Position numbers and translations under genes: made by a program
The notes under the pieces: generated by a model
What the model saw: only the letters and a program-made list of their open reading frames with translations
What the model was told of the DNA's origin: nothing
Database searches by the model: none
Shown: in pieces, positions 1 to 64,000 of the stretch
Position numbering within the stretch: position 1 is the stretch's first letter
How the letters are laid out: each line of letters begins with the position of its first letter
Assembly (NCBI RefSeq): GCF_020614375.1
Contig: NZ_CP085329.1
Coordinates: forward strand, 62,001-126,000
From: Haladaptatus salinisoli
GTDB taxonomy: Archaea > Halobacteriota > Halobacteria > Halobacteriales > Haladaptataceae
Direction: 5' to 3'
DNA: 64,000 nucleotides

Positions 1-306
1 GACGTCACGAGCGCCGGCGGTATCACCTCGACGAGGCGGGTGGCGACGATGGCCGACGCGGCGAACGTCCAGTGTCTCCCCCACGTGTTCGGGAGCGCGG
101 TCGCGCTCGCGGCCAGCCTCCAGGTGCTCGCGACGATTCCCGGCGGGCCGATGCTGGAGTTCGACCGCACGCCGAACCCCATCCGCGAGAGCCTCGCGGT
201 CGACCCCGTCACGAACGACGGCAACGAGGTACCGATTCCCGACGCCCCCGGTCTCGGCGTCGAAATCGACCGTGACGTGCTGGCCGAGTTCAGAGTCGAC
301 GTTTAG
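1..306 (+). CDS. Enolase-superfamily (mandelate racemase/muconate lactonizing type) enzyme, C-terminal part
   Basis: The reading frame is open from the window edge and ends at TAG 304-306, so only the last 101 residues are present. They look like the end of an enolase-superfamily barrel: a GGIT turn, a helix, then LPHVFGSA, whose His matches the general-base His of mandelate-racemase-type enzymes, and a closing PGLGVEID typical of sugar-acid dehydratases and racemases. The missing N-terminal part holds the metal ligands, so the substrate cannot be named. The next gene, a hydroxyacid dehydrogenase, begins 70 bases later on the same strand, which suggests a shared acid-catabolism unit. Confidence 0.8.
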   Translation, partial: DVTSAGGITSTRRVATMADAANVQCLPHVFGSAVALAASLQVLATIPGGPMLEFDRTPNPIRESLAVDPVTNDGNEVPIPDAPGLGVEIDRDVLAEFRVDV

Positions 307-376
307 CGGCGTCGGCCGTCCGCCTCCCCTCGCTTTCGACCGAGGTTTTTTACGGCGTTTCTCCGATTGGTAACGC

Positions 377-1438
377 ATGGCGTACGAGATAGCCACGATT
401 CCCGGGGACGGCATCGGTCCGGAAGTCGTCGACGCGGCGCTCCCCCTGTTCGAGGAGGCGGCCGACGCGGCGGGCTTCGGGTTCGAAACCACCCGGTACG
501 ATTGGGGTACGGAACGGTATCTGGACGACGGCGCGATGATGCCCGACGACGGCCTCGACAGATTGGCGGAGTCGGACGCGATACTGTTGGGGGCGGTCGG
601 CCACCCCGAGGTGCCCGACCACGTCACGCTCCACGGACTGCTGTTACCAATCCGGAAGGGGTTCGACCAGGGCGTCTGCAAGCGGCCCTCGGTGCTGTTC
701 GACGGCATCGAGAGCCCGCTGCGGGGGTACGAGGGCGGCGACATCGACTTCGTCGTCTACCGGGAGAACACGGAGGGGGAGTACGCCGACGTCGGCGGGC
801 GCGAGCACCGCGGATTCGGCAACGACGTGGCGATTCAGAGCGGGGTGTTCACGCGCGAGGGAACCGAGCGAATCGTCCGCGCGGCGTTCGAGGCCGCGGC
901 CGAACGCGAGGGGAGGCTGACCAGCATCACGAAGTCGAACGCGCAGGCCCACAGCATGGTGTTCTGGGACGACATCGTCGCGGAGGTCGGCGAGGAGTAC
1001 GCCGGCGTCGAGGTCGAACGCCTGTTGGTCGACGCCGCGAGCATGGACTTCATCCGCCGCCCCGAGGAGTTCGACGTGGTGGTGGCGTCGAACCTGTTCG
1101 GCGACATCCTGACCGACATCGGGGCCATCGTCACCGGGAGCATGGGCCTCGCGCCGTCGGCGAACGTCGATCCCGACGGGGACTACCCCTCGATGTTCGA
1201 ACCGGTGCACGGGAGCGCGCCCGACATCGCGGGGCAGGGGGTCGCCAACCCCCTCGCCACCGTCCTCTCGGGGTCGATGTTCTTCGAACACCTCGGCGAA
1301 CGGTCGGCGGCCGACGACCTCTGGGACGCGGTCGAAGCGCAGGTGGCCGACCCGGACGCGCCTCGAACGCCCGACCTCGGCGGGGACGCAACGACCGAGG
1401 ACGTCGTCTCCGACCTCCGGAAGAGGCTGCGCGGCTGA
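377..1438 (+). CDS. Isocitrate/isopropylmalate dehydrogenase family protein, tartrate/D-malate dehydrogenase type
   Basis: This 353-residue NAD(P)-dependent beta-decarboxylating dehydrogenase starts IATIPGDGIGPEV, the family N-terminus. The stretch YDWGTERYLDDGAMMPDDG followed by GAVGHPEVPDHVTL matches tartrate/D-malate dehydrogenases (TtuC/DmlA) better than leucine-pathway LeuB. Lys186 in ITKSN and Asp243/Asp247 in GDILTDIG are the expected catalytic Lys and metal ligands. Oxidative decarboxylation of a malate- or tartrate-like 2-hydroxyacid is the likely reaction. It sits beside an enolase-superfamily gene and no leu genes are nearby, which supports a catabolic role. LeuB activity cannot be excluded from sequence alone. 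Confidence 0.82.
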   Translation: MAYEIATIPGDGIGPEVVDAALPLFEEAADAAGFGFETTRYDWGTERYLDDGAMMPDDGLDRLAESDAILLGAVGHPEVPDHVTLHGLLLPIRKGFDQGVCKRPSVLFDGIESPLRGYEGGDIDFVVYRENTEGEYADVGGREHRGFGNDVAIQSGVFTREGTERIVRAAFEAAAEREGRLTSITKSNAQAHSMVFWDDIVAEVGEEYAGVEVERLLVDAASMDFIRRPEEFDVVVASNLFGDILTDIGAIVTGSMGLAPSANVDPDGDYPSMFEPVHGSAPDIAGQGVANPLATVLSGSMFFEHLGERSAADDLWDAVEAQVADPDAPRTPDLGGDATTEDVVSDLRKRLRG

Positions 1439-1447
1439 GCCGAAAGC

Positions 1448-2791
1448 TCAGTCCGTGGTTCGGTCGCTCTCGCCGTCCGCGTCGCTCCCGGGTTCGGCGG
1501 CGCTGGAGAGTCCGCCGTCGGTCCCCCCGTCGGCGTCCGCGGCCGCCCCGACGGCCACCGAGGCGGGCGCGGGCGGCAGGAACAGGTAGAGCACGGAGGA
1601 CACCGCGGTGACACCCGCGAGCACGAGAAACGCCTCGTCGAACCAGCCGGCTTCGGCGAGGACGCCGACGAACAGCGACCCCGCCGCGCCGACCGCGAGG
1701 TAGAACGTCCGGAACAGCCCGTACCCCGCCCCCTGAATCTCGTCGGGCAGCAGCGCCGCGACGTACCCGTTGCCGACGGGGCCGATACCGAGTCGGGTGC
1801 CGAGCAGCGCGAGCAGCGCGGCGAGGGCCGCGGTTCCGCCGACGAACGGCAGCAGTCCGACCGTGACCACTCCGACGCCGGCGAGCGCGGCGAGGACGGT
1901 GCGCTCGCCGTACCGGTCGGCGGCGTTGCCGGCGAACCACTGCGAGACGGCCCCGCTCGCGTAGAACAGCCCGTAGAGCACGGAGGCGGTTCCCTGCGTC
2001 AGTCCCTTGACGTCGATGAGGTAGGTCGGGAGGAAGGCGGTGATGCCCTGGTAGGTGAACAGTATCAGCGTCATCGCGACCCACGCCAGCACCACGCGAC
2101 CGTCGGTCATGCCGCGGAGGAGTCGGACGGCGGTTCGGCGGGTGAACTCCTCGGCCGCGCGGGATTCCCCGTCCGACCGCGTCGGGACGTAGGCCCACAG
2201 GCCGAACGCGACGAGCACGAGCGGCGGGACGACGAACCCGAACCCGGCCCGCCAGTGGAACCACAGCGCCAGCGCCCCCGCGACGAGCGGCAGTCCCGCC
2301 GCGCCGAGGTTGCCGACGGCGAAGGTGGCTCCGAGCGCCGTCCCGTCCCGGTCGGGGTAGATGCGCGACAGCACCGTCACCCGCGGCGGGGCGTAGAGGC
2401 CCGACCCGAGACCGAACAGAACGCCGCCGAGGACGAACACCGGAAACGAGGGTGCGACGGTCAGCGCGGCGGCCCCCGCGGCGGTGACGAGCGTGCTCAC
2501 GGTCAGGGTCGTCCGCTCGCCGATTCGGTCGACCATCATCCCGGCGGGAAACTGGGTTACCGCGTACGCGCCCCAGAGCACCGAGACGAGCAGGCCGGCG
2601 GTCGCGTTGTCGATGCCGAACGCCGCCTTGACCTGCGGGAGGAGCGCGGGGAGGACGATGCGGGTGCCGAGCACCAACAGCCAACCCGCGGCCACGACGA
2701 CCAGGACGCGGCCCCGGCCGCCTCCGCGGAGCGCGTCCACCCCGCTCCGAACTCTCGCCGCGGTTCGGTTCACGAGGTCGAGCGCCGCCAT
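1448..2791 (-). CDS. MFS transporter
   Basis: This 447-residue membrane protein has about 12 hydrophobic segments and the major facilitator loop 2-3 motif region (GMMVDRIGERTTL), followed by a Gly-rich TM4-5 region. The last 35 residues are a Ser/Asp/Gly-rich hydrophilic tail. Its start lies 2 bases after the stop of the MmgE/PrpD gene, so it is the last gene of a four-gene minus-strand operon (5988 to 1448) and probably imports the substrate of that pathway. It is clearly similar to the MFS protein at 29094-30314 (shared GWLLVLGTRI and IDNATAG stretches). The substrate is unknown; an organic acid is an inference from context. Confidence 0.85.
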   Translation of the reverse strand: MAALDLVNRTAARVRSGVDALRGGGRGRVLVVVAAGWLLVLGTRIVLPALLPQVKAAFGIDNATAGLLVSVLWGAYAVTQFPAGMMVDRIGERTTLTVSTLVTAAGAAALTVAPSFPVFVLGGVLFGLGSGLYAPPRVTVLSRIYPDRDGTALGATFAVGNLGAAGLPLVAGALALWFHWRAGFGFVVPPLVLVAFGLWAYVPTRSDGESRAAEEFTRRTAVRLLRGMTDGRVVLAWVAMTLILFTYQGITAFLPTYLIDVKGLTQGTASVLYGLFYASGAVSQWFAGNAADRYGERTVLAALAGVGVVTVGLLPFVGGTAALAALLALLGTRLGIGPVGNGYVAALLPDEIQGAGYGLFRTFYLAVGAAGSLFVGVLAEAGWFDEAFLVLAGVTAVSSVLYLFLPPAPASVAVGAAADADGGTDGGLSSAAEPGSDADGESDRTTD

Positions 2792-2793
2792 GG

Positions 2794-4185
2794 CTACAGT
2801 GACCGCGACCCCCGCTCGCGGAGGGCGTCCGTCAGGTCGGCGACGGTGCGGCTCTCGAAGTCGCGCGCGATTTCGACGAGTTCACGGCGCGTATCGCCGC
2901 CGACGCCCGCCGACCGCGCGAGCGCCTCGAACTTCTCGGTCACGCCGTCCCACCCCAGCGGCTTCTCGGGTTCGCCGAGGGCGGTCTCGACGAACCGCTC
3001 GTGCGTCTCGTCCTTCGTCTCGACGACGACTCCCGCCGCCCACCGCTCCGGAAACAGCGACTGCACTTCGTCCGTCGACACGACCTCGGTCGCGTCCATC
3101 AGGTTGCGGAGGTCGGGGTCGTCGAGGCGGGACTGAGCGTCGAGAAACGCCTCCAGCCCCGCTTCGCCGGTCGACAGCGCGAGGGCCGCCCCGAACGGCG
3201 CGCTGAACTGGCAGTCGACGAAGTTCGACGGTCGACGCTTGCGCTCGACGGGGTCGCCGGTCAGACGCACGCCCGGTTCCGGAAGGTCGACGACCACCGA
3301 CTCCACCGCGCTCGAATCGACCCCCGCGCCGATCTCGGTGAGCGCGTCGAGCGCGGCGTGCACGTACCGACAGCAGGGGTACGGTTTCAGCGCGGTCTCC
3401 ATCACGGCGTGGTCGCCGAGTCGGTCGAACGCCGCGGGTTCGGGGGCGTCCGTGTACCCGGTCAGGAAGCCGTACTCGCCCTCGACGGCCGCGTCCGCGC
3501 CCCGAAATCCTGCCGCGGCGAGCGAGGCGGCGGTGACCCCGCGGCGCGCGGCCATCCCCGGATGGAGGCGCTTGTTCCACGCGCCGTTCGACAGGAACTG
3601 GAGCGACCCGGCGGCCTGACTGCCGCCGACCCCGAACGCCGATTCGAACTCGTCGGCCGAGAGCCCCGCCACCACGCCCGCGGCGGCGATGGCTCCGAAC
3701 GTCCCGCAGGTGGCCGTTCCGTGGAATCCCCGGTCGTAGTGGGCGTCCGGGTCGACGGCCCGGCCGAGGACGCAGGCGACGTCGAACCCGGCCGACATCC
3801 CCGCGAGGACTCGCTCGGCGGTCGCCCCGTCGCGTTCGGCGACCGCGAGCGCGGCCGGGATCACCGGCGCGCCGGGGTGGAGCGACGACTCGCGGTGGGT
3901 GTCGTCGAAGTCGAGGCTGTGGGCGAGCGCCCCGTTGACCGCGGCGGCGCGCTCCGGCGAGCGGCGGTCGCCCGTCACGATCGTCGTCGCTGCGCCGCCC
4001 CCTCGACCGCCCAACCCCTCGAGGATGGCCGGCGTGGATGCGGCGTGTTCGCGCGCGCCGAGCGCGACCCCGAGGAAATCGAGCAGGTGACGTTTGAGTT
4101 TCTCCCGCACGTCCGCGGGTAGGTCGGCGAATCGCGTCTCCGCGCAGTGCGCCGCTAGCCGGGCGGTCGCGTCAGTCGTTGACAT
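2794..4185 (-). CDS. MmgE/PrpD family protein (copy 1)
   Basis: 463 residues. The MmgE/PrpD family covers 2-methylcitrate dehydratase, cis-aconitate decarboxylase and relatives acting on tricarboxylic or methylated dicarboxylic acids. Family signatures are the helical N-terminus with DFLGVALGAREHA, AHSLDFDDTH, HPGAPVIPAALA, FHGTATCGTFGAIAAA, LHPGMAARRGV and the KPYPCCRYVHAALDA block. I chose the start at MSTTDATAR because homology begins there; the upstream extension overlaps the neighbouring gene. It is third in a minus-strand operon after a CoA-transferase and a small membrane protein. A second, diverged copy lies at 15241-16605. The exact substrate is unknown. Confidence 0.85.
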   Translation of the reverse strand: MSTTDATARLAAHCAETRFADLPADVREKLKRHLLDFLGVALGAREHAASTPAILEGLGGRGGGAATTIVTGDRRSPERAAAVNGALAHSLDFDDTHRESSLHPGAPVIPAALAVAERDGATAERVLAGMSAGFDVACVLGRAVDPDAHYDRGFHGTATCGTFGAIAAAGVVAGLSADEFESAFGVGGSQAAGSLQFLSNGAWNKRLHPGMAARRGVTAASLAAAGFRGADAAVEGEYGFLTGYTDAPEPAAFDRLGDHAVMETALKPYPCCRYVHAALDALTEIGAGVDSSAVESVVVDLPEPGVRLTGDPVERKRRPSNFVDCQFSAPFGAALALSTGEAGLEAFLDAQSRLDDPDLRNLMDATEVVSTDEVQSLFPERWAAGVVVETKDETHERFVETALGEPEKPLGWDGVTEKFEALARSAGVGGDTRRELVEIARDFESRTVADLTDALRERGSRSL

Positions 4186-4223
4186 ACGAAATGCGATGCG
4201 GTTGGAACGAATAAGCGTGGGGG

Positions 4224-4703
4224 TTAGTTTTCCTCGCCGCGAACGACGTTCGCCGGCGTATCGAGCGTGAAGTGATACTTGCCGAGACCGATGCACGCCA
4301 GCGCGACGGCGGTGAACGGGAGCGCGACGAATGTCAGCGACCCCGCGATAGCCGCGAGCATGACCCACATCCACCGAATCCGTCGGCGGGCCCAGCGGAC
4401 GCCGACCGCCTGAAACGCCGTCACCGCGGTGAACTGCACGCCCGCGAGGACGATTTCGTACGGCTGGTAGCCGTAGAACCGCCCCTGCGAGACCGAGTAC
4501 CAGAGGAACGCCGACCCGGCCAGCGTGATGAGCGTCGCGGTCAGCAGCGCCCCCGCTCCGAGGGCGACGACCCACTCCGGAACCCGCGCGAGGAGGCGGG
4601 CGTCCTCCTCCGGGACGTGCTGGTCGGCGCGGTTCTCGACCGCGTCGACGTCGGTCTCGTCGGCCCCGGTTCGGTACCGGTCCGACGCGTTCTCGTCGCT
4701 CAT
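4224..4703 (-). CDS. Small four-helix membrane protein in the CoA-transferase operon
   Basis: 159 residues: an acidic N-terminal tail of about 45 residues, then four hydrophobic segments (roughly residues 47-68, 80-100, 108-122 and 123-145) and a short C-terminus. I do not recognise a family. It lies 13 bases after the CoA-transferase stop and 38 bases before the MmgE/PrpD start, so it is almost certainly co-transcribed with them. It could be an accessory subunit for transport in this operon, but nothing in the sequence shows this. Confidence 0.7.
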   Translation of the reverse strand: MSDENASDRYRTGADETDVDAVENRADQHVPEEDARLLARVPEWVVALGAGALLTATLITLAGSAFLWYSVSQGRFYGYQPYEIVLAGVQFTAVTAFQAVGVRWARRRIRWMWVMLAAIAGSLTFVALPFTAVALACIGLGKYHFTLDTPANVVRGEEN

Positions 4704-4716
4704 GGTGTCGATCGCG

Positions 4717-5988
4717 TCATTCGTCGGGAATCGCGTCGGCGTTCTTCAGCGTCTCGATGTCCTCGTCGGTGTAGCCCATTTTTCGGAGAATCGGCACTGT
4801 GTCCTCCCCCAGAAGCGGCGGGCCGTCCCGGAAGCCCGACTCCGCGTTAGCGAAGTTGAGCGGGTGTTCGATGACCGGAATCTCTCCCGCCGCCGGGTGG
4901 TTCGCCGTCGACAGCACGTTCCGAGCCTCCACTTGCTCGTTGTGGAGCGCCTCGTCCACGCTGTGGACCGGCCCGACGGGCAGTCCCCGTTCGTCCGCGA
5001 GCAGTTCGACCCACTCGTCCGTTCGCCGCTTTCGGAAGACGTCCGACAATACTGCCTCTAGTTCGTCCATGTTCTCGACCCGGTGGGCGTTGGTCTCGAA
5101 TCGCGGATCGTCCGCCAGTTCCGGCCGGTCGATGGCCTCGCACAACTCCGTCCAGAGCTTCTGGTTCGCCGCCGCGACGCTGAGGTGTCCGTCCGCCGTC
5201 GGGTACACCTGATACGGCGCGAGCACGGGGTCTTTCGTCCCCATCCGCGTCGGCTCCTCGCCCGCGAACGCTTTCCCCGCCTGCTTGGTCAACCACGGGA
5301 GCGCGGCGTCCAGCATGCCGAGTTCGACCCGTTCGCCCTTCCCGGTCGACTCCCGGCGATACAGCGCCCCCACGATGCCGAACGCGGCCCACATGGCGGT
5401 GATGAGGTCGGTCTGGGGCAGACCCACTTTGACCGGGTCGCCCTCCTCCGATCCGGTGACGCTCATGATGCCGCTGGTCCCCTGCACGAGCAGGTCGTAG
5501 CCCGGTCGGTCGCTCCACGGTCCCGACTCGCCGAACGCCGAGATGGAGCAATAGATGAGTTCGTCGTTGCGTTCGCGGAGATCCTCGTACCCGACGCCGA
5601 GTCGGTCGGCGGTTCCAGGGCGGTAATTCTCGATGAACACGTCGGACTCGCCGACCAGGTCGTAGAGCACTTCCAGTCCCTCGTCGCTCTTCAGATTCAG
5701 CTCGACGCTCTTTTTGTCGTAGTTCACCGTCCAGAAGTAGGGCGATTCGCCGCGGTCGGACGCGGTCTTCCCCGGGCCGTCGTAACCGTCCACGTCGACG
5801 AACGGCGGCCCCGAGTGACGGTTGTCGTCGCCGATCCTTGGCCGTTCGACTTTGATGACTTCCGCGCCCTGATTCGCGAGCATGAGCGAGCAGAACCCGC
5901 CGGTGACGAACGTCGAGAGGTCGAGAACCCGCACTCCGTCGAGGATCCCCGACTGAACGGGGTCTCCGTCATCGGTTGACCGTGACAT
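4717..5988 (-). CDS. CaiB/BaiF (class III) CoA-transferase
   Basis: 423 residues. Class III CoA-transferases move CoA between carboxylic acids, as in formyl-, succinyl- or citramalyl-CoA transferases. The N-terminus LDGVRVLDLSTFVTGGFCSLMLANQGAEVIKVE and the segment FIENYRPGT are typical. Asp165 in RPGYDLLVQ is the expected catalytic aspartate that forms the acyl anhydride. I start at MSRSTDDGD, because upstream sequence is A/T-rich promoter DNA. It heads a four-gene operon with a membrane protein, MmgE/PrpD and an MFS carrier, so it probably activates the imported acid. The acyl donor and acceptor are unknown. Confidence 0.88.
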   Translation of the reverse strand: MSRSTDDGDPVQSGILDGVRVLDLSTFVTGGFCSLMLANQGAEVIKVERPRIGDDNRHSGPPFVDVDGYDGPGKTASDRGESPYFWTVNYDKKSVELNLKSDEGLEVLYDLVGESDVFIENYRPGTADRLGVGYEDLRERNDELIYCSISAFGESGPWSDRPGYDLLVQGTSGIMSVTGSEEGDPVKVGLPQTDLITAMWAAFGIVGALYRRESTGKGERVELGMLDAALPWLTKQAGKAFAGEEPTRMGTKDPVLAPYQVYPTADGHLSVAAANQKLWTELCEAIDRPELADDPRFETNAHRVENMDELEAVLSDVFRKRRTDEWVELLADERGLPVGPVHSVDEALHNEQVEARNVLSTANHPAAGEIPVIEHPLNFANAESGFRDGPPLLGEDTVPILRKMGYTDEDIETLKNADAIPDE

Positions 5989-6073
5989 GTATGACGAAAG
6001 ACCGACCGGTGGGATAAGATTTTGCATCGGATGTTTGATGATATCATATAAACTACTGCTTGTCATGCAAGCG

Positions 6074-6080
6074 TTTATAA
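6074..6080 (+). promoter_or_regulatory. TATA box for the small membrane protein and ABC operon
   Basis: TTTATAA lies about 27 bases before the ATG at 6104, the spacing of a leaderless haloarchaeal transcript. This spacing decides the start of the next gene in favour of 6104 over upstream in-frame ATGs. The surrounding 100 bases are unusually A/T-rich and also hold the promoter of the divergent CoA-transferase operon. Confidence 0.55.
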
Positions 6081-6103
6081 CTTTGTGGTATGTGTTAGCT
6101 TGT

Positions 6104-6376
6104 ATGGGGCAGACTAACCAGGCAAACGACTCGGGCGGCGGCTCCAAATGGGTGACGAACCACCCGATGGGAGCAGCGATCATCGCGTACGCCTTCCTGA
6201 GCATTCCTGTCTACTTCTGGCTTGAAGGGCCAGTCGGAACGGCAGGAACGGTCGACGGTTCAATCGTCATCGCCGGGCTCGTCCTGGGTTCCATCATGTT
6301 CGTACCGATAATCAAAGCAGTGCTCACCAATCGATTCGGCGCCAGCCGCGTTCAAGCAGGCCCGGAGTCGGAGTGA
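6104..6376 (+). CDS. Small two-helix membrane protein, first gene of the ABC operon
   Basis: 90 residues: a polar Gly/Ser/Asn-rich start, one hydrophobic segment around residues 22-41, a short loop, and a second at about 48-70. No family is recognised. The start is placed by the TATA box 27 bases upstream. The ATPase gene begins 67 bases after its stop with no clear promoter between, so it is probably the first cistron of the importer operon. A role as an accessory subunit is only an inference. The in-frame extension upstream would run through the promoter and is rejected. Confidence 0.6.
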   Translation: MGQTNQANDSGGGSKWVTNHPMGAAIIAYAFLSIPVYFWLEGPVGTAGTVDGSIVIAGLVLGSIMFVPIIKAVLTNRFGASRVQAGPESE

Positions 6377-6443
6377 GTACTGATGAGAGGACTTCCGACA
6401 ACGCATAGCACGATACCGACCAACGCACGAAAATCGCTCAACC

Positions 6444-7628
6444 ATGGTTGACGCAAATCTCGCAAACGTTCGCAAGACGTTCAACGACGGACAGGTAATC
6501 GCTGTCGACGATATCGACCTCCACATCGAAGAAGGAGAACTACTCGTCCTCGTCGGGCCGTCAGGCTGCGGCAAGTCGACGACGCTTCGATGCATCGCCG
6601 GGCTAGAGGTGCCCGACTCGGGTACCATCACGTTCGGCGGACACGAAGTGACCGAACTGCCGCCGAAGGATCGCGCCATCTCGATGGTGTTTCAGAACTA
6701 CGCTCTGTACCCGTCGATGACGGTGTACGAGAACATGGCGTTCGGACTGAAGATGCGCGGCGCCGACAGAGAGTCCATCGACGAGCAGGTTCGGTGGGCC
6801 GCCGACATCATGGAGATCGGCGACCTGCTCGACCGATACCCGAACCAGCTATCCGGCGGCCAGCAACAGCGCGTCGCGCTCGGCCGCGCCATCGTGCGCG
6901 ACCCCGCTCTGTTCCTCCTCGACGAACCGCTCAGCAACCTCGACGCCAAACTCCGAGCGGTGATGCGGACCGAGATTCAGGAACTCCAGCAGGAACTCGA
7001 CGTGGCGACGGTGTTCGTCACGCACGACCAGGAGGAGGCGATGAGCATGGGCGACCGCATCGCGGTGATGAACGCCGGTCGAATCGAGCAAATCGCCTCG
7101 CCCGAGGAGATCTACCACGACCCGAACAGCCTGTTCGTGGCCGACTTCATCGGGAGTCCGTCGATCAACTTCTTCGAGATGCGCTTCGACGGAAATTCGG
7201 TCGTCGGCGACGAGTTCGACATCCAGTTGCCGGAGGCGGTCGCCGAGGAACTCCGAAACGGGCTCCCCGGGGAGGACGTCATCCTCGGTATCCGTCCGAG
7301 CAACCTCAACATCACCGAGCCCGGAACCGGCCTCATCGACATCGAAGTCGAGGTCGTCGAACCGATGGGCGACACCAAGATACTCTACTTCGACGTGGGC
7401 GACCGGCGGGTGAACGCGGTCGTCCAGTCGACCGAACGGGTCTCCGACGGTGACACGGTCGGCCTCGAAGTCGAGTGGCCGAACGTTCACTTCTTCAGTC
7501 CGGCCGGGCCGAAAGTCGTCAAGTGGATGCACGCGACTGAGGGAACGGTTCCCGGCACGTCGAGCCCGGCCGATGACGGGGTTCGAACCGACGGCTCCGC
7601 GACGAGCGTGCGCGAGGAGGAGGGGTGA
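6444..7628 (+). CDS. ABC transporter ATP-binding protein (MalK/UgpC type)
   Basis: 394 residues. This is the ATPase that powers a CUT1-type importer. It has Walker [10 protein letters not shown] (38-46), Q-loop [11 protein letters not shown], signature LSGGQQQR (136-143), Walker B LFLLDEP (156-162) and the switch His194 in VTHDQEEA. Residues from about 240 form the C-terminal TOBE/OB-fold regulatory extension with GIRPSNL. The C-terminal 30 residues are a polar tail. The two permease genes follow directly (3-base gap, then a 1-base overlap), and two binding proteins lie just beyond. The substrate cannot be read from the ATPase. Confidence 0.95.
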
Positions 7629-7631
7629 TCC

Positions 7632-8576
7632 ATGGCGACGGTTTCGGACGAAATCGCCCAACGTGAACGGTCCTTCTCCGACCGGTTACTCGAAGAGTAC
7701 GGCGGGCTACAGGGCATCCTGTTCCTGTTGCCGACGCTCATACTGCTGACCGGCATCGTCTTCTATCCGATGGTGGTCAACGGGCTCCTGCTGAGCTTCA
7801 AGCAGTTCACGCTCGACCCGAACACGGCCGACCCGTGGGTCGGTCTGGAGAACTACGAGTACTGGCTATTCGGCGCGGGACAGAGCCTGTTCCTGTTCAG
7901 CATCAAGATGACGCTGCTTTACGAACTCGTCGTAGTTCCGTTCGACCTCGTGGTCGCGCTCGCGGCCGCGCTCGTGATGAACGAGAGCCTCCCCGGTCGC
8001 CCGATCTGGCGGGGACTGATGCTCGCGGGATACGCCAGTCCGGCGATCGCCGCCGGTCTGACGTTCGCCATCATGGAACAGGCCGCCACTTACGGTATCG
8101 TCTACAACACCCTCAACATATTCTTCGACATCCCCGCGTCCGGCGGAATCACCTCGAATACGCCGTGGGCGTTCTGGGGCGTCGTTATCGCGAAGGTGTG
8201 GCGCGACTTCGGGTTCATGTACGTCGTGTTTCTCGCGGGCGTCCAATCGATACCGAAGGAGTTGTACGAAATCGCAAAAGTCGATGGGGCAGGCCCGGCG
8301 CAGCGATTCCGCTACATCACGCTCCCCCACCTCCGAACCGTCATCGTCACGGTCGTGATGATTCGGACGGTGTTCACCATCGGGAAGGTGGCGATACCGT
8401 GGGCCGTCACGCAGGGCGGCCCGGTCAACTACACGACGTTCCTCGGGGTCGCCATCTTCAAGTCGGCGTTCGTCGACTGGAGCATGGGCGAGGCCGCGGC
8501 GCTGGGGATGCTATTCGCGGTCGGCATCATCCCCCTCATCCTCATCTGGGTTCGCACTGAAACGGAGGACTACTAA
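7632..8576 (+). CDS. ABC transporter permease (MalF/UgpA type)
   Basis: 314 residues, about six transmembrane segments. The first follows the polar N-terminus (about 30-55). The EAA coupling loop lies near the end, IPKELYEIAKVDGAGPAQRFRYITLPHL, which docks on the ATPase. It pairs with the next gene to form the heterodimeric channel of the importer. Its stop codon TAA overlaps the ATG of the partner by one base, which indicates translational coupling. Confidence 0.93.
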   Translation: MATVSDEIAQRERSFSDRLLEEYGGLQGILFLLPTLILLTGIVFYPMVVNGLLLSFKQFTLDPNTADPWVGLENYEYWLFGAGQSLFLFSIKMTLLYELVVVPFDLVVALAAALVMNESLPGRPIWRGLMLAGYASPAIAAGLTFAIMEQAATYGIVYNTLNIFFDIPASGGITSNTPWAFWGVVIAKVWRDFGFMYVVFLAGVQSIPKELYEIAKVDGAGPAQRFRYITLPHLRTVIVTVVMIRTVFTIGKVAIPWAVTQGGPVNYTTFLGVAIFKSAFVDWSMGEAAALGMLFAVGIIPLILIWVRTETEDY

Positions 8577-9484
8577 TGAGCACCGATACCGACAAGCGAT
8601 TCGAGTTCGAAACGGAGCGGTCGAGACTGTCGTGGGAGACCCACTACAAGCCGGTGTTGAAGTACCTCTCGCTGGCGGTGCTGATGGTGTGGATGCTGTT
8701 GCCGGTGTACTACACCTTCGCGAACTCGCTGAAAACGCCCGAGATGATATTCACGACGCCGCTGGGCATACCGTTCGTCACCTTCGACCCGGTCGCCTGG
8801 AGCGGTCGGAACGCGTGGCGGACGATGTGGAGTGCGTTCCCGTTCGTGGAGTACACGCTGGCGACGTTCATCGTCAGCGTCGGAACCGCCGGACTCGCGA
8901 CCGTCTCCGCGGTGTTCGCCGCGTACTCGTTCGCGCGACTCGACTATCCGTTCAAGAACTCGTTGTTCGTCTTGAGCGTCGCCGGGTTCATGTTCCCCAT
9001 CGTCCTGCTGGCGATTCCCATCTTCGTCCTGATGCAGCAACTGGGACTGTTGAACACCTACATCGGAATGATACTGGCGTTCACGGCGTTCACACTGCCG
9101 TACAACATCTGGCTCCTGAGGGGGTTCTTCGAGGAACTCCCGGACAACTTGGAGGAGTCCGCCCGGGTGGACGGTTGCACGCAGATCGGCGCGTTCTTCA
9201 GGGTCATCCTGCCGCTGTCGCGGCCGGCGCTCGCGTCGGTGTTCCTGCTGGCGTTCCTGCTGGCGTGGCACAACTACCTGATGGCGTTCATCATCGGTCA
9301 GGACCCGCTGCACACCACGCTCGCGCCGGCGCTCCTCGAACTGAAGGGGACGTTCTTCGTCCGGAACTTCCACTTCATCATGGCCGGGACGTTCCTCTCG
9401 ATGATCGTCCCCATCACCATGTACATGTACCTGCAGAAGTACCTGGTCGAAGGGCTCTCGTCGGGCGGCGGCGTCAAGGGATAA
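8576..9484 (+). CDS. ABC transporter permease (MalG/UgpE type)
   Basis: 302 residues, about six transmembrane segments (first at 33-53). The EAA loop is LPDNLEESARVDGCTQIGAFFRVILPL. It is the second channel subunit of the importer and starts inside the stop codon of the first permease gene. It is the last gene of this operon. The solute-binding proteins are in separate transcription units from 10162 onward, with a minus-strand gene between. Confidence 0.93.
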   Translation: MSTDTDKRFEFETERSRLSWETHYKPVLKYLSLAVLMVWMLLPVYYTFANSLKTPEMIFTTPLGIPFVTFDPVAWSGRNAWRTMWSAFPFVEYTLATFIVSVGTAGLATVSAVFAAYSFARLDYPFKNSLFVLSVAGFMFPIVLLAIPIFVLMQQLGLLNTYIGMILAFTAFTLPYNIWLLRGFFEELPDNLEESARVDGCTQIGAFFRVILPLSRPALASVFLLAFLLAWHNYLMAFIIGQDPLHTTLAPALLELKGTFFVRNFHFIMAGTFLSMIVPITMYMYLQKYLVEGLSSGGGVKG

Positions 9485-9520
9485 ACTAATTCCCTCGACC
9501 GACACACGTCTTCGCGGTCC

Positions 9521-9525
9521 TTTTT
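9521..9525 (+). terminator. Possible oligo-T terminator after the permease operon
   Basis: A run of five T follows a GC-rich stretch 36 bases after the permease stop. Archaeal transcripts often end at short U-runs. No convincing hairpin is seen, so this is a weak call. Confidence 0.3.
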
Positions 9526-9676
9526 CGGGGTTCTCCCGTCCGCGTTCGGTCGCGGATTCGACTCCGGCCGTGCCGTTCGAACTACGGGCGACTCGATACG
9601 TCGGCGATGATTCGCGCCGTTGCGACCGGTAGCACGATAGGGTTCGTCTAAAAACGGATCGTCGATTCGTACTCGA

Positions 9677-10009
9677 TTACTTCTCGGAGGAATCGCCCAC
9701 GTCGACCGTCCACTCCTGTGTCTGGTCGACCTTTTCGGTCTGCCACTCCTCTAACTTACCGCCGACCACGGAGATCACGTACCCCACGAAGAGTACGATG
9801 ATAGAGAGGATGAACAGTCCGCTGTTCGCGTTCGGTTCGTCTGCGAGCGCGAACTGGGGGATCAGGATCTGACCGGTGTACTGCCAATCGAAGTACAATC
9901 CGATCAGAAACAGAACCCCGGCGACCAAGTACAGGATGTTGGCCGCCAAACCGAGGTAGTCCGAAACGCCTGTTCTACCGACACCTGACCGTACGGTCTG
10001 CCCTGACAT
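9677..10009 (-). CDS. Small two-helix membrane protein beside the ABC importer
   Basis: 110 residues with hydrophobic segments at about 20-36 and 58-80, and a charged C-terminal tail. It has no recognised family. The start at MSGQTVRSG is fixed by a TATA box centred 27 bases upstream, and longer in-frame starts would pass through that box. It lies between the permease operon and the binding-protein genes but on the opposite strand. Together with the 90-residue protein at 6104 it makes two unexplained small membrane proteins around this importer. Confidence 0.6.
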   Translation of the reverse strand: MSGQTVRSGVGRTGVSDYLGLAANILYLVAGVLFLIGLYFDWQYTGQILIPQFALADEPNANSGLFILSIIVLFVGYVISVVGGKLEEWQTEKVDQTQEWTVDVGDSSEK

Positions 10010-10032
10010 ACCATGACATACAGGCAAACGCC

Positions 10033-10040
10033 CTATAAAC
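10033..10040 (-). promoter_or_regulatory. TATA box for the small membrane protein
   Basis: GTTTATAG on the minus strand is centred about 27 bases before the ATG at 10009, typical for a leaderless haloarchaeal gene. Confidence 0.5.
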
Positions 10041-10115
10041 GTTGCGTCGCCGTCCGCCGAGCGCGTACCCATCGGCCTATCGAGGTGTCGTGACGGCGGG
10101 AAATTATACCGAAAG

Positions 10116-10126
10116 TTTATTATAAA
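10116..10126 (+). promoter_or_regulatory. TATA box for the first binding-protein gene
   Basis: TTTATTATAAA lies 36-46 bases before the chosen ATG at 10162. It overlaps an in-frame ATG at 10126, which therefore cannot be the start. A GGGGAG ribosome-binding site occurs about 7 bases before 10162, consistent with a short leader. Confidence 0.6.
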
Positions 10127-10161
10127 TGCCCCCGACGATGAGGTTGGTGGGGAGTTACCAA

Positions 10162-11604
10162 ATGGCACAGAAGCAAGGCGTTGCCGATGCGGCAGCGCAC
10201 AGTAGTGCAATCGATAGACGAGACTTCCTGAAAGCCGCCGGGGCCGGCGTAACGGCGACCGGACTCACCGGCTACGTGGGATATCAGGGGAACCCGACGC
10301 TCGAGGTCTGGTTGTCCTACTACACCGAGGGGAAGACGAAAAGACAGTACACAGATCAACTGGTCAAGCAGTACCAGAACCAATCCAACACGCAGATCAA
10401 CGTCACGGGTGTCCCGTACACCGACGTGGTGACGGAGTTCCAGTCGGCCCGCGCCGCCGGGAACGTCCCGCACCTCGTCGAGGTGATGACGCGCCCCGGC
10501 ATCCTGGCCGGCGGCGCGGGCATGGTCGTCAACGACCTCTGGCAGAGTTCGTCGTTGGCCGACAAGACGTCCGACAAGATAATGAACGGCCACCGGGTCT
10601 GGGGCGCACAATCGACCGGGAAGCAAGGGAATCTAGTGACGTTCCCGCTCGGTTTCCGGCCGTACTTCACCGCGTGGCGAACCGACTGGCTCCAACAGGC
10701 CAACATCGACCCGAGCGAGGTCAACCACGAGGCCGGCAGCCTCCACTGGCGCGACGACATGCCGGGAATCTACGATAAGCTCAAGCAGACCCAGATGGGT
10801 CAACGACAAGACTCCTTCCCGGACACGACGGGGATGAAACAGAGCGACGAGGAGTACCTGTCGCTGTACATCCCCCAACACGGCGGGTCGATGTCCGGCG
10901 TCGTCGACCTGAAAGGCCAAAACGCCACCATCGACTCGCAGGCGGCTCGCAACGCCATCAAGATGCAGTTCGAGTACATCAACAGAGGGTACTTCCATCA
11001 GAACTCGATCAACCACGGCGACGAGGAGTCGACGACCCTGCACTGGTCGGGGCAGGTCGCCTGCAACCACATCCAAGACTCGACCGACCTCTGGGGCGAC
11101 TACCTCGAAGAACAAGGGCAAGCGATGCGAAACGGGCAGTACACGTGGGGATTACCGATGAACGCCGGGACGAAGGCCGCGCTTGCGTGGTTACCTGCCC
11201 TGGGCTTCATCGGCGACGCGTTCAACAATCAGCGGGAACAAGACGCCGCGGTGAAGTTCATCGAGTGGTGGATCGGCGACAGCGACCGAGCGGTGCAGAA
11301 CGCGAAGAATCTCGGGTTCGTTCCGGTCGCGCCGGCGCAGATAAAGAACGAAAACTTCTTCGGGCAGTCGGAGATGCACACGGAGTTCTGGCGCGGTGCA
11401 TGCCTGAAGACGCTCAACCAGTTCGACCCGGCGGTGATTCCGGCGGTGCCGGGCGCGAACGCCATCACCTACGATATTCCACGCGGAATGCATCAGCAGA
11501 TCGCTCAACAGCTACAACAGGGAACGGGGTTGGACCAGGCCGTCAATCAGGCGACGTCGCAGGCGGCGACCGAGATCAACCGACTCCTACAGCGGAACCA
11601 GTAG
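10162..11604 (+). CDS. ABC transporter substrate-binding protein, Tat-exported (copy 1, no lipobox Cys)
   Basis: 480 residues, an extracellular solute-binding protein of the CUT1/family 1 type. The N-terminus carries a twin-arginine signal (DRRDFLKAAGAG) followed by TGLTGYVGY; where the tandem copy has the lipobox LAGC this one has LTGY, so it lacks the lipid-anchoring cysteine. The mature part begins with TLEVWLSYYTEGKTK and is co-linear with the copy at 11812-13263 at most positions. Many sites that are Lys in the second copy are Gln, Asn or Arg here. It most likely delivers substrate to the permease pair at 7632-9484. The ligand is unknown. Confidence 0.88.
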   Translation: MAQKQGVADAAAHSSAIDRRDFLKAAGAGVTATGLTGYVGYQGNPTLEVWLSYYTEGKTKRQYTDQLVKQYQNQSNTQINVTGVPYTDVVTEFQSARAAGNVPHLVEVMTRPGILAGGAGMVVNDLWQSSSLADKTSDKIMNGHRVWGAQSTGKQGNLVTFPLGFRPYFTAWRTDWLQQANIDPSEVNHEAGSLHWRDDMPGIYDKLKQTQMGQRQDSFPDTTGMKQSDEEYLSLYIPQHGGSMSGVVDLKGQNATIDSQAARNAIKMQFEYINRGYFHQNSINHGDEESTTLHWSGQVACNHIQDSTDLWGDYLEEQGQAMRNGQYTWGLPMNAGTKAALAWLPALGFIGDAFNNQREQDAAVKFIEWWIGDSDRAVQNAKNLGFVPVAPAQIKNENFFGQSEMHTEFWRGACLKTLNQFDPAVIPAVPGANAITYDIPRGMHQQIAQQLQQGTGLDQAVNQATSQAATEINRLLQRNQ

Positions 11605-11811
11605 TCCCTTCCGTCTTCGTTTTATCGCGTGTCGGTCGATAGCTGCCGCACCACCGACAGTGGCGCTCACCGCTTCCACGCTATCGATTCGAACGTGGGG
11701 TGATGCCGTCAGAAATACGTAATAGTTTATAATTACTCCTGAGACTGATTAGAAATCTGTGGGGAAGATTTAAGATTTGCACGATTAAATGAGGGAGTGG
11801 GTTGTTAACTC

Positions 11812-13263
11812 GTGGCAAGAAGGAGTTCTACCAACTTCGATTCGGGGCACCGCTCCGTCGATCGCCGCCGATTTTTGAAAATGGCGGGCGCAACAGCGAC
11901 GGCGACCGGACTCGCCGGCTGTTCCGGCGGCGGAAATAATGGAGGAACTGCGGGCGATACGGGTAAAACGACGCTCGAGGTCTGGTTGTCCTACTACACC
12001 GAGGGGAAGACGAAAAAGGAGTATACCAACAAGATCGTCAAGCAGTACGAAAAGAAGCGCGGCATACAGATCAATATCACAGGTGTCCCGTACACGGACG
12101 TCACTACGAAGTTCCAAGCGGCGCGTGCGAGTGGGAACGTTCCGCACCTCGTCGAGGTGATGACGCGCCCCGGCATCCTCGCGGGTGGCGCGGGCATGGT
12201 CGTCAACGACCTCTGGCAGAGTTCGTCCCTGGCCGATAAAACCGCCGACAACGTTATGAAAGGCCACAAAGTGTGGGGCGCACAATCGACCGGGAAAAAG
12301 GGTAACATTGTAACGTTCCCCCTCGGCTTCCGCCCGTACTTCACCGCGTGGCGAACCGACTGGCTCAAGCAAGCCGGTATCGACCCGAGCGAGGTCAACC
12401 ACGAAGCGGGGAGCCTCCACTGGTACAAGGACATGCCGGGAATCTACGATAAGCTCAAGCAGACCGAGCTAGGCAAAAAGAAGGGAGCGTTCCCGGGAAC
12501 CACGGGGATGAAACAGAGCGACGAGGAGTACCTGTCGCTGTACATCCCCCAACACGGCGGGTCGATGTCCGGCGTCGTCGACGTCAAGGGGAAGAAAGCG
12601 GCGATCGATAGCCCGGAGGCCCGCAAGGCCATCAAGATGCAGAAGGACTTCATCGACAAGGGCTACTTCCACAAGAACTCGATCAACCACGGCGACGAGG
12701 AGTCGACGACTCAACACTGGTCGGGCCAACTCGCGATCAACCACATGCAAGACTCGACCGACCTCTGGGGCGACTACCTCGAGGAACAACAAAAGGCCAT
12801 GAAGAACGGCGACTACACCTGGGGACTGCCGAGGAACGCCGGGACGAAGGCCGCGCTCGCGTGGCTCCCGTCGCTCGGCTTCATCGGCGACGCGTTCTCC
12901 AAGCAGAAGGAAAAGGACGAGGCAGTGAAGTTCATCGAGTGGTGGGTCGGCGACAGCAACCGGGCGGTCCAGAACGCGAAGAACCTCGGGTTCGTCCCGG
13001 TATCGCCGGATCAAATCCAGAAAGAGGATTTCTTCGGCCAGTCGAAGATGCACAAGGAGTTCTGGCGAGGCGCGGCGGCGAGGACGCTCAAGGATTTCAA
13101 ACCGGCGGTGATTCCGGCGGTACCCGGTGCCGACGCCATCACCTACGAGATTCCCCGGAAGATGCACCAGAGCATCCTACAGCAGGGTACGAGCGTGGAA
13201 AAGGCCACCTCGATGGCCGCCGAGGAGATCAATCGACTGCTCCAGAAGAACCAGCAAGGGTAG
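11812..13263 (+). CDS. ABC transporter substrate-binding lipoprotein, Tat-exported (copy 2)
   Basis: 483 residues from a GTG start. The twin-arginine motif DRRRFLKMAGA is followed by LAGCSGGG, a proper lipobox, so this copy is lipid-anchored to the outer face of the membrane. It is a tandem duplicate of the preceding gene. It is unusually Lys-rich for a haloarchaeal secreted protein (clusters such as GKTKKEY, YEKKRG, LGKKKG, VKGKKA), while copy 1 keeps the low-Lys style. A/T-rich sequence with TATA-like elements fills the 207-base gap upstream, so it probably has its own promoter. Confidence 0.9.
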   Translation: MARRSSTNFDSGHRSVDRRRFLKMAGATATATGLAGCSGGGNNGGTAGDTGKTTLEVWLSYYTEGKTKKEYTNKIVKQYEKKRGIQINITGVPYTDVTTKFQAARASGNVPHLVEVMTRPGILAGGAGMVVNDLWQSSSLADKTADNVMKGHKVWGAQSTGKKGNIVTFPLGFRPYFTAWRTDWLKQAGIDPSEVNHEAGSLHWYKDMPGIYDKLKQTELGKKKGAFPGTTGMKQSDEEYLSLYIPQHGGSMSGVVDVKGKKAAIDSPEARKAIKMQKDFIDKGYFHKNSINHGDEESTTQHWSGQLAINHMQDSTDLWGDYLEEQQKAMKNGDYTWGLPRNAGTKAALAWLPSLGFIGDAFSKQKEKDEAVKFIEWWVGDSNRAVQNAKNLGFVPVSPDQIQKEDFFGQSKMHKEFWRGAAARTLKDFKPAVIPAVPGADAITYEIPRKMHQSILQQGTSVEKATSMAAEEINRLLQKNQQG

Positions 13264-13302
13264 GAAGGAACTCGCTGAATCGAGCGCGAACGACCAAACG
13301 AT

Positions 13303-14742
13303 TCAGTCAGCGACGTACTCCGCGGCCTTCTCTCCGGCGATTCGACCGAACACGGCCGCGTTCGTCAGTCCCGTCCCGCCCGGGTAGTTGTCGTAGAACA
13401 GTCCGCCGACGCTGTTACCGGCGGCGTACAGCCCCGGAATCACTCGGTCTCTGGTGTCCAACACCTCCGCGTTCGCGTTGGTCGCCACCCCGCCGAAGGC
13501 GAACGTGATGCCGCCGGTGACCGCGAAGGCGTAGAACGGCGGGTCGTCGACCGGGAGCGCCCAGTTCGACTTCGGCGGCGTCACGTCGGCGACCGCGTTG
13601 CCGTCGAGCACCCGCGGTTTGAACGCGCCCGGGTCGCAGGCGGCGTTGTACTCCTCGACGGTGGTCGCGGCGGCGTCGGGGCTCTCACAGCCCGCGCGTT
13701 CGAGGACGTCGCGGAGGTCGTCGCCGACCACGGGGTCGGACGGGCCGGTCGCGTCGACCTCGTCGATGGTCTTCGAGTCGACCAGGATGAATGCCTCGCG
13801 GTTCGGCTGCTCGAATATCCTCCGACCGAACTTCGCGTAGGTGTGCGCGCGCGCGTCCTCGCCCTCGTCGACGAACCGCTCGCCCTCGTGGTTGAGCAAC
13901 AACCCGTACTGGTAGCCGTCGATGCGGTTGGTTCCGCCCTCCACGTCGGGGGCGGCCGCGTCGATGAGCGCCATGTGAGCGCCGCCCCACTGTCCCACCG
14001 CTTTAGCCCCCGCGTCCAGCGCCATGTCGATGGCTTCCCCCGTGTTGTATCGGCTTCCTCGGACCTTCATCGCGTCGTAGTCCGGCCCGTAGTAGCGCGT
14101 CCGCTTCTCCGGGCTCGATTCGTAGCCGCCAGCGGCGATTATCGCCGCGTCGCAGTCGAACCGGACGAAGCCCTCGTCGGTAACCGCGTCGACGCCCGTC
14201 ACCCGCCGGTCGGCCGACCGCCGGAGCGCCCTGGCTTCCGCGTCGTAGTAGACGTCCGCGCCCGCATCGGTCGCCGCATCGACCAGCCCGTCGACCATCT
14301 CCTCCCCGTCGAACCACGTCCGAGCGACGGTGTAACCGGAGTTGAGCGGGGTCATGTCCCACTCGACGCCGAGTTCGGTCAGCCACTCTATCGTCTCGCC
14401 CGCGTTCTCGACCAGCGTCTCGGCGAGTTCCTCGTCGGCCCGACCGTTCGTCTGGGCCATGATGTCGTCGTAGAACTCCGACACCGTGTAATCGGGGACG
14501 TCGAACTCGTAACCGTGCTCCGAGAGGTCGGCGTCCGCCGACGGAACCCGGAAGGACTCGGTGAACCGGGTGTGGCCGCCCCGCCGTTCCTCGGGCGATT
14601 TCTCCAACAGCGCCACGCTCCGACCGGCCTCCGAGGCCCGGACGCCGGCCGCCAACCCGGCCATCCCGCACCCGACCACGACCACGTCGTACTCCTCGCG
14701 TCGCTCCGAGATGTTCCGCTCGCTACCGTCTTTCGCTGACAT
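13303..14742 (-). CDS. FAD-dependent dehydrogenase, tricarballylate dehydrogenase (TcuA)-like
   Basis: 479 residues of the succinate dehydrogenase/fumarate reductase flavoprotein superfamily. It has an N-terminal dinucleotide fold VVVGCGMAGLAAGVRASEAG with RGGHTRFT where FAD binds, IIAAGGYE in mid-protein, and the C-terminal GLYAAGNSVGGLFYDNYPGGTGL that closes over FAD. The VRGSRYNTG...GQWGGAH region resembles TcuA, which oxidises tricarballylate to cis-aconitate. A 3-oxosteroid or other dehydrogenase is possible. It is the last gene of a minus-strand unit MmgE/PrpD - cupin - flavoprotein. The start may also be 14754 (MVRAMSAKDG). Confidence 0.8.
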   Translation of the reverse strand: MSAKDGSERNISERREEYDVVVVGCGMAGLAAGVRASEAGRSVALLEKSPEERRGGHTRFTESFRVPSADADLSEHGYEFDVPDYTVSEFYDDIMAQTNGRADEELAETLVENAGETIEWLTELGVEWDMTPLNSGYTVARTWFDGEEMVDGLVDAATDAGADVYYDAEARALRRSADRRVTGVDAVTDEGFVRFDCDAAIIAAGGYESSPEKRTRYYGPDYDAMKVRGSRYNTGEAIDMALDAGAKAVGQWGGAHMALIDAAAPDVEGGTNRIDGYQYGLLLNHEGERFVDEGEDARAHTYAKFGRRIFEQPNREAFILVDSKTIDEVDATGPSDPVVGDDLRDVLERAGCESPDAAATTVEEYNAACDPGAFKPRVLDGNAVADVTPPKSNWALPVDDPPFYAFAVTGGITFAFGGVATNANAEVLDTRDRVIPGLYAAGNSVGGLFYDNYPGGTGLTNAAVFGRIAGEKAAEYVAD

Positions 14743-14809
14743 CGCTCGAACCATGCGCGACGAGCACAATCAAACTACCGCCGACGCCCCGACGAAAACG
14801 CGTCGCCGA

Positions 14810-15244
14810 CTACGACGAGGGGTCGTCCGCACCGTCCTCGCCGTACCTGTCGGCCAGCAGTTCCCCGTAGCTCTGCACCTGATGCACCGGCCGCCGCCCC
14901 TCGGGCGGACTGCCGATAGCGACGATTTTACACGAGTCGACGTACGGATTGTGCAGCATGTGGGGGACGGCCTCGTCGAAGCGAACGACGTCGTCCGTCT
15001 CGGCGTCGAAGGAGCCGTCCTCGACTTCGACGCGACATCGCCCGTCAACGACGTAGTAGAACTCCTCCTGCTCGTCGTGGTAGTGGTACGCGTTCTGCGA
15101 GAGCCGCTCGCCCGGTTCGAGCACGGCGACGTTGAAGTTGTAATCCTCGATGCCGAGTTGCGGCGACACTTCCCACCGTCGGCCCGGCTTGTCCGGGTTC
15201 GCGTCCAGTTCGCGGAGCGACCGGTGCTCGTAGCCGCGGCTCAT
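14810..15244 (-). CDS. Cupin-domain protein
   Basis: 144 residues with a single cupin barrel. Metal ligands are visible as His54 and His56 in AYHYHDEQEEF, a following Glu, and His95 or His98 in VPHMLHN; GRCRVEVEDG is the second strand pair. Small cupins are either sugar/acid enzymes or metal-bound sensors, and this one has no DNA-binding domain. Its ATG overlaps the stop of the upstream MmgE/PrpD gene by four bases (ATGA), so the two are translationally coupled and probably share a pathway. Confidence 0.82.
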   Translation of the reverse strand: MSRGYEHRSLRELDANPDKPGRRWEVSPQLGIEDYNFNVAVLEPGERLSQNAYHYHDEQEEFYYVVDGRCRVEVEDGSFDAETDDVVRFDEAVPHMLHNPYVDSCKIVAIGSPPEGRRPVHQVQSYGELLADRYGEDGADDPSS

Positions 15245-16605
15245 GCACCGCTCCCGGAGGTCGCGTTCTCCAGCAGTCGGTCGAGAGCACCGTCCGCGTC
15301 GAGGTCGTCGATGGCGGAGGCGACGGCGTCCGCCCGTTCCCGGCCGACGGTCGGTTCGGCGCACTCGAAGAACTTCGCGTCGAGGCGGTCGTCTGAGACG
15401 GGGTTGTTCGGACTCCCCGGCGCGTGCTTCTCGACCGCGACGTGCCGCTCGCCGTCGGTCGTCGTCAGGCTCACCCGAGCGCCGTAGCCGGCGAACTCGC
15501 CGCCGAAGAGGTTCGGTTCGAACTCCCGCTCTACCTTCGCCATCTCCTCGCGCGTTCGCGGGTCGGCGACGTACTCGTCGGAGAACTCCCGGACGCCGGC
15601 GTCCCGCTCGCGGAGTATCGCGGCGAGGCAGAACTCGATGGAGAACTTGGCCTGAAGGGCGTCGTCGGGGTCGGCGTGGATGAGCATCTCGGAGGCCGCG
15701 TCGTCGAGGGCCACCCGCACCGACTCGACGTCGTCCGGCGCGAGGTTCTCGCGCTCGACCAGTTCGCGCACGGCGTCCATCGCCGCGTGCGTTATCACGC
15801 CCGAGGGGTACGGCTTGAAGCCGATATCGTCGACCGCCCAGGTCTCGCCGAGGTCGTCGGTGATCTCCGCCGGGTCGTACTCGCCGCCGGGGGTCATCAC
15901 GCCCCCGTACCCGATCTCCCCTTCGAACACCGCGCCGTCGGCCGTGAACCCCGCGTCCGCGAGCGTGGCGGCGCGCACGCCCATCTGCGCGGCGTGACCG
16001 GCGTGGAGGGGTTTCGTCATCGTCCCGAAGTTCTTCTTCAGCGACGACGAGCAGGACGCCGCGATTCCGTACGCTTGCTCGGTCTCCTCGGTCGTCAATC
16101 CGAGCGCGGACGATGCGGCCGCCGCCGCGCCGAACGTCCCGACCGTGCCCGTGCTGTGCCAGCCGTTATCGTAGTGGCTCGGATAGGTGGCGTGGCCGGT
16201 TCGGAACGCGGCCTCGACGCCGACGACGTACGCCGTCAGGGCGTCGCGGCCGGTGCCTCCCGCCACCTGCGCGCCTGCGAGGGCGGCCGGAAACACCGGC
16301 GAGGTCGGGTGGATGACTATCGACTCGAAGGTGTCGTCGTAGTCGATGGCGTGTCCGAACGCTCCGTTCGCCAGCGCCGCGCCGGGGGGACTCGCGGTTC
16401 CCCGACCGAGCACGGCCGCGTCGCGCCCCGGGAGGCAGCCGTCGACGTACGACGAGATGCGCTCGCCGACGTCGTGTTGCGAACCGTACAGCGCGACCCC
16501 GACGTAGTCGCGAATCGCTCGTTTGGCTCTCTCGACGACGTCCGTCGGGATGTCGTCGAACGATGCGGTCGCTGCGAACTCGGCGAGCGTGCGAGTCTCT
16601 GCCAT
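15241..16605 (-). CDS. MmgE/PrpD family protein (copy 2)
   Basis: 454 residues. It shows the family blocks IRDYVGVALYGSQHD, FGHAIDYDDTFES, HPTSPVFPAALAGAQ, GWHSTGTVGTFGAAAAAS, KPLHAGHAAQMGV and KPYPSGVITHAAMDA. It is distantly related to copy 1 at 2794-4185; the KPYPCCRYVH block of copy 1 is KPYPSGVITH here, so the two differ near the active site and probably act on different acids. I start at MAETRTLAE; upstream residues are promoter-like. It begins the unit that continues with the cupin and TcuA-like genes. Candidate activities include dehydration or decarboxylation of aconitate-like acids. Confidence 0.85.
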   Translation of the reverse strand: MAETRTLAEFAATASFDDIPTDVVERAKRAIRDYVGVALYGSQHDVGERISSYVDGCLPGRDAAVLGRGTASPPGAALANGAFGHAIDYDDTFESIVIHPTSPVFPAALAGAQVAGGTGRDALTAYVVGVEAAFRTGHATYPSHYDNGWHSTGTVGTFGAAAAASSALGLTTEETEQAYGIAASCSSSLKKNFGTMTKPLHAGHAAQMGVRAATLADAGFTADGAVFEGEIGYGGVMTPGGEYDPAEITDDLGETWAVDDIGFKPYPSGVITHAAMDAVRELVERENLAPDDVESVRVALDDAASEMLIHADPDDALQAKFSIEFCLAAILRERDAGVREFSDEYVADPRTREEMAKVEREFEPNLFGGEFAGYGARVSLTTTDGERHVAVEKHAPGSPNNPVSDDRLDAKFFECAEPTVGRERADAVASAIDDLDADGALDRLLENATSGSGA

Positions 16606-16797
16606 GCATCGGTATCGTGACGCCGCGATTATAATCGTACCGACGGTTCGCGCGCCGCTGGAGCGTTCGCGTCGACGGCAGGCGGACGGTTCGTTCGAAC
16701 CCGTCGCGGATGCGGTCGTTCGACGGACGCCTTCGTCACCAAAATTTATGCCACTCCGACCCATCGGTTCGCTCGACTCCCGCGGAGTTCCCGAACG

Positions 16798-18036
16798 ATG
16801 AAACGCAACGACCGGGCCATCGTCGGCTTCACGATGCTAGCCCACGCGATGTTCCACACCTACGAGTTGGCGATTCCCATCTTCGTCACCGTCTGGCTCG
16901 ACGCCTTCGCCACCACCGAGGCCGCGCTCGGAATCGTCGTCGGTGCCGGGTACGCGCTCATCGGCCTGGGGGCGCTGCCGAGCGGCATCCTCGCGGACGC
17001 CTACGGGTCGAAGCGACTCGTCCTCGGCTCCGCGGCGGGGATGGGCGGCGGATTCCTGCTCGTGAGCCTCGCGCCGAACGTGGTGGTGCTCGGCGCGGCG
17101 CTGGTGCTCTGGGGTGCGGGGGCGAGCCTCTACCACCCCGCGGGACTCTCGCTGCTCAGTCGCGGCACCGAGAACCGCGGCACCGCCTTCGCCTACCACG
17201 GCGTCGCCGGTAACGTCGGAACCGTGGTCGGCCCGCTGGCCGCGGCGGTGCTCCTCAGCTACTTCGACTGGCGTCTCGTCGCCGCGCTGTTCGTCGCACC
17301 CGCGCTGGTTGCCGGAGCCATCGCGTTCAGACTCTCGTTCGACGAACGGGCGGCAACCGAGAGCGCCGAGGTCGCGGCCGACGGCGACCCCGGCCGGACG
17401 GTCGAGGCGGACGGCGGCCTCGGGTCGCTCTCGGAACTCGTCGGCGATTCGCGCGCGCTGTTCACCGGCGGATTCACGGTCGTCTTCGCCGTCGTGATGC
17501 TGTACGGCCTCTACTACCGTGGCATCCTGACGTTCCTCCCGGAGATACTCGGCGGTCTCCCGCTGCTCGAACCGGTGACCGTCGCCGGTCGGTCGTTCCA
17601 ACCCAGTCGGTACGTCTACGCCGGTCTCCTGTTCGTCGGGATGTTCGGTCAGTACGCGGGCGGGAAGGTGAGCGACGTGGTCGAGACCGAGCGCGCGCTC
17701 GTCGTCACCTTCGCCGCGCTGGTCGTCGGCGCGCTGCTCTTCGTCCCGGCGTCGTCCGCCGGCGTCGCGCCGCTGCTCGCTGTGTGCGTGCTGCTGGGCT
17801 TCTTCGTCTACGTGGCCGCGCCGGTGTACCAGGCCACCATCGCGGACTACGTCACAGCCGACAGCCACGGTCTCTCGTACGGCTTCACCTACCTGGCCAT
17901 GTTCGGCGTCGGGGCGCTTGGCGCGGCGATGGCGGGCACCGTCCTCACCTACGCCGGGTCGGCCGCCCTGTTCGCCGCGCTGGCCGCCCTCGCGGTGCTC
18001 GCCGGCCTCCTCAGCGTCTACCTCCTCGTCCGCTGA
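16798..18036 (+). CDS. MFS transporter
   Basis: 412 residues with about 12 hydrophobic segments and the loop 2-3 motif GILADAYGSKRLV. A polar loop at about residues 180-215 separates the two halves. A GGAG element 10 bases before the ATG could be a ribosome-binding site. It diverges from the MmgE/PrpD-cupin-TcuA unit, whose start is 192 bases upstream, and probably imports the same substrate. It is not closely similar to the MFS pair at 1448 and 29094. Confidence 0.87.
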   Translation: MKRNDRAIVGFTMLAHAMFHTYELAIPIFVTVWLDAFATTEAALGIVVGAGYALIGLGALPSGILADAYGSKRLVLGSAAGMGGGFLLVSLAPNVVVLGAALVLWGAGASLYHPAGLSLLSRGTENRGTAFAYHGVAGNVGTVVGPLAAAVLLSYFDWRLVAALFVAPALVAGAIAFRLSFDERAATESAEVAADGDPGRTVEADGGLGSLSELVGDSRALFTGGFTVVFAVVMLYGLYYRGILTFLPEILGGLPLLEPVTVAGRSFQPSRYVYAGLLFVGMFGQYAGGKVSDVVETERALVVTFAALVVGALLFVPASSAGVAPLLAVCVLLGFFVYVAAPVYQATIADYVTADSHGLSYGFTYLAMFGVGALGAAMAGTVLTYAGSAALFAALAALAVLAGLLSVYLLVR

Positions 18037-18037
18037 C

Positions 18038-19225
18038 TCACCGCAGCGACCGCGCTATCGGTTCTCGAATACGCTCGTCCACGGGCCGCGGGTTCGTCTC
18101 GATTCGCCGCTCCTGGAGAAGCGTCTTCCGCACTAGCTCGTCCGCGTCGTCCGGCCCCAGTCCGAGGTCGGCGAACGACCCGGGGAGACCGACGGCGTCC
18201 CGAATCCGGTCGCACTCCCCGAGCAGCGCGCGGGCCGCCTCGTCGGTGCCGTCGTCGACCCCCGCGACGCCGAGTTCCCGCGCGACGTCGGCGTACTCCC
18301 GTTTCCGCACCGGGAGGTTGTAGCGCAGACCGGCGGTCAGCGAGGCCGCGAGACACTCCCCGTGCGGTCGTCCGGTCATCCCGCCGACGCTGCTGGCGAG
18401 CGCGTGAACCGCGCCCAGTCCCGCGTTGGAGAACGCCGTCCCCGCGAGGTGGGCTCCGAGGCTCATCTCCCGTCTGGCCTCGCGGTCGTCGCCGTCGACG
18501 GCGACGCGCTCGAACGAACCGTGAACCGATTCGAGCGCCCGCCGGGAGAGCGGGCGCGAGATCGGATTCGCCCCCTGATAGCTGATGGGTCGCGGGTCGA
18601 CCCGGCGGTAGTCGCGCGCGGTCAGCGACTCCAGCGCGTGGACGAACGCGTCGAATCCCGACCGAACGGTCACCCCTCGGGGGAGGTCGTACGTGAGCGC
18701 CGGGTCGACGAGCGCGACGTCCGGGCGCAGCAGTTCGTCGCTCACCCCGCGCTTCACCCCGTCGTAGGAGACGACCGCCGTCTGGGTCGCCTGAGAGCCG
18801 GTTCCGCTCGTCGTCGGAACCGCGACCGTAGGGACGACCGGGCCGGGCACGCGGTCGACGCCGAGGTAGTCGTCGGCCGACCCGCCGTGGGTGAGCAGTA
18901 TCGCGGCGACTTTCGCCGTGTCCAGACACGAACCGCCCCCGACGGCGACCACGCCGCCGTACTCGCCGTCCGGCAGGTCGTCGAAGTCGTCGACGCTCGG
19001 TTCGGTCGTCGCGTGGTGAACGGCGGGCCGGGATTCGAGACCGGCGAGCGCGGTATCGAGCACGCCCGCCGATTCGACGCCCGCGTCGGTCACGACGAGC
19101 GGGGAGTCGACGCCCAGCTCGTCGAGGACCTCGGGTAGGTGCGCGACGACCCCCTCGCCGAACTCGGCGTCCGGCGTCGCAAACGAGATGTCGGCCGCGC
19201 TATCGCCTTCGCGTTTCTCGTCCAT
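18038..19225 (-). CDS. Iron-containing alcohol dehydrogenase
   Basis: 395 residues of the group III (Fe-dependent) alcohol dehydrogenase family. NAD is bound by VGGGSCLDTAK (95-105) and PTTSGTGSQ. Expected metal ligands are Asp192 and His196 in GFDAFVHALES, with later His residues in GLGAVHALASSVGG and RPHGE. Relatives reduce aldehydes, maleylacetate or lactaldehyde, or act as hydroxyacid-oxoacid transhydrogenases. An alternative start is 19240. It lies convergent to the MFS gene (1 base apart) and downstream of the lyase gene on the same strand. Confidence 0.88.
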   Translation of the reverse strand: MDEKREGDSAADISFATPDAEFGEGVVAHLPEVLDELGVDSPLVVTDAGVESAGVLDTALAGLESRPAVHHATTEPSVDDFDDLPDGEYGGVVAVGGGSCLDTAKVAAILLTHGGSADDYLGVDRVPGPVVPTVAVPTTSGTGSQATQTAVVSYDGVKRGVSDELLRPDVALVDPALTYDLPRGVTVRSGFDAFVHALESLTARDYRRVDPRPISYQGANPISRPLSRRALESVHGSFERVAVDGDDREARREMSLGAHLAGTAFSNAGLGAVHALASSVGGMTGRPHGECLAASLTAGLRYNLPVRKREYADVARELGVAGVDDGTDEAARALLGECDRIRDAVGLPGSFADLGLGPDDADELVRKTLLQERRIETNPRPVDERIREPIARSLR

Positions 19226-19289
19226 GCGATAGATTCGCACGCCCCCCTCAAAAAGGTGCGTCCCGACTCGGGCGCGTCGTCCGGCCGAT

Positions 19290-20174
19290 TCACGACGCGT
19301 CGTCCGGTTCGACGGCGTACAGTCCCTCCAGTTCGGTTATCTCGTCCAGCCCGGTGATGTCGTTACGACCTTCCCACGACACCAGTTCGTCGAGAACGCC
19401 CTGCTGCGTACCCGTTTCGACGATTTCGCCGTACACGTCCTGTAACGTCTTGAGTACGGCTTTGAACCCGGTCGCGGGGAACAGCGCGATGTCGTACCCC
19501 AACGCTTCCAACTCGGCGGCCGTCAGCATCGGGGTTCGGCCGCCCTCGGTCATGTTCGCGAGCAACGGGGCGTCGATTCGTTCGGGTACTTCCTCGAGTT
19601 CGGCGACCGACTCCGGTGCCTCGAAGAAGATGACGTCCGCGCCTGCATCCAAGTACGCCTCTGAGCGTTCGACGGCGGAATCGAACCCCTCGACCGCCCT
19701 TGCGTCGGTTCGGGCGATGAGTACGAAATCGTCGTCCGTCCGGGCGTCCGCGGCTGCTCGGAGTTTGGCCACCATCTCGTCGGTAGCCACGACCGACTTG
19801 TCGTCGAAGTGACCGCACTTCTTCGGGAAAACTTGATCCTCGAGGTGGATGCCGGCGACTCCCGCGCGCTCGAACTCCTCGACCGTTCGGCGGACGTTGA
19901 TCGGATTTCCGTAGCCGGTGTCCGCGTCCGCGAACACCGGCACGTCGACCACGCCGGCAACTTGGCGAGCGCGGTGAACCATCTCCGTGAGCGTCGTCAG
20001 TCCCACGTCCGGATATCCGTGGACGGACGTCGAGACGCTCGACCCGGACACGTACACGACCTCGGCATCCGCGCGTTCGACGAGCTTCGCGCTCGCGGCG
20101 TCGTACGCTCCGGGCGCGACGAGGATTCCTTCGCTGTCGATCGATTTTTTGAACCTGGTAGACGGACTCGACAT
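19290..20174 (-). CDS. Isocitrate lyase/PEP mutase superfamily lyase (2-methylisocitrate-lyase-like)
   Basis: 294 residues. It has the alpha/beta barrel start VAPGAYDAASAKLVERA, the Mg-binding FADADTGYGN (81-90), and LEDQVFPKKCGH with the catalytic Cys120 in KKCGH (118-122). That motif marks C-C-bond lyases (isocitrate, methylisocitrate or dimethylmalate lyase and oxaloacetate decarboxylase) and is not the PEP mutase signature EDK...NS. It would cleave a substituted malate or citrate to pyruvate or glyoxylate plus an acid. It is upstream of and probably co-transcribed with the iron alcohol dehydrogenase (64-base gap). Confidence 0.88.
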   Translation of the reverse strand: MSSPSTRFKKSIDSEGILVAPGAYDAASAKLVERADAEVVYVSGSSVSTSVHGYPDVGLTTLTEMVHRARQVAGVVDVPVFADADTGYGNPINVRRTVEEFERAGVAGIHLEDQVFPKKCGHFDDKSVVATDEMVAKLRAAADARTDDDFVLIARTDARAVEGFDSAVERSEAYLDAGADVIFFEAPESVAELEEVPERIDAPLLANMTEGGRTPMLTAAELEALGYDIALFPATGFKAVLKTLQDVYGEIVETGTQQGVLDELVSWEGRNDITGLDEITELEGLYAVEPDDAS

Positions 20175-20272
20175 GTGCCGAAATCCGGTCGAAGAACCAT
20201 AACACTAAGTGCGCTCGACTGAACCCTCAGACTGGAATTCGTCGCGAGACGAATCGAAGGAGGTCGAAAGCC

Positions 20273-21487
20273 GTGCACGAACGAACTCGGTCGCTCGCGG
20301 TCGCCAGCGTCGTCCTCCTGCTCTCGGTTCTCGTGTGGTTCAACTACTCGGCGCTGCTCCCGCAGATAGTCGACGCGTGGTCGCTGTCGGGCGTCCAGGC
20401 CGGCGCGCTGTTCGCGGCCTTCCAAGCGGGATACGTGGTCGCCGTCATCCCCGCCGGGATGGTCGCCGACGGCTACTCGACGCGGCGCGTGGTCGCCGTC
20501 GGCGCGACCGGCACCGGACTGGCGAGCGTCGCCTTCGCGGCGCTCGCCGACGGCTTCCTCGTCGGCGTGTTCTTCCGGTTCGTGGCGGGGGCGTTCATGG
20601 CCGGCGTGTACGTCCCCGGGATGCGGTTCCTCAGCGAGTGGTACCCCGAGTCGGCTCGCGGGCGCGCGCTCGGCGTCTACACCGGCGCGTTCTCGCTGAG
20701 CACGGGACTGTCGTTCCTGCTCTCCTCGTCGGTCGCCGCGGCGCTGGACTGGCGCGTCGCCATCGGCGCGACGAGCGTCGGCGCGGTGGTCGCCGGCCCG
20801 CTGATGCTCGCGTTCGCCCGCGACCACCCCGACGCGGCCGTGAGCGACCGGCGATTCGACCGGCGGTTGCTCTCCAACCGGGCCTACCTGTACGCCGTCG
20901 GCGTCTACGCCGGCCACACGTGGGAGGTGTTCGGCGTTCGAAACTGGATGCCGGCGTTCCTCGTGGCCACGACGGCGGTCGCGGGGGCGTCCGAACCGAC
21001 CGTTCTGGCCGGACTGTTGACCGGCGCGATGATGTCGTTGGGCGGCGTCGGAAACCTCCTCGGCGGCTGGGCCAGCGACTCCGTCGGTCGAATCAGAACC
21101 GTCCTCGCGGTGCTCGGGGCGAGCGCGTGCATCAGCGCGATCCTCGGCCTCCTCGACTGGCTGTCGCTCCCCGCGTTGACCGCCCTCCTGTTGCTGTACG
21201 GCGCGCTGTTGACCGCCGACAGTTCGCCCACCTCGACTGCCGTCACCGAAGTGGTCGCGGACGAACACGTCGGCGTCGCGCTGTCCGTCCAAACCCTCGC
21301 GGGGTTCAGCGCGACGGTCGTCTCCCCCGTCGTCTTCGGCGCGGTGCTCGACACCTCCGGGTACGCGTGGGCGTTCCTCACCCTCGCCCTCGGCGCGGCC
21401 TTCGGTCTGGTCTCGCTCGGCTTGCTCTCGCGACGCCTCCGGCGCTCGCCGCGCGTGCTGGAGGAACGCGCGGCGACGGGGGAGTGA
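20273..21487 (+). CDS. MFS transporter
   Basis: 404 residues from a GTG start, supported by GGAGGTC seven bases upstream, a strong ribosome-binding site. About 12 transmembrane segments; the loop motif is GMVADGYSTRRVV and GFMAGVYVPG-like Gly-rich segments are in TM4-5. The gene is divergent from the lyase at 19290 and is followed 51 bases later by the phosphatase-like gene, so transport and hydrolysis of the same compound are plausible. Confidence 0.87.
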   Translation: MHERTRSLAVASVVLLLSVLVWFNYSALLPQIVDAWSLSGVQAGALFAAFQAGYVVAVIPAGMVADGYSTRRVVAVGATGTGLASVAFAALADGFLVGVFFRFVAGAFMAGVYVPGMRFLSEWYPESARGRALGVYTGAFSLSTGLSFLLSSSVAAALDWRVAIGATSVGAVVAGPLMLAFARDHPDAAVSDRRFDRRLLSNRAYLYAVGVYAGHTWEVFGVRNWMPAFLVATTAVAGASEPTVLAGLLTGAMMSLGGVGNLLGGWASDSVGRIRTVLAVLGASACISAILGLLDWLSLPALTALLLLYGALLTADSSPTSTAVTEVVADEHVGVALSVQTLAGFSATVVSPVVFGAVLDTSGYAWAFLTLALGAAFGLVSLGLLSRRLRRSPRVLEERAATGE

Positions 21488-21538
21488 CGCCGGCGAAGGT
21501 ATATGTGCCTCGAGCCACCTCCTACGAAACGTTACCAC

Positions 21539-22603
21539 ATGACGCACGTCATCGCCTGTCTCGACGGCTTCGACCCCGCGTACCTCTCGGCGACCGAGAC
21601 GCCCGGCTGGGACCGCGTCGCGGCCGACGGGAGCACGGGCGTCTGCGACGGCGTCGTCCCGAGCCTCACGAACGTGAACAACGCGGGCATCGTCACGGCC
21701 GAGTTTCCCGACCGGAGCGGCGTGACGGGAAACACGTACTACGACCCCGAGCGCGACGAGCGGGCGTTCATGAACGACGCCTCGCACCTGCGGTGTCGAA
21801 CCGAACTCCAGCGCCGGGCCGAACGGGGCGAGACGGTCGCGGCGCTGGTGGCGAAGGACAAGCTGGTGGAGATGGTCGGCCAGGGGTGCGACGTCGCGGC
21901 GAGCGCGGAGAACCCGCCCGAGTGGCTCGCGGCGGCCGTCGGCGAACCGCCGGGTATCTACTCGGGGAAGGCCAGCGCCTGGCTGCTCGAAGCCGCGGTG
22001 TACCTGCTGGACGAGCGCGACCTCGACGCGCTCTACGTGTCGACGACGGACGTGGTTCCGCACAAGCACGGCCCGGACGAAGCGGCGGCCGAGCAGTGGG
22101 TCGGCGAACTCGACGCGGGTATCGCCGCGCTTTACGAACGGAGCGACGCGCTCGTGGCCACCGCCGACCACGGCATGAACCGGAAGTCGGTGTGCGTCGA
22201 CCTCGAAGCGATACTCGACCGGGAGGGCCGCGACGCCGAGGTCGTCCGACTCATCACCGACGAACACACCTACCACCACCGGAATCTCGGCGGCGCGGCG
22301 TACGTCTACCTCCGCGACGATTCGACGGACGCCCTCGGGTGGCTCGACGACGTCGACGGGGTCGACGAGGTGGTCGCCGCCGACGAGGCGGCCCGGCGAT
22401 TCCGACTGCCGACCGACGCCATCGGCGACGCGCTCGTGCTCGGAACCGAGTCGTCGGTGTTCGGCCCCGTCGAGGACGGCGTTCACGGCGCTGTTGACCT
22501 GCGGTCGCACGGCTCCCACCACGAGCGCCGCGTTCCGTACGTCGCCAGCACGGGCGCGACGCTCGAGCACAACGTCGAAGCGTTCCCGGGTCTCGAAGGG
22601 TGA
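21539..22603 (+). CDS. Alkaline phosphatase superfamily protein, phosphonoacetate hydrolase-like
   Basis: 354 residues. The N-terminus CLDGFDPAYL gives metal ligand Asp9, and VVPSLTNVNNAGIVTAEFP carries the expected nucleophile Thr44 in TNVNN, the arrangement of phosphonoacetate hydrolase (PhnA) and related phosphodiesterases. Later ligands appear in TTDVVPHKHG and TADHGMN. A C-terminal DLRSHGSHHERRVP is also family-like. I start at MTHVIAC because homology begins there. Hydrolysis of a C-P or P-O bond in a small carboxylated compound is the likely role. The MFS gene upstream may be the importer. It may instead be a general phosphodiesterase. Confidence 0.75.
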   Translation: MTHVIACLDGFDPAYLSATETPGWDRVAADGSTGVCDGVVPSLTNVNNAGIVTAEFPDRSGVTGNTYYDPERDERAFMNDASHLRCRTELQRRAERGETVAALVAKDKLVEMVGQGCDVAASAENPPEWLAAAVGEPPGIYSGKASAWLLEAAVYLLDERDLDALYVSTTDVVPHKHGPDEAAAEQWVGELDAGIAALYERSDALVATADHGMNRKSVCVDLEAILDREGRDAEVVRLITDEHTYHHRNLGGAAYVYLRDDSTDALGWLDDVDGVDEVVAADEAARRFRLPTDAIGDALVLGTESSVFGPVEDGVHGAVDLRSHGSHHERRVPYVASTGATLEHNVEAFPGLEG

Positions 22604-22636
22604 TGCGACGGAAAGAACGGTCGACGACGCGCCGAC

Positions 22637-23044
22637 CTATATGTCGAACACGTCGAGACCGGTTCGGTCGTCGAGTCGGTGCGTCAGCGGCGTCTCGCCG
22701 AGCGTCACGAGGATCTCGAAGGTTCCCGAGACCCGAGCCCCGGAGCAGTGACCGCCGAGCGACTCGTAGGTGTCCGTCCCGAGTTGGATGTGCGCGTGTA
22801 TCCTGTCCGGCCCGATGTTGCCGAGGAAGCTCGTCACTTCGAACTGGCCGGTGAACTCCTCCTCGCTGTACTCCTGCGTCTCGACGTCGTAGTGTCCAAG
22901 CGTGGCCCGGTCGACGGCGCCGATTCCGGCGAGGAAGCCGTTCTCGATGTCGTACTCGTCGCGGAGCGTTTCGAGCGAGTCCATGACCTCGTCGCCCGGG
23001 TCGAGGCGAACGACGAGGCGGTCGTCTTCGTGTACGTGGTCCAT
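22637..23044 (-). CDS. PPC (DUF296) domain protein
   Basis: 135 residues forming one PPC/DUF296 domain, the fold of plant AT-hook proteins and small prokaryotic trimers. Visible marks are LVVRLDPGDEVMDSLETL at the N-terminus, NGFLAGIGAVDRATLGHYD, FEVTSFLGNIG and HAHIQLG followed by GGHCSGARVSGTFEI. There is no AT-hook. Function in archaea is unknown; the conserved His and Cys cluster could bind a metal. It follows the thiamine-diphosphate enzyme on the same strand after 92 bases. Confidence 0.82.
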   Translation of the reverse strand: MDHVHEDDRLVVRLDPGDEVMDSLETLRDEYDIENGFLAGIGAVDRATLGHYDVETQEYSEEEFTGQFEVTSFLGNIGPDRIHAHIQLGTDTYESLGGHCSGARVSGTFEILVTLGETPLTHRLDDRTGLDVFDI

Positions 23045-23136
23045 GCGTGCGTTCGCCACGACGGTCACGTCCCACTTCGTAGTATCGCTCCGTGGTCGGT
23101 TCCGCTGTCGGCCGCGGAGAGAACCGGCTCCCGTGC

Positions 23137-24744
23137 TCAGTCGAGGTCGGGGCGCGAAAGTTCCGTCTCCTTGGCCGTGACGAACTCCAGCAGGACGGGC
23201 GTTCCTTCCTCGGTCTTCGCCACGCCGCGTTCGATGGCGCCGGCCACCTCGTCGGGGTTCTCGATGCGCTCGCTGTAAGCCCCGAGCGCCTCGGCCACCC
23301 GGTCGAAGTCGCCGCCGAACGGCGTCTCGTAGCCCGCCATCTCGAAGTTGTTGAGGAGGATGGAGAGGACGGGGATGTCGTATCGCGCCGCGGTTTCGAG
23401 GTCGAGTCCCGTCATGCCGATCGCGCCGTCGCCCCACACGTTGATGCAGAGCTTGTCCGGGTGCGCCAGTTTGGCCCCCATCGCCAGACCGAGACCGTAG
23501 CCGAGCTGCGTCGTCTTCCCCCAGCCGATGTAGCCGAGCGGTTCCGGCGACTCCCAGAACGGCGCGAGGAAGTCGCGGGCGTTGCCGGCGTCGTGGGTGA
23601 TGATAGCGTCCTCGGCGTCGACGACCTCGACGAGTTCGTTGACGACCCGGTAGGGGTTGATGGGCGTCTCGTCGGACTCCAGCTTTGGCCGCCAGTCGGC
23701 GAGCCACGCCTCTCTGACCTCCCGAATCTCCGAGACGACCTCGTCGCGACGACCGCGCGGCCCGTCGAGGCGGCGCTCGGCCTCGTCGACGAGGGCTTCG
23801 AGCGTTAGTTTGGCGTCGCCGACGATGGCGTGGTCGCTCTCGACCTCCTTGTCGACGTCCGTCGGGTCGAGCGTCGCGTGGACGATCTCGTTGTTCTCGG
23901 GCACGGTGATGCCGTAAGCGGTGGTCGAGAAGCTGGTGCCGACGCCGAAGAGGAGGTCGCACTCGTCGAGGAAGTGCGCGAGCTGGCCGGGTTCGCTCTT
24001 CGACCCCGCCCCGAGCGACAACGGGTGGTCTTCGGGGAACGCGCTCTTCCCGTTGAGGCTGGTGGCGACCGGAACTTCGACGAGTTCGGCGAGTTCCCGC
24101 AGGGGTTCCCAACCCTTCGCGTAGTGGACGCCCTGCCCGGCGTAGATGACCGGTCGTTCGGCGTCGAGCAGCATGTCGACCGCGGGCGGGATGTCGTTCG
24201 GGTCGGGCCCCGCCTTCGAGGACGTCGTGGGCGCGTAGTCGATTTCGCCGATCTCCTCGGAGAAGAGGTCCTTGGGAATCTCGACGAGGGCCGGGCGCGG
24301 CCGCCCGTTTCGCGCGGCGCTGAACGCTCGACGAACCGTCTCGACGACCGACTCGGGGTCTTTCAACTGCTCGCAGGACTTGGTGACGTGCTGGTAGTTG
24401 AGGAACGAGTTGAATTTGGGGTCGACGTCGGTCTTCGTCAGATCGTACCCCGCCGGAAACGCGACGAGGGGGACCGACTCCGCGTACGCCTGAGCGACGC
24501 CGCCGAAGGCGTTCTCCGTCCCGGGACCGTGCTGACAGGCGAACACGCCGAGTTCGTCGCCCGAGGTCACCCGGCTGACGGCGTCGGCCATGTGCACGCC
24601 CGTCCGTTCCTGCCGGACGACGATGGTCCGAATGCCCGCTTCTTCGACTGCTCCCGTGTCGAACAACGGATTCGAGGGGAATCCGAACAGGTAATCGACA
24701 TCTTCCGCTACGAGGATCTCCGCGATCGCCTCTGCTACGTCCAT
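23137..24744 (-). CDS. Thiamine-diphosphate-dependent enzyme, acetolactate synthase-like
   Basis: 535 residues with the three domains of the acetolactate synthase/benzoylformate decarboxylase family. Glu46 in RQERTGVHMAD activates the cofactor, and the GDG-to-NN motif is GDGAIGMTG ending in SILLNNFEMAG. The middle domain (about 190-330) lacks an obvious FAD-binding signature. No regulatory small subunit is adjacent, so valine/isoleucine synthesis is less likely than a decarboxylase or carboligase of an acid pathway. I start at MDVAEAIAE because the upstream extension is A/T-rich promoter sequence shared with the divergent gene at 24856. Confidence 0.85.
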   Translation of the reverse strand: MDVAEAIAEILVAEDVDYLFGFPSNPLFDTGAVEEAGIRTIVVRQERTGVHMADAVSRVTSGDELGVFACQHGPGTENAFGGVAQAYAESVPLVAFPAGYDLTKTDVDPKFNSFLNYQHVTKSCEQLKDPESVVETVRRAFSAARNGRPRPALVEIPKDLFSEEIGEIDYAPTTSSKAGPDPNDIPPAVDMLLDAERPVIYAGQGVHYAKGWEPLRELAELVEVPVATSLNGKSAFPEDHPLSLGAGSKSEPGQLAHFLDECDLLFGVGTSFSTTAYGITVPENNEIVHATLDPTDVDKEVESDHAIVGDAKLTLEALVDEAERRLDGPRGRRDEVVSEIREVREAWLADWRPKLESDETPINPYRVVNELVEVVDAEDAIITHDAGNARDFLAPFWESPEPLGYIGWGKTTQLGYGLGLAMGAKLAHPDKLCINVWGDGAIGMTGLDLETAARYDIPVLSILLNNFEMAGYETPFGGDFDRVAEALGAYSERIENPDEVAGAIERGVAKTEEGTPVLLEFVTAKETELSRPDLD

Positions 24745-24846
24745 GCGAATGACTCGCGTGGCGAGTACTGTAAAGTTAATTATCATATTTAATCATTTCC
24801 TCTTCCGGCGGCGCGGCGGCGAAAACGTCACAACGCCCCCGCGTGA

Positions 24847-25785
<939 letters not shown>

Positions 25786-25949
25786 TCCGACCTCGCGGCC
25801 GCTGCTATCGACCGGCGACCGCGCGACCACGGGCGTAGCCGCGCCTCACCGACCTCGCTCGTCCCGCGCGACGAATCGACGGACGCGGTGCCGCGGCGGC
25901 GAAGGGTTTACACCGACGGCCCGTGCATTGTCAGACGATACCGAGAGTC

Positions 25950-28900
25950 ATGGCTGAGCAGGAACTACCTTCGGAACCGGGTCCCGCCGGCGACGACCGG
26001 GCGAACTACGGGTACAGCGAGGGGGCGGTCGACCGCCCCGGCCTCGTGGACGACCTCGAACCGCTCGTCGACGGCGACGTTAGATTCGACACTTACACGC
26101 GGCAACTGTACGCCACGGACGCGAGCGCGTACGAGGTAACGCCCATCGGCGTCGTCTTCCCCCTGTCGACCGACGACGTGGTCGCGGTCGTAACCTACTG
26201 CGCCGAGCGCGAGATACCGGTGCTGCCGCGGGGCGGCGGCACGAGCCTCGCCGGACAGACCGTCAACGAAGCCGTCGTGCTCGATTTCACTCGGTACATG
26301 ACCGACGTGTTGGACGTTCGTCCCGACGAGCGCGAGGTGCGCGTCCAACCCGGGGCGGTTCTCGCGGAGGTGAACGAGCGTTTGGCCCCCCACGATCTGA
26401 AGTTCGCGCCCGACCCCTCGACGGCGAACCGGAGCGCAATCGGCGGGGCCATCGGCAACAACACCACCGGGGCGCACTCGCTGAAGTACGGCAAGACCGA
26501 CGCCTACGTCGAGGAACTGGAGGTCGTCCTCGCCGACGGCACCCTGACGACGCTCGGCGAGGTGACGCTCGCGGAACTCCGAGCGGGTGCCGACGCCGAC
26601 GGCGGCCTCGAAGAACGCCTCTACGCCGAGGCGCTTCGCATCGTCGAGGAGGAGGCCGAGACCGTCGAGGAGGCCTACCCGAGCCTCAAACGAAACGTCT
26701 CGGGCTACAACCTGGACGTCTTGGTCACCGAGGCGAGCGAGGCGAAGCGCGCCGCGGAGACCGCGGACGGCGAAGCCGCGAGCGGGGAGGGAACCGTCAA
26801 CCTCGCGCGACTGATGGTCGGCAGCGAAGGTACCCTCTGCGTGGTGACCGAGGCGACCCTCTCGCTGGAGCCGATTCCGAACACGACCGCCGTCGGACTG
26901 CTCACCTACGACGGTCTGGTCGAGGCGATGGAGGACGTCGAATCGATCCTCGACCACGACCCCGCCGCCGTCGAGGTGCTGGACGGCGTGCTCGTCGAAC
27001 TCGCCCGCGGATTGGAGGATTTCAAGGACGTGGTGAGTCTCCTCCCCGACCGAACCGATACCTTCCTCCTCGTCGAGTTCTACGCCGAGGACGACGAGGC
27101 GGCACGGGCGAAGGTCGACGAACTACTCGACGACCGCGTCGGCGACGTCGCGTTCGACGGACTGACGGCGTTCTCCGAGGAGCGACAGCGGAAGTTCTGG
27201 AAGATGCGCAAGGCGTCCACGCCAATCCTGCTCTCGCGGACGACCGACGAGAAGCACATCGCATTCGTCGAGGACATCGCCGTTCCCCCGGAGAACCTCC
27301 CCGGGTACATCGCGGACTTTCAGGCCGTCTTCGAGGAACACGACACGTTCGGGAGCTTCTACGCCCACGCCGGACCCGGCTGTATCCACGTCCGACCGCT
27401 CGTCAGCACCAAGACCGAGGGGGGAGTCGAACGGATGGCGTCGATTGCCGACGCGGCGACGGACCTCGCGGTGGAGTACGGCGGGTCCGTCTCGGGCGAG
27501 CACGGCGACGGGCGCGCCAGAACGCAGTGGAACCGGAAGCTGTACGGCGAGGACGTCTGGCAACTCTTCCGCGACCTCAAGACCGCGGTCGACCCGGACT
27601 GGCTCCTGAACCCCGGAAACGTCTGCGGCGACCACGACCTGACCGAGAACCTCCGGTTCGACCCCGACTACGAGTTCGACGCGGGGTTCGACCCGGCGCT
27701 GAACTGGGAGAACGACAACGGCTTCCGGGGGATGGCCGAACTCTGTCACGGCTGCGGCGGCTGTCGCGGCGAGCAGTCGACGACGGGCGGCGTGATGTGC
27801 CCGACGTACCGCGCCTCGCGGGAGGAGATTCAATCCACTCGCGGTCGGGCGAACCTGCTCCGACAGGCCATGTCCGGCGACCTCGACGCGGCGACCGCCG
27901 CCGGTTCGAAGGGAACGGCACCAGAGGAGGGAGACGCGGCGCAGTTCGACGCGGAGTTCATGCACGAGGTGATGGACGTGTGTCTCGGCTGCAAGGGCTG
28001 TTCCGTGGACTGCCCCTCCGAGGTCGACATGGCGAAGCTCAAAGTCGAGGTCGAACACGAGTACAAGAACCGCCACGGTGCGACCCTCCGAGACCGCGTT
28101 TTCGCGAACATCGACGCGCTGTCGAGGCTGGGGAGCGCGCTGGCACCGCTCTCGAACTGGGGCCGAAAGCTTCCGGGCGTCCGTTCGATGATGGAGAGAA
28201 CGGTGGGAATCGCCCGCGAGCGTTCCCTCCCCGAGTTCCGACGGACGACGTTCAGCGATTGGTTCCGAGAGCGCGGCGGCGCGAAGGTGTCCGAGGCGGA
28301 CGCCGAACGGAAGGTCGTGCTCTTTCCCGACACGTACACCAACTACAACGACCCGAAGCCGGGACGCGCCGCCGTAAGAGTGCTCGAAGCCGCCGGCGTC
28401 CGCGTCGCCGTGCCGGACGTGACGGGGAGCGGACGCCCGCCGTACTCGAAGGGCTTCGTCGAGAAGGCCCGCCGAATCGCCGACCGAAACGTCGACGCCC
28501 TGTCGCGCTACGTCGACGAGGGGTGGGAGGTCGTCACCGTCGAACCCTCCGACGCGGTGATGTTCCAGTCGGACTACCGCGACCTCCTGGGCGGCGAGGA
28601 CGTCGATGCGGTCGCCCGGAACACCTACGGCGTCTGCGAGTACCTCGACGTTTTCCGCCTCGACGAGAACGTGCGATGGGACGCGCCCGCGGCGTCGCTG
28701 ACCTACCACGGTCACTGCCACCAGAAAGCGGTCAAGAAAGACCATCACGCCGTGGGGCTCCTCCGGCGCGCGGGCTACGAGGTCGACCCCCTCGATTCGG
28801 GCTGTTGCGGCATGGCCGGCACGTTCGGCTACGAGGCCGAGCACTACTCGATGTCGCAGGCGGTCGGTCGCATCCTCTTCGAACAGGTCGACGCGAGCGC

Positions 28901-29009
28901 CGGCGACGTCGTGACCGCCCCGGGTGCGTCCTGTCGAACGCAACTCGGCGACGAGTACGGCGAAGACGTTCCGCACCCCGTCGAGAAACTCGCGAGCGCC
29001 GTCGCGTGA
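25950..29009 (+). CDS. FAD-linked oxidase fused to CCG Fe-S domains (D-lactate/glycolate dehydrogenase type)
   Basis: 1019 residues. The N-terminal half is a GlcD-like FAD module: PCMH domain with PRGGGTSLAGQT and NRSAIGGAIGNNTTGAHSL, then the FAD-oxidase C-terminal domain with GEHGDGRAR. The second half is GlcF-like: Cys599, 602 and 605 plus Cys617-Pro, and Cys678, 681, 684 and 688-Pro bind two 4Fe-4S clusters, followed by two CCG segments (YHGHCHQKA and DSGCCGMAGTFGYE). Fused forms oxidise D-lactate, D-2-hydroxyglutarate or glycolate and pass electrons to the membrane pool. The upstream neighbour is a D-2-hydroxyacid dehydrogenase. Confidence 0.92.
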   Translation: MAEQELPSEPGPAGDDRANYGYSEGAVDRPGLVDDLEPLVDGDVRFDTYTRQLYATDASAYEVTPIGVVFPLSTDDVVAVVTYCAEREIPVLPRGGGTSLAGQTVNEAVVLDFTRYMTDVLDVRPDEREVRVQPGAVLAEVNERLAPHDLKFAPDPSTANRSAIGGAIGNNTTGAHSLKYGKTDAYVEELEVVLADGTLTTLGEVTLAELRAGADADGGLEERLYAEALRIVEEEAETVEEAYPSLKRNVSGYNLDVLVTEASEAKRAAETADGEAASGEGTVNLARLMVGSEGTLCVVTEATLSLEPIPNTTAVGLLTYDGLVEAMEDVESILDHDPAAVEVLDGVLVELARGLEDFKDVVSLLPDRTDTFLLVEFYAEDDEAARAKVDELLDDRVGDVAFDGLTAFSEERQRKFWKMRKASTPILLSRTTDEKHIAFVEDIAVPPENLPGYIADFQAVFEEHDTFGSFYAHAGPGCIHVRPLVSTKTEGGVERMASIADAATDLAVEYGGSVSGEHGDGRARTQWNRKLYGEDVWQLFRDLKTAVDPDWLLNPGNVCGDHDLTENLRFDPDYEFDAGFDPALNWENDNGFRGMAELCHGCGGCRGEQSTTGGVMCPTYRASREEIQSTRGRANLLRQAMSGDLDAATAAGSKGTAPEEGDAAQFDAEFMHEVMDVCLGCKGCSVDCPSEVDMAKLKVEVEHEYKNRHGATLRDRVFANIDALSRLGSALAPLSNWGRKLPGVRSMMERTVGIARERSLPEFRRTTFSDWFRERGGAKVSEADAERKVVLFPDTYTNYNDPKPGRAAVRVLEAAGVRVAVPDVTGSGRPPYSKGFVEKARRIADRNVDALSRYVDEGWEVVTVEPSDAVMFQSDYRDLLGGEDVDAVARNTYGVCEYLDVFRLDENVRWDAPAASLTYHGHCHQKAVKKDHHAVGLLRRAGYEVDPLDSGCCGMAGTFGYEAEHYSMSQAVGRILFEQVDASAGDVVTAPGASCRTQLGDEYGEDVPHPVEKLASAVA

Positions 29010-29093
29010 GCACCGAATCCGTCGCCGCAGTATCGCCGAGGCCGGAAGGTATAACGGGAGCGTCGGAGTTAGGGTAACCCGATCCACTATCGA

Positions 29094-30314
29094 ATGCTGT
29101 CCACCGTCCAGTTGAAAGTCCGGCTCGAACGCACGGTCGCCTCGTTGCGCGGCGACGGCCGCGGTCGGGCGCTCGTCGTCATCGCGCTCGGGTGGTTGTT
29201 GATACTCGGAACGCGAATCACGATCCCCGTATTGCTGCCCGGGATAAAGACGACGTTCGATATCGACAACGCGACCGCCGGGTTCACCGTCACCGTCATC
29301 TGGGCGGTGTACGGTCTGTCGCAGTTCCCCGCCGGTCTCCTGAGCGACCGCATCGGCGACCGCAAAGTGCTCGTCGCCAGCCTCGTCGTCATGACGGTGA
29401 GCGTCGGCGCTCTCGCGTTCGCACCCGTCTTCATCGTCTTCCTCGGGATGGCGGCGCTCGTCGGCGTCGGGAACGGCCTGTACGGGCCGACGCGGGGGAC
29501 GCTCCTCTCGTCCCTGTATCCCGAGAACGACAGTACCGCTATCGGGTTCACGCTCGCGGTCGGAAGCCTCGGTGCGGCGGCGCTCCCCGTGCTGGCCGGA
29601 ACGGTCGTTGCCCGGTTCGGCTGGCGTAGCGTGCTCGCGGGTACCGTCCCGGTGTTTCTGTGCGCGACGGTACTGGCGTGGCGTGCCGTCCCCCCGACTT
29701 CCCCGACCGACGCCGCCGAAGTGCCTTCCCGCAGTCTCCGGGGTCTCCTCGCTGCCGTTAGCCGCCGTCCCGTCGTGCTCGGCGTCGGAGGGAAGACCAT
29801 CCGAGTGTTCGTCTTCCAGGGGCTCTCCGCCTTCCTTCCGACGTACCTCATCACGGTCAAAGGTATCGACGAGGTGACCGCCAGCGCGCTCTTCGCGGCC
29901 CTCTTCGTGAGCGGGGCCGTCGCGCAGATCGCTGGCGGACGCGCGGTCACCCGCTACGGGAATCGGTCCGTTCTGGTCGCCATCGCCGGCGCCAGTGCGC
30001 TCCCGCTTCTCGCGCTTCCGTTCGTCTCCGGCGTCGTCCCCATCGCTATCGTCATCGTCCTCATCGGCATCCAGTTGGGCGTCACGCCGGTCACCAACAC
30101 CTACATCATCAACGCCCTCCCGCCCGCGAACCGCAACGGAGCGTGGGGATTTCTGCGGACGGGCTACTTCCTCGTCGCGTCAACCGGGTCGGTCTTCGTC
30201 GGGGTCCTCGCCGACGCGGGATACTTCGACGGTGCGCTCGTTGTCCTCGGCGGCTTGCTTATCGCCGTCGCGGTCGTCTTCGCATTCCTCCCCGAACTTT
30301 CCGAGAGTCGCTGA
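29094..30314 (+). CDS. MFS transporter
   Basis: 406 residues with about 12 transmembrane segments and the loop motif GLLSDRIGDRKVL. It closely resembles the MFS protein at 1448-2791 along its length (GWLLILGTRI, IDNATAG, SQFPAG, GNGLYGP), so the two are paralogues. It starts 84 bases after the D-hydroxyacid oxidase and may export or import that enzyme's substrate. It is the last gene before the replication origin. Confidence 0.88.
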   Translation: MLSTVQLKVRLERTVASLRGDGRGRALVVIALGWLLILGTRITIPVLLPGIKTTFDIDNATAGFTVTVIWAVYGLSQFPAGLLSDRIGDRKVLVASLVVMTVSVGALAFAPVFIVFLGMAALVGVGNGLYGPTRGTLLSSLYPENDSTAIGFTLAVGSLGAAALPVLAGTVVARFGWRSVLAGTVPVFLCATVLAWRAVPPTSPTDAAEVPSRSLRGLLAAVSRRPVVLGVGGKTIRVFVFQGLSAFLPTYLITVKGIDEVTASALFAALFVSGAVAQIAGGRAVTRYGNRSVLVAIAGASALPLLALPFVSGVVPIAIVIVLIGIQLGVTPVTNTYIINALPPANRNGAWGFLRTGYFLVASTGSVFVGVLADAGYFDGALVVLGGLLIAVAVVFAFLPELSESR

Positions 30315-30471
30315 CGAAGGGGACGAGGACGCCGAGGGGACGAAAGCGCCACCGACGATTCCCTCCGTCGGTCACTCGAGGGCTTCGGTTCGAGGGCTCC
30401 GATTCCGTCGGCGGGCCATCGTTTTCTCGGCTCTCTCGGACGTTCGTTATGCTCATCTGATGTTTGTCGGA

Positions 30472-30492
30472 CACCCCGTGTTGCCGCTGTAA
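30472..30492 (-). repeat. Inverted ORB-like repeat
   Basis: On the minus strand this reads TTACAGCGGCAAC followed by ACGGGGTG. It is the only copy facing the others and marks the left edge of the origin, about 344 bases from the first direct copy. Confidence 0.85.
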
Positions 30493-30524
30493 GAGGAGGG
30501 ATGAAGTCGCCCGGTGCGCGATTT

Positions 30525-30625
30525 CGATGGAATAGGGATATCGACAATTCACCGTCTTCGCTAACATCGGTTAGTTCTGACCGTTCGGCAAAAACATTAA
30601 ATAGATGCATCTCGTAACCCACCGC
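30525..30625. other. Possible DNA unwinding element
   Basis: This stretch is clearly A/T-richer than its surroundings, with AAAAACATTAAATAG near 30583-30600, and lies between the inverted and the direct ORB repeats where unwinding is expected. The assignment rests on composition and position only. Confidence 0.5.
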
Positions 30626-30835
30626 ACCAGAGTCGCATCTATCTTCCACCGCGACGCGGTCGCGCGTGCGCCACCTGAAACCGTCTCCACCGATGGTTTC
30701 TGCTAATCGTCCCCACTGTTCTCCTTGTCCGGTTCTCTCATCCACCGTCTCTCTTACCCGCCGATTGACATCGTCCCCTTCGCTCGTCCTATCCGTCGAT
30801 CTCCGCCAAGCCACCCACCGACCGACGTCGAGATG

Positions 30836-30856
30836 TTACAGCGGCAACGCGGGGTG
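30836..30856 (+). repeat. Direct ORB-like repeat 1
   Basis: TTACAGCGGCAAC followed by GCGGGGTG, a full copy with G-string tail. Confidence 0.85.
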
Positions 30857-30911
30857 CCGCGACCGTCGAACCGTCGAGAGGCGCGGTTTCCGGTGGGGAC
30901 TCCGATCGAAT

Positions 30912-30932
30912 TTACAGCGGCAACGAGGGGTG
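30912..30932 (+). repeat. Direct ORB-like repeat 2
   Basis: TTACAGCGGCAAC followed by GAGGGGTG, 76 bases after repeat 1. Confidence 0.85.
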
Positions 30933-30964
30933 CGCGTCCTCCATCTCTTTCGTCGCCGAGGAGA

Positions 30965-31020
30965 TTACAGCGGCAATGCGGGGTGTTACAGCGGCAACGT
31001 GGGGAGTTACAGCGGCATAC
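30965..31020 (+). repeat. Three tandem ORB-like repeats with 21-base period
   Basis: Copies begin at 30965, 30986 and 31007. The first has one base change in the core (CAATG for CAACG) and a GGGGTG tail. The second has the tail GGGGAG. The third keeps TTACAGCGGCA and then diverges. The head-to-tail arrangement with no spacer puts initiator molecules on the same DNA face. Confidence 0.85.
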
Positions 31021-31091
31021 TCCGTTGCGATTCGGAGGGCAAATGGGCTGAAGACATCGATTTCGCGATTTAGGGCGGCAATCCGCTGTCG

Positions 31092-31107
31092 TTACAGCGG
31101 CAATAAA
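31092..31107 (+). repeat. ORB-like half repeat near the orc1 promoter
   Basis: TTACAGCGGCAA without the G-string, starting 71 bases before the orc1 ATG and about 34 bases before its TATA box. Its place suggests that Orc1 could bind near its own promoter and self-regulate; that is inference. Confidence 0.7.
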
Positions 31108-31125
31108 CTGCGTCAGTTAAGCAAG

Positions 31126-31134
31126 TATTATTAT
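31126..31134 (+). promoter_or_regulatory. TATA box of orc1/cdc6
   Basis: TATTATTAT lies about 33 bases before the ATG at 31163, a fitting distance for a promoter with a leader of a few bases. Confidence 0.5.
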
Positions 31135-31162
31135 CCCGGCACCCGTCGAATTCGTTCAAGGG

Positions 31163-32371
31163 ATGTCGAGTTCGCCAGACTACTTCGGTGAGGATACCGC
31201 GATTTTCGCCAACAAGGAACTGCTGCAGGTCTCCCACCTCCCGGACGGCGACCAGATAATCGGCCGGGAGGAAGAGCTGAAGAATCTCGGCAGCGCCCTC
31301 CGTCCCGCTCTCAACGGCAATACGCCCAGCAACGTGTTTCTCTACGGAAAGACGGGGACCGGAAAATCCCTCTGTTCGAAGTTCATCAGTCGGCAGATGA
31401 TGCAGCGCGCGGCGGACAACGGTATCCGAGCCGGCTTCGCGTACGTCGACTGCCTCCAGGACTCCACCGAAACGCAGGCGGTTCAATCCGCGGGCCACCA
31501 GTTGAACGACCCGGACCAAACGGAGATCACCATCCCGCAGTCCGGATTGAGCACCGCCGCTTACTACAAGCGCCTCTGGGACATCATCGAGAATCACTAC
31601 GACGTGGCCATCATCATCCTCGACGAGGTGGACAAACTCGAGAGCGACCACATCCTCATGCAACTGTCACGCGCGGTCGAATCCGGGAAGCTCGAGGACT
31701 CGAAACTCGGCGTGATAGGCATCTCGAACAAGATTCGGTACAAGGACGACCTGAACGAACGGATCAAAAGCAGCCTCTGCGAGCGCGATTACGTGTTCCC
31801 ACCCTACGACGCGAACCAGCTTCGCGAAATCCTCTACTCGCGCGACGACGCGTTCGTCGACGACGTTCTCGATCAGCCGGTTATTCCGCACGTCGCCGCG
31901 CTCGCGGCGCAGGAGCACGGCGACGCCAGACAGGCGATCGATATCCTGCGGTACGCGGGCGAAATCGCCGAAGAACACGGCGACGAAACCGTCCGCGAAG
32001 AGCACGTCTCGCTCGCCCAGGAGAAAGAAGAACAGAATCGAATCGCGGAGCTCATATCGAAAGCGCCGACGCACACGCGTTACGTTCTGCTCGCGCTCGC
32101 GTTTCGCGTCCAGCAGTCCACCGACTCGGCCCCCGAGATTCCCAACAAAGACGTCTACGAGACGTATCAACACATCTGCGAGCAGGAGAACTCCGACCCG
32201 CTCAAACAGCGGCGGGTTCGCGACCTCCTGAACGAACTCGAGTTCCTCGGAATCATCAAACAAGACCGTCGCGGCCGCGGCCGGGGGAAAGGTGGCTACA
32301 CGGTCAACCACCTCGTCGACGAGCCGGAACTCGTGTTGCGCGCCTGTAAGGAAGATCCGTCCCCGACGTGA
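31163..32371 (+). CDS. orc1: Orc1/Cdc6 family replication initiator
   Basis: 402 residues. This AAA+ initiator binds origin repeats and loads the MCM helicase. It has IIGREEELKNL, Walker A GKTGTGKS (62-69), Walker B IIILDEVDK with Asp154 and Glu155, sensor 1 LGVIGISNKIRY and sensor 2 GDARQAIDILRYAGEIA. The C-terminal 120 residues form the winged-helix DNA-binding domain. Haloarchaea carry many Orc1 paralogues, each usually tied to the adjacent origin; here the ORB array lies directly upstream. The repeat type suggests a lineage distinct from the conserved main chromosomal origin. Confidence 0.96.
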   Translation: MSSSPDYFGEDTAIFANKELLQVSHLPDGDQIIGREEELKNLGSALRPALNGNTPSNVFLYGKTGTGKSLCSKFISRQMMQRAADNGIRAGFAYVDCLQDSTETQAVQSAGHQLNDPDQTEITIPQSGLSTAAYYKRLWDIIENHYDVAIIILDEVDKLESDHILMQLSRAVESGKLEDSKLGVIGISNKIRYKDDLNERIKSSLCERDYVFPPYDANQLREILYSRDDAFVDDVLDQPVIPHVAALAAQEHGDARQAIDILRYAGEIAEEHGDETVREEHVSLAQEKEEQNRIAELISKAPTHTRYVLLALAFRVQQSTDSAPEIPNKDVYETYQHICEQENSDPLKQRRVRDLLNELEFLGIIKQDRRGRGRGKGGYTVNHLVDEPELVLRACKEDPSPT

Positions 32372-32654
32372 GCGACCGCGTACTCCGCCGCCTCGGCCTC
32401 GCGATTCGATTCTCGGCAGTCGTTCCGCGACTTCCGTTCGATTTCCACCGCCGCACGGATTTTCGGGACCCGCACGGCGACGACCTACCTAGCTACATCG
32501 AAAGTTCGCGTCTCGGACGTTTTCTCGAACGTCGAATCGCCGCCGGGGGCTCACGGTCGGCGGCGCGAGCGAGACTGGGGCGGTCGCCGCGGCGATTCGA
32601 CGGGGTCGTTACCGGGACGATTCGGCGTCTCCATAGTCCCTCTCGGGGGTTCCG

Positions 32655-33245
32655 TCACGCCGGATTTTGTTCGTCACGACGGGTATCGTCCGTCTCGCTC
32701 GGCTGCCCGTCGGCGCGGTGCGAGCGGCGCTGTGCGCGACGTTCACGCCGCCGTGCGAGTAGCATTCGCGCGACGTAGCCGGGTCGCGGTGGAATCCACC
32801 CGAGCTGTTTGGCCATGCCGAGGTCGTCGCGCACGGCGTCGTGTTCCGCGACCGCGCCGTCGGCGATCCGATACCAGTGCGTCTGTTCGACGGAGAACGT
32901 GCGATCGTTCGACGGAAACACGTCCGTGACCTCCCCGTCGGGCGAATCGTGTACTACGAACGGCCCGTGCTGCCGGCCGTGCATGGTTACCCGCGCCGCG
33001 GCGCGGTCTCGGTCGACGACGACCTCGTGGAACTCGAACCGCATGTCGGCGAAGGCTCTGTGTAGCCAACGTATCGTGGCTTTCAACCCGTCGGGGCCGC
33101 GTCGGCGAGCCTCCATCGGCTCGTCGGCGGAGCGGTGGTTGAAGTAGTCCGACGTCACGTGGGCATCGACCGCGTCGAGGTCCCCCGTAGCTACGATGTG
33201 CAAATCTTCTCGGGCGAGATGTTCGGCGTTCTGCTGCTCGGTCAT
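32655..33245 (-). CDS. SnoaL-like / ester cyclase family protein
   Basis: 196 residues. The first 150 form a SnoaL/NTF2-like alpha+beta barrel: DAVDAHVTSDYFNHRS, GPDGLKATIRWLHRAFADMRFEFHEVVVDRDRAAARVTMHGRQHGPF and HWYRIADGAVAEHDAVRDDLGMAKQLGW are typical of the ester-cyclase subgroup. The last 45 residues are an Arg-rich polar tail. The exact reaction is unknown. It lies after a 283-base gap (32372-32654) in which I see no gene. Confidence 0.78.
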   Translation of the reverse strand: MTEQQNAEHLAREDLHIVATGDLDAVDAHVTSDYFNHRSADEPMEARRRGPDGLKATIRWLHRAFADMRFEFHEVVVDRDRAAARVTMHGRQHGPFVVHDSPDGEVTDVFPSNDRTFSVEQTHWYRIADGAVAEHDAVRDDLGMAKQLGWIPPRPGYVARMLLARRRERRAQRRSHRADGQPSETDDTRRDEQNPA

Positions 33246-33398
33246 GGGCGTTTCACGAACGACGGTTCGGGCAGAACCGATATGTAAGCATCTCGTGCAT
33301 CTCGTGCACCGTCCGGGTGCGTCCCAGGTACTGCAAGCGATACACCGGTCGCCGGAGCGACTAATCGCGACGGCGTCGCCCGCGACGCAGCACCCGAA

Positions 33399-34187
33399 TC
33401 ACGCCTCTAACGCTTCCGCGTCGAGGGGTCGGGCCTCCTCGCGATACGACTCGTAGAGCGGAAGAGCCCACTCGCGTGCCTCCTGTGCGTCGGTGTCGAC
33501 GATCGCCCGTAACATGCCGGTGTCCGGATTGTAGCCGGTGAGCGCGATGCGGTCGTCGAAGATGGTGAGTCCGCACGGGAGCGTATCGTGCAACAAGATG
33601 GTGAGATTTCCGCTCGCGAGGCCTTTTTTGGCTGCCTCGGGGGACCAGTCGAGCACGGCCTCGACGATGGGCGGCGGGTAGATAATCTCGGTATCCATGC
33701 CGGCGCGGACGTTCCGAAACAGCGAACCGGCGTTGGCCGATTTGAGCGTCGTCGTCCCGAACGCTCGCATCGTTTCCGCGTCTTCGATCAGGTCGTCGTA
33801 GCGCCGGACGGGCTTGTACGGGTCGTCGTCGTCGACGACCGTGACGACCGCGTCGGCGAACGCCTCTATCGTGACGCCGAGCTTTTCGGTCGGGAGCCAC
33901 TTCGCGACGTCCCTGAGCGTCCGTTCGGTCTCCATCCGATTGAGCAGGCTCGTTACCTCCTCCGCGATGAACCGACCCGCCGGCGTCGCCCGATGTTGGT
34001 GGCCGTCTCGGACGACCCAACCCTGCGTTTCGAACTCGCGGAGCATTCGCCCGATGGTGGACGACGACGCTCCGGTTATCGCTCGTAGATCCGACCGGCT
34101 CTGCGCACCGTCAGCCAGTGCGCCGATGACTTCGATGCGGTGCTCAGAGCGCGCGAGATACTCGATCTCGTCGAGTGCCGTATTCAT
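33399..34187 (-). CDS. Winged-helix transcriptional regulator with FilR1-type domain
   Basis: 262 residues. Residues 1-80 form a winged helix-turn-helix (RIEVIGALADGAQSRSDLRAITGASSSTIGRMLREFETQGWV). The region 130-250 (NLTILLHDTLPCGLTIFDDRIALTGYN) matches the FilR1/DUF1724 domain common in haloarchaeal regulators. Such proteins are putative DNA-binding repressors or activators responding to unknown signals. The gene stands alone, divergent from nothing close, so its target is not evident. Confidence 0.83.
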   Translation of the reverse strand: MNTALDEIEYLARSEHRIEVIGALADGAQSRSDLRAITGASSSTIGRMLREFETQGWVVRDGHQHRATPAGRFIAEEVTSLLNRMETERTLRDVAKWLPTEKLGVTIEAFADAVVTVVDDDDPYKPVRRYDDLIEDAETMRAFGTTTLKSANAGSLFRNVRAGMDTEIIYPPPIVEAVLDWSPEAAKKGLASGNLTILLHDTLPCGLTIFDDRIALTGYNPDTGMLRAIVDTDAQEAREWALPLYESYREEARPLDAEALEA

Positions 34188-34246
34188 GGTACTAGTTCAC
34201 ACTGAACACTAAACGTTTTTTGGATTCGACGGTACGAGGCGGTTTT

Positions 34247-35338
34247 CTACTCCGTCTCCCTATCACTGGCCGAACGGGCGGCGAACGGCCCGATAAAGAG
34301 CGTCGACCGGGACATCACCGCCAAGCGAAACACGTACGCGATTAGAAGAACGATCGGAGCGAGCGCGACCGTTACCGCCCCGCTTACGAACAGCAGTTGG
34401 TGTTCGATGCCGAACAGCTGGCCGGGAAAAACCGTGGGCGCGTAAATCTGTGCGGCGCAGTACGTCAGGACTATCGATGGCAATCCCGTGTAGAGTAGTC
34501 CCTCCGAGAGGCCGATGTACTCCGAGCGGATGTAGACGGTCTTCAGATACTCGCGGGAAACGGCGAACAGTTCGAGGAGCTCGTCCATCTCGTCGAACGC
34601 CTCGGCCTCGGACGCGGAGAGCGTCTGTTCGTGCCGTTTGCGGATGTCGCGTAGAGTCCGAACCTTCCCGGATATCGCGAATCGCAACGCGGCGGACGTC
34701 GCCTCGAATCGTCCGAAGCGGCCGTTCGACAGTAGCGCGGCCACGCTCGTCGCTTCGTCGATGACGGAGTCGGCGAACGTACTCGTCTCCTCGCGGAGCG
34801 GCCGATTCCCCGAATCGGCGGTCACCTCGCGAAGCCGCTCCGCTTGGTGAACGATCGACTCCATGAGGACGTGCAGAAAGCGTGCCGGCGAGGTTGGACT
34901 CGTTCGTACCCCCGTGTGTTCTTCGATTTTCTCGCGTAACTCCATCGTCTGTTCGTACCGGTCCTGCTGCTCGCCGACGGGTCCGAGGCCGGGTGACAAG
35001 ACGAGCTGATTGATGGAGAGGACGATCACCACGACCGAGACGATCGCTTTGAGAAGCTCGACCAGGACCGCTCCCGGTGCGATACCTCGGGTGAGAAACG
35101 ACTGAACTGAGACCGGTCCGAACGAGCCGACGAGGACGATGACGAGAAAACACAGGCTCAACAGGAGACCGGTGACGAACCAGCGGTTCGCGTCGATCTG
35201 GACCCACCGTTTCGTCCGAGTGAGCCGCCGGCCGATACCGCTCGTCGGTGGTTTTCCGTACGTGGCATCGTCTATCGTCCGAATCGGAATCGACTCGCGC
35301 CCGCCGTCCCGTTCCGCCGACTCGCTACGCCGACTCAT
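34247..35338 (-). CDS. Membrane protein with central cytoplasmic helical domain
   Basis: 363 residues. A polar N-terminus (about 50 residues) is followed by two transmembrane segments (about 55-75 and 88-112), a long hydrophilic helix-rich middle (115-275), and two more transmembrane segments (about 282-302 and 312-338). No family is recognised with confidence. The layout, two plus two membrane spans around a soluble helical core, is seen in several haloarchaeal proteins of unknown role. It stands alone on the minus strand. Confidence 0.7.
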   Translation of the reverse strand: MSRRSESAERDGGRESIPIRTIDDATYGKPPTSGIGRRLTRTKRWVQIDANRWFVTGLLLSLCFLVIVLVGSFGPVSVQSFLTRGIAPGAVLVELLKAIVSVVVIVLSINQLVLSPGLGPVGEQQDRYEQTMELREKIEEHTGVRTSPTSPARFLHVLMESIVHQAERLREVTADSGNRPLREETSTFADSVIDEATSVAALLSNGRFGRFEATSAALRFAISGKVRTLRDIRKRHEQTLSASEAEAFDEMDELLELFAVSREYLKTVYIRSEYIGLSEGLLYTGLPSIVLTYCAAQIYAPTVFPGQLFGIEHQLLFVSGAVTVALAPIVLLIAYVFRLAVMSRSTLFIGPFAARSASDRETE

Positions 35339-35782
35339 AGTTTCGATACCGGTATCGCCGCATCGTCGTCCGTGCCGACGATCGGTACGGCTGAAGGTGT
35401 GGTTTCATGCGTTGCCTCCACTACTCGCCTAATGCGGAAAGTCACTTCCATTCTGCCGCTTTCGGTGAGCGTCGGCCGATCCGTCGTCCCGAACGGTCAC
35501 CGTCGAGCCGTGACAAGTTCGTACGATCATCGACGCGTCGTTGAAAAATCGCGGAGAAACGAGGTATTAAACGCCCGGAATCTCTACTTTCCGTACCCGA
35601 GTTTTACTGTTTCCGCCGCGCCGTCGCCCTACGCGGTGCCGAATCTAGTCCGAGTAAACCGAATTACAACCGAGTATGGACTACTTTAGAAGCTGAACGA
35701 TCTACCGTCTTTTCGGCGTCGGCTCCGGTTGGTGCTCGTGGAGCATCGTTCGAACAACCATCGGTTGCGCGACGAGGAAACC
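35339..35782. other. Intergenic region without a credible gene
   Basis: 444 bases, A/T-richer than average. Reading frames here have poor haloarchaeal codon use. A/T-rich patches near 35560-35600 and 35665-35695 could hold promoters for the genes on either side. Confidence 0.5.
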
Positions 35783-36181
35783 ATGACACCAGAGTCAAAA
35801 TCGCTACGAAATTCCGAAGCAACGTTCCTGCAAGAAGAACAGCCAGAAGTCCGCGAAGGGTACATGTTCGTCAATCAGTTCCATCCCAACGCGGAGTTCG
35901 TCGTCATTTCAGAAGCGCTACCTTGGGAACCAGAGAACGTCGGACAAGGACAGTTGCTCTCCGACTTCACCACGAGGATGATTCAGTACACGGGGGCGCG
36001 CAACGAGTTCGCGTTCCTGTTTCCCTACGAAGACGCCAACGTCACGCAGGGACAACGCTACACGCTCGGTGGTGACTGGTCGGACATCGGCCAGCAGGCG
36101 GAGGAGTTCCGTGGCGAGGTCGATCCGGAGTTCATCGATAACTTCGTCAACGTCACGTTCCAGCCGATCGCTCAGTTTTAA
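35783..36181 (+). CDS. Hypothetical beta-rich protein, paired with the following Tat protein
   Basis: 132 residues. No known family. The region from about residue 27 (FVNQFHPNAEFVVISEALPWEPE) to the end resembles the domain of the next gene, including the FLFPYEDANVTQGQRYTLGG and VNVTFQPI stretches. Unlike the neighbour it has no signal peptide, so it may remain in the cytoplasm. The start at 35783 was preferred to an upstream TTG-type start because it follows a GAGGA element. It is 34 bases before the next gene and likely co-transcribed. Confidence 0.6.
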   Translation: MTPESKSLRNSEATFLQEEQPEVREGYMFVNQFHPNAEFVVISEALPWEPENVGQGQLLSDFTTRMIQYTGARNEFAFLFPYEDANVTQGQRYTLGGDWSDIGQQAEEFRGEVDPEFIDNFVNVTFQPIAQF

Positions 36182-36215
36182 ACTGAGAAACAAACGAGCG
36201 ACTACGAGAATCACT

Positions 36216-36809
36216 ATGACACGACCCAAATCCACACACGAACGGCCCGGTAAGGAATCGTCGCGTCGATCGTTCATGAAGAAAGGTGCGTTCGCATCGG
36301 GCCTCGCGCTCGGCATCGGAGTCCCGTCGCTTGGAAGCGGTATGGCGCAAGACGGCGGACGAACGGTGGTGGGCGTGATACCACAAGGCCAGTACCGCAG
36401 CGGTGCACGGTTTAGACTCGTTTCGAACGCGATTCCGTACGCACCCATCGAGAACGATGCCCAAGGCCAAGAGTACACGACGTGGGCCATCAGTTATCAG
36501 GGTACGCCGGGCGCAACGACGATGCTCTTCGTTCCGGAAAACGTCGACCTCCAGAGCGGACAAACGTACCAGTTCACGACTCAGTTCAATCCCGTCGGCT
36601 TCGATGGCGGGGCCGGCGGGTTCGGTCCTCGCTTCAACGAGGGAGCTATCGACAACGATGTCGTGTACGACGATCCCGCTGAACTCGGCCTCATCGCCGT
36701 GCAGTTCTCGCCCGTTCAGGGCGGGACGACGACCCCGGGTGGCAACCAAACAACGGGTAATCAGACGCAAGGCAACCAAACTGGCGGCAATCAAACGACC
36801 GGCGGATAA
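36216..36809 (+). CDS. Tat-exported hypothetical protein with NQT-rich C-terminus
   Basis: 197 residues. A twin-arginine signal (SSRRSFMKKGAFASG) is followed by a hydrophobic stretch and the likely cleavage region GSGMAQDGG. The mature domain shares a pattern with the preceding protein (FRLVSNAIPYAPIEN, TTMLFVPENVDLQSGQTYQF, IAVQFSPV). The C-terminus has four GNQT units; each NQT is an N-glycosylation sequon, so this tail could be heavily glycosylated on the cell surface. Function is unknown. Confidence 0.72.
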   Translation: MTRPKSTHERPGKESSRRSFMKKGAFASGLALGIGVPSLGSGMAQDGGRTVVGVIPQGQYRSGARFRLVSNAIPYAPIENDAQGQEYTTWAISYQGTPGATTMLFVPENVDLQSGQTYQFTTQFNPVGFDGGAGGFGPRFNEGAIDNDVVYDDPAELGLIAVQFSPVQGGTTTPGGNQTTGNQTQGNQTGGNQTTGG

Positions 36810-36849
36810 ACCTCACCGTCACTCGACGAGGTCCAACGCGGAAACTCAC

Positions 36850-36881
36850 TTTTGAAACCGGTCGATTTTGAAACCGGTCGA
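36850..36881 (+). repeat. Perfect 16-base tandem duplication
   Basis: TTTTGAAACCGGTCGA occurs twice without spacer between two convergent genes. Each unit holds the palindrome ACCGGT and a T-run, so it may act as a bidirectional terminator. Confidence 0.75.
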
Positions 36882-36906
36882 TCGAAGTCAGGAGCGGTTC
36901 GCCGTG

Positions 36907-37431
36907 CTATCGCGAGTTCCGTCCTGCCCACAGCCAACAGGTGACCGCCACGATCGAAATCCCTCCGAGAAAGAGCAGACCGTTCCGCAGCGGCGCACCG
37001 AGCGGAATGAGTTTGATATGGAAGTGTCGTACGTTGACCGGCCAGAACGGACTGATCGGCTGGGTTCCCGGGAGAACGACGAAGATGTCCGCGACGACGT
37101 GACTCGCAACGCCCGTGAATAAGGCGAGCGTCGTGTAGAGAAACACGTGGCGCGGCGTAAGAAACGAAAACCGTGGTGGGCCGGCGGCGCGATGGTACAG
37201 AAGAACGAGAACGGTGGCGATGCTCCCTCCGACGAGAGCGGTCGCGACCGCGAACGCGAACGTGTGTGTGAGGCCGTGGTGCGCGACGTACGGTAAATAC
37301 AGATCGAGATCGGGAGCCATAGCGGCCAGTAACACGACGAGCGCGTAGACGGTTCCAGCCTTGCGACCGAGACCGTACACTATCGGGGCGGCGAACACCA
37401 ACGCGACGCCGAAGTGACCGAGCGGATACAT
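36907..37431 (-). CDS. YdjM/DUF457-like membrane-bound putative metal-dependent hydrolase
   Basis: 174 residues with about four to five hydrophobic segments. Conserved polar motifs inside the membrane part, MAPDLDLYLPYVAHHGLTHTF and ASHVVADIF, match the family annotated as LexA-binding inner-membrane putative hydrolases. The Asp and His residues could bind a metal. I start at MYPLGHFG, where homology begins. The molecular function of the family is not established. It lies 22 bases downstream of another small membrane protein gene on the same strand. Confidence 0.75.
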   Translation of the reverse strand: MYPLGHFGVALVFAAPIVYGLGRKAGTVYALVVLLAAMAPDLDLYLPYVAHHGLTHTFAFAVATALVGGSIATVLVLLYHRAAGPPRFSFLTPRHVFLYTTLALFTGVASHVVADIFVVLPGTQPISPFWPVNVRHFHIKLIPLGAPLRNGLLFLGGISIVAVTCWLWAGRNSR

Positions 37432-37453
37432 GGATTTCTGGCGGTTCACAGCG

Positions 37454-37690
37454 TCACAGTCGAAGGACGTCGAGACCCCTGAGTCCCCAGCCGACGAGGG
37501 CCGCGCTGAGTACGAAGCCACTCACACCGACAACGAGCGGCAACATCTTCCCCGGAAGCGGCCCGCGAGCGGGGTTGAGAACCATCGACCACAGAAAGTA
37601 CATGCCGGTCGCCATCCCGCTAATGGCCGCGAACGACGCTTTACATCCCTCTCTCGATGACGGATTCGACGGTCCGGATTCACTCGTCAT
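37454..37690 (-). CDS. Small two-helix membrane protein
   Basis: 78 residues, with hydrophobic segments at about 21-36 and 50-70. No family is recognised. It is likely co-transcribed with the DUF457-like gene 22 bases downstream. Confidence 0.5.
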   Translation of the reverse strand: MTSESGPSNPSSREGCKASFAAISGMATGMYFLWSMVLNPARGPLPGKMLPLVVGVSGFVLSAALVGWGLRGLDVLRL

Positions 37691-37899
37691 GCGTTTGCAC
37701 ACTGATCTGGGGCAGTTCTCGGTAGCCGGTGTCGTCGTTGAGCGCGCGATACTTCGTCGGCGCGTTCGACGTTCTCGACTATCGTGGTCTCACCACCACC
37801 GACACCCGGAGAGCGCGACGACGCGGTGTCTGTCGTATCATCGAGTTCCGAACGAACGGGGGGCGGCGAACCAATTAAAACGGTGAGTCCGTTATGATT

Positions 37900-38214
37900 C
37901 TCCGACGAGTTCAATCACGCGCTAGAAAGTGCGAGGGCATCGCGACGTCGAGTGGAACGACCCCGCGTCGGCCGTGACGGGGTACAGCGGTGCCGAACTC
38001 GCCTCGCCGCCGCCGTTCGACTTCGTACCCGTGGACGACCATGTGATGACGCTCGACGCTACCGAGAGGTGCTCGCGAACGGATCGAGGCCCGCCGGTCG
38101 GCGCTGGTGACGAAGGCGACGAGTGCACCCTCCGAGTTCAACGCGTCGCTTTTCACGGGTAACGAGAAATACGGTCGGTTCGTCGGACGGATATCGGTCA
38201 TCGGCTTCGATTTT
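37900..38214 (+). pseudogene. Remnant of a PAS sensor domain
   Basis: Two reading frames together give a PAS-like domain. Frame 1 from about 37950 reads VEWNDPASAVTGYSGAEL then FDFVPVDDH, typical of haloarchaeal PAS kinases. The domain then continues in another frame from about 38120 as EFNASLFTGNEKYGRFVG, the usual end of such a domain. A possible FNHALESA start is in a third frame near 37909. No intact start, kinase or output domain is near. It is a decayed piece of a sensor gene. Confidence 0.6.
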
Positions 38215-38255
38215 CCGCTACGACTCCGCGGAGGAGCGAGCGCGCTATTCGAGGG

Positions 38256-38675
38256 TTACGTCTCGATGAGTTCGACGAGGTTCGCCTCCGGATCGCGGAG
38301 GAACAAGATGCGCGATCCGCTCTCGGTGGTCTGGGGCTCGCTCAGCGTCTCGACGTCCTCGGGCAGCGACTCGTAAACGGCGTCGACGTCGTCGGTCTCC
38401 AGGCCGAGGTGGGTCGCCCCGGGTTGGTTGACGGCGCTCGCGGTCCGATTCGCGCCTTCGGGGTCGTACTCGACGAGTTCGACACGAGCACCCCCGGCGT
38501 CGAGATGCGCGAATCTCCCGGTCGCTCCGTCGACACCGACGGCCTTCGAGAACGACGACCCCGCGACGGTGAAGCGGTCGATAACTGCGAGGCCGAGGAT
38601 TTCTCGATAGAACTCGACCGCGCGGTCGAGTTCCGTCACGGTTACGCCGAAGTGGTGTGCGCGTTGGCTTCCCAT
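38256..38675 (-). CDS. VOC/glyoxalase family protein
   Basis: 139 residues, two betaalphabetabetabeta modules. HHFGVTVTELDRAVEFYREILGL starts the first and THLGLETDDVDAVYESL the second; FLRDPEANLVELIE closes it. Candidate metal ligands are His7 or His8, Glu67, a His in the second module and the last Glu. Family members isomerise, cleave or bind small molecules; the substrate is unknown. It stands between the PAS remnant and small genes of unknown role. Confidence 0.87.
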   Translation of the reverse strand: MGSQRAHHFGVTVTELDRAVEFYREILGLAVIDRFTVAGSSFSKAVGVDGATGRFAHLDAGGARVELVEYDPEGANRTASAVNQPGATHLGLETDDVDAVYESLPEDVETLSEPQTTESGSRILFLRDPEANLVELIET

Positions 38676-38772
38676 GCGGCGACGTTACGAGAGCAGGCGG
38701 AAAGTCGCTTCGAGTCGACGACGAGCGACGCGCTTCGACGGCTCGAAGACCGCTTCGATTATCGGCCCCGCG

Positions 38773-39126
38773 TCAGCGGCGGAGTAGTCGCCGAAGGCGG
38801 TCCAACACGCTACTGTTCGTCGGAAGTTCGCGGGCGATTTCGTTGAGTTCCGCGTCGGTGAACTGCGGGTTGTGGCGCGCTTCCCGCAGCCACTGCTTCC
38901 ACTCCGCGCGCGTTAAAGTGCTTCGCGAGTCGGCCTCCCACTGGTCGACGAGCGCTTCTCGGTCGGCGAACGGGATGTCCATCCCGCTGTTGCCCCAGTA
39001 CAGCGGCGAAAGTTTGAACTCGTACTCGCCGTCCGCGAACTTGACGCGGTAGGGATACCCGTTGTAGAGGATGATGTCGTCCTCGTTCACGTTCTCTCCG
39101 TTGGGGAGCGTTAGCGTCCGCGTCAT
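38773..39126 (-). CDS. Conserved hypothetical haloarchaeal protein
   Basis: 117 residues, soluble. A short beta-rich N-terminal half (ILYNGYPYRVKFADGEYEFKL) is followed by a charged helical half (LTRAEWKQWLREARHNPQF). Codon use is typical, so the gene is likely real. I do not recognise a function. Confidence 0.65.
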   Translation of the reverse strand: MTRTLTLPNGENVNEDDIILYNGYPYRVKFADGEYEFKLSPLYWGNSGMDIPFADREALVDQWEADSRSTLTRAEWKQWLREARHNPQFTDAELNEIARELPTNSSVLDRLRRLLRR

Positions 39127-39188
39127 CTCGTTGGGTTCACCTCCGTGCGGAGCGCTTGTCAGCGTTTTCCCGCCGTGGGTGTGTAGGG

Positions 39189-39536
39189 TTACTCCAGCGG
39201 TTCGTAGATGAGGATGCGATCGGTACTGCGGACGACGACGAGATACGTTTCGACCGTGAATCGAACTTCGACGTTGCTCTTCTTGTTCGAACTCGCCGTG
39301 ACGAGGTCGTCGAGCGCGTCCGGGGAAACGTGCTCGTACAGTTCGAGCGAGGCTTGGCCGTCGGCCGGCTCGGTGACGTCGACGATCGCCTCGACGACGG
39401 CCAGCGCCGGGGAGCAGTCCGGATCGATGGAGTACGAGGCCGTCAACGAGTACTGCGTCGGTAGACGCGGTTCCGTCCGCTCCGTGTCGGTACCGAACCA
39501 GTCGGTCGTTTCGATGGGTATCGACTCACCCCGCAT
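39189..39536 (-). CDS. HalOD1 output-domain protein
   Basis: 115 residues forming a single HalOD1 (halobacterial output domain 1). Typical marks are ALAVVEAIVDVTEPADGQASLELYEHVSPDALDDLV, a helix-turn, then EVRFTVETYLVVVRSTDRILIYE. Such stand-alone domains occur in large numbers in haloarchaea and are thought to act in signal transduction, but no biochemical role is known. It lies 62 bases downstream of its minus-strand neighbour's region and appears monocistronic. Confidence 0.82.
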   Translation of the reverse strand: MRGESIPIETTDWFGTDTERTEPRLPTQYSLTASYSIDPDCSPALAVVEAIVDVTEPADGQASLELYEHVSPDALDDLVTASSNKKSNVEVRFTVETYLVVVRSTDRILIYEPLE

Positions 39537-39752
39537 GGTTTTAATTCCCAGCCCATCCAGTTGAGTAACAGGTCCTTACGACGGCTCCGGAGTTGCGCTC
39601 GAATCGCATCACGGCTGTTCGCGCCGACGCGATTCGAATCGTCGAGACGGAACGTGCGAAGGTCCATCCAAATTTATCCGTCTACGCTCTTGTATAAACG
39701 GGCTGCAAATGCGGGCAGCAAATCGACCAACGTAGATTCAAGATACCACGGT

Positions 39753-41084
39753 ATGGAGATTATCCCTCTCGATTTTCGGGAAAAATGGTTCGATAGCCGA
39801 CTGGCGATTCGCACGTTTCTCGTGATCATCGTGCTGCTCGCCGCAGTTCCGCTCGCCGTGAGCTACGCGACCAGGTCGACGGCGCGCCAGATGCACGCTG
39901 CGACGAATCACCCCGCCCGGTCGTACGCCGGCGCGACGGTCGTCACCGAACAGACGGGTAATCTCGTCGTCTACGGAGAAAACGGCGCCGTCCGCTACGT
40001 CGATAGCGAGTACGCCCGCTACTGGGACGTCGACCCGACGCCCTCGGGTGCGGCGTCGGTGCTCGTCGGCGTGACCGAACACGCGGCTGACAAAACGTGC
40101 GGCGGCGAACACTGCCTGCGGAACGTGGCCGTTCGAATGAACCTCACCACCGGCGAACGAACGCGGATATTCTCCCGGACGTACGCGGGAAAGGGAAGTA
40201 ACGAGTGGCACGACATCGACCGCATCAACGCGACTCACCTCGTCGTCGCCGGCATCAAACGCGACCGCGTGTTTATCGCGAACGCGACGACCGACCGAAT
40301 CACGTGGCAGTGGAACGCGAGCGAGCACTATCCGCCGACCAGCGGCGGCAAGCCGTCGGACTGGACGCACATCAACGACGTCGAAGTTCTCCCGGACGGT
40401 CGCATCATGGTGAGCGTCAGGAACATGGACGAGGTCGTGTTCATCGAACCGGGGCGGGGCGTTCGGGAGAACTGGACGCTCGGCGAGGAAGGAAATCACT
40501 CCATCCTCCACGGGCAACACAATCCGGACTACATTCCGAAGCAGCGGGGCGGACCCGCCGTCCTCGTCGCAGACAGCCACAACAATCGCGTCGTCGAGTA
40601 CCAGCGCCGACGCGGCGAGTGGGTCCAGACGTGGGCGTGGCAGGATAGGCGAATGCAGTGGACGCGGGACGCAGACCGCCTGCCGAACGGCAACACGCTC
40701 ATCGTCGACACGAACGGGGACCGCGTTCTCGAAGTGAATCGGACCGGTCGGGTCGTCTGGTCGGTTCCAGCGACCAAGCCCTACGACGCGGAACGCCTCG
40801 GTACGGGCGACGAGAGCGCCGGCGGCCCCAGCATTGCGAAGATGGACCCCGAGGCGAAGTCCGTCGCTCGCCCCGCCACCGCCGAGTCGGGGGTATCGCT
40901 CGGTCTCGCGTGGTCGGTCGTGAGCTCCGTCGTTCCACCGTTCCTGTTCAATAGCATGCTGTTTGCGCTACCGACGTGGATGGAGCCCCGTCAGATACTG
41001 CTGGTCGCCGTCGTCGCCGCGGGGACACTCGCACTCGTCGCGGCGGAACTGTACTGGCGGATTTCGGCGAGGCAGTCCGGTTAG
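39753..41084 (+). CDS. Membrane-anchored arylsulfotransferase-like beta-propeller protein
   Basis: 443 residues. One transmembrane helix at about 21-41, a large extracytoplasmic domain, and two C-terminal hydrophobic stretches (about 373-395 and 408-430). The central part has propeller repeats: HLVVAGIKRDRVFIAN, HINDVEVLPDGRIMVSVRNMDEVVFIEP, LVADSHNNRVVEYQR and DADRLPNGNTLIVDTNGDRVLEVN. This pattern fits the arylsulfotransferase (ASST) / NHL-like family in archaea. Real sulfotransfer activity is not shown by the sequence. I start at MEIIPLDF, after a promoter-like A/T stretch near 39690. Confidence 0.75.
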   Translation: MEIIPLDFREKWFDSRLAIRTFLVIIVLLAAVPLAVSYATRSTARQMHAATNHPARSYAGATVVTEQTGNLVVYGENGAVRYVDSEYARYWDVDPTPSGAASVLVGVTEHAADKTCGGEHCLRNVAVRMNLTTGERTRIFSRTYAGKGSNEWHDIDRINATHLVVAGIKRDRVFIANATTDRITWQWNASEHYPPTSGGKPSDWTHINDVEVLPDGRIMVSVRNMDEVVFIEPGRGVRENWTLGEEGNHSILHGQHNPDYIPKQRGGPAVLVADSHNNRVVEYQRRRGEWVQTWAWQDRRMQWTRDADRLPNGNTLIVDTNGDRVLEVNRTGRVVWSVPATKPYDAERLGTGDESAGGPSIAKMDPEAKSVARPATAESGVSLGLAWSVVSSVVPPFLFNSMLFALPTWMEPRQILLVAVVAAGTLALVAAELYWRISARQSG

Positions 41085-42168
41085 ACGAAGCGCTAGCGGG
41101 GCTGCGTCTTCCTTCGTCCGCGCCGCTTCAGCGACGCCGCCGACCCGCCGACGAGCCCATTCGAGTCGTTCGAGGTTGTCGCCTCGTTTCTTCCGCCCGT
41201 GACCGACTGTCGTTCATAATATATTACTCGTTCCTGATCGGGAACAATCGCGCTCTCACCCGCGAACTGCTCGAAGAACTGTCTATTGGAACACGAAGGA
41301 GTATACGCGTATTCACTTCCTCGATGAATCTGATCTTTCGGATGATATCGCCGTCTTCAGGCGGTTTTTGGCAGCTCTCCGGGTCGAGTTTCGACTGTCT
41401 CCCTTCTCCGAAAATCTCGTCCTCGGTCGGCAGAATCCGCCGGGTAACGCCCCGCTCGAACGCGATAGCGATCCTGAACCGTCCCATCATTCTAACTTCC
41501 CACACATCATCGAGCGCACATCGTTTTCGGTCGTCGAACTATTTGGGTAACTAATTCTGAACGAAGGTGGTGGTTCATCGTCTCCGCGTCCGCGAGGCGC
41601 GGCGGAAACGTACGTCGGGCGCTGAGACCCTATTCTGTGGGGATTTTCACGCGACGAGACGGCGCACCGTTTTCGATCGCGCCGTTACGCTCCTACCACT
41701 GTAATGCATTATCGGACGAACGCGGACGGAATCGGACCCTCTCGGCGAGCGCATCCCGTCGCGTGGCACCCCCGAGACCCCGAGACGCTAGGCGGTGCGG
41801 ACGAGCGCGCGACCGGACCGTGCCCAACCTCGAACCGTCGCTCCGGGTTCAGGTTCGGTTTGCACCGCGAAGTCGGTAGCAAGGTGTCGGCGCGTACCCG
41901 TCACGTTACTCCGGTCGCGGTGGTGAGCGGAGCGCCGCCGCGTCGGAGAACGCGACCGAGGTCACCTTCCGTGCATCCCCAGTTTCCACAACGTGACGCT
42001 CACCGGACGAGTCGAGTTTGCGGTGGCCCGCTCGCGGAGTCGAAGACGATTCGACCCTCGTCGCGAGGCGAAAAGGGAGCCCTCCGGGCGTGGGGAGGGT
42101 GCGACGCCGAGGGGAGCGGTTACGACGGATTCGGCGGCCGTGCGCGACTCCGAGCTCACCGCCGTCCG
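41085..42168. other. Gene-poor stretch
   Basis: About 1.1 kb without a confident gene. A TATA-like AATATATT occurs near 41218-41226. Apart from the weak reading frame at 41224-41505, frames here have poor codon preference or are the opposite face of folD. This could be the scar of a deleted or decayed gene. Confidence 0.5.
41224..41505 (-). CDS. Possible small protein of unknown function
   Basis: 93 residues with partly typical codon use (for example ACC GAG GAC GAG), but rich in rare AGA/ATA codons at the ends and ending in a Ser/Arg-rich tail. No family is recognised, and it may not be a gene. Confidence 0.25.
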   Translation of the reverse strand: MWEVRMMGRFRIAIAFERGVTRRILPTEDEIFGEGRQSKLDPESCQKPPEDGDIIRKIRFIEEVNTRILLRVPIDSSSSSSRVRARLFPIRNE

Positions 42169-43074
42169 TCAGTTTCCGCCGGTCGTTACGTCGACGCCCG
42201 CCCCTCTCGCGGTAACGTCGACGATATTGCGCAGAATCAGCGCGAGCGTGAGCGGTCCCACGCCGCCCGGGACGGGCGTGATGGCGGACGCCTTCTCTTC
42301 GACGCGCTCGAAGTCGACGTCGCCGACGAGTTCGTACCCCTTCTCCGTGTCCGCGTCGACGCGGTTGACGCTGATGTCGACGACCGAGACGCCGGCCGAG
42401 ACCATCCGTTCGTCGACCAACCGCGAAACGCCGGCGGCCGTTACGAGGATGTCGGCGCGCCGAGTCTCGGCCGCCAAATCCCTCGTCGCCGTGTGACACA
42501 CCGTAACCGTCGCGTCCCCGCCGGGACCGCGGGCGAGAAACAGGTTCGCGAGCGGCTTGCAGATGGCGGCGTTCCGTCCGACCACGACCACGTCCTTGCC
42601 GACCGTCTCGATACCGTAGGCATCGAGAAGGCGCAAAACGGCGGCGGGCGTGGCGGGCGTCACCCGCGGGTCGCCGACGACGAGGCGTCCTAAGTTCTCG
42701 TGCGCGAAGCAGTCGATGTCCTTCGCCGGCGGGACGCGATTCCTGACCGCGCACGCGTCGACGTGGTCAGGGAGCGGCACCTGCACGAACAGCGACGTGA
42801 CGTCGTCGTCGGCACCCATCCGTTCGACCGCACGGTAGAGCACCTCCGCCGGTTCGTCCGGCGGAACGTCGACCCTCTTGGTCGGAATCCCGGCCGCCTC
42901 GCAGAGGTCGTGCTTTCGGTCCATGAACGCCTCGTCGGCATCGTCGTCGCTCATCAGAACCGTCCCGAGCGTCGGCGTGACGCCGCGGTCCCGGAGGACG
43001 GCGAGATCGTCGCGGACGCCCTCGCGCAGTTCCTCCGCGAGCGGTCGTCCCCGCAGTAGCGTCGTCGCGGTCAT
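42169..43074 (-). CDS. folD: FolD-family methylenetetrahydrofolate dehydrogenase/cyclohydrolase, divergent copy
   Basis: 301 residues. FolD interconverts 5,10-methylene-, methenyl- and 10-formyl-THF. It keeps Lys54, Gln98 in FVQVPLPDHVD and Asp121 in KDIDCF, but the active-site Tyr is Phe50 (EAFMDRK). The NADP-site consensus GRSxIVGxP is GRNAAICKP (166-174) here. PVPGGVGPLT is intact. So the protein is co-linear with FolD but altered at sites for catalysis and cofactor. It faces the same way as the canonical copy at 43486, about 410 bases apart, with a zinc-ribbon gene on the other strand between. It may have other specificity or be partly inactive. Confidence 0.85.
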   Translation of the reverse strand: MTATTLLRGRPLAEELREGVRDDLAVLRDRGVTPTLGTVLMSDDDADEAFMDRKHDLCEAAGIPTKRVDVPPDEPAEVLYRAVERMGADDDVTSLFVQVPLPDHVDACAVRNRVPPAKDIDCFAHENLGRLVVGDPRVTPATPAAVLRLLDAYGIETVGKDVVVVGRNAAICKPLANLFLARGPGGDATVTVCHTATRDLAAETRRADILVTAAGVSRLVDERMVSAGVSVVDISVNRVDADTEKGYELVGDVDFERVEEKASAITPVPGGVGPLTLALILRNIVDVTARGAGVDVTTGGN

Positions 43075-43212
43075 GCGTATCGGATGCATCGTTGGTACGG
43101 CGGAGAAAAATATCCTTCGCAGAACGAACGCCTCGCGGGCGAGAATCGGCTGGGAGGTCCCGTGCGAGTGCGAACGATCGCCCCCGCTCGGACCGGGGAT
43201 ACGTATTTCACG

Positions 43213-43434
43213 ATGAACTACGATAGCGACTCCATGGGAAGTGAATGCTACTATTGTCGCGGAATAGTGCTCGCAAACGAGGACGGCGACATCCTGCTGG
43301 ACGACCACGCGGACCACCGCGTCTACATGCACAAGCGGTGCGGAGAGAGTCACGGCGTCATCGGGGAACTGACGGGGGCGAGGAGCGCGGTCGAGGTAAC
43401 CTGCCCGGAGTGCGGTGCCGTCGAAACGCGCTGA
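43213..43434 (+). CDS. Small zinc-ribbon-like protein
   Basis: 73 residues with CYYC near the N-terminus, HKRC in the middle and CPEC near the C-terminus, so one or two zinc sites. A start at 43234 (MGSECYYC) is also possible. It lies between the two folD genes on the opposite strand. Haloarchaea have many such small zinc proteins; the role is unknown. Confidence 0.65.
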   Translation: MNYDSDSMGSECYYCRGIVLANEDGDILLDDHADHRVYMHKRCGESHGVIGELTGARSAVEVTCPECGAVETR

Positions 43435-43485
43435 TGCTCACCGCCCGTCGGTGATGATCGAGTCGCTTCCCCGAGAGGAGTACGT

Positions 43486-44379
43486 CTACGGGAGGTCGAC
43501 GGGCACGCCCGACTGCAGGCTCGCCGCTTTGACGGTGTTGTACATGAGCATCGCGATGGTGAGCGGTCCCACGCCGCCCGGGACGGGCGTGATGGCGCTC
43601 GCCTTCTCCTTCGCGCTCTCGAAGTCGACGTCGCCGACGAGTTCGTACCCTTTCTCCGTATCGGCCTCGACGCGGGTGATACCGACGTCGATGACGGTCA
43701 CGCCGTCGGAGAGCATCTCGCCGTCTATCATCTCGGGGACGCCGGCCGCGGCGACGACGACGTCGGCTTCGCGGGTTTTCGCGGCGAGGTCGGCCGTGCG
43801 CGAGTGACAGACCGTCACCGTCGCGTTGCCGCCTTGGTCCCGCTGTACGAACAGGTTCGCCATCGGTTTGCCGACGATGTCCGACCGCCCGACGACGACC
43901 GCGTCCTTGCCCTCCGTGTCGACGTCGCAGGCCGCCAGTATCTTCTGGACGCCGTGGGGAGTGCAGGGCTTGTAGCGGGCGTTGCCCGCCACTAGTCGCC
44001 CGACGTTCTCCGGGTGGAAGCCGTCGACGTCCTTCATCGGGTCGATGCGCTCCAGAACCGTTCGCGTATCGACGTGGTCGGGAACGGGCATCTGGACGAG
44101 GATGCCGTGGACCGCCGGGTCCTCGTTCAACCGGTCGATTCGGTCGAACAGGACCTCCGCCGGTTCCCCCGGGTCGATCTCGTGGTGGATCCCCTCGATA
44201 CCGGTTTCCTCGCAGGCCCGCTGTTTCATCGAGACGTACGTCTTGCTCCCCCCGTCGTCGCTCATCAACACCGTCGCCAGCCCCGGCGTCACACCCTCGT
44301 CGTTCAACCGTCGCGCACGTTCCGCCACGTCGGCTCTGATTCGATCCGCGATCTCGTTTCCGTCGATTATCGTAGTCAT
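43486..44379 (-). CDS. folD: Methylenetetrahydrofolate dehydrogenase/cyclohydrolase FolD, canonical copy
   Basis: 297 residues. Tyr48 and Lys52 in TYVSMKQRA, VQMPVPDHVD, PMKDVDGFHPENVGRL, the NADP site VVGRSDIVGKPMANLF and PVPGGVGPLT are all as in active FolD. It catalyses NADP-dependent oxidation of 5,10-methylene-THF to methenyl-THF and its hydrolysis to 10-formyl-THF. It lies among other folate genes and provides the middle step between C1 donors and Fhs. The 332 bases upstream (44380-44711) hold no gene; they contain the promoters of folD and of the divergent chorismate enzyme, with a TATA-like TATCTATAC near 44654. Confidence 0.95.
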   Translation of the reverse strand: MTTIIDGNEIADRIRADVAERARRLNDEGVTPGLATVLMSDDGGSKTYVSMKQRACEETGIEGIHHEIDPGEPAEVLFDRIDRLNEDPAVHGILVQMPVPDHVDTRTVLERIDPMKDVDGFHPENVGRLVAGNARYKPCTPHGVQKILAACDVDTEGKDAVVVGRSDIVGKPMANLFVQRDQGGNATVTVCHSRTADLAAKTREADVVVAAAGVPEMIDGEMLSDGVTVIDVGITRVEADTEKGYELVGDVDFESAKEKASAITPVPGGVGPLTIAMLMYNTVKAASLQSGVPVDLP

Positions 44380-44711
44380 CGTTGGCGTGTTTCCGTCGTA
44401 GTGGCGTCGTCCGGCCCCGAACCGGCGGCGTTCGAGTAGCGGCTCGAACGCTACCGCGCCGTTCGCGGGCGGTCGTTGCCCAGCACTCTCGGTACCTATC
44501 TCGGATTCGGACGGTATAGGTGGGGGTGAGGAATAGTCAACCCATTGAAGTGGGGACGTGCGCCGGAAAGGGCTACGTCGTCCGTTCGCGGTCGCACCGA
44601 CTCGAGAGCCGCCGTTTCGACGACCCGCGCAAGATTTTTGTCGGAACTACCGGTATCTATACAACGGTATCGAGGGCCGCACACCGGTTCTCGCGAGCAC
44701 CAGTACGTCAG

Positions 44712-46220
44712 ATGAAAGGTATCACCGTCGTCACGAAGGAAGAATCGTTTCTGGAGACCGCAGCGGCTGCACCGCCAGGGGCTCGGGTACCGTTCGAAGT
44801 TCGCATCACCGTCTCGGATCCGTTCGAGGCGTACCGCCGCGCCCGCGACACCGACGCCGACGGGTTCTATCTCGAAACGACCGGCGGGCAGTCCGGGTGG
44901 GGCTACTTCGGCGTCGAACCGGTCGAGCGCCTGCAAGTGAACGCAAACGCGACACCCTTGGACGCCGACAGCTCGAGCATCGAAGCCATCGACTCGTTGT
45001 TGAACCGCGAACGGCTGGTTCGCGGGGAGTGCGACGTCCCGTATCCGTGCGGCGCGTTCGGGTGGTTGTCCTACGACATCGCGCGGGAACTGGAGGACTT
45101 GCCGGCGACGACGGTCGGCGACGGCCTCCCCCGACTCCAACTCGGGGTGTTCGACCGCGTCGCCGCTTGGGAGGAGCCGCGCGACGACGACGTCCGAATT
45201 CGTGTGACCGCGTGTCCCGTCGTCGAAGGGTCGCCGGAGGCGGCCTACGAGGAAGGGCGAGAGAAAGCGACGGCGCTCGCCCGGGCGGCGCTGCGCGGGG
45301 AGGGACGGATTCGGTCGCCCCCGACTCCGACCCGGCAGGCGACGTTCGAGAGCGAGTGCGGTCGAGCGGCGTTCGCCGACCGCGTTCGAACCATCAAACG
45401 GTACATTCGAGACGGGGATACGTTTCAGACGAACGTCTCGCACAGGTTGGTCGCACCCGCGGCGGTCGGTCCGGTCGAGACCTTCGACGCGGTGCGGCGG
45501 GTGAACCCCGCGCCCTATTCCGCGCTGCTGGAGTTTCCGGGCGTCGACCTCGTGAGCGCCAGTCCCGAACTCCTGCTCGACGTCGACGGCGACCGCGTCG
45601 TCACCGAACCCATCGCCGGGACGCGGCCGCGCGGGGGGACTCCGGAGGAGGACGCGGAACTCGAAGCCGACCTGCTGGCCGACGAGAAGGAGCGCGCCGA
45701 GCACGCGATGCTGGTCGACCTCGAACGAAACGACCTCGGAAAGGTAAGCGAGTACGGGAGCGTCGACGTCGCCGAGTACCGCCGCGTCGACCGCTACTCC
45801 GAGGTGATGCACCTCGTCTCGCTGGTGGAAGGGCGGTCGCGCGACGGCGTGGGCGTTGCGGACGCCGTCGCGGCGGTGTTCCCCGGCGGCACCATCACGG
45901 GCGCGCCGAAGCCTCGAACCATGGAGATAATCGACGAGGTCGAGACGACCCGTCGCGGACCCTACACCGGGAGCATCGGCGTTTTCGGGTTCGACGACCG
46001 GGCGACCCTGAACATCACCATCCGGACGCTGGTTCACCACCGCGACGAGTACCGGTTACGCGTCGGAAGCGGCGTGGTTCACGATTCGGTGCCCGAGCGC
46101 GAGTACGAGGAGACGCTGGACAAGGCGCGGGCGCTCGTGACGGCCGTCGACGAGGCGCTGGGCGAGCAGGGGTCGTTCGCCGTCGATACCGGCACCGACG
46201 CGATGGAGGGGGTCAGATGA
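44712..46220 (+). CDS. Chorismate-utilising synthase component I (PabB or TrpE type)
   Basis: 502 residues. The C-terminal chorismate-binding domain is clear: [80 protein letters not shown] and [12 protein letters not shown]. In E. coli PabB a Lys nucleophile sits in PIKGT; here it is Ala302 in PIAGT, as in anthranilate synthase TrpE. The genomic setting (folD, FolC-FolP, Fhs) favours a folate role, making 4-amino-4-deoxychorismate, while the residue favours anthranilate. Its stop overlaps the next gene's ATG (ATGA). I start at MKGITVVT, where homology begins. Confidence 0.85.
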
Positions 46221-46789
46221 TACTCATCGTCGACAACTACGACTCGTTCGCCTACAACCTCGTCCAGTACATCGGCGAGTTCGACGACGTCGCGGTGCGG
46301 CGCAACGACGAGATAGACGTGGCGGGTATTCGGGACCTGAATCCCGACGGTATCGTCGTCTCCCCCGGGCCGGGGACGCCGGTCGACGCCGGCGTCTCCA
46401 TCGACGTCTTCGCCGAAACGGAGTATCCCGCTCTCGGCGTCTGCCTGGGCCATCAAGCGCTGTGTGCGGCGCACGGGGCAACGGTCGGGCACGCCCCCGA
46501 GGTGGTTCACGGCAAGCAGTCCGAAATCCGTCACGACGGAACCGGCCTGTACGAGGGCGTCGCAAACCCGATCGAGGTCGGGCGCTACCACTCGCTGGCC
46601 GTCGACGAGGACGACCTGCCGGCCGAACTGACCGAGACGGCGTACACCAACGACGAACGGGGCGTCGTGATGGGGGTCCGGCACGTCGAGCGCCCCCATG
46701 TCGGCGTGCAGTTCCACCCCGAGAGCATCCTCACCGACGCCGGAAAACGAATCGTGAAGAACTTCTGCACGTCCGTCGCCGCCGTCTGA
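46217..46789 (+). CDS. pabA: Chorismate synthase glutamine amidotransferase (PabA/TrpG)
   Basis: 190 residues, a class I glutamine amidotransferase. [13 protein letters not shown] at the start, SPGPGTP, the nucleophile Cys in GVCLGHQAL, and the His-Glu pair in VQFHPES complete the triad. It supplies ammonia to the synthase encoded upstream, with which it overlaps by four bases. TrpG and PabA cannot be told apart by sequence, and one protein can serve both enzymes; the symbol rests on the folate neighbourhood. A PabC-type lyase gene, often next in such operons, is missing. Confidence 0.88.
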
Positions 46790-46938
46790 GTCGCGCCGCT
46801 CCGACAACCGCCCGTCGCTCGCAACGCCCCCGAGGAGCGCCCCCGCGATATCCCACAACCGGAAAGCGTTCCGTCAGAACGTGTCGCGGGGGACGATACG
46901 GCCGAGATTTAAGGGCCGCGCGCGGAAAGAACCGGGAC

Positions 46939-47319
46939 GTGAAACGCACCATCAGTTCCGACGATGCACCGGCCGCGGTCGGCGCGTACAGCCAAGCGAC
47001 GACGAACGGCGACGTCCTCGTCACCGCCGGACAACTTCCGCTGACGACCGACGGGGAGTTGCTCGCGGACGAATCCGTCGGCGAGCAGGTTCGGCAGTGT
47101 CTCAGAAACGTCGAAGCGATCCTCGAATCGGAGGGTCTCGCGCTCGACGACGTGCTCAAGACGACGGTCTTTCTCAACGACATAGAGGACTTCGACGAGT
47201 TCGACGAGGCTTACAGCGAGTTCTTCCGGAACGACCCCCCGGCGCGGAGCGCCGTCGGCGTCGCCGCGGTGCCGAAGGGCGCGGCGGTGGAGATAGAGGT
47301 CGTCGCGACGACCGAGTAG
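46939..47319 (+). CDS. ridA: RidA/YjgF family enamine/imine deaminase
   Basis: 126 residues from a GTG start that directly follows a GGGAC element. APAAVGAYSQATTNGDVLVTAGQLPL is the family N-terminus, and PPARSAVGVAAVPKGAAVEIEVVA carries the conserved Arg and Glu. RidA removes reactive enamines formed by PLP enzymes. It occupies the place where a pabC gene might be expected after pabB-pabA, which could be chance. The gap of 149 bases before it allows its own promoter. Confidence 0.9.
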   Translation: MKRTISSDDAPAAVGAYSQATTNGDVLVTAGQLPLTTDGELLADESVGEQVRQCLRNVEAILESEGLALDDVLKTTVFLNDIEDFDEFDEAYSEFFRNDPPARSAVGVAAVPKGAAVEIEVVATTE

Positions 47320-47399
47320 CGACCGAGTCGTTCCGCCGAGCGGGGAGTCGATTTACGGTCGCGCGGCGGGCGTACCGTCGGCCTCGAACGAGTACGGAA

Positions 47400-47407
47400 T
47401 TTTTTAT
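47400..47407 (+). promoter_or_regulatory. TATA box of the formate dehydrogenase operon
   Basis: TTTTTTAT is centred about 28 bases before the ATG at 47432, fitting a leaderless transcript for the NuoF-like and FdhA genes. Confidence 0.5.
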
Positions 47408-47431
47408 CCCCTCGGCTCCACGTTCCAAGCG

Positions 47432-48955
47432 ATGACAGGAGGGACAGGTGCCGTCGGTCGCTCGCCCGTCGTACGCGTCGCGACCGCGGCAGCAACGGAC
47501 GACTGCGAGCGAGTCCTCGCCGCGGCGCGGGGCGCGGCCGACCGGGTACCGGTGATTCGGACGGGGCCGACCGGTATCGCGGAGAGCGACCCGCTCGTCA
47601 TGGCGAGCAGCGCGGGACGGACGGCGTTTTTCTCGAATCCGAGACCGCCGGTAATCGAGGAACTGGTCGACGCGCTGGAAGCCGGGTCGGTTCCGACGGA
47701 CGGCGCGGACACCGTCGCGGACCACGACCCGGATATCGCGTCGCTACCGGTTCCGGACGCCGGACCGCTCTCGGTCGGTCGGCGGTCGGTGCTCGGCCCG
47801 TGCGGGTGGGTCGACCCGTCGAACCCGACGGAACGACCCCTCGTCGCGACCGAACGGACGGCCGAAGCGGTAGCCGACGTGGGACTCCTCGGACGCGGGC
47901 GCGGCGACGCCGCCGCGGACGCGCCGGTGACCGACGTATGGGAGACGGCTCGGAGGACGGACGGGGACCCGGTCGTCGTCGCCAACGCGAACGAGGCCAG
48001 CGATACGCCGCGGGCCGACGCGACGTTGCTCGCCGGTGCACCCATGGCGGTTCTCGACGGGATGGCGGCCGTCGCGGAGTACGTCGGCGCGGAAGACGCC
48101 GTTCTCTACCTGAACGAGACGGACGTCGAACTGCATCGAATCCTCCGCGAGGCGGTCGACGCGGCCGCCGCGGAGCTACCGATCGTTCCGCAGTTGGTGA
48201 CCGGCCCCGACGAGTACCGCGCCGGCGAGCCGACCGCCGCGCTCGAAGCGCTGGAAGGCGCGGACCGCATCGAGCCGCGTGTGCAGCCGCCTTCGCCCGC
48301 CGAACACGGACTCTACGGTCGCCCGACGGTGATTCACACGCCTCGGACGTTCGCCCAGGTTCGGCGCGCCCTCCGGGAACCGGACGCGTTCGACGCGGAC
48401 GCCGCCGACCCCGGAACGAGACTGGTCACCGTCGGCGGCGACGTGGCGAGTCCCGCGACCGTCGAACTGGCGCCGGGTGACAGTCTCGAAACGACGCTGG
48501 ACGCCGTCGAGATGACGGGCTCGTTCAAGATGGCCTGCGTCGGCGGTGTCCTCGGCGGCGTCACCCGTACCCTCGACGTCGCGCCGACCGCGCGGTCCCT
48601 GCACGCCGCCGGTCTCGGCACCGACGGCGTCGTCGAACTGCTGGACGAAAAACGGTGCGCGGTCGCGACCGCCGGCGAGCGCGCGAAGTTCGCCGCGACG
48701 GAGAACAGCGGTCGCTGCGTTCCCGGCCGCGAGGGAACGAAACAGCTCGTCGAACTCCTGCGCGACGTCTACCGAGGGTCGCTCGAAACCGACGAGATTC
48801 GGGAACTGGGTCGAGTGATGCGCCGGTCGAGTAACTGTCAAATCGGGGCGCACGCGCCCCGACCCGTGACGACCGCCATCGACGAGTTCGAACCGGAGTT
48901 TCGCGCGCACACCGACGGCCGCTGTCGCGCCGGCGCGTGTACGGGGGACCGATGA
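47432..48955 (+). CDS. NuoF/FdhB-like formate dehydrogenase subunit with degenerate cofactor sites
   Basis: 507 residues. It is co-linear with NuoF/formate dehydrogenase beta subunits: a SLBB-like central part and a C-terminal Fe-S helical domain. The FMN-loop region reads GLLGRGRGDAAADAP where typical proteins have GLRGRGGAGFPTG, and NANEASDTP replaces NADEGEPGT. The cluster motif SCGxCxPCRxG is SGRCVPGREG here, with Cys to Ser426 and Cys to Gly432; Cys429 and Cys469 remain. So FMN and 4Fe-4S binding are doubtful. It overlaps fdhA by four bases and is surely its partner. It may be a structural subunit or use another acceptor. Confidence 0.8.
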   Translation: MTGGTGAVGRSPVVRVATAAATDDCERVLAAARGAADRVPVIRTGPTGIAESDPLVMASSAGRTAFFSNPRPPVIEELVDALEAGSVPTDGADTVADHDPDIASLPVPDAGPLSVGRRSVLGPCGWVDPSNPTERPLVATERTAEAVADVGLLGRGRGDAAADAPVTDVWETARRTDGDPVVVANANEASDTPRADATLLAGAPMAVLDGMAAVAEYVGAEDAVLYLNETDVELHRILREAVDAAAAELPIVPQLVTGPDEYRAGEPTAALEALEGADRIEPRVQPPSPAEHGLYGRPTVIHTPRTFAQVRRALREPDAFDADAADPGTRLVTVGGDVASPATVELAPGDSLETTLDAVEMTGSFKMACVGGVLGGVTRTLDVAPTARSLHAAGLGTDGVVELLDEKRCAVATAGERAKFAATENSGRCVPGREGTKQLVELLRDVYRGSLETDEIRELGRVMRRSSNCQIGAHAPRPVTTAIDEFEPEFRAHTDGRCRAGACTGDR

Positions 48956-51900
48956 GTTCCGAGGATCCGCTTCCGCGCGTTCCCGACCTCGCCGACCCGC
49001 GACCGAGCACGCCGGTCACGGCCGAGTTCGAGACGGGCACCGCGACCGACCCCGCCGTCGGCACGGACGGCGACGAGCCAACGACGGTCACGGTCAACGG
49101 CGAACCGGTGACCGTTCCGCCGGGGTCGACCGTCATCGACGCGATGAACCTCGTCGGCGACGAGAACGTGACGGTCGCGTCGGGTCCGGACGGCGTCGAC
49201 GACGCCGACGTCCCGGCGCTCTGCCACTACGACCGCGAGGGCGATTGTAGCGACCGAATCGGCCCCCGGAGCGAGTGTCGAACCTGCATGGTCGAGACGG
49301 ACTCCCACGGCATCGTCCCGGCCTGTTCGTTCCCGGCCGAGGACGGCCTCGGCGTCCGGACGGACTCGCCGGACGCCGAGGAGTGCCGCAGCGTCAACCT
49401 CGACCTCGTGCTCTCGAACCACAACCTCCGCTGTACGACCTGCAACGGCAACGGTCGCTGCGAACTGCAGGACGCCGCCATCAGCGAGGGCGTCGACCAC
49501 CCGCGCTACGGCGTCTTCGACGAGCGCGACCGGTACGAGCCGATCGACGACTCCTCGTCGTTCATCCAGATCGACCGCAACAAGTGCATCCTCTGCAGTC
49601 GGTGCGTCGACGCGTGCAACGACGTTCAGGTGGAAGGCGTCCTCCGAATCGAAGGGCACGGCGAGGACACCCGAATCGGCTTCCAGTCCGACGCCGAGAC
49701 GATGCACGACTCCGACTGCGTCTCCTGCGGCCACTGCGCGACGGTCTGTCCGACCGGCGCGCTGACCGAGAAGGGTATCGACGGGGTCGGGACGATTCCG
49801 CTCCCGGGATTCACCCAGCGGAACTCCGTCGGGGAGGTCATCGAGCACGAAGACGCCGAGACGATAGACGACGCGACCGCGCCGAACCGGTCGTTCGGGG
49901 CGAACGAACCCGCACGAAGCGACCGCGACGAGAGAACCGGTCTCGCCCGGTTCATGGACCGGGTGAAGCGCCGGGGCGGCGAACTCGGTCGGAAAGCGAT
50001 GCTGGCGGGCGAACACGCGGCCGAGGGTATCGCGGCGAACGCGCTCCCCGAGCGCTACCTGTTCGACATCGCCAGCACGGTCGGCGACTACCGACTGGGC
50101 TCGATAGAGAGAGCGGAGACGACGTGCGGATTCTGCGCCGTCGGATGTCGCTTCGAGATGTGGGGGAAGGACGGCCGGACGCTCGGGGTCGTTCCGGTCG
50201 ACGACCCGGACGACGCCCCGGCGAACGACTTCTCGACCTGCGTGAAGGGGAAGTTCGGCCACGAGTTCGCGAACAGCGGAAAGCGGCTCACGAAACCGCT
50301 CGTTCGCAACGAGGCGGGGGAACTGGAACCGACGAGTTGGAGCGAGGCGCTGGACCGCGCGGCGGAACGCCTCGCCGAAATTCAGGAGAGCCACGGCGTC
50401 GACGCGGTCGGTTGCCTCGCGTCCTCGAAGGGCACGAACGAGGAGGCGTACCTCGTCCAGAAGTTCGCCCGACAGGTGCTCGGGACCAAGAACATCGACA
50501 ACTGCGCCCGCCTCTGTCACTCCTCGACGGTGGCGGCGCTCCAACAGACGGTGGGCTACGGCGCGATGACGAACCGCATCAACGAGGACATCGGTCGGGC
50601 CGACGCCTACCTCATCAGCGGGTCGAACACGACCGAGTCCCATCCCGTGCTGGCGACGAGAATCAAGCAGAACGTCCGCGACGGAGCCGACCTCGTCGTG
50701 TTCGACCCCCGAAAGGTCGACATCGCCGAGCACGCGGACCAGTACACGCGGACGAAGCCGGGCTACGACGTCGTCTGGCTCAACGGGATGATTCGGTACC
50801 TCGTCGAGAACGACCTCCACGACGAGGAGTTCATCGAGCGCAACACCACCGGCTTCGAGGAGGTCGAGCGGAAGGTTCGGGCGTTCACCCCGGAGCGAGT
50901 CGAGGAGTTGGCGGGCGTCCCGCCGGCGGAACTGGCCGCGGCCGCCGAGACGCTCGCGGCGGCCGAGACCGTCGTGTTCGGGTGGGCGATGGGGATGACC
51001 CAGTCCAGTCACGGCACCGAGAACCTCATCGCGATGGCCGACCTCGCGCTGACGCTCGGACAGGTCGGCAAGGAGGGGGCCGGTCTCTCCCCGTTCCGCG
51101 GTCAGAACAACGTGCAGGGCGGCGGCGGAGACATGGGAACGCTGCCCGGGAGCCTTCCCGGGTATCAGGACCCGGCGGACGACGAGGTCGGCGAGAAGTT
51201 CGCCGAAGCGTGGGGCGAGCGGCCGCCGGAGGAGCCCGGCCTCACGGTGCCGGAGATGTTCGACGAGATACACGAGGGGAACCTCCGCGGGATGTACGTC
51301 GTCGGCGAGAACCCAGCGCTCTCCGAACCCGACATCGAACACGCGGCGGAAGGGCTCGAGGAAATCGACTTCCTCGTCGTGCAGGACATCTTCCTGACGG
51401 AGACGGCCGAACACGCCGACGTCGTCCTTCCCGCGGCGACGTCGCCGGAGAAACACGGGACGTTCACCAACACCGAGCGCCGCATCCAGCGGGTCCGACC
51501 GAGCGCGGAGCCGCCGGGCGAGGCCCGACAGGATTGGGAGATAACCCGGGCGCTGGCCAATCGCCTCGGCTACGGCTGGGACTACGACCACCCCCGCGAG
51601 ATAATGGACGAGATACGATCGCTCGCGCCCATCTACGGCGGCGTCACCTACGACCGCTTGGAGGAGGGCGAGAAGCACGGTTTGCAGTGGCCGTGTTGGG
51701 ACGAGGACCACCCGGGCACGCCGTACCTCTACGACTACGAGGACGGGAACTTCAACTTCGAGGACGGGAAAGCGCGGTTCGTCCCCGCCGACGGCGGTCA
51801 CCCCGGAGAGCTCCCGGACGAGGAGTACCCGTACACGCTGACGAGCGGTCGCGTGCTCTACCACTGGCACACCGGCCAAATCACTCGGCGCGTGGAGGGG

Positions 51901-52242
51901 CTGATGAGCCACGTCGGCGAGAGCTTCGTCGAGATCAATCCCCAGACGGCGACCCGGCTCGGCGTCTCCGACGGCGAGTACGTCCGCGTCGAATCTCGCC
52001 GCGGGTCCATCGTCGTCAAGGCCGAGGTCACCGAGCGCGTCGGGCCGAACACGCTGTTCATCCCGATGCACTTCGCCGCGGGGGCGGTGAACAAACTCAC
52101 GCAGAGTACCTTCGACCCGCAGGCCGGCATCCCAGAGTACAAGGTGTCCAGCGTCCGCGTCGAGGCGCTCGGCCCGGAGACGGACGAGGCGGTCCTCCGC
52201 ACCCCGGACGTCGGCGGGAGCGGTCTCACCGGCGACGACTGA
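48952..52242 (+). CDS. fdhA: Formate dehydrogenase catalytic subunit (molybdopterin, multi Fe-S)
   Basis: 1096 residues. The N-terminal 2Fe-2S domain has Cys91, 109, 112 and 125, with several extra residues between the first two. Next are a HNLRCTTCNGNGRCEL segment of the NuoG type, two 4Fe-4S sets (CILCSRCVDAC and CVSCGHCATVCP), and the molybdopterin part with TCGFCAVGCRFEM binding another cluster. Cys522 in NCARLCHS is the expected Mo/W ligand, so this is a Cys, not selenocysteine, enzyme. The C-terminal MGD-binding domain includes LTSGRVLYHWHTG. It oxidises formate to CO2 in the cytoplasm; with fhs and folD it would end a folate-linked C1 route. Confidence 0.9.
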   Translation: MSSEDPLPRVPDLADPRPSTPVTAEFETGTATDPAVGTDGDEPTTVTVNGEPVTVPPGSTVIDAMNLVGDENVTVASGPDGVDDADVPALCHYDREGDCSDRIGPRSECRTCMVETDSHGIVPACSFPAEDGLGVRTDSPDAEECRSVNLDLVLSNHNLRCTTCNGNGRCELQDAAISEGVDHPRYGVFDERDRYEPIDDSSSFIQIDRNKCILCSRCVDACNDVQVEGVLRIEGHGEDTRIGFQSDAETMHDSDCVSCGHCATVCPTGALTEKGIDGVGTIPLPGFTQRNSVGEVIEHEDAETIDDATAPNRSFGANEPARSDRDERTGLARFMDRVKRRGGELGRKAMLAGEHAAEGIAANALPERYLFDIASTVGDYRLGSIERAETTCGFCAVGCRFEMWGKDGRTLGVVPVDDPDDAPANDFSTCVKGKFGHEFANSGKRLTKPLVRNEAGELEPTSWSEALDRAAERLAEIQESHGVDAVGCLASSKGTNEEAYLVQKFARQVLGTKNIDNCARLCHSSTVAALQQTVGYGAMTNRINEDIGRADAYLISGSNTTESHPVLATRIKQNVRDGADLVVFDPRKVDIAEHADQYTRTKPGYDVVWLNGMIRYLVENDLHDEEFIERNTTGFEEVERKVRAFTPERVEELAGVPPAELAAAAETLAAAETVVFGWAMGMTQSSHGTENLIAMADLALTLGQVGKEGAGLSPFRGQNNVQGGGGDMGTLPGSLPGYQDPADDEVGEKFAEAWGERPPEEPGLTVPEMFDEIHEGNLRGMYVVGENPALSEPDIEHAAEGLEEIDFLVVQDIFLTETAEHADVVLPAATSPEKHGTFTNTERRIQRVRPSAEPPGEARQDWEITRALANRLGYGWDYDHPREIMDEIRSLAPIYGGVTYDRLEEGEKHGLQWPCWDEDHPGTPYLYDYEDGNFNFEDGKARFVPADGGHPGELPDEEYPYTLTSGRVLYHWHTGQITRRVEGLMSHVGESFVEINPQTATRLGVSDGEYVRVESRRGSIVVKAEVTERVGPNTLFIPMHFAAGAVNKLTQSTFDPQAGIPEYKVSSVRVEALGPETDEAVLRTPDVGGSGLTGDD

Positions 52243-52338
52243 CGAACCGGTCGAAACGGTCGGTCGCCCCGCTTCGACGCCCGACGGGACGGTACCGGGT
52301 ACCGGAGAAAGCGAGAGTGGAGCGGCGTCGTTCGGCTC

Positions 52339-54066
52339 TCAGAACAGGCCGGTGATATCGCCGTCCGCGTCGATGTCCATGTCGGCGGCGGCGGGGTCAC
52401 TCGGGAGGCCCGGCAGCGTCAACACGTCGCCCGTGAGCGCGACGAGGAAACCGGCACCGGCCGACGGATAAATCTCGCGCACCTCGAGTTCCCAGCCCTC
52501 CGGAGCGCCCTTCTTCGTCGCGTCGTCGCTCAGCGAGTGGAACGTTTTGGAGAGGCAGACCGGGAAGTCGCCGAACCCGAGTTCCTCCATCCGCTCGATG
52601 TCGTCCTCGGCCCCGCCGGTGTACTTCACGCCGTCGGCACCGTACACCTCGGTCGCGACCGTGCGAATCTTCTCCTTGATGGAGTCTTCATCCTCGTACA
52701 GGGGCGCGAACTCGTCGCCGTCGGTCGCTTCGGTTTCCTCGATCACGTGCTCCGCGAGTTCGACGCCGCCCTCGCTGCCGTCGGCGAAGACGGTCGACTC
52801 GGCGGCGTTCACGCCGAGGTCGTCCCGACAGTGGTCGAGGATAACCCGAACCTCCTCGTCGGTGTCGTCGGGGAACCTGTTGACGGCGACGACGACCGGA
52901 ACGCCGAACTTCTGGAGGTTCGAGACGTGCTTGTCGAGGTTCTCGAAGCCACCCTCGACGGCGTCGACGCCGGCCGCGTCGATTTCGTCGTAGTCGACCG
53001 GCCACATGTCCAGCCCGTGGTATTTGAGCGCGCGAACGGAGGCGACGAGCACGACCGCGTTCGGGGTCATATCGCCCAGTCGGCAGACGATGTCCATGAA
53101 CTTCTCCGCCCCGAGGTCGGAGCCGAAACCGGCCTCGGTGACGAGGTAGTCGCCCATCCCGAACGCGGCCTTGTCCGCGATGAGCGAGTTCGTCCCGTGG
53201 GCGATGTTCGCGAACGGTCCGCCGTGGACGAACGCCGGCGTTCCTTCGATGGTCTGAACGATGTTGGGTTTCATCGCGTCCTGGAGCAGCATCGTGACGG
53301 CTCCGGTCGCGTCGATGTCGTCGACCGTAATCGGCTCGCCGTCCTCGTCGTAGGCGACGATGATGCGAGCGACCCGCTCTTTGAGGTCGGCGAGGTCGGT
53401 GGCCAAGCAGAGGACGGCCATCAGCTCTGACGCCGCGGTGAGGAGGAATCCGTCCTCGCGCGGCGTCCCGCCGGTTTCCCCGCCGAGACCGATCACCGTC
53501 TCCCGAAGCACGCGGTCGTTCATGTCGAGCGCGCGTTTCCAGGAGACGTCGTTGACGTTGATGTTCAACTCGTCCCCCTGCGATATTTTTGCGTCGAGCA
53601 TCGCCGCGATGAGGTTGTGCGCCGACGTGAGCGCGTGCAGGTCGCCGGTGAAGTGGAGGTTGATGTCCTCCATCGGCAGCACCTGCGAGTGGCCGCCGCC
53701 GGCCGCGCCGCCCTTGACGCCGAACACCGGCCCGAGCGACGGTTCGCGGATGGCGATCATCGCGTCCTCGCCGAGGTGATTCAGCGTCTGACCCAGTCCG
53801 ACCGTCGTGACGGTCTTCCCTTCGCCCTTCGGGGTCGGCGTCATCCCCGTTACGAGCACGAGGTTCCGGTCCTTGCTCTCCGCCCGTTCGCGGAGGCGGT
53901 CGATGGCGTGGTGTTTGACCTTCGCCGTGTACTCGCCGAAGTACTGCAGGTCGTCGAGGCCCAGTCCCCACGGTTCGACCAGCTCCCAGATGGGCTCCAT
54001 CTCGGTCGACTGCGCTATCCTGTAGTCCGTCGGAATCGGCTCGTGGCTCTCGTCGGATACTGGCAT
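52339..54066 (-). CDS. fhs: Formate-tetrahydrofolate ligase
   Basis: 575 residues. Fhs links formate and THF to 10-formyl-THF with ATP, or runs in reverse to make ATP. The phosphate-binding motif is PTPKGEGKT (77-85), followed by VGLGQTL; EPSLGPVFGVKGGAAGGGHSQV, FTGDLHALTSAHNL, GPFANIAHGTNS and VTEAGFGSDLGAEKF are typical blocks. Length is near the usual 557. It is convergent with fdhA. The presence of formate dehydrogenase nearby suggests the release or use of formate as a shared intermediate. Confidence 0.96.
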   Translation of the reverse strand: MPVSDESHEPIPTDYRIAQSTEMEPIWELVEPWGLGLDDLQYFGEYTAKVKHHAIDRLRERAESKDRNLVLVTGMTPTPKGEGKTVTTVGLGQTLNHLGEDAMIAIREPSLGPVFGVKGGAAGGGHSQVLPMEDINLHFTGDLHALTSAHNLIAAMLDAKISQGDELNINVNDVSWKRALDMNDRVLRETVIGLGGETGGTPREDGFLLTAASELMAVLCLATDLADLKERVARIIVAYDEDGEPITVDDIDATGAVTMLLQDAMKPNIVQTIEGTPAFVHGGPFANIAHGTNSLIADKAAFGMGDYLVTEAGFGSDLGAEKFMDIVCRLGDMTPNAVVLVASVRALKYHGLDMWPVDYDEIDAAGVDAVEGGFENLDKHVSNLQKFGVPVVVAVNRFPDDTDEEVRVILDHCRDDLGVNAAESTVFADGSEGGVELAEHVIEETEATDGDEFAPLYEDEDSIKEKIRTVATEVYGADGVKYTGGAEDDIERMEELGFGDFPVCLSKTFHSLSDDATKKGAPEGWELEVREIYPSAGAGFLVALTGDVLTLPGLPSDPAAADMDIDADGDITGLF

Positions 54067-54384
54067 CTTACCCGGAGGTTTATCGCATCACCGTAAGAAT
54101 ATTGTCATATCTGATAAAAGCGGGATACGATATGTTTGCGGTCGCCGACGCGACGCGCCGCGTCGCACATCGTGTAGTCACGATAATGTATAGAGGTTCG
54201 ACGTGCGACCGCACCCGGTCCGGCCGAGCGGTTTCGCCGACCGGTCGAGGGTTTCGCGGCGGTACTCGACGCCCGACGAATCGGCACCGAGACCGCCTCT
54301 CGGGAGGATTCGGTCGCAACCGTCGTCGAACTCACCGCCGAACTCGTCGGTAAGTTAATCAGGTCGCCCCTGTGGATATGTACC
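54067..54384. other. Divergent promoter region between fhs and folC-folP
   Basis: 318 bases. The fhs side (54085-54135) is A/T-rich and TATA-like. The folC side has TAAGTTAATC at 54351-54360, about 29 bases before the ATG. A frame open from about 54190 runs in phase into folC with coding-like composition but has no start codon, so I do not call a gene. Confidence 0.5.
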
Positions 54385-56775
54385 ATGGAGTATCACGAAG
54401 CGGCCGACTTTCTGACGTCCCTGCAGCGGCGCCGTCCCGAGTTCGGGACGGAGACGACGGCCCGGATGCTCTCTCACTTCGGACATCCGCAGGCCGACGT
54501 CGACTTCGTGCAGGTCGCCGGTTCCAACGGCAAAGGAAGCACGACGTGTCTGCTGGAGAGCGTGCTACGGACCGCCGGCCTGGAGGTCGGGGTGTTTACG
54601 TCCCCGTGTTTGAACGACTTTCGCGAACAGATTCGCGTCGGCGGTCGACCCGTCCCGAAAGAGCGGGTCGCGGAGTACGTCGAGCGCATCCGTCCCTGCC
54701 TCGAGCGACTTCGGGCGGACGACGACATGCCGACGCACTTCGAGGTCCTCACCGCGCTCGCCGTCCACCACTTCGGCGTCGAGGGCGTCGACGTCGGCAT
54801 TCTGGAGGTCGGTATCGGGGGGCGCTACGACGCGACCAGCGCGGTCGACCCGGTCGCGAGTGCGGTCACGAGCGTGAGCCTGGAACACACCGACCTGCTC
54901 GGAGACACGGTGGAAGAAATCGCGCGCGACAAGGCGCAGGTCGCTCCGACCGGCAGACCGCTCGTCACGGGGGCGGACGGGGCGGCGTTGGAGGCCATCC
55001 GGTCGGAGACGGACGCCATCACGGTCGGCGCGGCGGACGCGGACGTCATCGCGGTCGAGAACGGGATGCGGTCCCACGTCGAGAGTAGCGTCTCCGTTAC
55101 GGCGTCCGAGTGGACGCTGGAAACCAACCTTTCGCTGCTCGGCCAGTACCAAGCGACGAACGCAGGCGTCGCCGCTGTCCTCGCCCGACAGGTCGCCGGG
55201 GTCGACGCCTCCACGATGGCCGACGGTCTGCGGAAGGCGACCTGGCCGGGCCGGTTCGAAATCGTCTCCACCGAACCGATGGTCGTGCTCGACGGTTCCC
55301 ACAACCCGGGTGCCGCCGCGAAACTGGGCGACCTGCTCGGACGCTACGACTACGACGACCTGCACGTCGTCTTCGCCGCGATGGCGGACAAGGATTACGA
55401 GGGGATGGTCGCGGAACTTCCGGCCGTCGATACCGCGTTCGTCACGCGCCCCGACGTCGAGCGCGCGGAGGACGTCGACGCGCTGGCGGACGCCTTCGGC
55501 GGGCGGGCGGAGAGGGTCCATCGGGTCGAGTCCGTGCCGGAAGCCGCGGAGCGAGCGCTCGCCGCGGCGGACGAAACCGACTTCGTGCTCGTCACCGGCT
55601 CGCTGTACGCCGTCGCGGAAGCGCGGGACCGGTGGACGCGGCTGGTCGTCCCGAAAGGACCCCGGCGAACGAACGAAGATACCGTGCGTTCGCGGCCGGG
55701 GGTCCCCGAGGCGACCGCCGACGATATCGACCATCGAGTTCTCGCGACTTCCTTACGGCGCGACCAGGCCGAACGCGTCGGCCGACGTTTCGAGGCCGTC
55801 GGCGGCACGTGCGTGCGCTCCGACGCCGGCGCGCCCGGAAAGCTCGTCGAGACGGTCCTCTCGGGGACGGTTACGGAGTTCCGCGAACTGGCCGACGCCA
55901 TCCAAACCGACGGCCTCGGATTGCGACACCTCGCGCGGCAGTTCGGGACCGCCCTCGACGGACCGTCGCCGGACGCCCCCTTCGACGCGGAGCGGACGGC
56001 CGTGATGGGGATTCTGAACGTCACGCCGGACAGTTTCCACGACGGCGGCGAGTACGACCGACTCGACGCGGCGGTCGAGCGCGCCGAACGGATGGTCGCC
56101 GCCGGTGCGGACATCGTGGACGTCGGCGGGGAGAGCACGCGGCCGGGTGCCGAGCCGGTTCCCGTCGGCGAGGAGGTCGACCGCGTCGTCCCCGTTATCG
56201 AATCGATATCGTCGCTCGGCGTCCCCGTCTCGGTCGACACGCGGAAGGCCGCCGTCGCGGAGGCCGCGCTCGACGCCGGGGCCGACATCGTCAACGACGT
56301 CTCCGGACTTTCCGACCCGGAGATGCGGTTCGTCGTCGCAGACCACGACGCGTCGCTAGTCCTCATGCACAGCCTGTCGGCCCCCGTCGACCCCGACCGG
56401 ACCGGGCCGTACGACGACGTGGTCGAGGACGTCCTCCGCGACCTCTCCGAACGAATCCTGCTCGCGGAGCGGGCGGGCGTCGACCGAGAGCGAATCGTCG
56501 TCGACCCGGGGTGCGGATTCGGCAAGGACGCGGCCGAGTCGTTCGAACTGGTCGACCGCCTCTCGGAGTTCCGGGCGCTCGGCTGTCCCGTGATGGTCGG
56601 ACACTCCCGGAAGTCCATGTTCGAGCGAGTCGGCTGCCGGGGCGGGGAGCGACTCCCCCCGACGCTAGCGGTGACGGCTCTGGCGGCCGAACGAGGGGCC
56701 GACGTGGTCCGGGTGCACGACGTCGCGGAGAACGCGGCGGTGGTTCGGACGGTCGCCGCAGCGAACGACTCGTAA
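54385..56775 (+). CDS. folCP: Fused dihydrofolate/folylpolyglutamate synthase - dihydropteroate synthase
   Basis: 796 residues in two enzymes. Residues 1-430 are FolC: the ATP site AGSNGKGST (45-53), TSPCLNDFREQIRV, HFEVLTALAVHHF, SLEHTDLLGDT and LDGSHNPGA. A linker region of about 100 residues follows. From about 540 there is FolP: VMGILNVTPDSFHDGGEY, GADIVDVGGESTRPGAEPV, VSVDTRKAAVAEAAL, IVVDPGCGFGKD and MVGHSRKSMFE. The fusion is known from haloarchaea such as Haloferax volcanii. It joins pABA to the pterin and then adds glutamate, so it makes the folate used by the neighbouring C1 genes. Confidence 0.95.
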   Translation: MEYHEAADFLTSLQRRRPEFGTETTARMLSHFGHPQADVDFVQVAGSNGKGSTTCLLESVLRTAGLEVGVFTSPCLNDFREQIRVGGRPVPKERVAEYVERIRPCLERLRADDDMPTHFEVLTALAVHHFGVEGVDVGILEVGIGGRYDATSAVDPVASAVTSVSLEHTDLLGDTVEEIARDKAQVAPTGRPLVTGADGAALEAIRSETDAITVGAADADVIAVENGMRSHVESSVSVTASEWTLETNLSLLGQYQATNAGVAAVLARQVAGVDASTMADGLRKATWPGRFEIVSTEPMVVLDGSHNPGAAAKLGDLLGRYDYDDLHVVFAAMADKDYEGMVAELPAVDTAFVTRPDVERAEDVDALADAFGGRAERVHRVESVPEAAERALAAADETDFVLVTGSLYAVAEARDRWTRLVVPKGPRRTNEDTVRSRPGVPEATADDIDHRVLATSLRRDQAERVGRRFEAVGGTCVRSDAGAPGKLVETVLSGTVTEFRELADAIQTDGLGLRHLARQFGTALDGPSPDAPFDAERTAVMGILNVTPDSFHDGGEYDRLDAAVERAERMVAAGADIVDVGGESTRPGAEPVPVGEEVDRVVPVIESISSLGVPVSVDTRKAAVAEAALDAGADIVNDVSGLSDPEMRFVVADHDASLVLMHSLSAPVDPDRTGPYDDVVEDVLRDLSERILLAERAGVDRERIVVDPGCGFGKDAAESFELVDRLSEFRALGCPVMVGHSRKSMFERVGCRGGERLPPTLAVTALAAERGADVVRVHDVAENAAVVRTVAAANDS

Positions 56776-56940
56776 TCGAATTCTCACGGTCGGTTCGGGC
56801 GGGACTCCCGTGGTTTTGCGCCTTCTCGCCGACCGGTTCGACGGTCCGGCCTTCCCGACCGTCGCCCGCCGGTCGAACTCGCGCCGCGTTTTCGACTCCT
56901 TACGCGCTACCATATAAACGGCAGGAGTTATTAACACCGT

Positions 56941-56950
56941 CTTTTATTAC
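56941..56950 (+). promoter_or_regulatory. TATA box of the GcvT-family demethylase gene
   Basis: CTTTTATTAC is centred about 30 bases before the ATG at 56975 in a sharply A/T-rich stretch. Confidence 0.5.
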
Positions 56951-56974
56951 TTTCTGTAAACCTAATCCACAGGT

Positions 56975-58354
56975 ATGCCAGAGAGCAGCGAACATCCAAA
57001 TCACCCTGGTGTCGACCAGTCGGATCGCGTACTACCGAGGAACCTGCGTCAGACTGGCGACCCCGGCATCGAGATGTTGGTCTCCACGCGCGTTCGTAAA
57101 TCGCCTTTCTTCGACAAATCCTTCAACGAGGAGGGCGCTTGGCGGTGTACGGTGTACAACCGAATCTACCACCCTCGCGGCCTCGTCGAACCGGAGGACG
57201 GCGGCGCGATGGCCGAGTACGAGGCGCTAACCGAGAAGGTGACGCTTTGGGACGTCGCCGTCGAGCGCCAGATTCGCGTGAAGGGACCGGACGCGGAGGC
57301 GCTCACCAACTACGTCATCACCCGGGACGCGACCGAAATCGAACCGATGCGCGGGAAGTACGCCATCCTCTGTAACGAGGACGGCGGAATCCTGAACGAC
57401 CCGGTCCTGTTGCGGGTCGCGGAGGACGAGTTCTGGTTCTCCCTCTCCGACTCCACGCTCATGCAGTGGTTGCAGGGCGTCAACGTCGGGAAGGACTTCG
57501 ACGTCGAGATAGACGAAATCGACGTCGCACCGATGCAGATACAGGGCCCGCTGTCCGAGGACGTGATGATAGACGTCGTCGGCGAGGAGGTCAGCGAAAT
57601 CCCGTACTACGGCCTCATGGGCGCCGAAATCAACGGCTGTCCGGTGCTGGTGAGCCAGACGGGCTTCTCCGGCGAGAAGGGGTTCGAAATCTACGTGAAA
57701 GACGCGATGGAAAACGCCGAGCGCGTCTGGGACCCGGTCATGGAGACCGTCAAGGCTCACGGCGGGATGCAGATCGCGCCCGGACACCACCGTCGAATCG
57801 CGGCGGGCATCCTCTCGTGGGGCCAGGACATGGACCACGAAACGTCCCCGTTCCAGGTCAACCTCGGCTATCAGGTGCCGGACGACAAGGACGCCGACTA
57901 CATCGGCAAGGAGGCACTCGAACGCCAGAAGGAGTTGATAGAGGACGGCGAGTACCCGTTCAACCACAAGCTGGTCGGCCTGAAGATGGCCGGCGAGCCG
58001 ATTCGGGATTACGCCCCCGACTTCTGGATAATCTCCGACCCCGAGTCGGGCGAGGAGTGCGGTTACATGACGTCGCCGTGGTGGAACCCCGACCTGGAGA
58101 CGAACATCGGGCTCGGTTTCGTACCGGCGGACAAACTCCAGTCTGAGGCCGACGTCCCGCTCGACGACGAAATCTACGAGGCCGACCTCGACATCGAGTT
58201 CGAGGTGCACCTGCCGGACGAGTACGCCGAGGAGGAGGGCGAACCGGTGTACGCCACGGTGGCGAGGGTTCCGTTCAAGGAGTCGGTCAACCCGAGCGCC
58301 CGCGAACAGGCCAAGCTGAACGCCAGGAAAGAAGCGGAAGCCAACGACGACTGA
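56975..58354 (+). CDS. GcvT-family THF-dependent methyltransferase/demethylase (DmdA/LigM-like)
   Basis: 459 residues. The aminomethyltransferase fold is evident, but the N-terminus is of the demethylase type: STRVRKSPFFDKS, CTVYNRIYHPRG, then VTLWDVAVERQIRVKGPDAEALTNYV. These stretches resemble DMSP demethylase DmdA and the O-demethylase LigM more than glycine-cleavage GcvT. Further marks are IQGPLSEDVM, TGFSGEKGFEIYV, the RIAAGILSWGQDMD region and the C-terminal barrel ending in VPFKES. It would move a methyl group from an S-, O- or N-methylated substrate to THF. No glycine-cleavage genes are adjacent. The substrate is unknown. Confidence 0.8.
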   Translation: MPESSEHPNHPGVDQSDRVLPRNLRQTGDPGIEMLVSTRVRKSPFFDKSFNEEGAWRCTVYNRIYHPRGLVEPEDGGAMAEYEALTEKVTLWDVAVERQIRVKGPDAEALTNYVITRDATEIEPMRGKYAILCNEDGGILNDPVLLRVAEDEFWFSLSDSTLMQWLQGVNVGKDFDVEIDEIDVAPMQIQGPLSEDVMIDVVGEEVSEIPYYGLMGAEINGCPVLVSQTGFSGEKGFEIYVKDAMENAERVWDPVMETVKAHGGMQIAPGHHRRIAAGILSWGQDMDHETSPFQVNLGYQVPDDKDADYIGKEALERQKELIEDGEYPFNHKLVGLKMAGEPIRDYAPDFWIISDPESGEECGYMTSPWWNPDLETNIGLGFVPADKLQSEADVPLDDEIYEADLDIEFEVHLPDEYAEEEGEPVYATVARVPFKESVNPSAREQAKLNARKEAEANDD

Positions 58355-58531
58355 GCGGTCACGCGGAGTCGCCCGCGGTATCTCTTTTCGACGTCGTACC
58401 GGAGCGGCGATTCGAGGGTCCGGTAGCCGAATCCGCCTCACCGTCGGGCCGAACGCATACGAGGATCGACGCTCGACCCGCCGAAACGCAGCGAAAATAG
58501 CGCGACGGGAGCGGTACTCCGGACGGATCCG

Positions 58532-59779
58532 TCAGTCGTAGAGCGGGTACTCGTCCGCGAGTTCGTCGACCCGGGCGCTGACGTCGGCGACGACGGCCTC
58601 GTCGTGGGGGGCGTCGACGACTTCGTAGATGAGGTCGGCGACTTCGCGGCACGCCGCCTCATCGAAGCCGCGGGTCGTGAGCGCGGGCGTACCGGCGCGA
58701 ATCCCCGAGGGATTGAACGGCGAACGCGTCTCGCCCGGAACAGTGTTCGCGTTCAAGACGATGCCGGCGTTCTCCAGCGCCGATTCGACCTCCTTTCCCG
58801 TCGTGTCGGGATGGGACGGCCTGAGGTCCACCAGCACGAGGTGGTTGTCCGTGCCGCCGGAGACGAGGTCGAGGCCGCGTTCCCGAAGACGGCGGCCGAG
58901 CGCCTTCGCGTTGGCGACGGTCCGCTCCGCGTACTCGTCGAACGCGGGGTCGAGGGCCTCGCCGAACCCGACCGCTTTCCCCGCGATGTTGTGCATCGCC
59001 GGCCCGCCCTGCGCACCGGGGAACACCGCGCTGTCGACGGCGTCGGCGTGCTCTTCGCCGCACATGATGATACCGCCGCGACCGGCGCGGATGGTCTTGT
59101 GCGTCGACCCGGTGACGAAGTCCGCCACGCCCACGGGCGACTCGTGAACGCCCGCGGCGACCAGCCCGGTGACGTGCGCGATGTCGGCCACGTGGTAGGC
59201 GTCGACGGCGTCCGCGGCCGCCTGAACGCGCTCGAAGTCGACCTCCCGGGGATACGCGGAGTACCCGGAGACGATGACGTCCGGGTCGAATCTCTCGGCC
59301 GTCTCGCGCAACCCCTCGTAGTCGACGTAGCCCGTTTCGGGATCGATTTCGTACTGTTCGACGTCGTAGACCTGCCCTGCGAAGTTCGCAGGGTGACCGT
59401 GCGAGAGGTGGCCGCCGTGGGTCAAGTCCAGGGACAGAATCTTGTCGCCCGGTTCCAGAATCGCCAGATACACCCCCATGTTCGCCTGCGAACCCGAGTG
59501 GGGTTGGACGTTGACGTGGTCGGCTCCCCACAGTTCCTCGGCGCGGTCGATGGCCACCCGTTCGATTTCGTCGGCGTACTCACAGCCGCCGTAGTAGCGC
59601 TCGCCGGGGTATCCTTCGGCGTAGTTGTTGGTCAGCTCCGAACTCTGGGCCTCCATGACCGCTTCCGAGACGTGGTTCTCGCTCGCGATCATCGCCAGCG
59701 TGCCCTCCTGTCGGGCGCGTTCGGCTTCCAGGAACTCGGCGACGGTCGCGTCCGTTTCGCGGACGGTATCGTACGTCAT
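58532..59779 (-). CDS. glyA: Serine hydroxymethyltransferase
   Basis: 415 residues. PLP-dependent exchange of a C1 unit between serine/glycine and THF. MIASENHVSEAVMEAQSSELTNNYAEGYPGERYYGG is the hallmark N-terminal region, and the PLP lysine is Lys228 in TGSTHKTIRAGRGG. DLTHGGHLSHG and RAGTPALTTRGF are also family marks. I start at MTYDTVRE, because upstream residues are promoter-like and not conserved. It is convergent to the demethylase gene and lies 172 bases downstream of metF on the same strand. Confidence 0.96.
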   Translation of the reverse strand: MTYDTVRETDATVAEFLEAERARQEGTLAMIASENHVSEAVMEAQSSELTNNYAEGYPGERYYGGCEYADEIERVAIDRAEELWGADHVNVQPHSGSQANMGVYLAILEPGDKILSLDLTHGGHLSHGHPANFAGQVYDVEQYEIDPETGYVDYEGLRETAERFDPDVIVSGYSAYPREVDFERVQAAADAVDAYHVADIAHVTGLVAAGVHESPVGVADFVTGSTHKTIRAGRGGIIMCGEEHADAVDSAVFPGAQGGPAMHNIAGKAVGFGEALDPAFDEYAERTVANAKALGRRLRERGLDLVSGGTDNHLVLVDLRPSHPDTTGKEVESALENAGIVLNANTVPGETRSPFNPSGIRAGTPALTTRGFDEAACREVADLIYEVVDAPHDEAVVADVSARVDELADEYPLYD

Positions 59780-59951
59780 GAGTAACGTACCGGGCTCGGA
59801 ACGGAATAATTTATCCTTCGACGGAAGATGACGGACGACCGACCATCTGTGTTCCACGGTACCACAGTATGACAGGCCTACCGCTGTTCGCAATCGCAGG
59901 TGAGGCGGTCTACCGCGACCGTCGCTCGTCCACCGCTCGTCGTGCCTGCGA

Positions 59952-60812
59952 CTACTCCCGGATTCGCGCGCGCCGCCACGATTCGGTGTCGGCCGTCTGG
60001 TTGAAGGTGTAGACGTGGATTCCGCGAATTCCGTACGCCTCGTCGTCGACGTACGGCGCGAGTCCGTCGACGAGTTCGTTCGGCTTGTACTTCCCCCGCG
60101 AGGTGACGAGTTGGCGGACGAACCCGAGGATGCCGGTCGTCTTGCTGAGGAACTTGATCGAGTCGCCGACGCCGACCTTCTGGGAGATGTCGATCAGACG
60201 CTGATACTTCATCACGCCCGGAATGCCGATTTCGACGGGGAGGTCGACGTTCCGGTCGCGGATCGTCTCGATCCACTCGATGACGGTCTCCGGGTCGTAA
60301 CAGAGCTGGGTGACGATGTAGGTCGCGTACGGTTCTTTCTCGGCCATCGAATCCGTCAGCGTCTTCTCGTCGAGGAAGGCGTGCCCCTCCGGATAGCCGG
60401 TGATACCGACCTCGTCGAAGGAGTACTCCGTCTCGTCGAGCGTCGAGAGCAGGTCGTGGGCCGACTCGAACTCCCCGGCGGGTTCGTCGCGGTCGCCGCC
60501 CGGCACGAAGATATCCGTGACGCCGGCGACGGTGAGCCGTCGCGCGATGTCTTCGAGGTGTTCCCGGTCGGTGACGTAGCGCGCGGCGATGTGGGGAACG
60601 ACGTCGAACCCCCGCTCGGCCGCCTGTTCCGCGCGCTCGACCGTCCGCTCGATGCCGAGTTGGGGCGACGTGGTGATGGCGACGCTCGCGTCGTCGGGCA
60701 GGTGGGTTACTTCGTCGTCGAAACTGTCGAACGGCATCAGTTCGTACCGTGCGCCCGTCAGGAGTTCCTCGACGCCCTCCCGTTCCGTGTCGGTACGCAG
60801 TCCGAGGGACAT
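59952..60812 (-). CDS. metF: Methylenetetrahydrofolate reductase (MetF-like)
   Basis: 286 residues forming one FAD-type TIM barrel. VAITTSPQLGIERTVERAEQAAERGFDVVPHIAARYV matches the MetF start, then VPGGDRDEPAGEF, GITGYPEGHAF and YIVTQLCYDPETVIEWI. It would link 5,10-methylene-THF and 5-methyl-THF, which suits a demethylase that leaves methyl-THF. The sequence is divergent from bacterial MetF; whether it uses NADH, ferredoxin or F420 is not visible. Divergent from the dimethylglycine dehydrogenase-like gene across a 280-base promoter region. Confidence 0.85.
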   Translation of the reverse strand: MSLGLRTDTEREGVEELLTGARYELMPFDSFDDEVTHLPDDASVAITTSPQLGIERTVERAEQAAERGFDVVPHIAARYVTDREHLEDIARRLTVAGVTDIFVPGGDRDEPAGEFESAHDLLSTLDETEYSFDEVGITGYPEGHAFLDEKTLTDSMAEKEPYATYIVTQLCYDPETVIEWIETIRDRNVDLPVEIGIPGVMKYQRLIDISQKVGVGDSIKFLSKTTGILGFVRQLVTSRGKYKPNELVDGLAPYVDDEAYGIRGIHVYTFNQTADTESWRRARIRE

Positions 60813-61052
60813 ATCTTACGCAGAGATGACGGCGGAGGTACTTTTGTCTGTGGGTGTCGCTGAAAACGTATTCAAGTGGCGAGCGGCGGAAATCGCATCA
60901 ACGACGCTTTCGCAGGGCTCGACGGCGCGATTTCGCCACCCCCGAAACCGTCGAACCGCGCCCCGTTCGCCGAAGCGAGCGCCTCGCCACACGACGGAAA
61001 CTCGAAGTGACACGTTTCGAACATTCGGAGGGACGTAACTCCTCCGGACGAT

Positions 61053-61062
61053 AACTATATTT
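61053..61062 (+). promoter_or_regulatory. TATA box of the first dimethylglycine dehydrogenase-like gene
   Basis: AACTATATTT is centred about 35 bases before the ATG at 61093, giving a short leader. Confidence 0.45.
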
Positions 61063-61092
61063 GCGCACCGCGGCCACTTGTGAATCAGACTC

Positions 61093-63666
61093 ATGGATAC
61101 GACCGACAGCTTGCCGACCCGGGCCGACACCGTCATCGTCGGTGCCGGCATCGTCGGCTGCAACATCGCGTATCACCTGACAGCGCTCGGCCGAGACGAC
61201 GTCGTGGTGGTCGACCAGGGGCCGATGCCGACCACCGGTGGGTCCTCGTCTCACGCACCCGGCATCATGTTCCAAACCGCCGACTCGAAGATACTCACCA
61301 AGTTCGCGAACTACAGCCGGGAGCTGTACTCCTCGCTCGAGGGGAAAGACGGCGAGCGGGCCTACAACGAGGTCGGCGGCATCGAGGTGGCCCGAAGCGA
61401 GGAGCGCATGGACTTCCTCCAACGTCGCGTCGAGTGGGGGAAAGCGTGGGGCATCGAAGCGCCCCGACTCCTCTCGCCCGAGGAGGTGACCGAGCACCTC
61501 CCGCTCGTGAGCGAGGACGTGATTCTCGGGGGCTACTACTCGCCGACCGACGGACAGGTCTCCGGCGTCGTCGCCTGCGACGCGCTCGCTCGGGAGGCGA
61601 TGGAGCGCGGTGCCGAGTTCGTCCCGCACACCCGCACCGAGGACGTCGAGGTCGAGAACGACTCGGTGCGGGCGGTCGTCACGGAGAACGGCACCATCGA
61701 GTGCGACGAGGTCGTCATCGCGACGAACATCTGGGCCCGACAACTCGGCGAGAAACTCGGGGTTCACCTGCCGGTCGCTCCCGTCGAGCACCAGTACACG
61801 ATAACCGAACCGCTCGACGAAATGGCGGACGGCGCGGTCGACGTCGGCGACCACCCGCTGTTCGAGAACTACCGCAACGTCTCCGGCGAGAAGGCGAAGC
61901 GCCTGCTCGTCGGACCCGACCGGCCCATCCTGCGCGACCAGGACAACGCGATGTACTACCGGACGCACGGTGACGCCTACGGCATCGGCTCGTACAACCA
62001 CGAGCCGATCGTTCCGAACCCGCAGGAGCTGGGCGATAACGACCCGGACGGCGAGCAGGGGTCGGTTCACGAGTTCACCGACTACCACATGAACAACGCG
62101 ACGCACCCGGACCGACCGGACAAACCCCCGCGACAGGCAAGCGACGAGTTCATCCCCGCCACGGCCGGCAAGGACCTCGAATACAAGTACAACGGGATGT
62201 TCGCCGAATCGCCGAACGGCCTGCCCGTGATGGGTCCGGTCGAGGAGTACGACGGCCTTTGGACCGCGGCGGCCATCTGGGTCACGCACGCCGGCGGTGC
62301 CGGGAAAGCCCTCGCGGAGTGGATGGAGAACGGCGTCCCGCGGCTCCCCGACGGTCCCATCGACCTCGCGCACGCCGACGTCAACCGGTTCGACGCCCAC
62401 GAGGGAAGCTGGGATTTCACCCGCGACATCGGCGGGGAGGAGTACCGCATCGTCTACAACGTCGTGCACCCGAAGTGGGTGTGGACCGATAAACAGCGGG
62501 ACATCCGCCGGACGCCGATGTACCACACGCACGAGGAGTACGGCGCCGAGTTGTGGGCCGAGGCCGGCTGGGAGGAGCCGCAGTGGTTCGAGTCGAACGC
62601 CGACCTGCTGGCCGAGTACGGCGACCGAATCCCCGACCGCGACGGGTGGGAGGGCAAGTACTGGTCGCCCATCGAGGGGGCGGAGGCGTTGCACGTCCGC
62701 AACGAGGTCGGCCTCCACGACATGACCTCGTTCAACAAGATGGAGGTCGTCGGGAGCGACGCCGGTCGGTTCGTCCAGCACCTCTGTACGAACGACGTGG
62801 ACATCGACGTCGGCGACGTCAAGTACACGCTGATGTGCAACGAGGGCGGCGGCGTCCGCGCGGACATCACCGTCACGCGCACCGACGAGAATCGCTACCT
62901 CCTGCTCACGACCGGCCGCGAGGTCGGAAACAACCACGTCGCGTGGGTCCGCGACCGCGCTCCGGAGAACGTCGTCGTCAACGACGTCACCTCCAGTTTG
63001 GCCGCGATGGTCTGTACCGGGCCGAACGCCCGCAAAGTGCTCTCGAAGGTCGCCACCGCCGACCTATCGGACGACGCCTTCCCGTTCTTCACGAGCCAGC
63101 GGTTCTTCGTGAAGAACGTGCCCGTCACCGCGCTGCGCGTCTCCTACGCCGGCGAACTCGGCTGGGAGCTGTACACGCCCTCCGAGTACGGCGAGACGCT
63201 CTGGAATCACGTTCTGGCGGCCGGCGAGGAGTACGACATCCGACCGTACGGAAACGGCGCGCTGGACGCGCTGCGCATCGAGAAGGGGTTCCGGCTTTGG
63301 GGCGAGGACCTCCACACCGAGCACAACCCGTCCGAGGCCGGCCTCGACTGGGCGGTCGACCTCGACACCGACTTCATCGGCAAGGAGGCCGTCGCCGCGG
63401 CCGCCGAAGGCGACAACATCGACCACAGAGTCGCCTGCCTGACCCTGGACGACGAGGACGCGGTGGTGCTGGCGGACCGGCCGGTGCTCGACGGCGACGA
63501 GACCATCGGGTACGTCCACAGCGCGGAGTACGGCTACACCGTCGGGGCCTGCGTCGCGTACACGTACCTGCCCCCTGAGTACGCCGAACCCGGAACGGAG
63601 GTCGAGATACTCTACGAAGGTGACCGGTACGGCGCGACCGTCCGGGAAGAACCGCTGGTGTCCTAA
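61093..63666 (+). CDS. Dimethylglycine/sarcosine dehydrogenase-like flavoprotein with GcvT domain
   Basis: 857 residues, close to the length of dimethylglycine dehydrogenases. The FAD fold is VIVGAGIVGCNIAYHL (15-30), and His54 in GGSSSHAPG matches the position of the His that binds FAD covalently in that family. The oxidase domain runs to about 430. From about 500 there is a GcvT-like folate-binding domain (LHVRNEVGLHDMTSFNKMEVVG, AYTYLPPEYAEPG at the end). The enzyme takes a methyl group from an N-methylated amine acid as formaldehyde equivalent onto THF to give methylene-THF. A second copy follows at 63883. Confidence 0.9.
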   Translation: MDTTDSLPTRADTVIVGAGIVGCNIAYHLTALGRDDVVVVDQGPMPTTGGSSSHAPGIMFQTADSKILTKFANYSRELYSSLEGKDGERAYNEVGGIEVARSEERMDFLQRRVEWGKAWGIEAPRLLSPEEVTEHLPLVSEDVILGGYYSPTDGQVSGVVACDALAREAMERGAEFVPHTRTEDVEVENDSVRAVVTENGTIECDEVVIATNIWARQLGEKLGVHLPVAPVEHQYTITEPLDEMADGAVDVGDHPLFENYRNVSGEKAKRLLVGPDRPILRDQDNAMYYRTHGDAYGIGSYNHEPIVPNPQELGDNDPDGEQGSVHEFTDYHMNNATHPDRPDKPPRQASDEFIPATAGKDLEYKYNGMFAESPNGLPVMGPVEEYDGLWTAAAIWVTHAGGAGKALAEWMENGVPRLPDGPIDLAHADVNRFDAHEGSWDFTRDIGGEEYRIVYNVVHPKWVWTDKQRDIRRTPMYHTHEEYGAELWAEAGWEEPQWFESNADLLAEYGDRIPDRDGWEGKYWSPIEGAEALHVRNEVGLHDMTSFNKMEVVGSDAGRFVQHLCTNDVDIDVGDVKYTLMCNEGGGVRADITVTRTDENRYLLLTTGREVGNNHVAWVRDRAPENVVVNDVTSSLAAMVCTGPNARKVLSKVATADLSDDAFPFFTSQRFFVKNVPVTALRVSYAGELGWELYTPSEYGETLWNHVLAAGEEYDIRPYGNGALDALRIEKGFRLWGEDLHTEHNPSEAGLDWAVDLDTDFIGKEAVAAAAEGDNIDHRVACLTLDDEDAVVLADRPVLDGDETIGYVHSAEYGYTVGACVAYTYLPPEYAEPGTEVEILYEGDRYGATVREEPLVS

Positions 63667-63844
63667 CGGTCGCCGACTCCCGGTAGGTCGGCAACTCGTG
63701 TTCCTCTTCTGTCGCGTTGTGGTTCGCGCCCGCGAGCGATCGCGGATTCGGCGTTCGAACGACCGAATCTCGATATGGGGAAAATCGCGGAGTATGGGCC
63801 GTCTGGCGCGAAATCTCGACGAATCCGACCTCCTCCCACCGGTG

Positions 63845-63852
63845 TATTTAAG
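63845..63852 (+). promoter_or_regulatory. TATA box of the second dimethylglycine dehydrogenase-like gene
   Basis: TATTTAAG is centred about 34 bases before the ATG at 63883, so the second copy has its own promoter and need not be co-transcribed with the first. Confidence 0.5.
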
Positions 63853-63882
63853 ATAGTGACAGTTCCACACCAGCACGAAAGA

Positions 63883-64000
63883 ATGAGTACAACGGACCTT
63901 CCATCGCGGTCGGATACCGTCATCATCGGAGCCGGTGCCGTCGGGTGTAGCGTCGCGTACCACCTCACGGAACTCGGCAACGACGACGTCACCGTCGTCG
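63883..64000 (+). CDS. Second dimethylglycine/sarcosine dehydrogenase-like protein, N-terminal part
   Basis: Only the first 39 codons lie in the window. They read MSTTDLPSRSDTVIIGAGAV then GCSVAYHLTELG, nearly the same as the start of the protein at 61093-63666, so a tandem paralogue begins here. The GxGxxG FAD site is complete. Nothing more can be said about its substrate or its GcvT domain. Confidence 0.85.
   Translation, partial: MSTTDLPSRSDTVIIGAGAVGCSVAYHLTELGNDDVTVV

Follow-up and report, generated by a model that had tools for sequence, protein, structure and literature searches.

The locus described here raises the question of whether a haloarchaeon can remove the methyl groups of an osmolyte and oxidise them to CO2 through tetrahydrofolate (THF), and if so, which osmolyte is concerned. 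Glycine betaine is a dominant osmolyte of saline habitats and a common salt-protection compound, and time and again it is the enzyme removing its first methyl group that has been missing; a B12-dependent enzyme for marine bacteria came only in 2025 (PMC12478193). We analysed a 64,000-nucleotide stretch of the Haladaptatus salinisoli genome (hereafter the window), the last third of which had been described in an earlier note as an unusually compact THF route from methylated compounds to CO2.

Gene content of the locus

Profile searches recovered every gene called in the earlier note. Two folD genes on the reverse strand both match PF00763/PF02882. The folD1 gene (43486..44379) codes for a methylene-THF dehydrogenase/methenyl-THF cyclohydrolase (NF010764, 546 bits, cutoff 477), and folD2 (42169..43074; Pfam and NCBIfam FolD signatures; PDB 2c2x, E 2.5e-58) for a divergent paralogue with a Tyr-to-Phe change in the catalytic motif and KDIDC in place of KDVDG. 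This Phe/Cys form is conserved within a subgroup of haloarchaeal FolDs. The folate synthesis genes, all on the forward strand, comprise a Chorismate_bind and GATase pair and a folC-folP fusion. The pair consists of pabB (44712..46220), coding for aminodeoxychorismate synthase component I (PF00425, 290 bits; TIGR01824, 399 bits, just below its cutoff of 408), and pabA (46217..46789), which overlaps it by 4 nt and codes for the glutamine amidotransferase partner (PF00117, 174 bits; TIGR00566 above cutoff). The fusion (54385..56775) combines folylpolyglutamate/dihydrofolate synthase and dihydropteroate synthase (TIGR01499 and TIGR01496, both above cutoff).

The two-subunit formate dehydrogenase (FDH) is encoded by fdhB (47432..48955, forward), a NuoF-like FMN/Fe-S subunit (PF01512, PF10589; PDB matches HydB and FdsB, 6tg9_B), and fdhA (48952..52242, forward), the start of which overlaps the end of fdhB. 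The molybdopterin-containing alpha subunit matches the Fdh-alpha model (TIGR01591, 807 bits, cutoff 666) and, in the PDB, YjgC and FdsA; together with its NuoG-like N-terminus and NuoF-like partner, this identifies an FDH of the FdsA/FdhF type. The formate-THF ligase gene fhs (52339..54066, reverse; PF01268, 816 bits), present in a single copy in the genome, and the serine hydroxymethyltransferase gene glyA (58532..59779, reverse; NF000586, 575 bits, cutoff 335) were also matched, as was a MetF-like methylene-THF reductase (MTHFR; see below).

Both dimethylglycine-dehydrogenase-like genes of the earlier note exist, but the second has no more than its first 226 bases in the window. The first, dmg1 (61093..63666, forward), codes for a dimethylglycine oxidase/dehydrogenase with DAO FAD, FAO_M, GCV_T and GCV_T_C domains (PF01266, PF16350, PF01571 and PF08669) and full-length homology to its family (PDB 1pj5, E 3e-169). 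It keeps the GGSxSHAPG, HQY and YYRxHGDxYGIGSY motifs and the Asp of GVRxDITV, the position mutated in 3gsi. The second, dmg2 (63775..64000 in the window, forward, running to 66435), resembles dimethylglycine/sarcosine oxidase genes and is followed, outside the window, by genes for a serine/threonine ammonia-lyase (dehydratase) and a BCCT transporter. The RidA imine/enamine deaminase encoded at 46939..47319 (forward; TIGR00004 above cutoff) would be a plausible partner of this PLP-dependent dehydratase. With genes on both strands, the region comprises more than one operon.

DmdL and its partner reductase

Another gene of the locus (56975..58354, forward) codes for a predicted THF-dependent demethylase that we call DmdL. 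Its PF01571 score (148 bits) and its modelled fold (moderate pLDDT, 71), which best matches 3tfh, 1yx2 and 1wos, assign it to the GcvT/aminomethyltransferase superfamily, and it shares the WDVAxERQ and NDPV motifs with DmdA (3tfh) and SAR11 GcvT-like aminomethyltransferases. The earlier note described this protein as DmdA/LigM-like, but an identity as DMSP demethylase was rejected: DmdL scores 242 bits with the DmdA profile NF009133, against a cutoff of 410, and forms its own clade (support 100/99) apart from that of DmdA and SKQGG-containing relatives (95/97), its exact placement being uncertain because the branches are long. It also has SGEKG in place of SKQGG, and the Trp or Tyr of DmdA proteins is replaced by an invariant Phe231. 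The DMSP-contacting residue of DmdA is W171 (PMC7487153), which probably corresponds to W197 of 3tfh. A LigM-type aromatic O-demethylase was also rejected, the match to LigM being marginal (E 2e-4) and no aromatic genes being recognised in the island. DMSP and methoxylated aromatics, both named earlier as compounds for growth tests, are poorly supported as substrates. In favour of the betaine route proposed below, a DmdL relative in Lichenihabitans adjoins genes for MTHFR, purU and folD; against it, some bacterial relatives (36-38% identity) are located in DMSP-type or acyl-CoA clusters. A protein of approximately 390 residues recurring beside DmdL matched no Pfam or NCBIfam profile.

The MTHFR gene (59952..60812, reverse; PF02219) codes for a protein closer in both sequence and fold to the enzyme of Sphingobium lignivorans SYK-6 than to canonical MetF. 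The SYK-6 structures 7xg9/7xlf match at E 4e-30, the next solved MTHFR at 2e-12 and bacterial MetF proteins at 3e-6 or weaker, and the TM scores are 0.77-0.79 with SYK-6 MTHFR versus 0.56-0.66 with other MTHFRs. We infer from these sequence and model comparisons that it is of the SYK-6, reverse-acting type and predict that it oxidises methyl-THF.

Co-occurrence and replacement by a Rieske oxygenase

In a survey of 117 Halobacteria genomes, DmdL is present in 25, all of which have this MTHFR, as against 1 of the 92 others (p 1e-24; this and the following co-occurrence p-values ignore phylogenetic non-independence and are optimistic because the sampling is phylogenetically clumped). Conversely, 25 of the 26 MTHFR genomes harbour DmdL, with the two genes adjacent in most; they are at most 10 kb apart in 20 of the 24 genomes with both on one contig. 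Fhs (25/25 with DmdL, 21/92 without; p 3e-13) and dimethylglycine oxidase (20/25 versus 7/92; p 2e-12) follow the same distribution. This association is not due to chance. The comparison of synteny proposed in the earlier note showed the same gene set in many genera, in varying orders, and a route found so commonly in Halobacteria can hardly be called unusual.

Every one of the 27 genomes with a dimethylglycine oxidase encodes DmdL (17), a Rieske oxygenase (7) or both (3). The Rieske oxygenase is found in 7/7 of the oxidase genomes devoid of DmdL but in 3/20 of those with it (p 1e-4; by genus, 4/4 versus 3/9, p 0.05), and never without dimethylglycine oxidase among the 117 genomes. These oxygenases belong to one family resembling betaine monooxygenase, although the Haloarcula marismortui protein, for which GbcA is the best model, reaches only 132 bits against a cutoff of 670 and so falls short of a GbcA assignment. 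This protein is 29% identical to a record annotated as carnitine monooxygenase YeaW. Rieske oxygenases replace DmdL on plasmids of Haladaptatus caseinilyticus, Haloprofundus, Halarchaeum and Haloterrigena, in similar neighbourhoods with the oxidase gene and ilvA and, in most cases, genes for BCCT, glyA or folD. Rieske-only genomes lack both MTHFR (0/7) and Fhs (0/7), as expected if the oxygenase releases formaldehyde rather than methyl-THF. From the replacement pattern we predict DmdL to be a glycine betaine:THF methyltransferase that works without a corrinoid.

Profile searches of the H. salinisoli genome yielded no MttB-family protein and no BHMT/S-methyl_trans protein, and betaine demethylation of either type was discarded. 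The sole Rieske alpha subunit of this genome, on contig C5, is HcaE-like (267 bits, versus 122 for GbcA) and unlinked to the island, and was likewise rejected as a betaine monooxygenase. Its gene adjoins an aldehyde-dehydrogenase-like frame.

A possible but rather less probable reading is that DmdL acts on another onium compound, such as DMSP, TMAO or a carnitine-type betaine, with betaine being demethylated by another enzyme and MTHFR, FolD and Fhs still oxidising methyl-THF. The best solved match of DmdL is indeed the DMSP demethylase 3tfh, and the gene for a Marivivens relative is accompanied by dmdD and by genes for an AMP-ligase and an acyl-CoA dehydrogenase. Dimethylglycine oxidase is missing from five of the genomes that encode DmdL. 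Furthermore, Haloarcula marismortui and a few others harbour DmdL and the Rieske oxygenase together in one island, and DmdL may therefore do something additional; Haloarcula hispanica has DmdL but not this Rieske oxygenase. However, the profile score, clade, Phe231 and lack of SKQGG speak against DMSP, no genes resembling dmdB-D were recognised in the island, and the full coverage of oxidase genomes by DmdL or Rieske would be a coincidence. Glycine betaine fits best among the substrates proposed.

A putative route of betaine catabolism

Our preferred reading, which we regard as somewhat probable, is that this island serves the catabolism of glycine betaine, the methyl groups of which it oxidises via THF to formate and CO2. 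It draws on the gene identities, co-occurrence, co-localisation and replacement pattern observed here; betaine as the DmdL substrate, the direction of flux and induction of the genes are predicted. The BCCT carrier would bring betaine into the cell, and DmdL would transfer one methyl group to THF, with 5-methyl-THF and dimethylglycine as products. The remaining two methyl groups would be converted to methylene-THF by the pair of flavin oxidases, leaving glycine, and the SYK-6-type MTHFR would oxidise methyl-THF to methylene-THF. FolD would then generate 10-formyl-THF, from which Fhs, presumably with a gain of ATP in the reverse direction, would free formate for oxidation to CO2 by the NAD-type FDH. 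Fhs could also work in the assimilatory direction, and a PurU homologue also encoded in the genome, scoring under its curated cutoff, could free formate without ATP. GlyA and serine dehydratase would turn glycine and methylene-THF into serine and then pyruvate, and pabAB and folCP would meet the raised demand for folate.

More tentatively, DmdL may represent an undescribed class, namely a betaine:THF methyltransferase of the GcvT superfamily that consists of a single protein and needs neither corrinoid nor oxygen. In Halobacteria, it would interchange with a Rieske betaine oxygenase and have an MTHFR that oxidises methyl-THF as its obligate partner. To our knowledge, the direct, corrinoid-free transfer of a methyl group to THF from a quaternary amine, a chemically demanding reaction, has not been described so far.

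The module might instead supply C1 units for biosynthesis only, as LigM and SYK-6 MTHFR do in replacing glycine cleavage, with FDH and Fhs as unrelated neighbours. We consider this improbable, even though folate synthesis genes are intermixed and the SYK-6 pair reportedly serves biosynthesis (PMC12585457). FDH adjacency is limited to this lineage: among the 13 genomes having both, 1 has the beta subunit gene within 10 kb of DmdL, and this FDH type is missing from 12 of the 25 DmdL genomes. Yet only the tight linkage looks lineage-specific, as FDH is enriched in genomes with dimethylglycine oxidase (20/27 versus 16/90; p 1e-7). A standard GcvT-type protein is encoded elsewhere in the genome, and, judged on GcvT alone, there is no indication that glycine cleavage is missing; the serine dehydratase and the BCCT carrier point to catabolism. 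It is very improbable that independent transcription units for folate synthesis, FDH and betaine oxidation came together fortuitously on a replicon with an abundance of catabolic islands, as the two coding strands and varying gene orders might suggest, since the set reappears across many genera even though its order changes, co-occurs strongly beyond proximity, and on Haloarcula marismortui pNG700 also collects DHFR, folE, folCP and fhs.

The THF route from methylated osmolytes to formate and CO2 put forward in the earlier note thus gains partial support, from a well-supported gene set, the SYK-6-like MTHFR and the FDH-oxidase association. If betaine catabolism through DmdL is true, the first step would have a new, folate-only solution that works without oxygen or cobalamin, and haloarchaea would gain a defined role in the turnover of methylated nitrogen compounds. 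The replacement pattern reduces the question to a one-protein assay.

Comparison with known systems

The closest parallel is the SYK-6 module, in which MTHFR, acting alongside GcvT-derived LigM, reportedly oxidises methyl-THF (PMC12585457). Both systems couple a GcvT-derived THF demethylase, a role predicted for DmdL, with the same type of MTHFR, the SYK-6 enzyme being the nearest solved relative of ours. However, DmdL is far from LigM, the MTHFRs are only approximately 27% identical, and the context is betaine and dimethylglycine here but lignin methoxyls in SYK-6. With DmdA and the SAR11 proteins, DmdL has superfamily and fold in common, but it differs from DmdA in its clade, its residues, the lack of DMSP genes nearby and its predicted substrate. 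One SAR11 GcvT-like protein encoded near betaine transporters has been speculated to act on betaine, and another adjoins metF (PMC3160333).

Bacterial betaine catabolism relies on GbcAB in Pseudomonas and Chromohalobacter and on MtgBCD with MetF2 in Ruegeria (PMC12478193); a dimethylglycine oxidase cluster is known from Arthrobacter (Meskys 2001, cited in PMC3102087). Betaine uptake, stepwise demethylation via dimethylglycine and THF-linked C1 oxidation, read here from genes, would be common to both, whereas the H. salinisoli genome has neither BHMT nor MttB-family proteins and its island has DmdL in place of a GbcA-like Rieske oxygenase. In haloarchaea, a dimethylglycine oxidase gene adjoining BCCT (PMC3102087) and the neighbouring FdhA, Fhs, MTHFR, FolD and glycine-cleavage protein genes of Halodesulfurarchaeum (HTSR_1736-1750; PMC5437934) have been reported. 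The passages of these two papers considered here share the oxidase-BCCT linkage and the clustered FdhA, Fhs, MTHFR and FolD genes with our island, and propose neither a betaine-to-THF demethylase nor its Rieske replacement. Parts of the cluster have thus been noted before, and the replacement of DmdL by a Rieske oxygenase is the main new result.

Organization of the C1-THF island

The window (contig C3:62001-126000) belongs to a haloarchaeal host genome of 8 contigs and 5.0 Mb, and all the genes that the earlier note had named in its clustered tetrahydrofolate (THF) C1 route proved to be real, with profile matches in the window and its flank. From left to right, the gene order is folD2(-), folD1(-), pabB, pabA, ridA, fdhB, fdhA, fhs(-), folCP, dmdL, glyA(-), the methylene-THF reductase (MTHFR) gene(-), dmg1, dmg2, a dehydratase gene and BCCT. 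The second dimethylglycine oxidase gene, dmg2 (63775-66435), lies nearly entirely past the window end and is followed by genes for a threonine/serine ammonia-lyase (TIGR01127 match over cutoff), a BCCT transporter, whose top named model is a betaine BCCT with a score under that model's cutoff, and an HTH_10 regulator. The pabB/pabA and fdhB/fdhA pairs are probably co-transcribed, since the genes overlap; the remaining island genes are split across strands. The formate dehydrogenase (FDH) is likely NAD-linked, judging from family knowledge, because its alpha subunit has a NuoG-like N-terminus and its partner is NuoF-like.

The FolD encoded at 42169-43074 belongs to a haloarchaeal subfamily in which the catalytic-motif Tyr is replaced by Phe and KDVDG by KDVDC. 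Conservation of this form is consistent, with 11 of the 31 FolDs readable in the neighbourhood of DmdL showing it, and its dehydrogenase/cyclohydrolase balance is possibly altered. Between the two folD genes lies a 66-residue, Cys-rich, zinc-ribbon-like open frame (43234-43434, +) with no Pfam match.

Distribution and linkage in Halobacteria

Among 117 Halobacteria genomes, DmdL, the GcvT-superfamily demethylase of the island (56975-58354, +), is found in 25, MTHFR of the window's type in 26, Fhs in 46, dimethylglycine oxidase in 27 and the FDH beta type in 36. Every DmdL genome also has MTHFR and Fhs. DmdL and MTHFR genes are at most 10 kb apart in 20 of the 24 genomes with both on one contig, and Fhs is within 50 kb of DmdL in 20 of 23. 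MTHFR is present in 63 of 80 named loci around DmdL, with fluid gene order. The C1 module is thus widespread. The reading of the pathway in the earlier note stands in outline but claims too much on uniqueness and on the range of substrates. Tight FDH linkage is a lineage feature, since only the window's genome has FDH beta within 10 kb of DmdL; the distance is about 30 kb in six genomes that belong to a single genus, probably Haloarcula, as the plasmid coordinates of one of them are those of H. hispanica.

Haladaptatus halobius has two DmdL copies that share 95% identity with that of the window, which places the host probably in or near Haladaptatus. Chromosome 2 of H. halobius carries the island twice, rearranged: fdhB and the oxidases are in one copy, while fdhA, fhs, folCP and BCCT are in the other. 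Unlike in most other genera, no MTHFR gene is found within 10 kb of DmdL in Haloquadratum walsbyi. At some 30 DmdL loci besides L098:22676-23875, as at that locus itself, the MTHFR/DmdL genes adjoin a gene for a conserved protein of about 400 residues, without Pfam or NCBIfam matches and with no counterpart seen in the window. The oxidase genes repeatedly have Creatininase-family and AstE/AspA-family neighbours (L008, L014, L091, L103 and others), which suggests a creatine/creatinine-type feed into sarcosine.

Replacement of DmdL by a Rieske oxygenase

On Haloarcula marismortui pNG700, a Rieske oxygenase gene lies between the two oxidase genes; the top NCBIfam model of its product is the betaine monooxygenase GbcA, far under cutoff. 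Used as a query against the same 117 genomes, it gave strong matches (68-94% identity) in 10, all with dimethylglycine oxidase. It is present in 7/7 oxidase genomes without DmdL versus 3/20 with DmdL (p = 1.4e-4), or, by genus, in 4/4 versus 3/9 (p = 0.05), and none of the 27 oxidase genomes lacks both. The two are swapped between otherwise similar islands of named plasmids, even inside Haladaptatus (H. caseinilyticus), and by our reading of the table each organism whose named haloarchaeal plasmid has an oxidase of at least 45% identity also has DmdL or Rieske. In the Rieske islands viewed, an unassigned protein of about 120 residues encoded directly 3' of the Rieske gene (L098:29206-29577) is a candidate Rieske partner.

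Such a pattern would be expected were both enzymes to convert betaine to dimethylglycine, with methyl-THF as the other product of DmdL and formaldehyde as that of Rieske. FDH is present in all Rieske-only genomes (7/7), and MTHFR and Fhs in none (0/7 each), as would follow from these different products, although, as regards Fhs, their oxidases should load THF too. Of other betaine routes, no MttB-family or S-methyl_trans/BHMT protein was found in the host genome, and its sole Rieske alpha subunit is HcaE-like and encoded on another contig. Formate would be released by Fhs or by the PurU homologue of the host. In DmdL genomes without dimethylglycine oxidase, a single methyl might be removed and dimethylglycine exported, as betaine-using methanogens and acetogens do.

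Comparison with known systems

The chemistry is a concern for DmdL: to our knowledge, methyl transfer from a quaternary amine to THF without cobalt is unproven, though corrinoid systems achieve the same net reaction. Haloarchaeal dimethylglycine oxidases adjoining BCCT carriers and habitat-linked Fhs were described in 2011 (PMC3102087). A set of C1-THF genes is on record for Halodesulfurarchaeum (PMC5437934), and a SAR11 GcvT-like protein was speculated to act on betaine (PMC3160333). In the openly accessible literature searched, neither a THF-dependent betaine demethylase of the DmdL family nor the DmdL/Rieske replacement is reported. The useful new content is an enzyme prediction that is specific and can be tested.

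For the direction of flux, the strongest evidence is the likeness of the island MTHFR to that of Sphingobium SYK-6, though this is a homology at about 27% identity. The solved sequence nearest to the island MTHFR is 7xg9 (E = 4e-30, versus 2e-12 for the next solved MTHFR and 3e-6 or weaker for bacterial MetF proteins), and its predicted fold matches 7xlf/7xg9 (TM 0.77-0.79), both SYK-6 MTHFR by their PDB titles, one with methyl-THF bound. The SYK-6 enzyme is reported to run in reverse, oxidizing methyl-THF from GcvT-derived LigM (PMC12585457).

The best solved relative of DmdL is DmdA, but DmdL scores under the DmdA model cutoff and forms a separate clade outside DmdA (support 100/99). In place of the Trp/Tyr and SKQGG of DmdA proteins, it carries an invariant Phe and SGEKG. 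Family membership does not settle its substrate, since several bacterial relatives sit in DMSP-type or acyl-CoA clusters. A further relative, on a plasmid of the bacterium Lichenihabitans, neighbours MTHFR, purU and folD genes, a cluster that, as read from its genes, extends the logic of methyl conversion to formate beyond the archaea to a second domain of life.

Follow-up and report, generated by a model that had tools for sequence, protein, structure and literature searches.

The open reading frame at positions 56975-58354 of a 64,000-nucleotide stretch of the Haladaptatus salinisoli genome (the window) encodes a DmdA-like protein that is probably an O2-independent glycine betaine:tetrahydrofolate (THF) demethylase, yielding dimethylglycine and 5-methyl-THF. 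Its gene neighbourhood and its distribution over 294 haloarchaeal genomes make glycine betaine the probable substrate. It also seems fairly likely that the protein represents an undescribed family of folate-dependent onium demethylases, which has lost three charged residues near-universal in the GcvT superfamily, mainly carries out the first step of betaine catabolism in roughly one in four haloarchaeal species and is interchangeable with an unrelated, O2-dependent Rieske oxygenase. For this picture we computed the family placement, fold, gene content, linkage, co-occurrence and alternation with the Rieske gene. Brines contain glycine betaine as a major osmolyte, and a candidate for its first demethylation would fill a long-open gap in haloarchaeal betaine use. 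Haloarchaeal genomes with a dimethylglycine oxidase and BCCT transporters were noted in 2011 as indicating possible betaine use, and the passage concerned names no enzyme for the first demethylation (PMC3102087). The literature searched, coverage of which was incomplete, describes no glycine betaine demethylase that depends on THF.

The ATG-initiated frame called in the initial annotation, with its motifs SPFFDKS, CTVYNRIYHP and VTLWDVAVERQ, was recovered at exactly the same position. It is a real gene beyond chance, as judged from its Pfam GCV_T (PF01571) score of 147.6 bits (cut-off 25.6), which places it in that superfamily, and from orthologues (77-91% identical) in 69 of the 294 sampled haloarchaeal genomes. 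The C-terminal barrel domain lies just under the Pfam threshold (25.1 vs 25.9 bits). Among the NCBIfam models the best is that for DmdA (NF009133), with 242 bits against an equivalog cut-off of 410, compared with 680 bits for a plasmid DmdA; two GcvT models give 164 and 136 bits, both below their cut-offs of 300 and 236. The best PDB sequence match is the Pelagibacter ubique DmdA 3tfh (155 bits, about 30% identity), ahead of the GcvT 1woo (145 bits), and relative to DmdA the protein carries an N-terminal extension of about 35 residues. In an AlphaFold model of medium confidence (mean pLDDT 73.6, with the first 39 residues below 50), the closest fold is again 3tfh (TM-score by target 0.92), followed by 1woo (0.88) and, at about 0.60, LigM. 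The initial annotation was thus right in drawing the protein nearer to DmdA than to GcvT. The kinship that it also proposed with the aromatic O-demethylases fell away, given scores of only 34 and 51 bits with the LigM and DesA models (cut-offs 580 and 800), the poor fold match and the remote placement of a LigM-family protein in the tree, well away from the clade; with LigM and DesA the protein shares the GCV_T superfamily and the proposed THF-dependent methyl transfer. By its sequence the protein is best termed DmdA-like: it scores under the DmdA cut-off and lacks the SKQGG motif, and its identity as a true DmdA is not established.

To place the family, we inferred a tree of 62 sequences with a mixture model in IQ-TREE. 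The haloarchaeal DmdA-like copies form one clade (support 100/100) with two subclades, namely the orthologues (H1) and a paralogue about 70% identical to them (H2). The sister of this clade is a bacterial group (96/87) that unites true DmdA, two unusual DmdA-like proteins (DX) and a large group BL, with the haloarchaeal proteins lying outside it in the unconstrained tree. The joint clade of the haloarchaeal and the DmdA/DX/BL proteins has support of 100/99 and leaves out GcvT, the dimethylglycine oxidase domains, sarcosine oxidase, Tdm and LigM; owing to several long outgroup branches, the deep order outside this superclade is uncertain. A constrained grouping of the haloarchaeal proteins with GcvT was rejected (AU p 0.00099), and one with DmdA alone was borderline (AU p 0.051). 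The tree with DmdA, LigM and GcvT that the initial annotation had proposed as a check therefore denies the protein a position within canonical GcvT, and the haloarchaeal proteins are best seen as a separate clade allied to DmdA and two bacterial DmdA-like groups. The source genome (5.0 Mb, with the window on a 558-kb contig, C3) has five GCV_T loci, one of which, on contig C1, is a canonical gcvT adjoining gcvH and gcvPA; tblastn confirmed that the window itself has neither gcvH nor gcvP, as first remarked from its reading frames. This intact gcvT-gcvH-gcvP set and the AU result together rule out a canonical GcvT identity. In the same tree, a Rhizobium DUF1989-GCV_T fusion (L043 4804-7173) clusters with the TMAO demethylase Tdm.

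The catalytic and folate-binding features common to the superfamily are kept: the protein retains D142, the catalytic Asp conserved in GcvT and DmdA, along with N141, R98-Q99, W154, S156, D159 and the folate residues E238 and Y240. With DmdA it shares the YN, ERQ, NDP, W-x-S and D159 motifs, the catalytic Asp and the proposed product, 5-methyl-THF. Three charged residues of DmdA (R194, E241 and E259 in 3tfh) are replaced by Gln228, Ala276 and Gln294 in every haloarchaeal copy examined (n=58). The Arg and Glu at the positions of 228 and 276 are invariant in all other aligned sequences, including LigM, GcvT, dimethylglycine oxidase and Tdm, and the Glu at that of 294 is nearly so outside the haloarchaeal copies. 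In place of the DmdA SKQGG motif, the haloarchaeal copies have SGEKG/SGEAG-type sequences (SGEKG in the protein studied here). The aromatic residue at 231 is Phe in the haloarchaeal copies and Trp (P. ubique) or Tyr (roseobacter) in DmdA (W/Y197 in 3tfh); because of the roseobacter Tyr, Trp at this substrate-contact position is a weak marker of DMSP specificity. At position 282, H1 has Trp, H2 has Leu, and DmdA and BL have Tyr. Residue comparisons indicate that the substrate side of the haloarchaeal proteins has diverged, and by themselves they do not say toward which substrate. As the segment 267-284 of the model, with A276 and W282, has pLDDT below 50, we draw no claim on the pocket or on an aromatic betaine cage from it.

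The genes around the DmdA-like gene (Table 1) make up a putative glycine betaine catabolic module, with linked dimethylglycine-oxidase-like genes, a betaine-type transporter, glyA and genes of C1 oxidation. Just beyond the window edge lie the second fusion, a threonine/serine ammonia-lyase (an ilvA-type dehydratase) and a BCCT transporter, for which the glycine betaine BCCT model scores highest (517 bits, short of its equivalog cut-off). In most of 40 orthologue loci the gene is found with a metF-like gene and at least one of the fusion, BCCT, ilvA, glyA, fhs, folD and pabB genes, as in the annotated clusters of Haloarcula sp. JP-L23 and Halomicrococcus gelatinilyticus; Haloarcula hispanica ATCC 33960 also carries the DmdA-like gene (NC_015944.1, 226335-227708). 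The names of haloarchaeal carriers were drawn from plasmid records.

Table 1. The DmdA-like gene and its neighbours (window coordinates unless stated)
Feature	Coordinates	Strand	Evidence and remarks
FolD, methylene-THF dehydrogenase/cyclohydrolase	43486..44379	-	NF010764 546 bits, cut-off 477
PabB-like chorismate-binding enzyme (p-aminobenzoate supply)	44520..46220	+	Pfam Chorismate_bind 290 bits
PabA-like glutamine amidotransferase, C-terminal part of ORF 44558-46789	46217..46789	+	TIGR00566 199 bits, cut-off 121
NuoF-like NADH-binding subunit	47432..48955	+	Pfam Complex1_51K and NADH_4Fe-4S; probable partner of formate dehydrogenase, from adjacency
Formate dehydrogenase alpha subunit	48937..52242	+	TIGR01591 807 bits, cut-off 666
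Formate-THF ligase Fhs	52339..54066	-	NF010030 806 bits, cut-off 652
FolC-FolP fusion (folylpolyglutamate synthase and dihydropteroate synthase)	54385..56775	+	TIGR01499 321 bits, TIGR01496 302 bits, both above cut-off
DmdA-like THF-dependent demethylase, proposed glycine betaine:THF methyltransferase	56975..58354	+	459 aa; ATG start
Serine hydroxymethyltransferase GlyA (glycine + CH2-THF to serine)	58532..59893	-	NF000586 575 bits, cut-off 335; longest ORF, true start may be internal
MetF-like, divergent methylene-THF reductase	59952..60812	-	Pfam MTHFR 49 bits, cut-off 24
FAD (DAO)-GCV_T fusion copy 1, dimethylglycine/sarcosine oxidase-like	61093..63666	+	Profile matches; named by homology only
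FAD-GCV_T fusion copy 2, just outside the window	L006 276-2936 = contig C3 125775-128435		Named by homology only

Across the sampled genomes the DmdA-like gene is tied to the MetF-like gene, which is present in 72 of the 294, namely all 69 carriers of the former and 3 others (Fisher p 2.9e-64). This p value is overstated, as species are not independent, yet close linkage recurs in 21 of the 24 genera that the carriers span: the two genes lie within 12 kb of each other in 59 genomes and within 500 bp in 34. A MetF-like gene in every carrier fits an enzyme that moves a methyl group to THF, as a handler of 5-methyl-THF would then be needed, rather than a T protein making CH2-THF, and the product is thus very likely 5-methyl-THF. 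Together with the tree and the fold, this co-occurrence bears out the initial suggestion of an archaeal THF-dependent demethylase outside canonical GcvT, less its LigM half; for the substrate, which had been left open, the context points to glycine betaine rather than to DMSP or aromatics.

A second line of evidence comes from genomes that have the proposed later steps and lack the DmdA-like gene. A dimethylglycine-oxidase-like fusion (E 1e-150) is present in 94 genomes, 64 with the DmdA-like gene and 30 without it. Of these, 86 were searched for a Rieske oxygenase within 15 kb of the fusion, which was found in 28 of the 30 genomes without the DmdA-like gene vs 10 of the 56 with it (p 4.2e-12). 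By genus, 17 have the DmdA-like gene only, 8 the Rieske gene only, 5 both and none neither; the chance of an empty last class given the margins is 2.2e-4. At one locus (L208) the Rieske gene sits beside glyA, BCCT, ilvA and the fusion, in the slot held elsewhere by the DmdA-like/metF-like pair, and the MetF-like gene tracks the DmdA-like and not the Rieske gene (64/64 vs 1/30). For both Rieske proteins tested the best NCBIfam model is GbcA (144 and 135 bits, cut-off 670), and for one of them the best PDB match is a carnitine monooxygenase. GbcA, the Rieske glycine betaine monooxygenase, is unrelated to the DmdA-like protein and catalyses the step proposed for it, betaine to dimethylglycine, with a GbcA-like gene occupying the same haloarchaeal cluster slot; GbcA requires O2 and a reductase, and releases formaldehyde, not 5-methyl-THF. 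In two of the ten DmdA-like carriers that also have a Rieske gene near the fusion, the only cases checked, the Rieske gene adjoins the DmdA-like gene. At loci L051 and L052 the Rieske and DmdA-like/MetF-like genes stand side by side, and the two enzymes are perhaps used at different oxygen levels.

No BHMT-type (PF02574) homologue was found in 61 DmdA-like carriers, and the source genome (G000) yielded no MttB-family protein and none of the known first-step enzymes GbcA, BHMT and MtgB; its sole Rieske alpha subunit, encoded on contig C5 at a distance from the cluster, aligns over a longer span than the GbcA-like proteins do. The MtgB/MttB-family corrinoid glycine betaine methyltransferase likewise demethylates glycine betaine without O2, and differs in requiring a corrinoid protein. 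MttB-family proteins above the cut-off occur in 7 sampled haloarchaeal genomes, all of them DmdA-like carriers, and all five of the 69 carriers that lack a dimethylglycine oxidase (E 1e-150) have one. One haloarchaeal MttB-family protein is equally close to 2qne and to the glycine betaine methyltransferase structure 9yce (401 bits); the MttB-family loci are L040 847-2301, L196-L199 and L210.

We infer the substrate, the product, the direction of the MetF-like reaction and the order of steps as follows. Glycine betaine would enter through the BCCT transporter, and the DmdA-like enzyme would pass a methyl group from its trimethylammonium to N5 of THF by SN2 transfer, with no need of O2, cobalamin or homocysteine, to give dimethylglycine and 5-methyl-THF. 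The two FAD-GCV_T fusions would oxidise dimethylglycine to sarcosine and then to glycine, loading CH2-THF, and the MetF-like enzyme would oxidise 5-methyl-THF back to 5,10-CH2-THF. GlyA would combine glycine and CH2-THF into serine, the adjacent serine/threonine dehydratase would convert this to pyruvate, and leftover C1 units would be burned by FolD, Fhs and formate dehydrogenase. Of the three demethylations, the first alone would act on an onium methyl group; the other two would be oxidative, matching the two fusions. In DmdA, the methyl group is moved from the DMSP sulfonium to THF in a redox-neutral reaction that forms 5-methyl-THF (PMC5395565). If the proposal is true, one protein closes the betaine pathway to pyruvate and CO2 and drops the need for O2 at its first step, and DmdA-type chemistry gains a second substrate class. 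Databases name the family glycine cleavage T protein or aminomethyltransferase, and many genomes would then carry a misannotation of its function.

The H2 paralogue (L085-L098) has Leu for Trp at 282 and Phe for Pro at 143, and clustering of its neighbours found an HTH_10 regulator as the only recurrent one and none of the genes of the H1 cluster; thus, the haloarchaeal clade may hold more than one substrate. Group BL (Roseobacter, SAR11, Marinobacterium, Halomonas), an uncharacterised group, has the closest non-haloarchaeal sequences (34-41%) and belongs to the same superclade; however, it branches as a clade of its own, retains the Arg and both Glu that the haloarchaeal copies have lost and has mostly other neighbours, with metF, folD, purU or BCCT near a few members. 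Many of the bacterial DmdA-like relatives (L109-L188, L099-L102) lie in operons of the order Lrp, DmdA-like, OsmC, enoyl-CoA hydratase and acyl-CoA synthetase. The acyl-CoA synthetase and hydratase neighbours of the nearest bacterial relatives suggest DMSP or another acid as their substrate, and the substrate has therefore probably changed within the DmdA superclade. A partial precedent comes from SAR11, where the DmdA-related SAR11_1265 adjoins metF and the aminomethyltransferase SAR11_1303 has a proposed role in glycine betaine metabolism (Sun et al. 2011, PMC3160333); these proteins are bacterial, and SAR11 also has BHMT for glycine betaine. Several SAR11 members of the bacterial DmdA-like family adjoin isocitrate lyase. 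A Marivivens DmdA-like protein (L103 11998-17157) that falls short of the curated DmdA threshold is encoded in a dmdB-dmdC-dmdD-like operon, and the NCBIfam DmdA model may thus miss real DMSP demethylases.

Some of these observations weigh against glycine betaine as the substrate: the five carriers with an MttB-family protein in place of the oxidase, the ten with a Rieske gene as well, the H2 paralogue, the operons of the bacterial relatives and the match of the Rieske proteins to carnitine monooxygenase besides GbcA. Another quaternary ammonium compound (carnitine, choline, proline betaine or tetramethylammonium) could feed the same folate pathway, as BCCT carriers and Rieske relatives handle several such compounds, a carnitine monooxygenase being the best PDB match of one Rieske protein, and the residue at 282 and the neighbours of H2, together with the varied neighbours of the bacterial relatives, would agree with it. 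We consider this rather unlikely, given that 64 of the 69 carriers have dimethylglycine-oxidase-like genes, which would be needed only if dimethylglycine or sarcosine were made. Were the protein a divergent, archaeal DmdA, DMSP would be taken up by the BCCT transporter and converted to methylmercaptopropionate with transfer of the methyl group to THF. BCCT carriers are able to move DMSP, among characterised families DmdA is the nearest in sequence, tree and fold, the AU test leaves a grouping with true DmdA alone at the borderline, and the Marivivens case shows a sub-cut-off protein in a DMSP-type operon. Such a role is nonetheless unlikely in view of the low DmdA score and missing SKQGG motif and of a neighbourhood of dimethylglycine oxidases, glyA and ilvA with no DmdB, DmdC or DmdD among the neighbours examined; in 20 carriers the top hits to DmdD are generic crotonases (26-39% identity), and the alternation with the GbcA-like Rieske gene would be left unexplained.

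The GCV_T domain and the adjacent oxidases would also suit a second aminomethyltransferase, working with the FAD fusions or on dimethylglycine or sarcosine to make CH2-THF. This is improbable, because the fusions have a GCV_T domain of their own, a CH2-THF product would not require the MetF-like gene seen in every carrier, the tree rejects the grouping with GcvT and the genome keeps a complete canonical T/H/P system at another locus. A LigM/DesA-type aromatic O-demethylase would belong to the same superfamily, and a Sphingobium LigM-family gene adjoins the folate gene purU; the profile scores, the fold, the distance in the tree and a neighbourhood in which no aromatic catabolism genes were seen make this highly improbable, and the kinship was dropped.

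The cluster on the 558-kb contig was probably acquired by horizontal transfer, since the DmdA-like, MetF-like and dimethylglycine-oxidase genes are missing from the sampled congeneric genome (G124) and from six others of the family. A Cdc6/Orc1-type gene at window positions 31163-32371 would fit an origin of replication belonging to a secondary replicon. At another locus, a 355-aa protein with no Pfam match (L039 19721-20788) is encoded next to the MetF-like gene. Proteins related to it (35-49% identical) are encoded in many of the haloarchaeal clusters, where an aspartoacylase-like gene and one of the creatininase family often accompany them.
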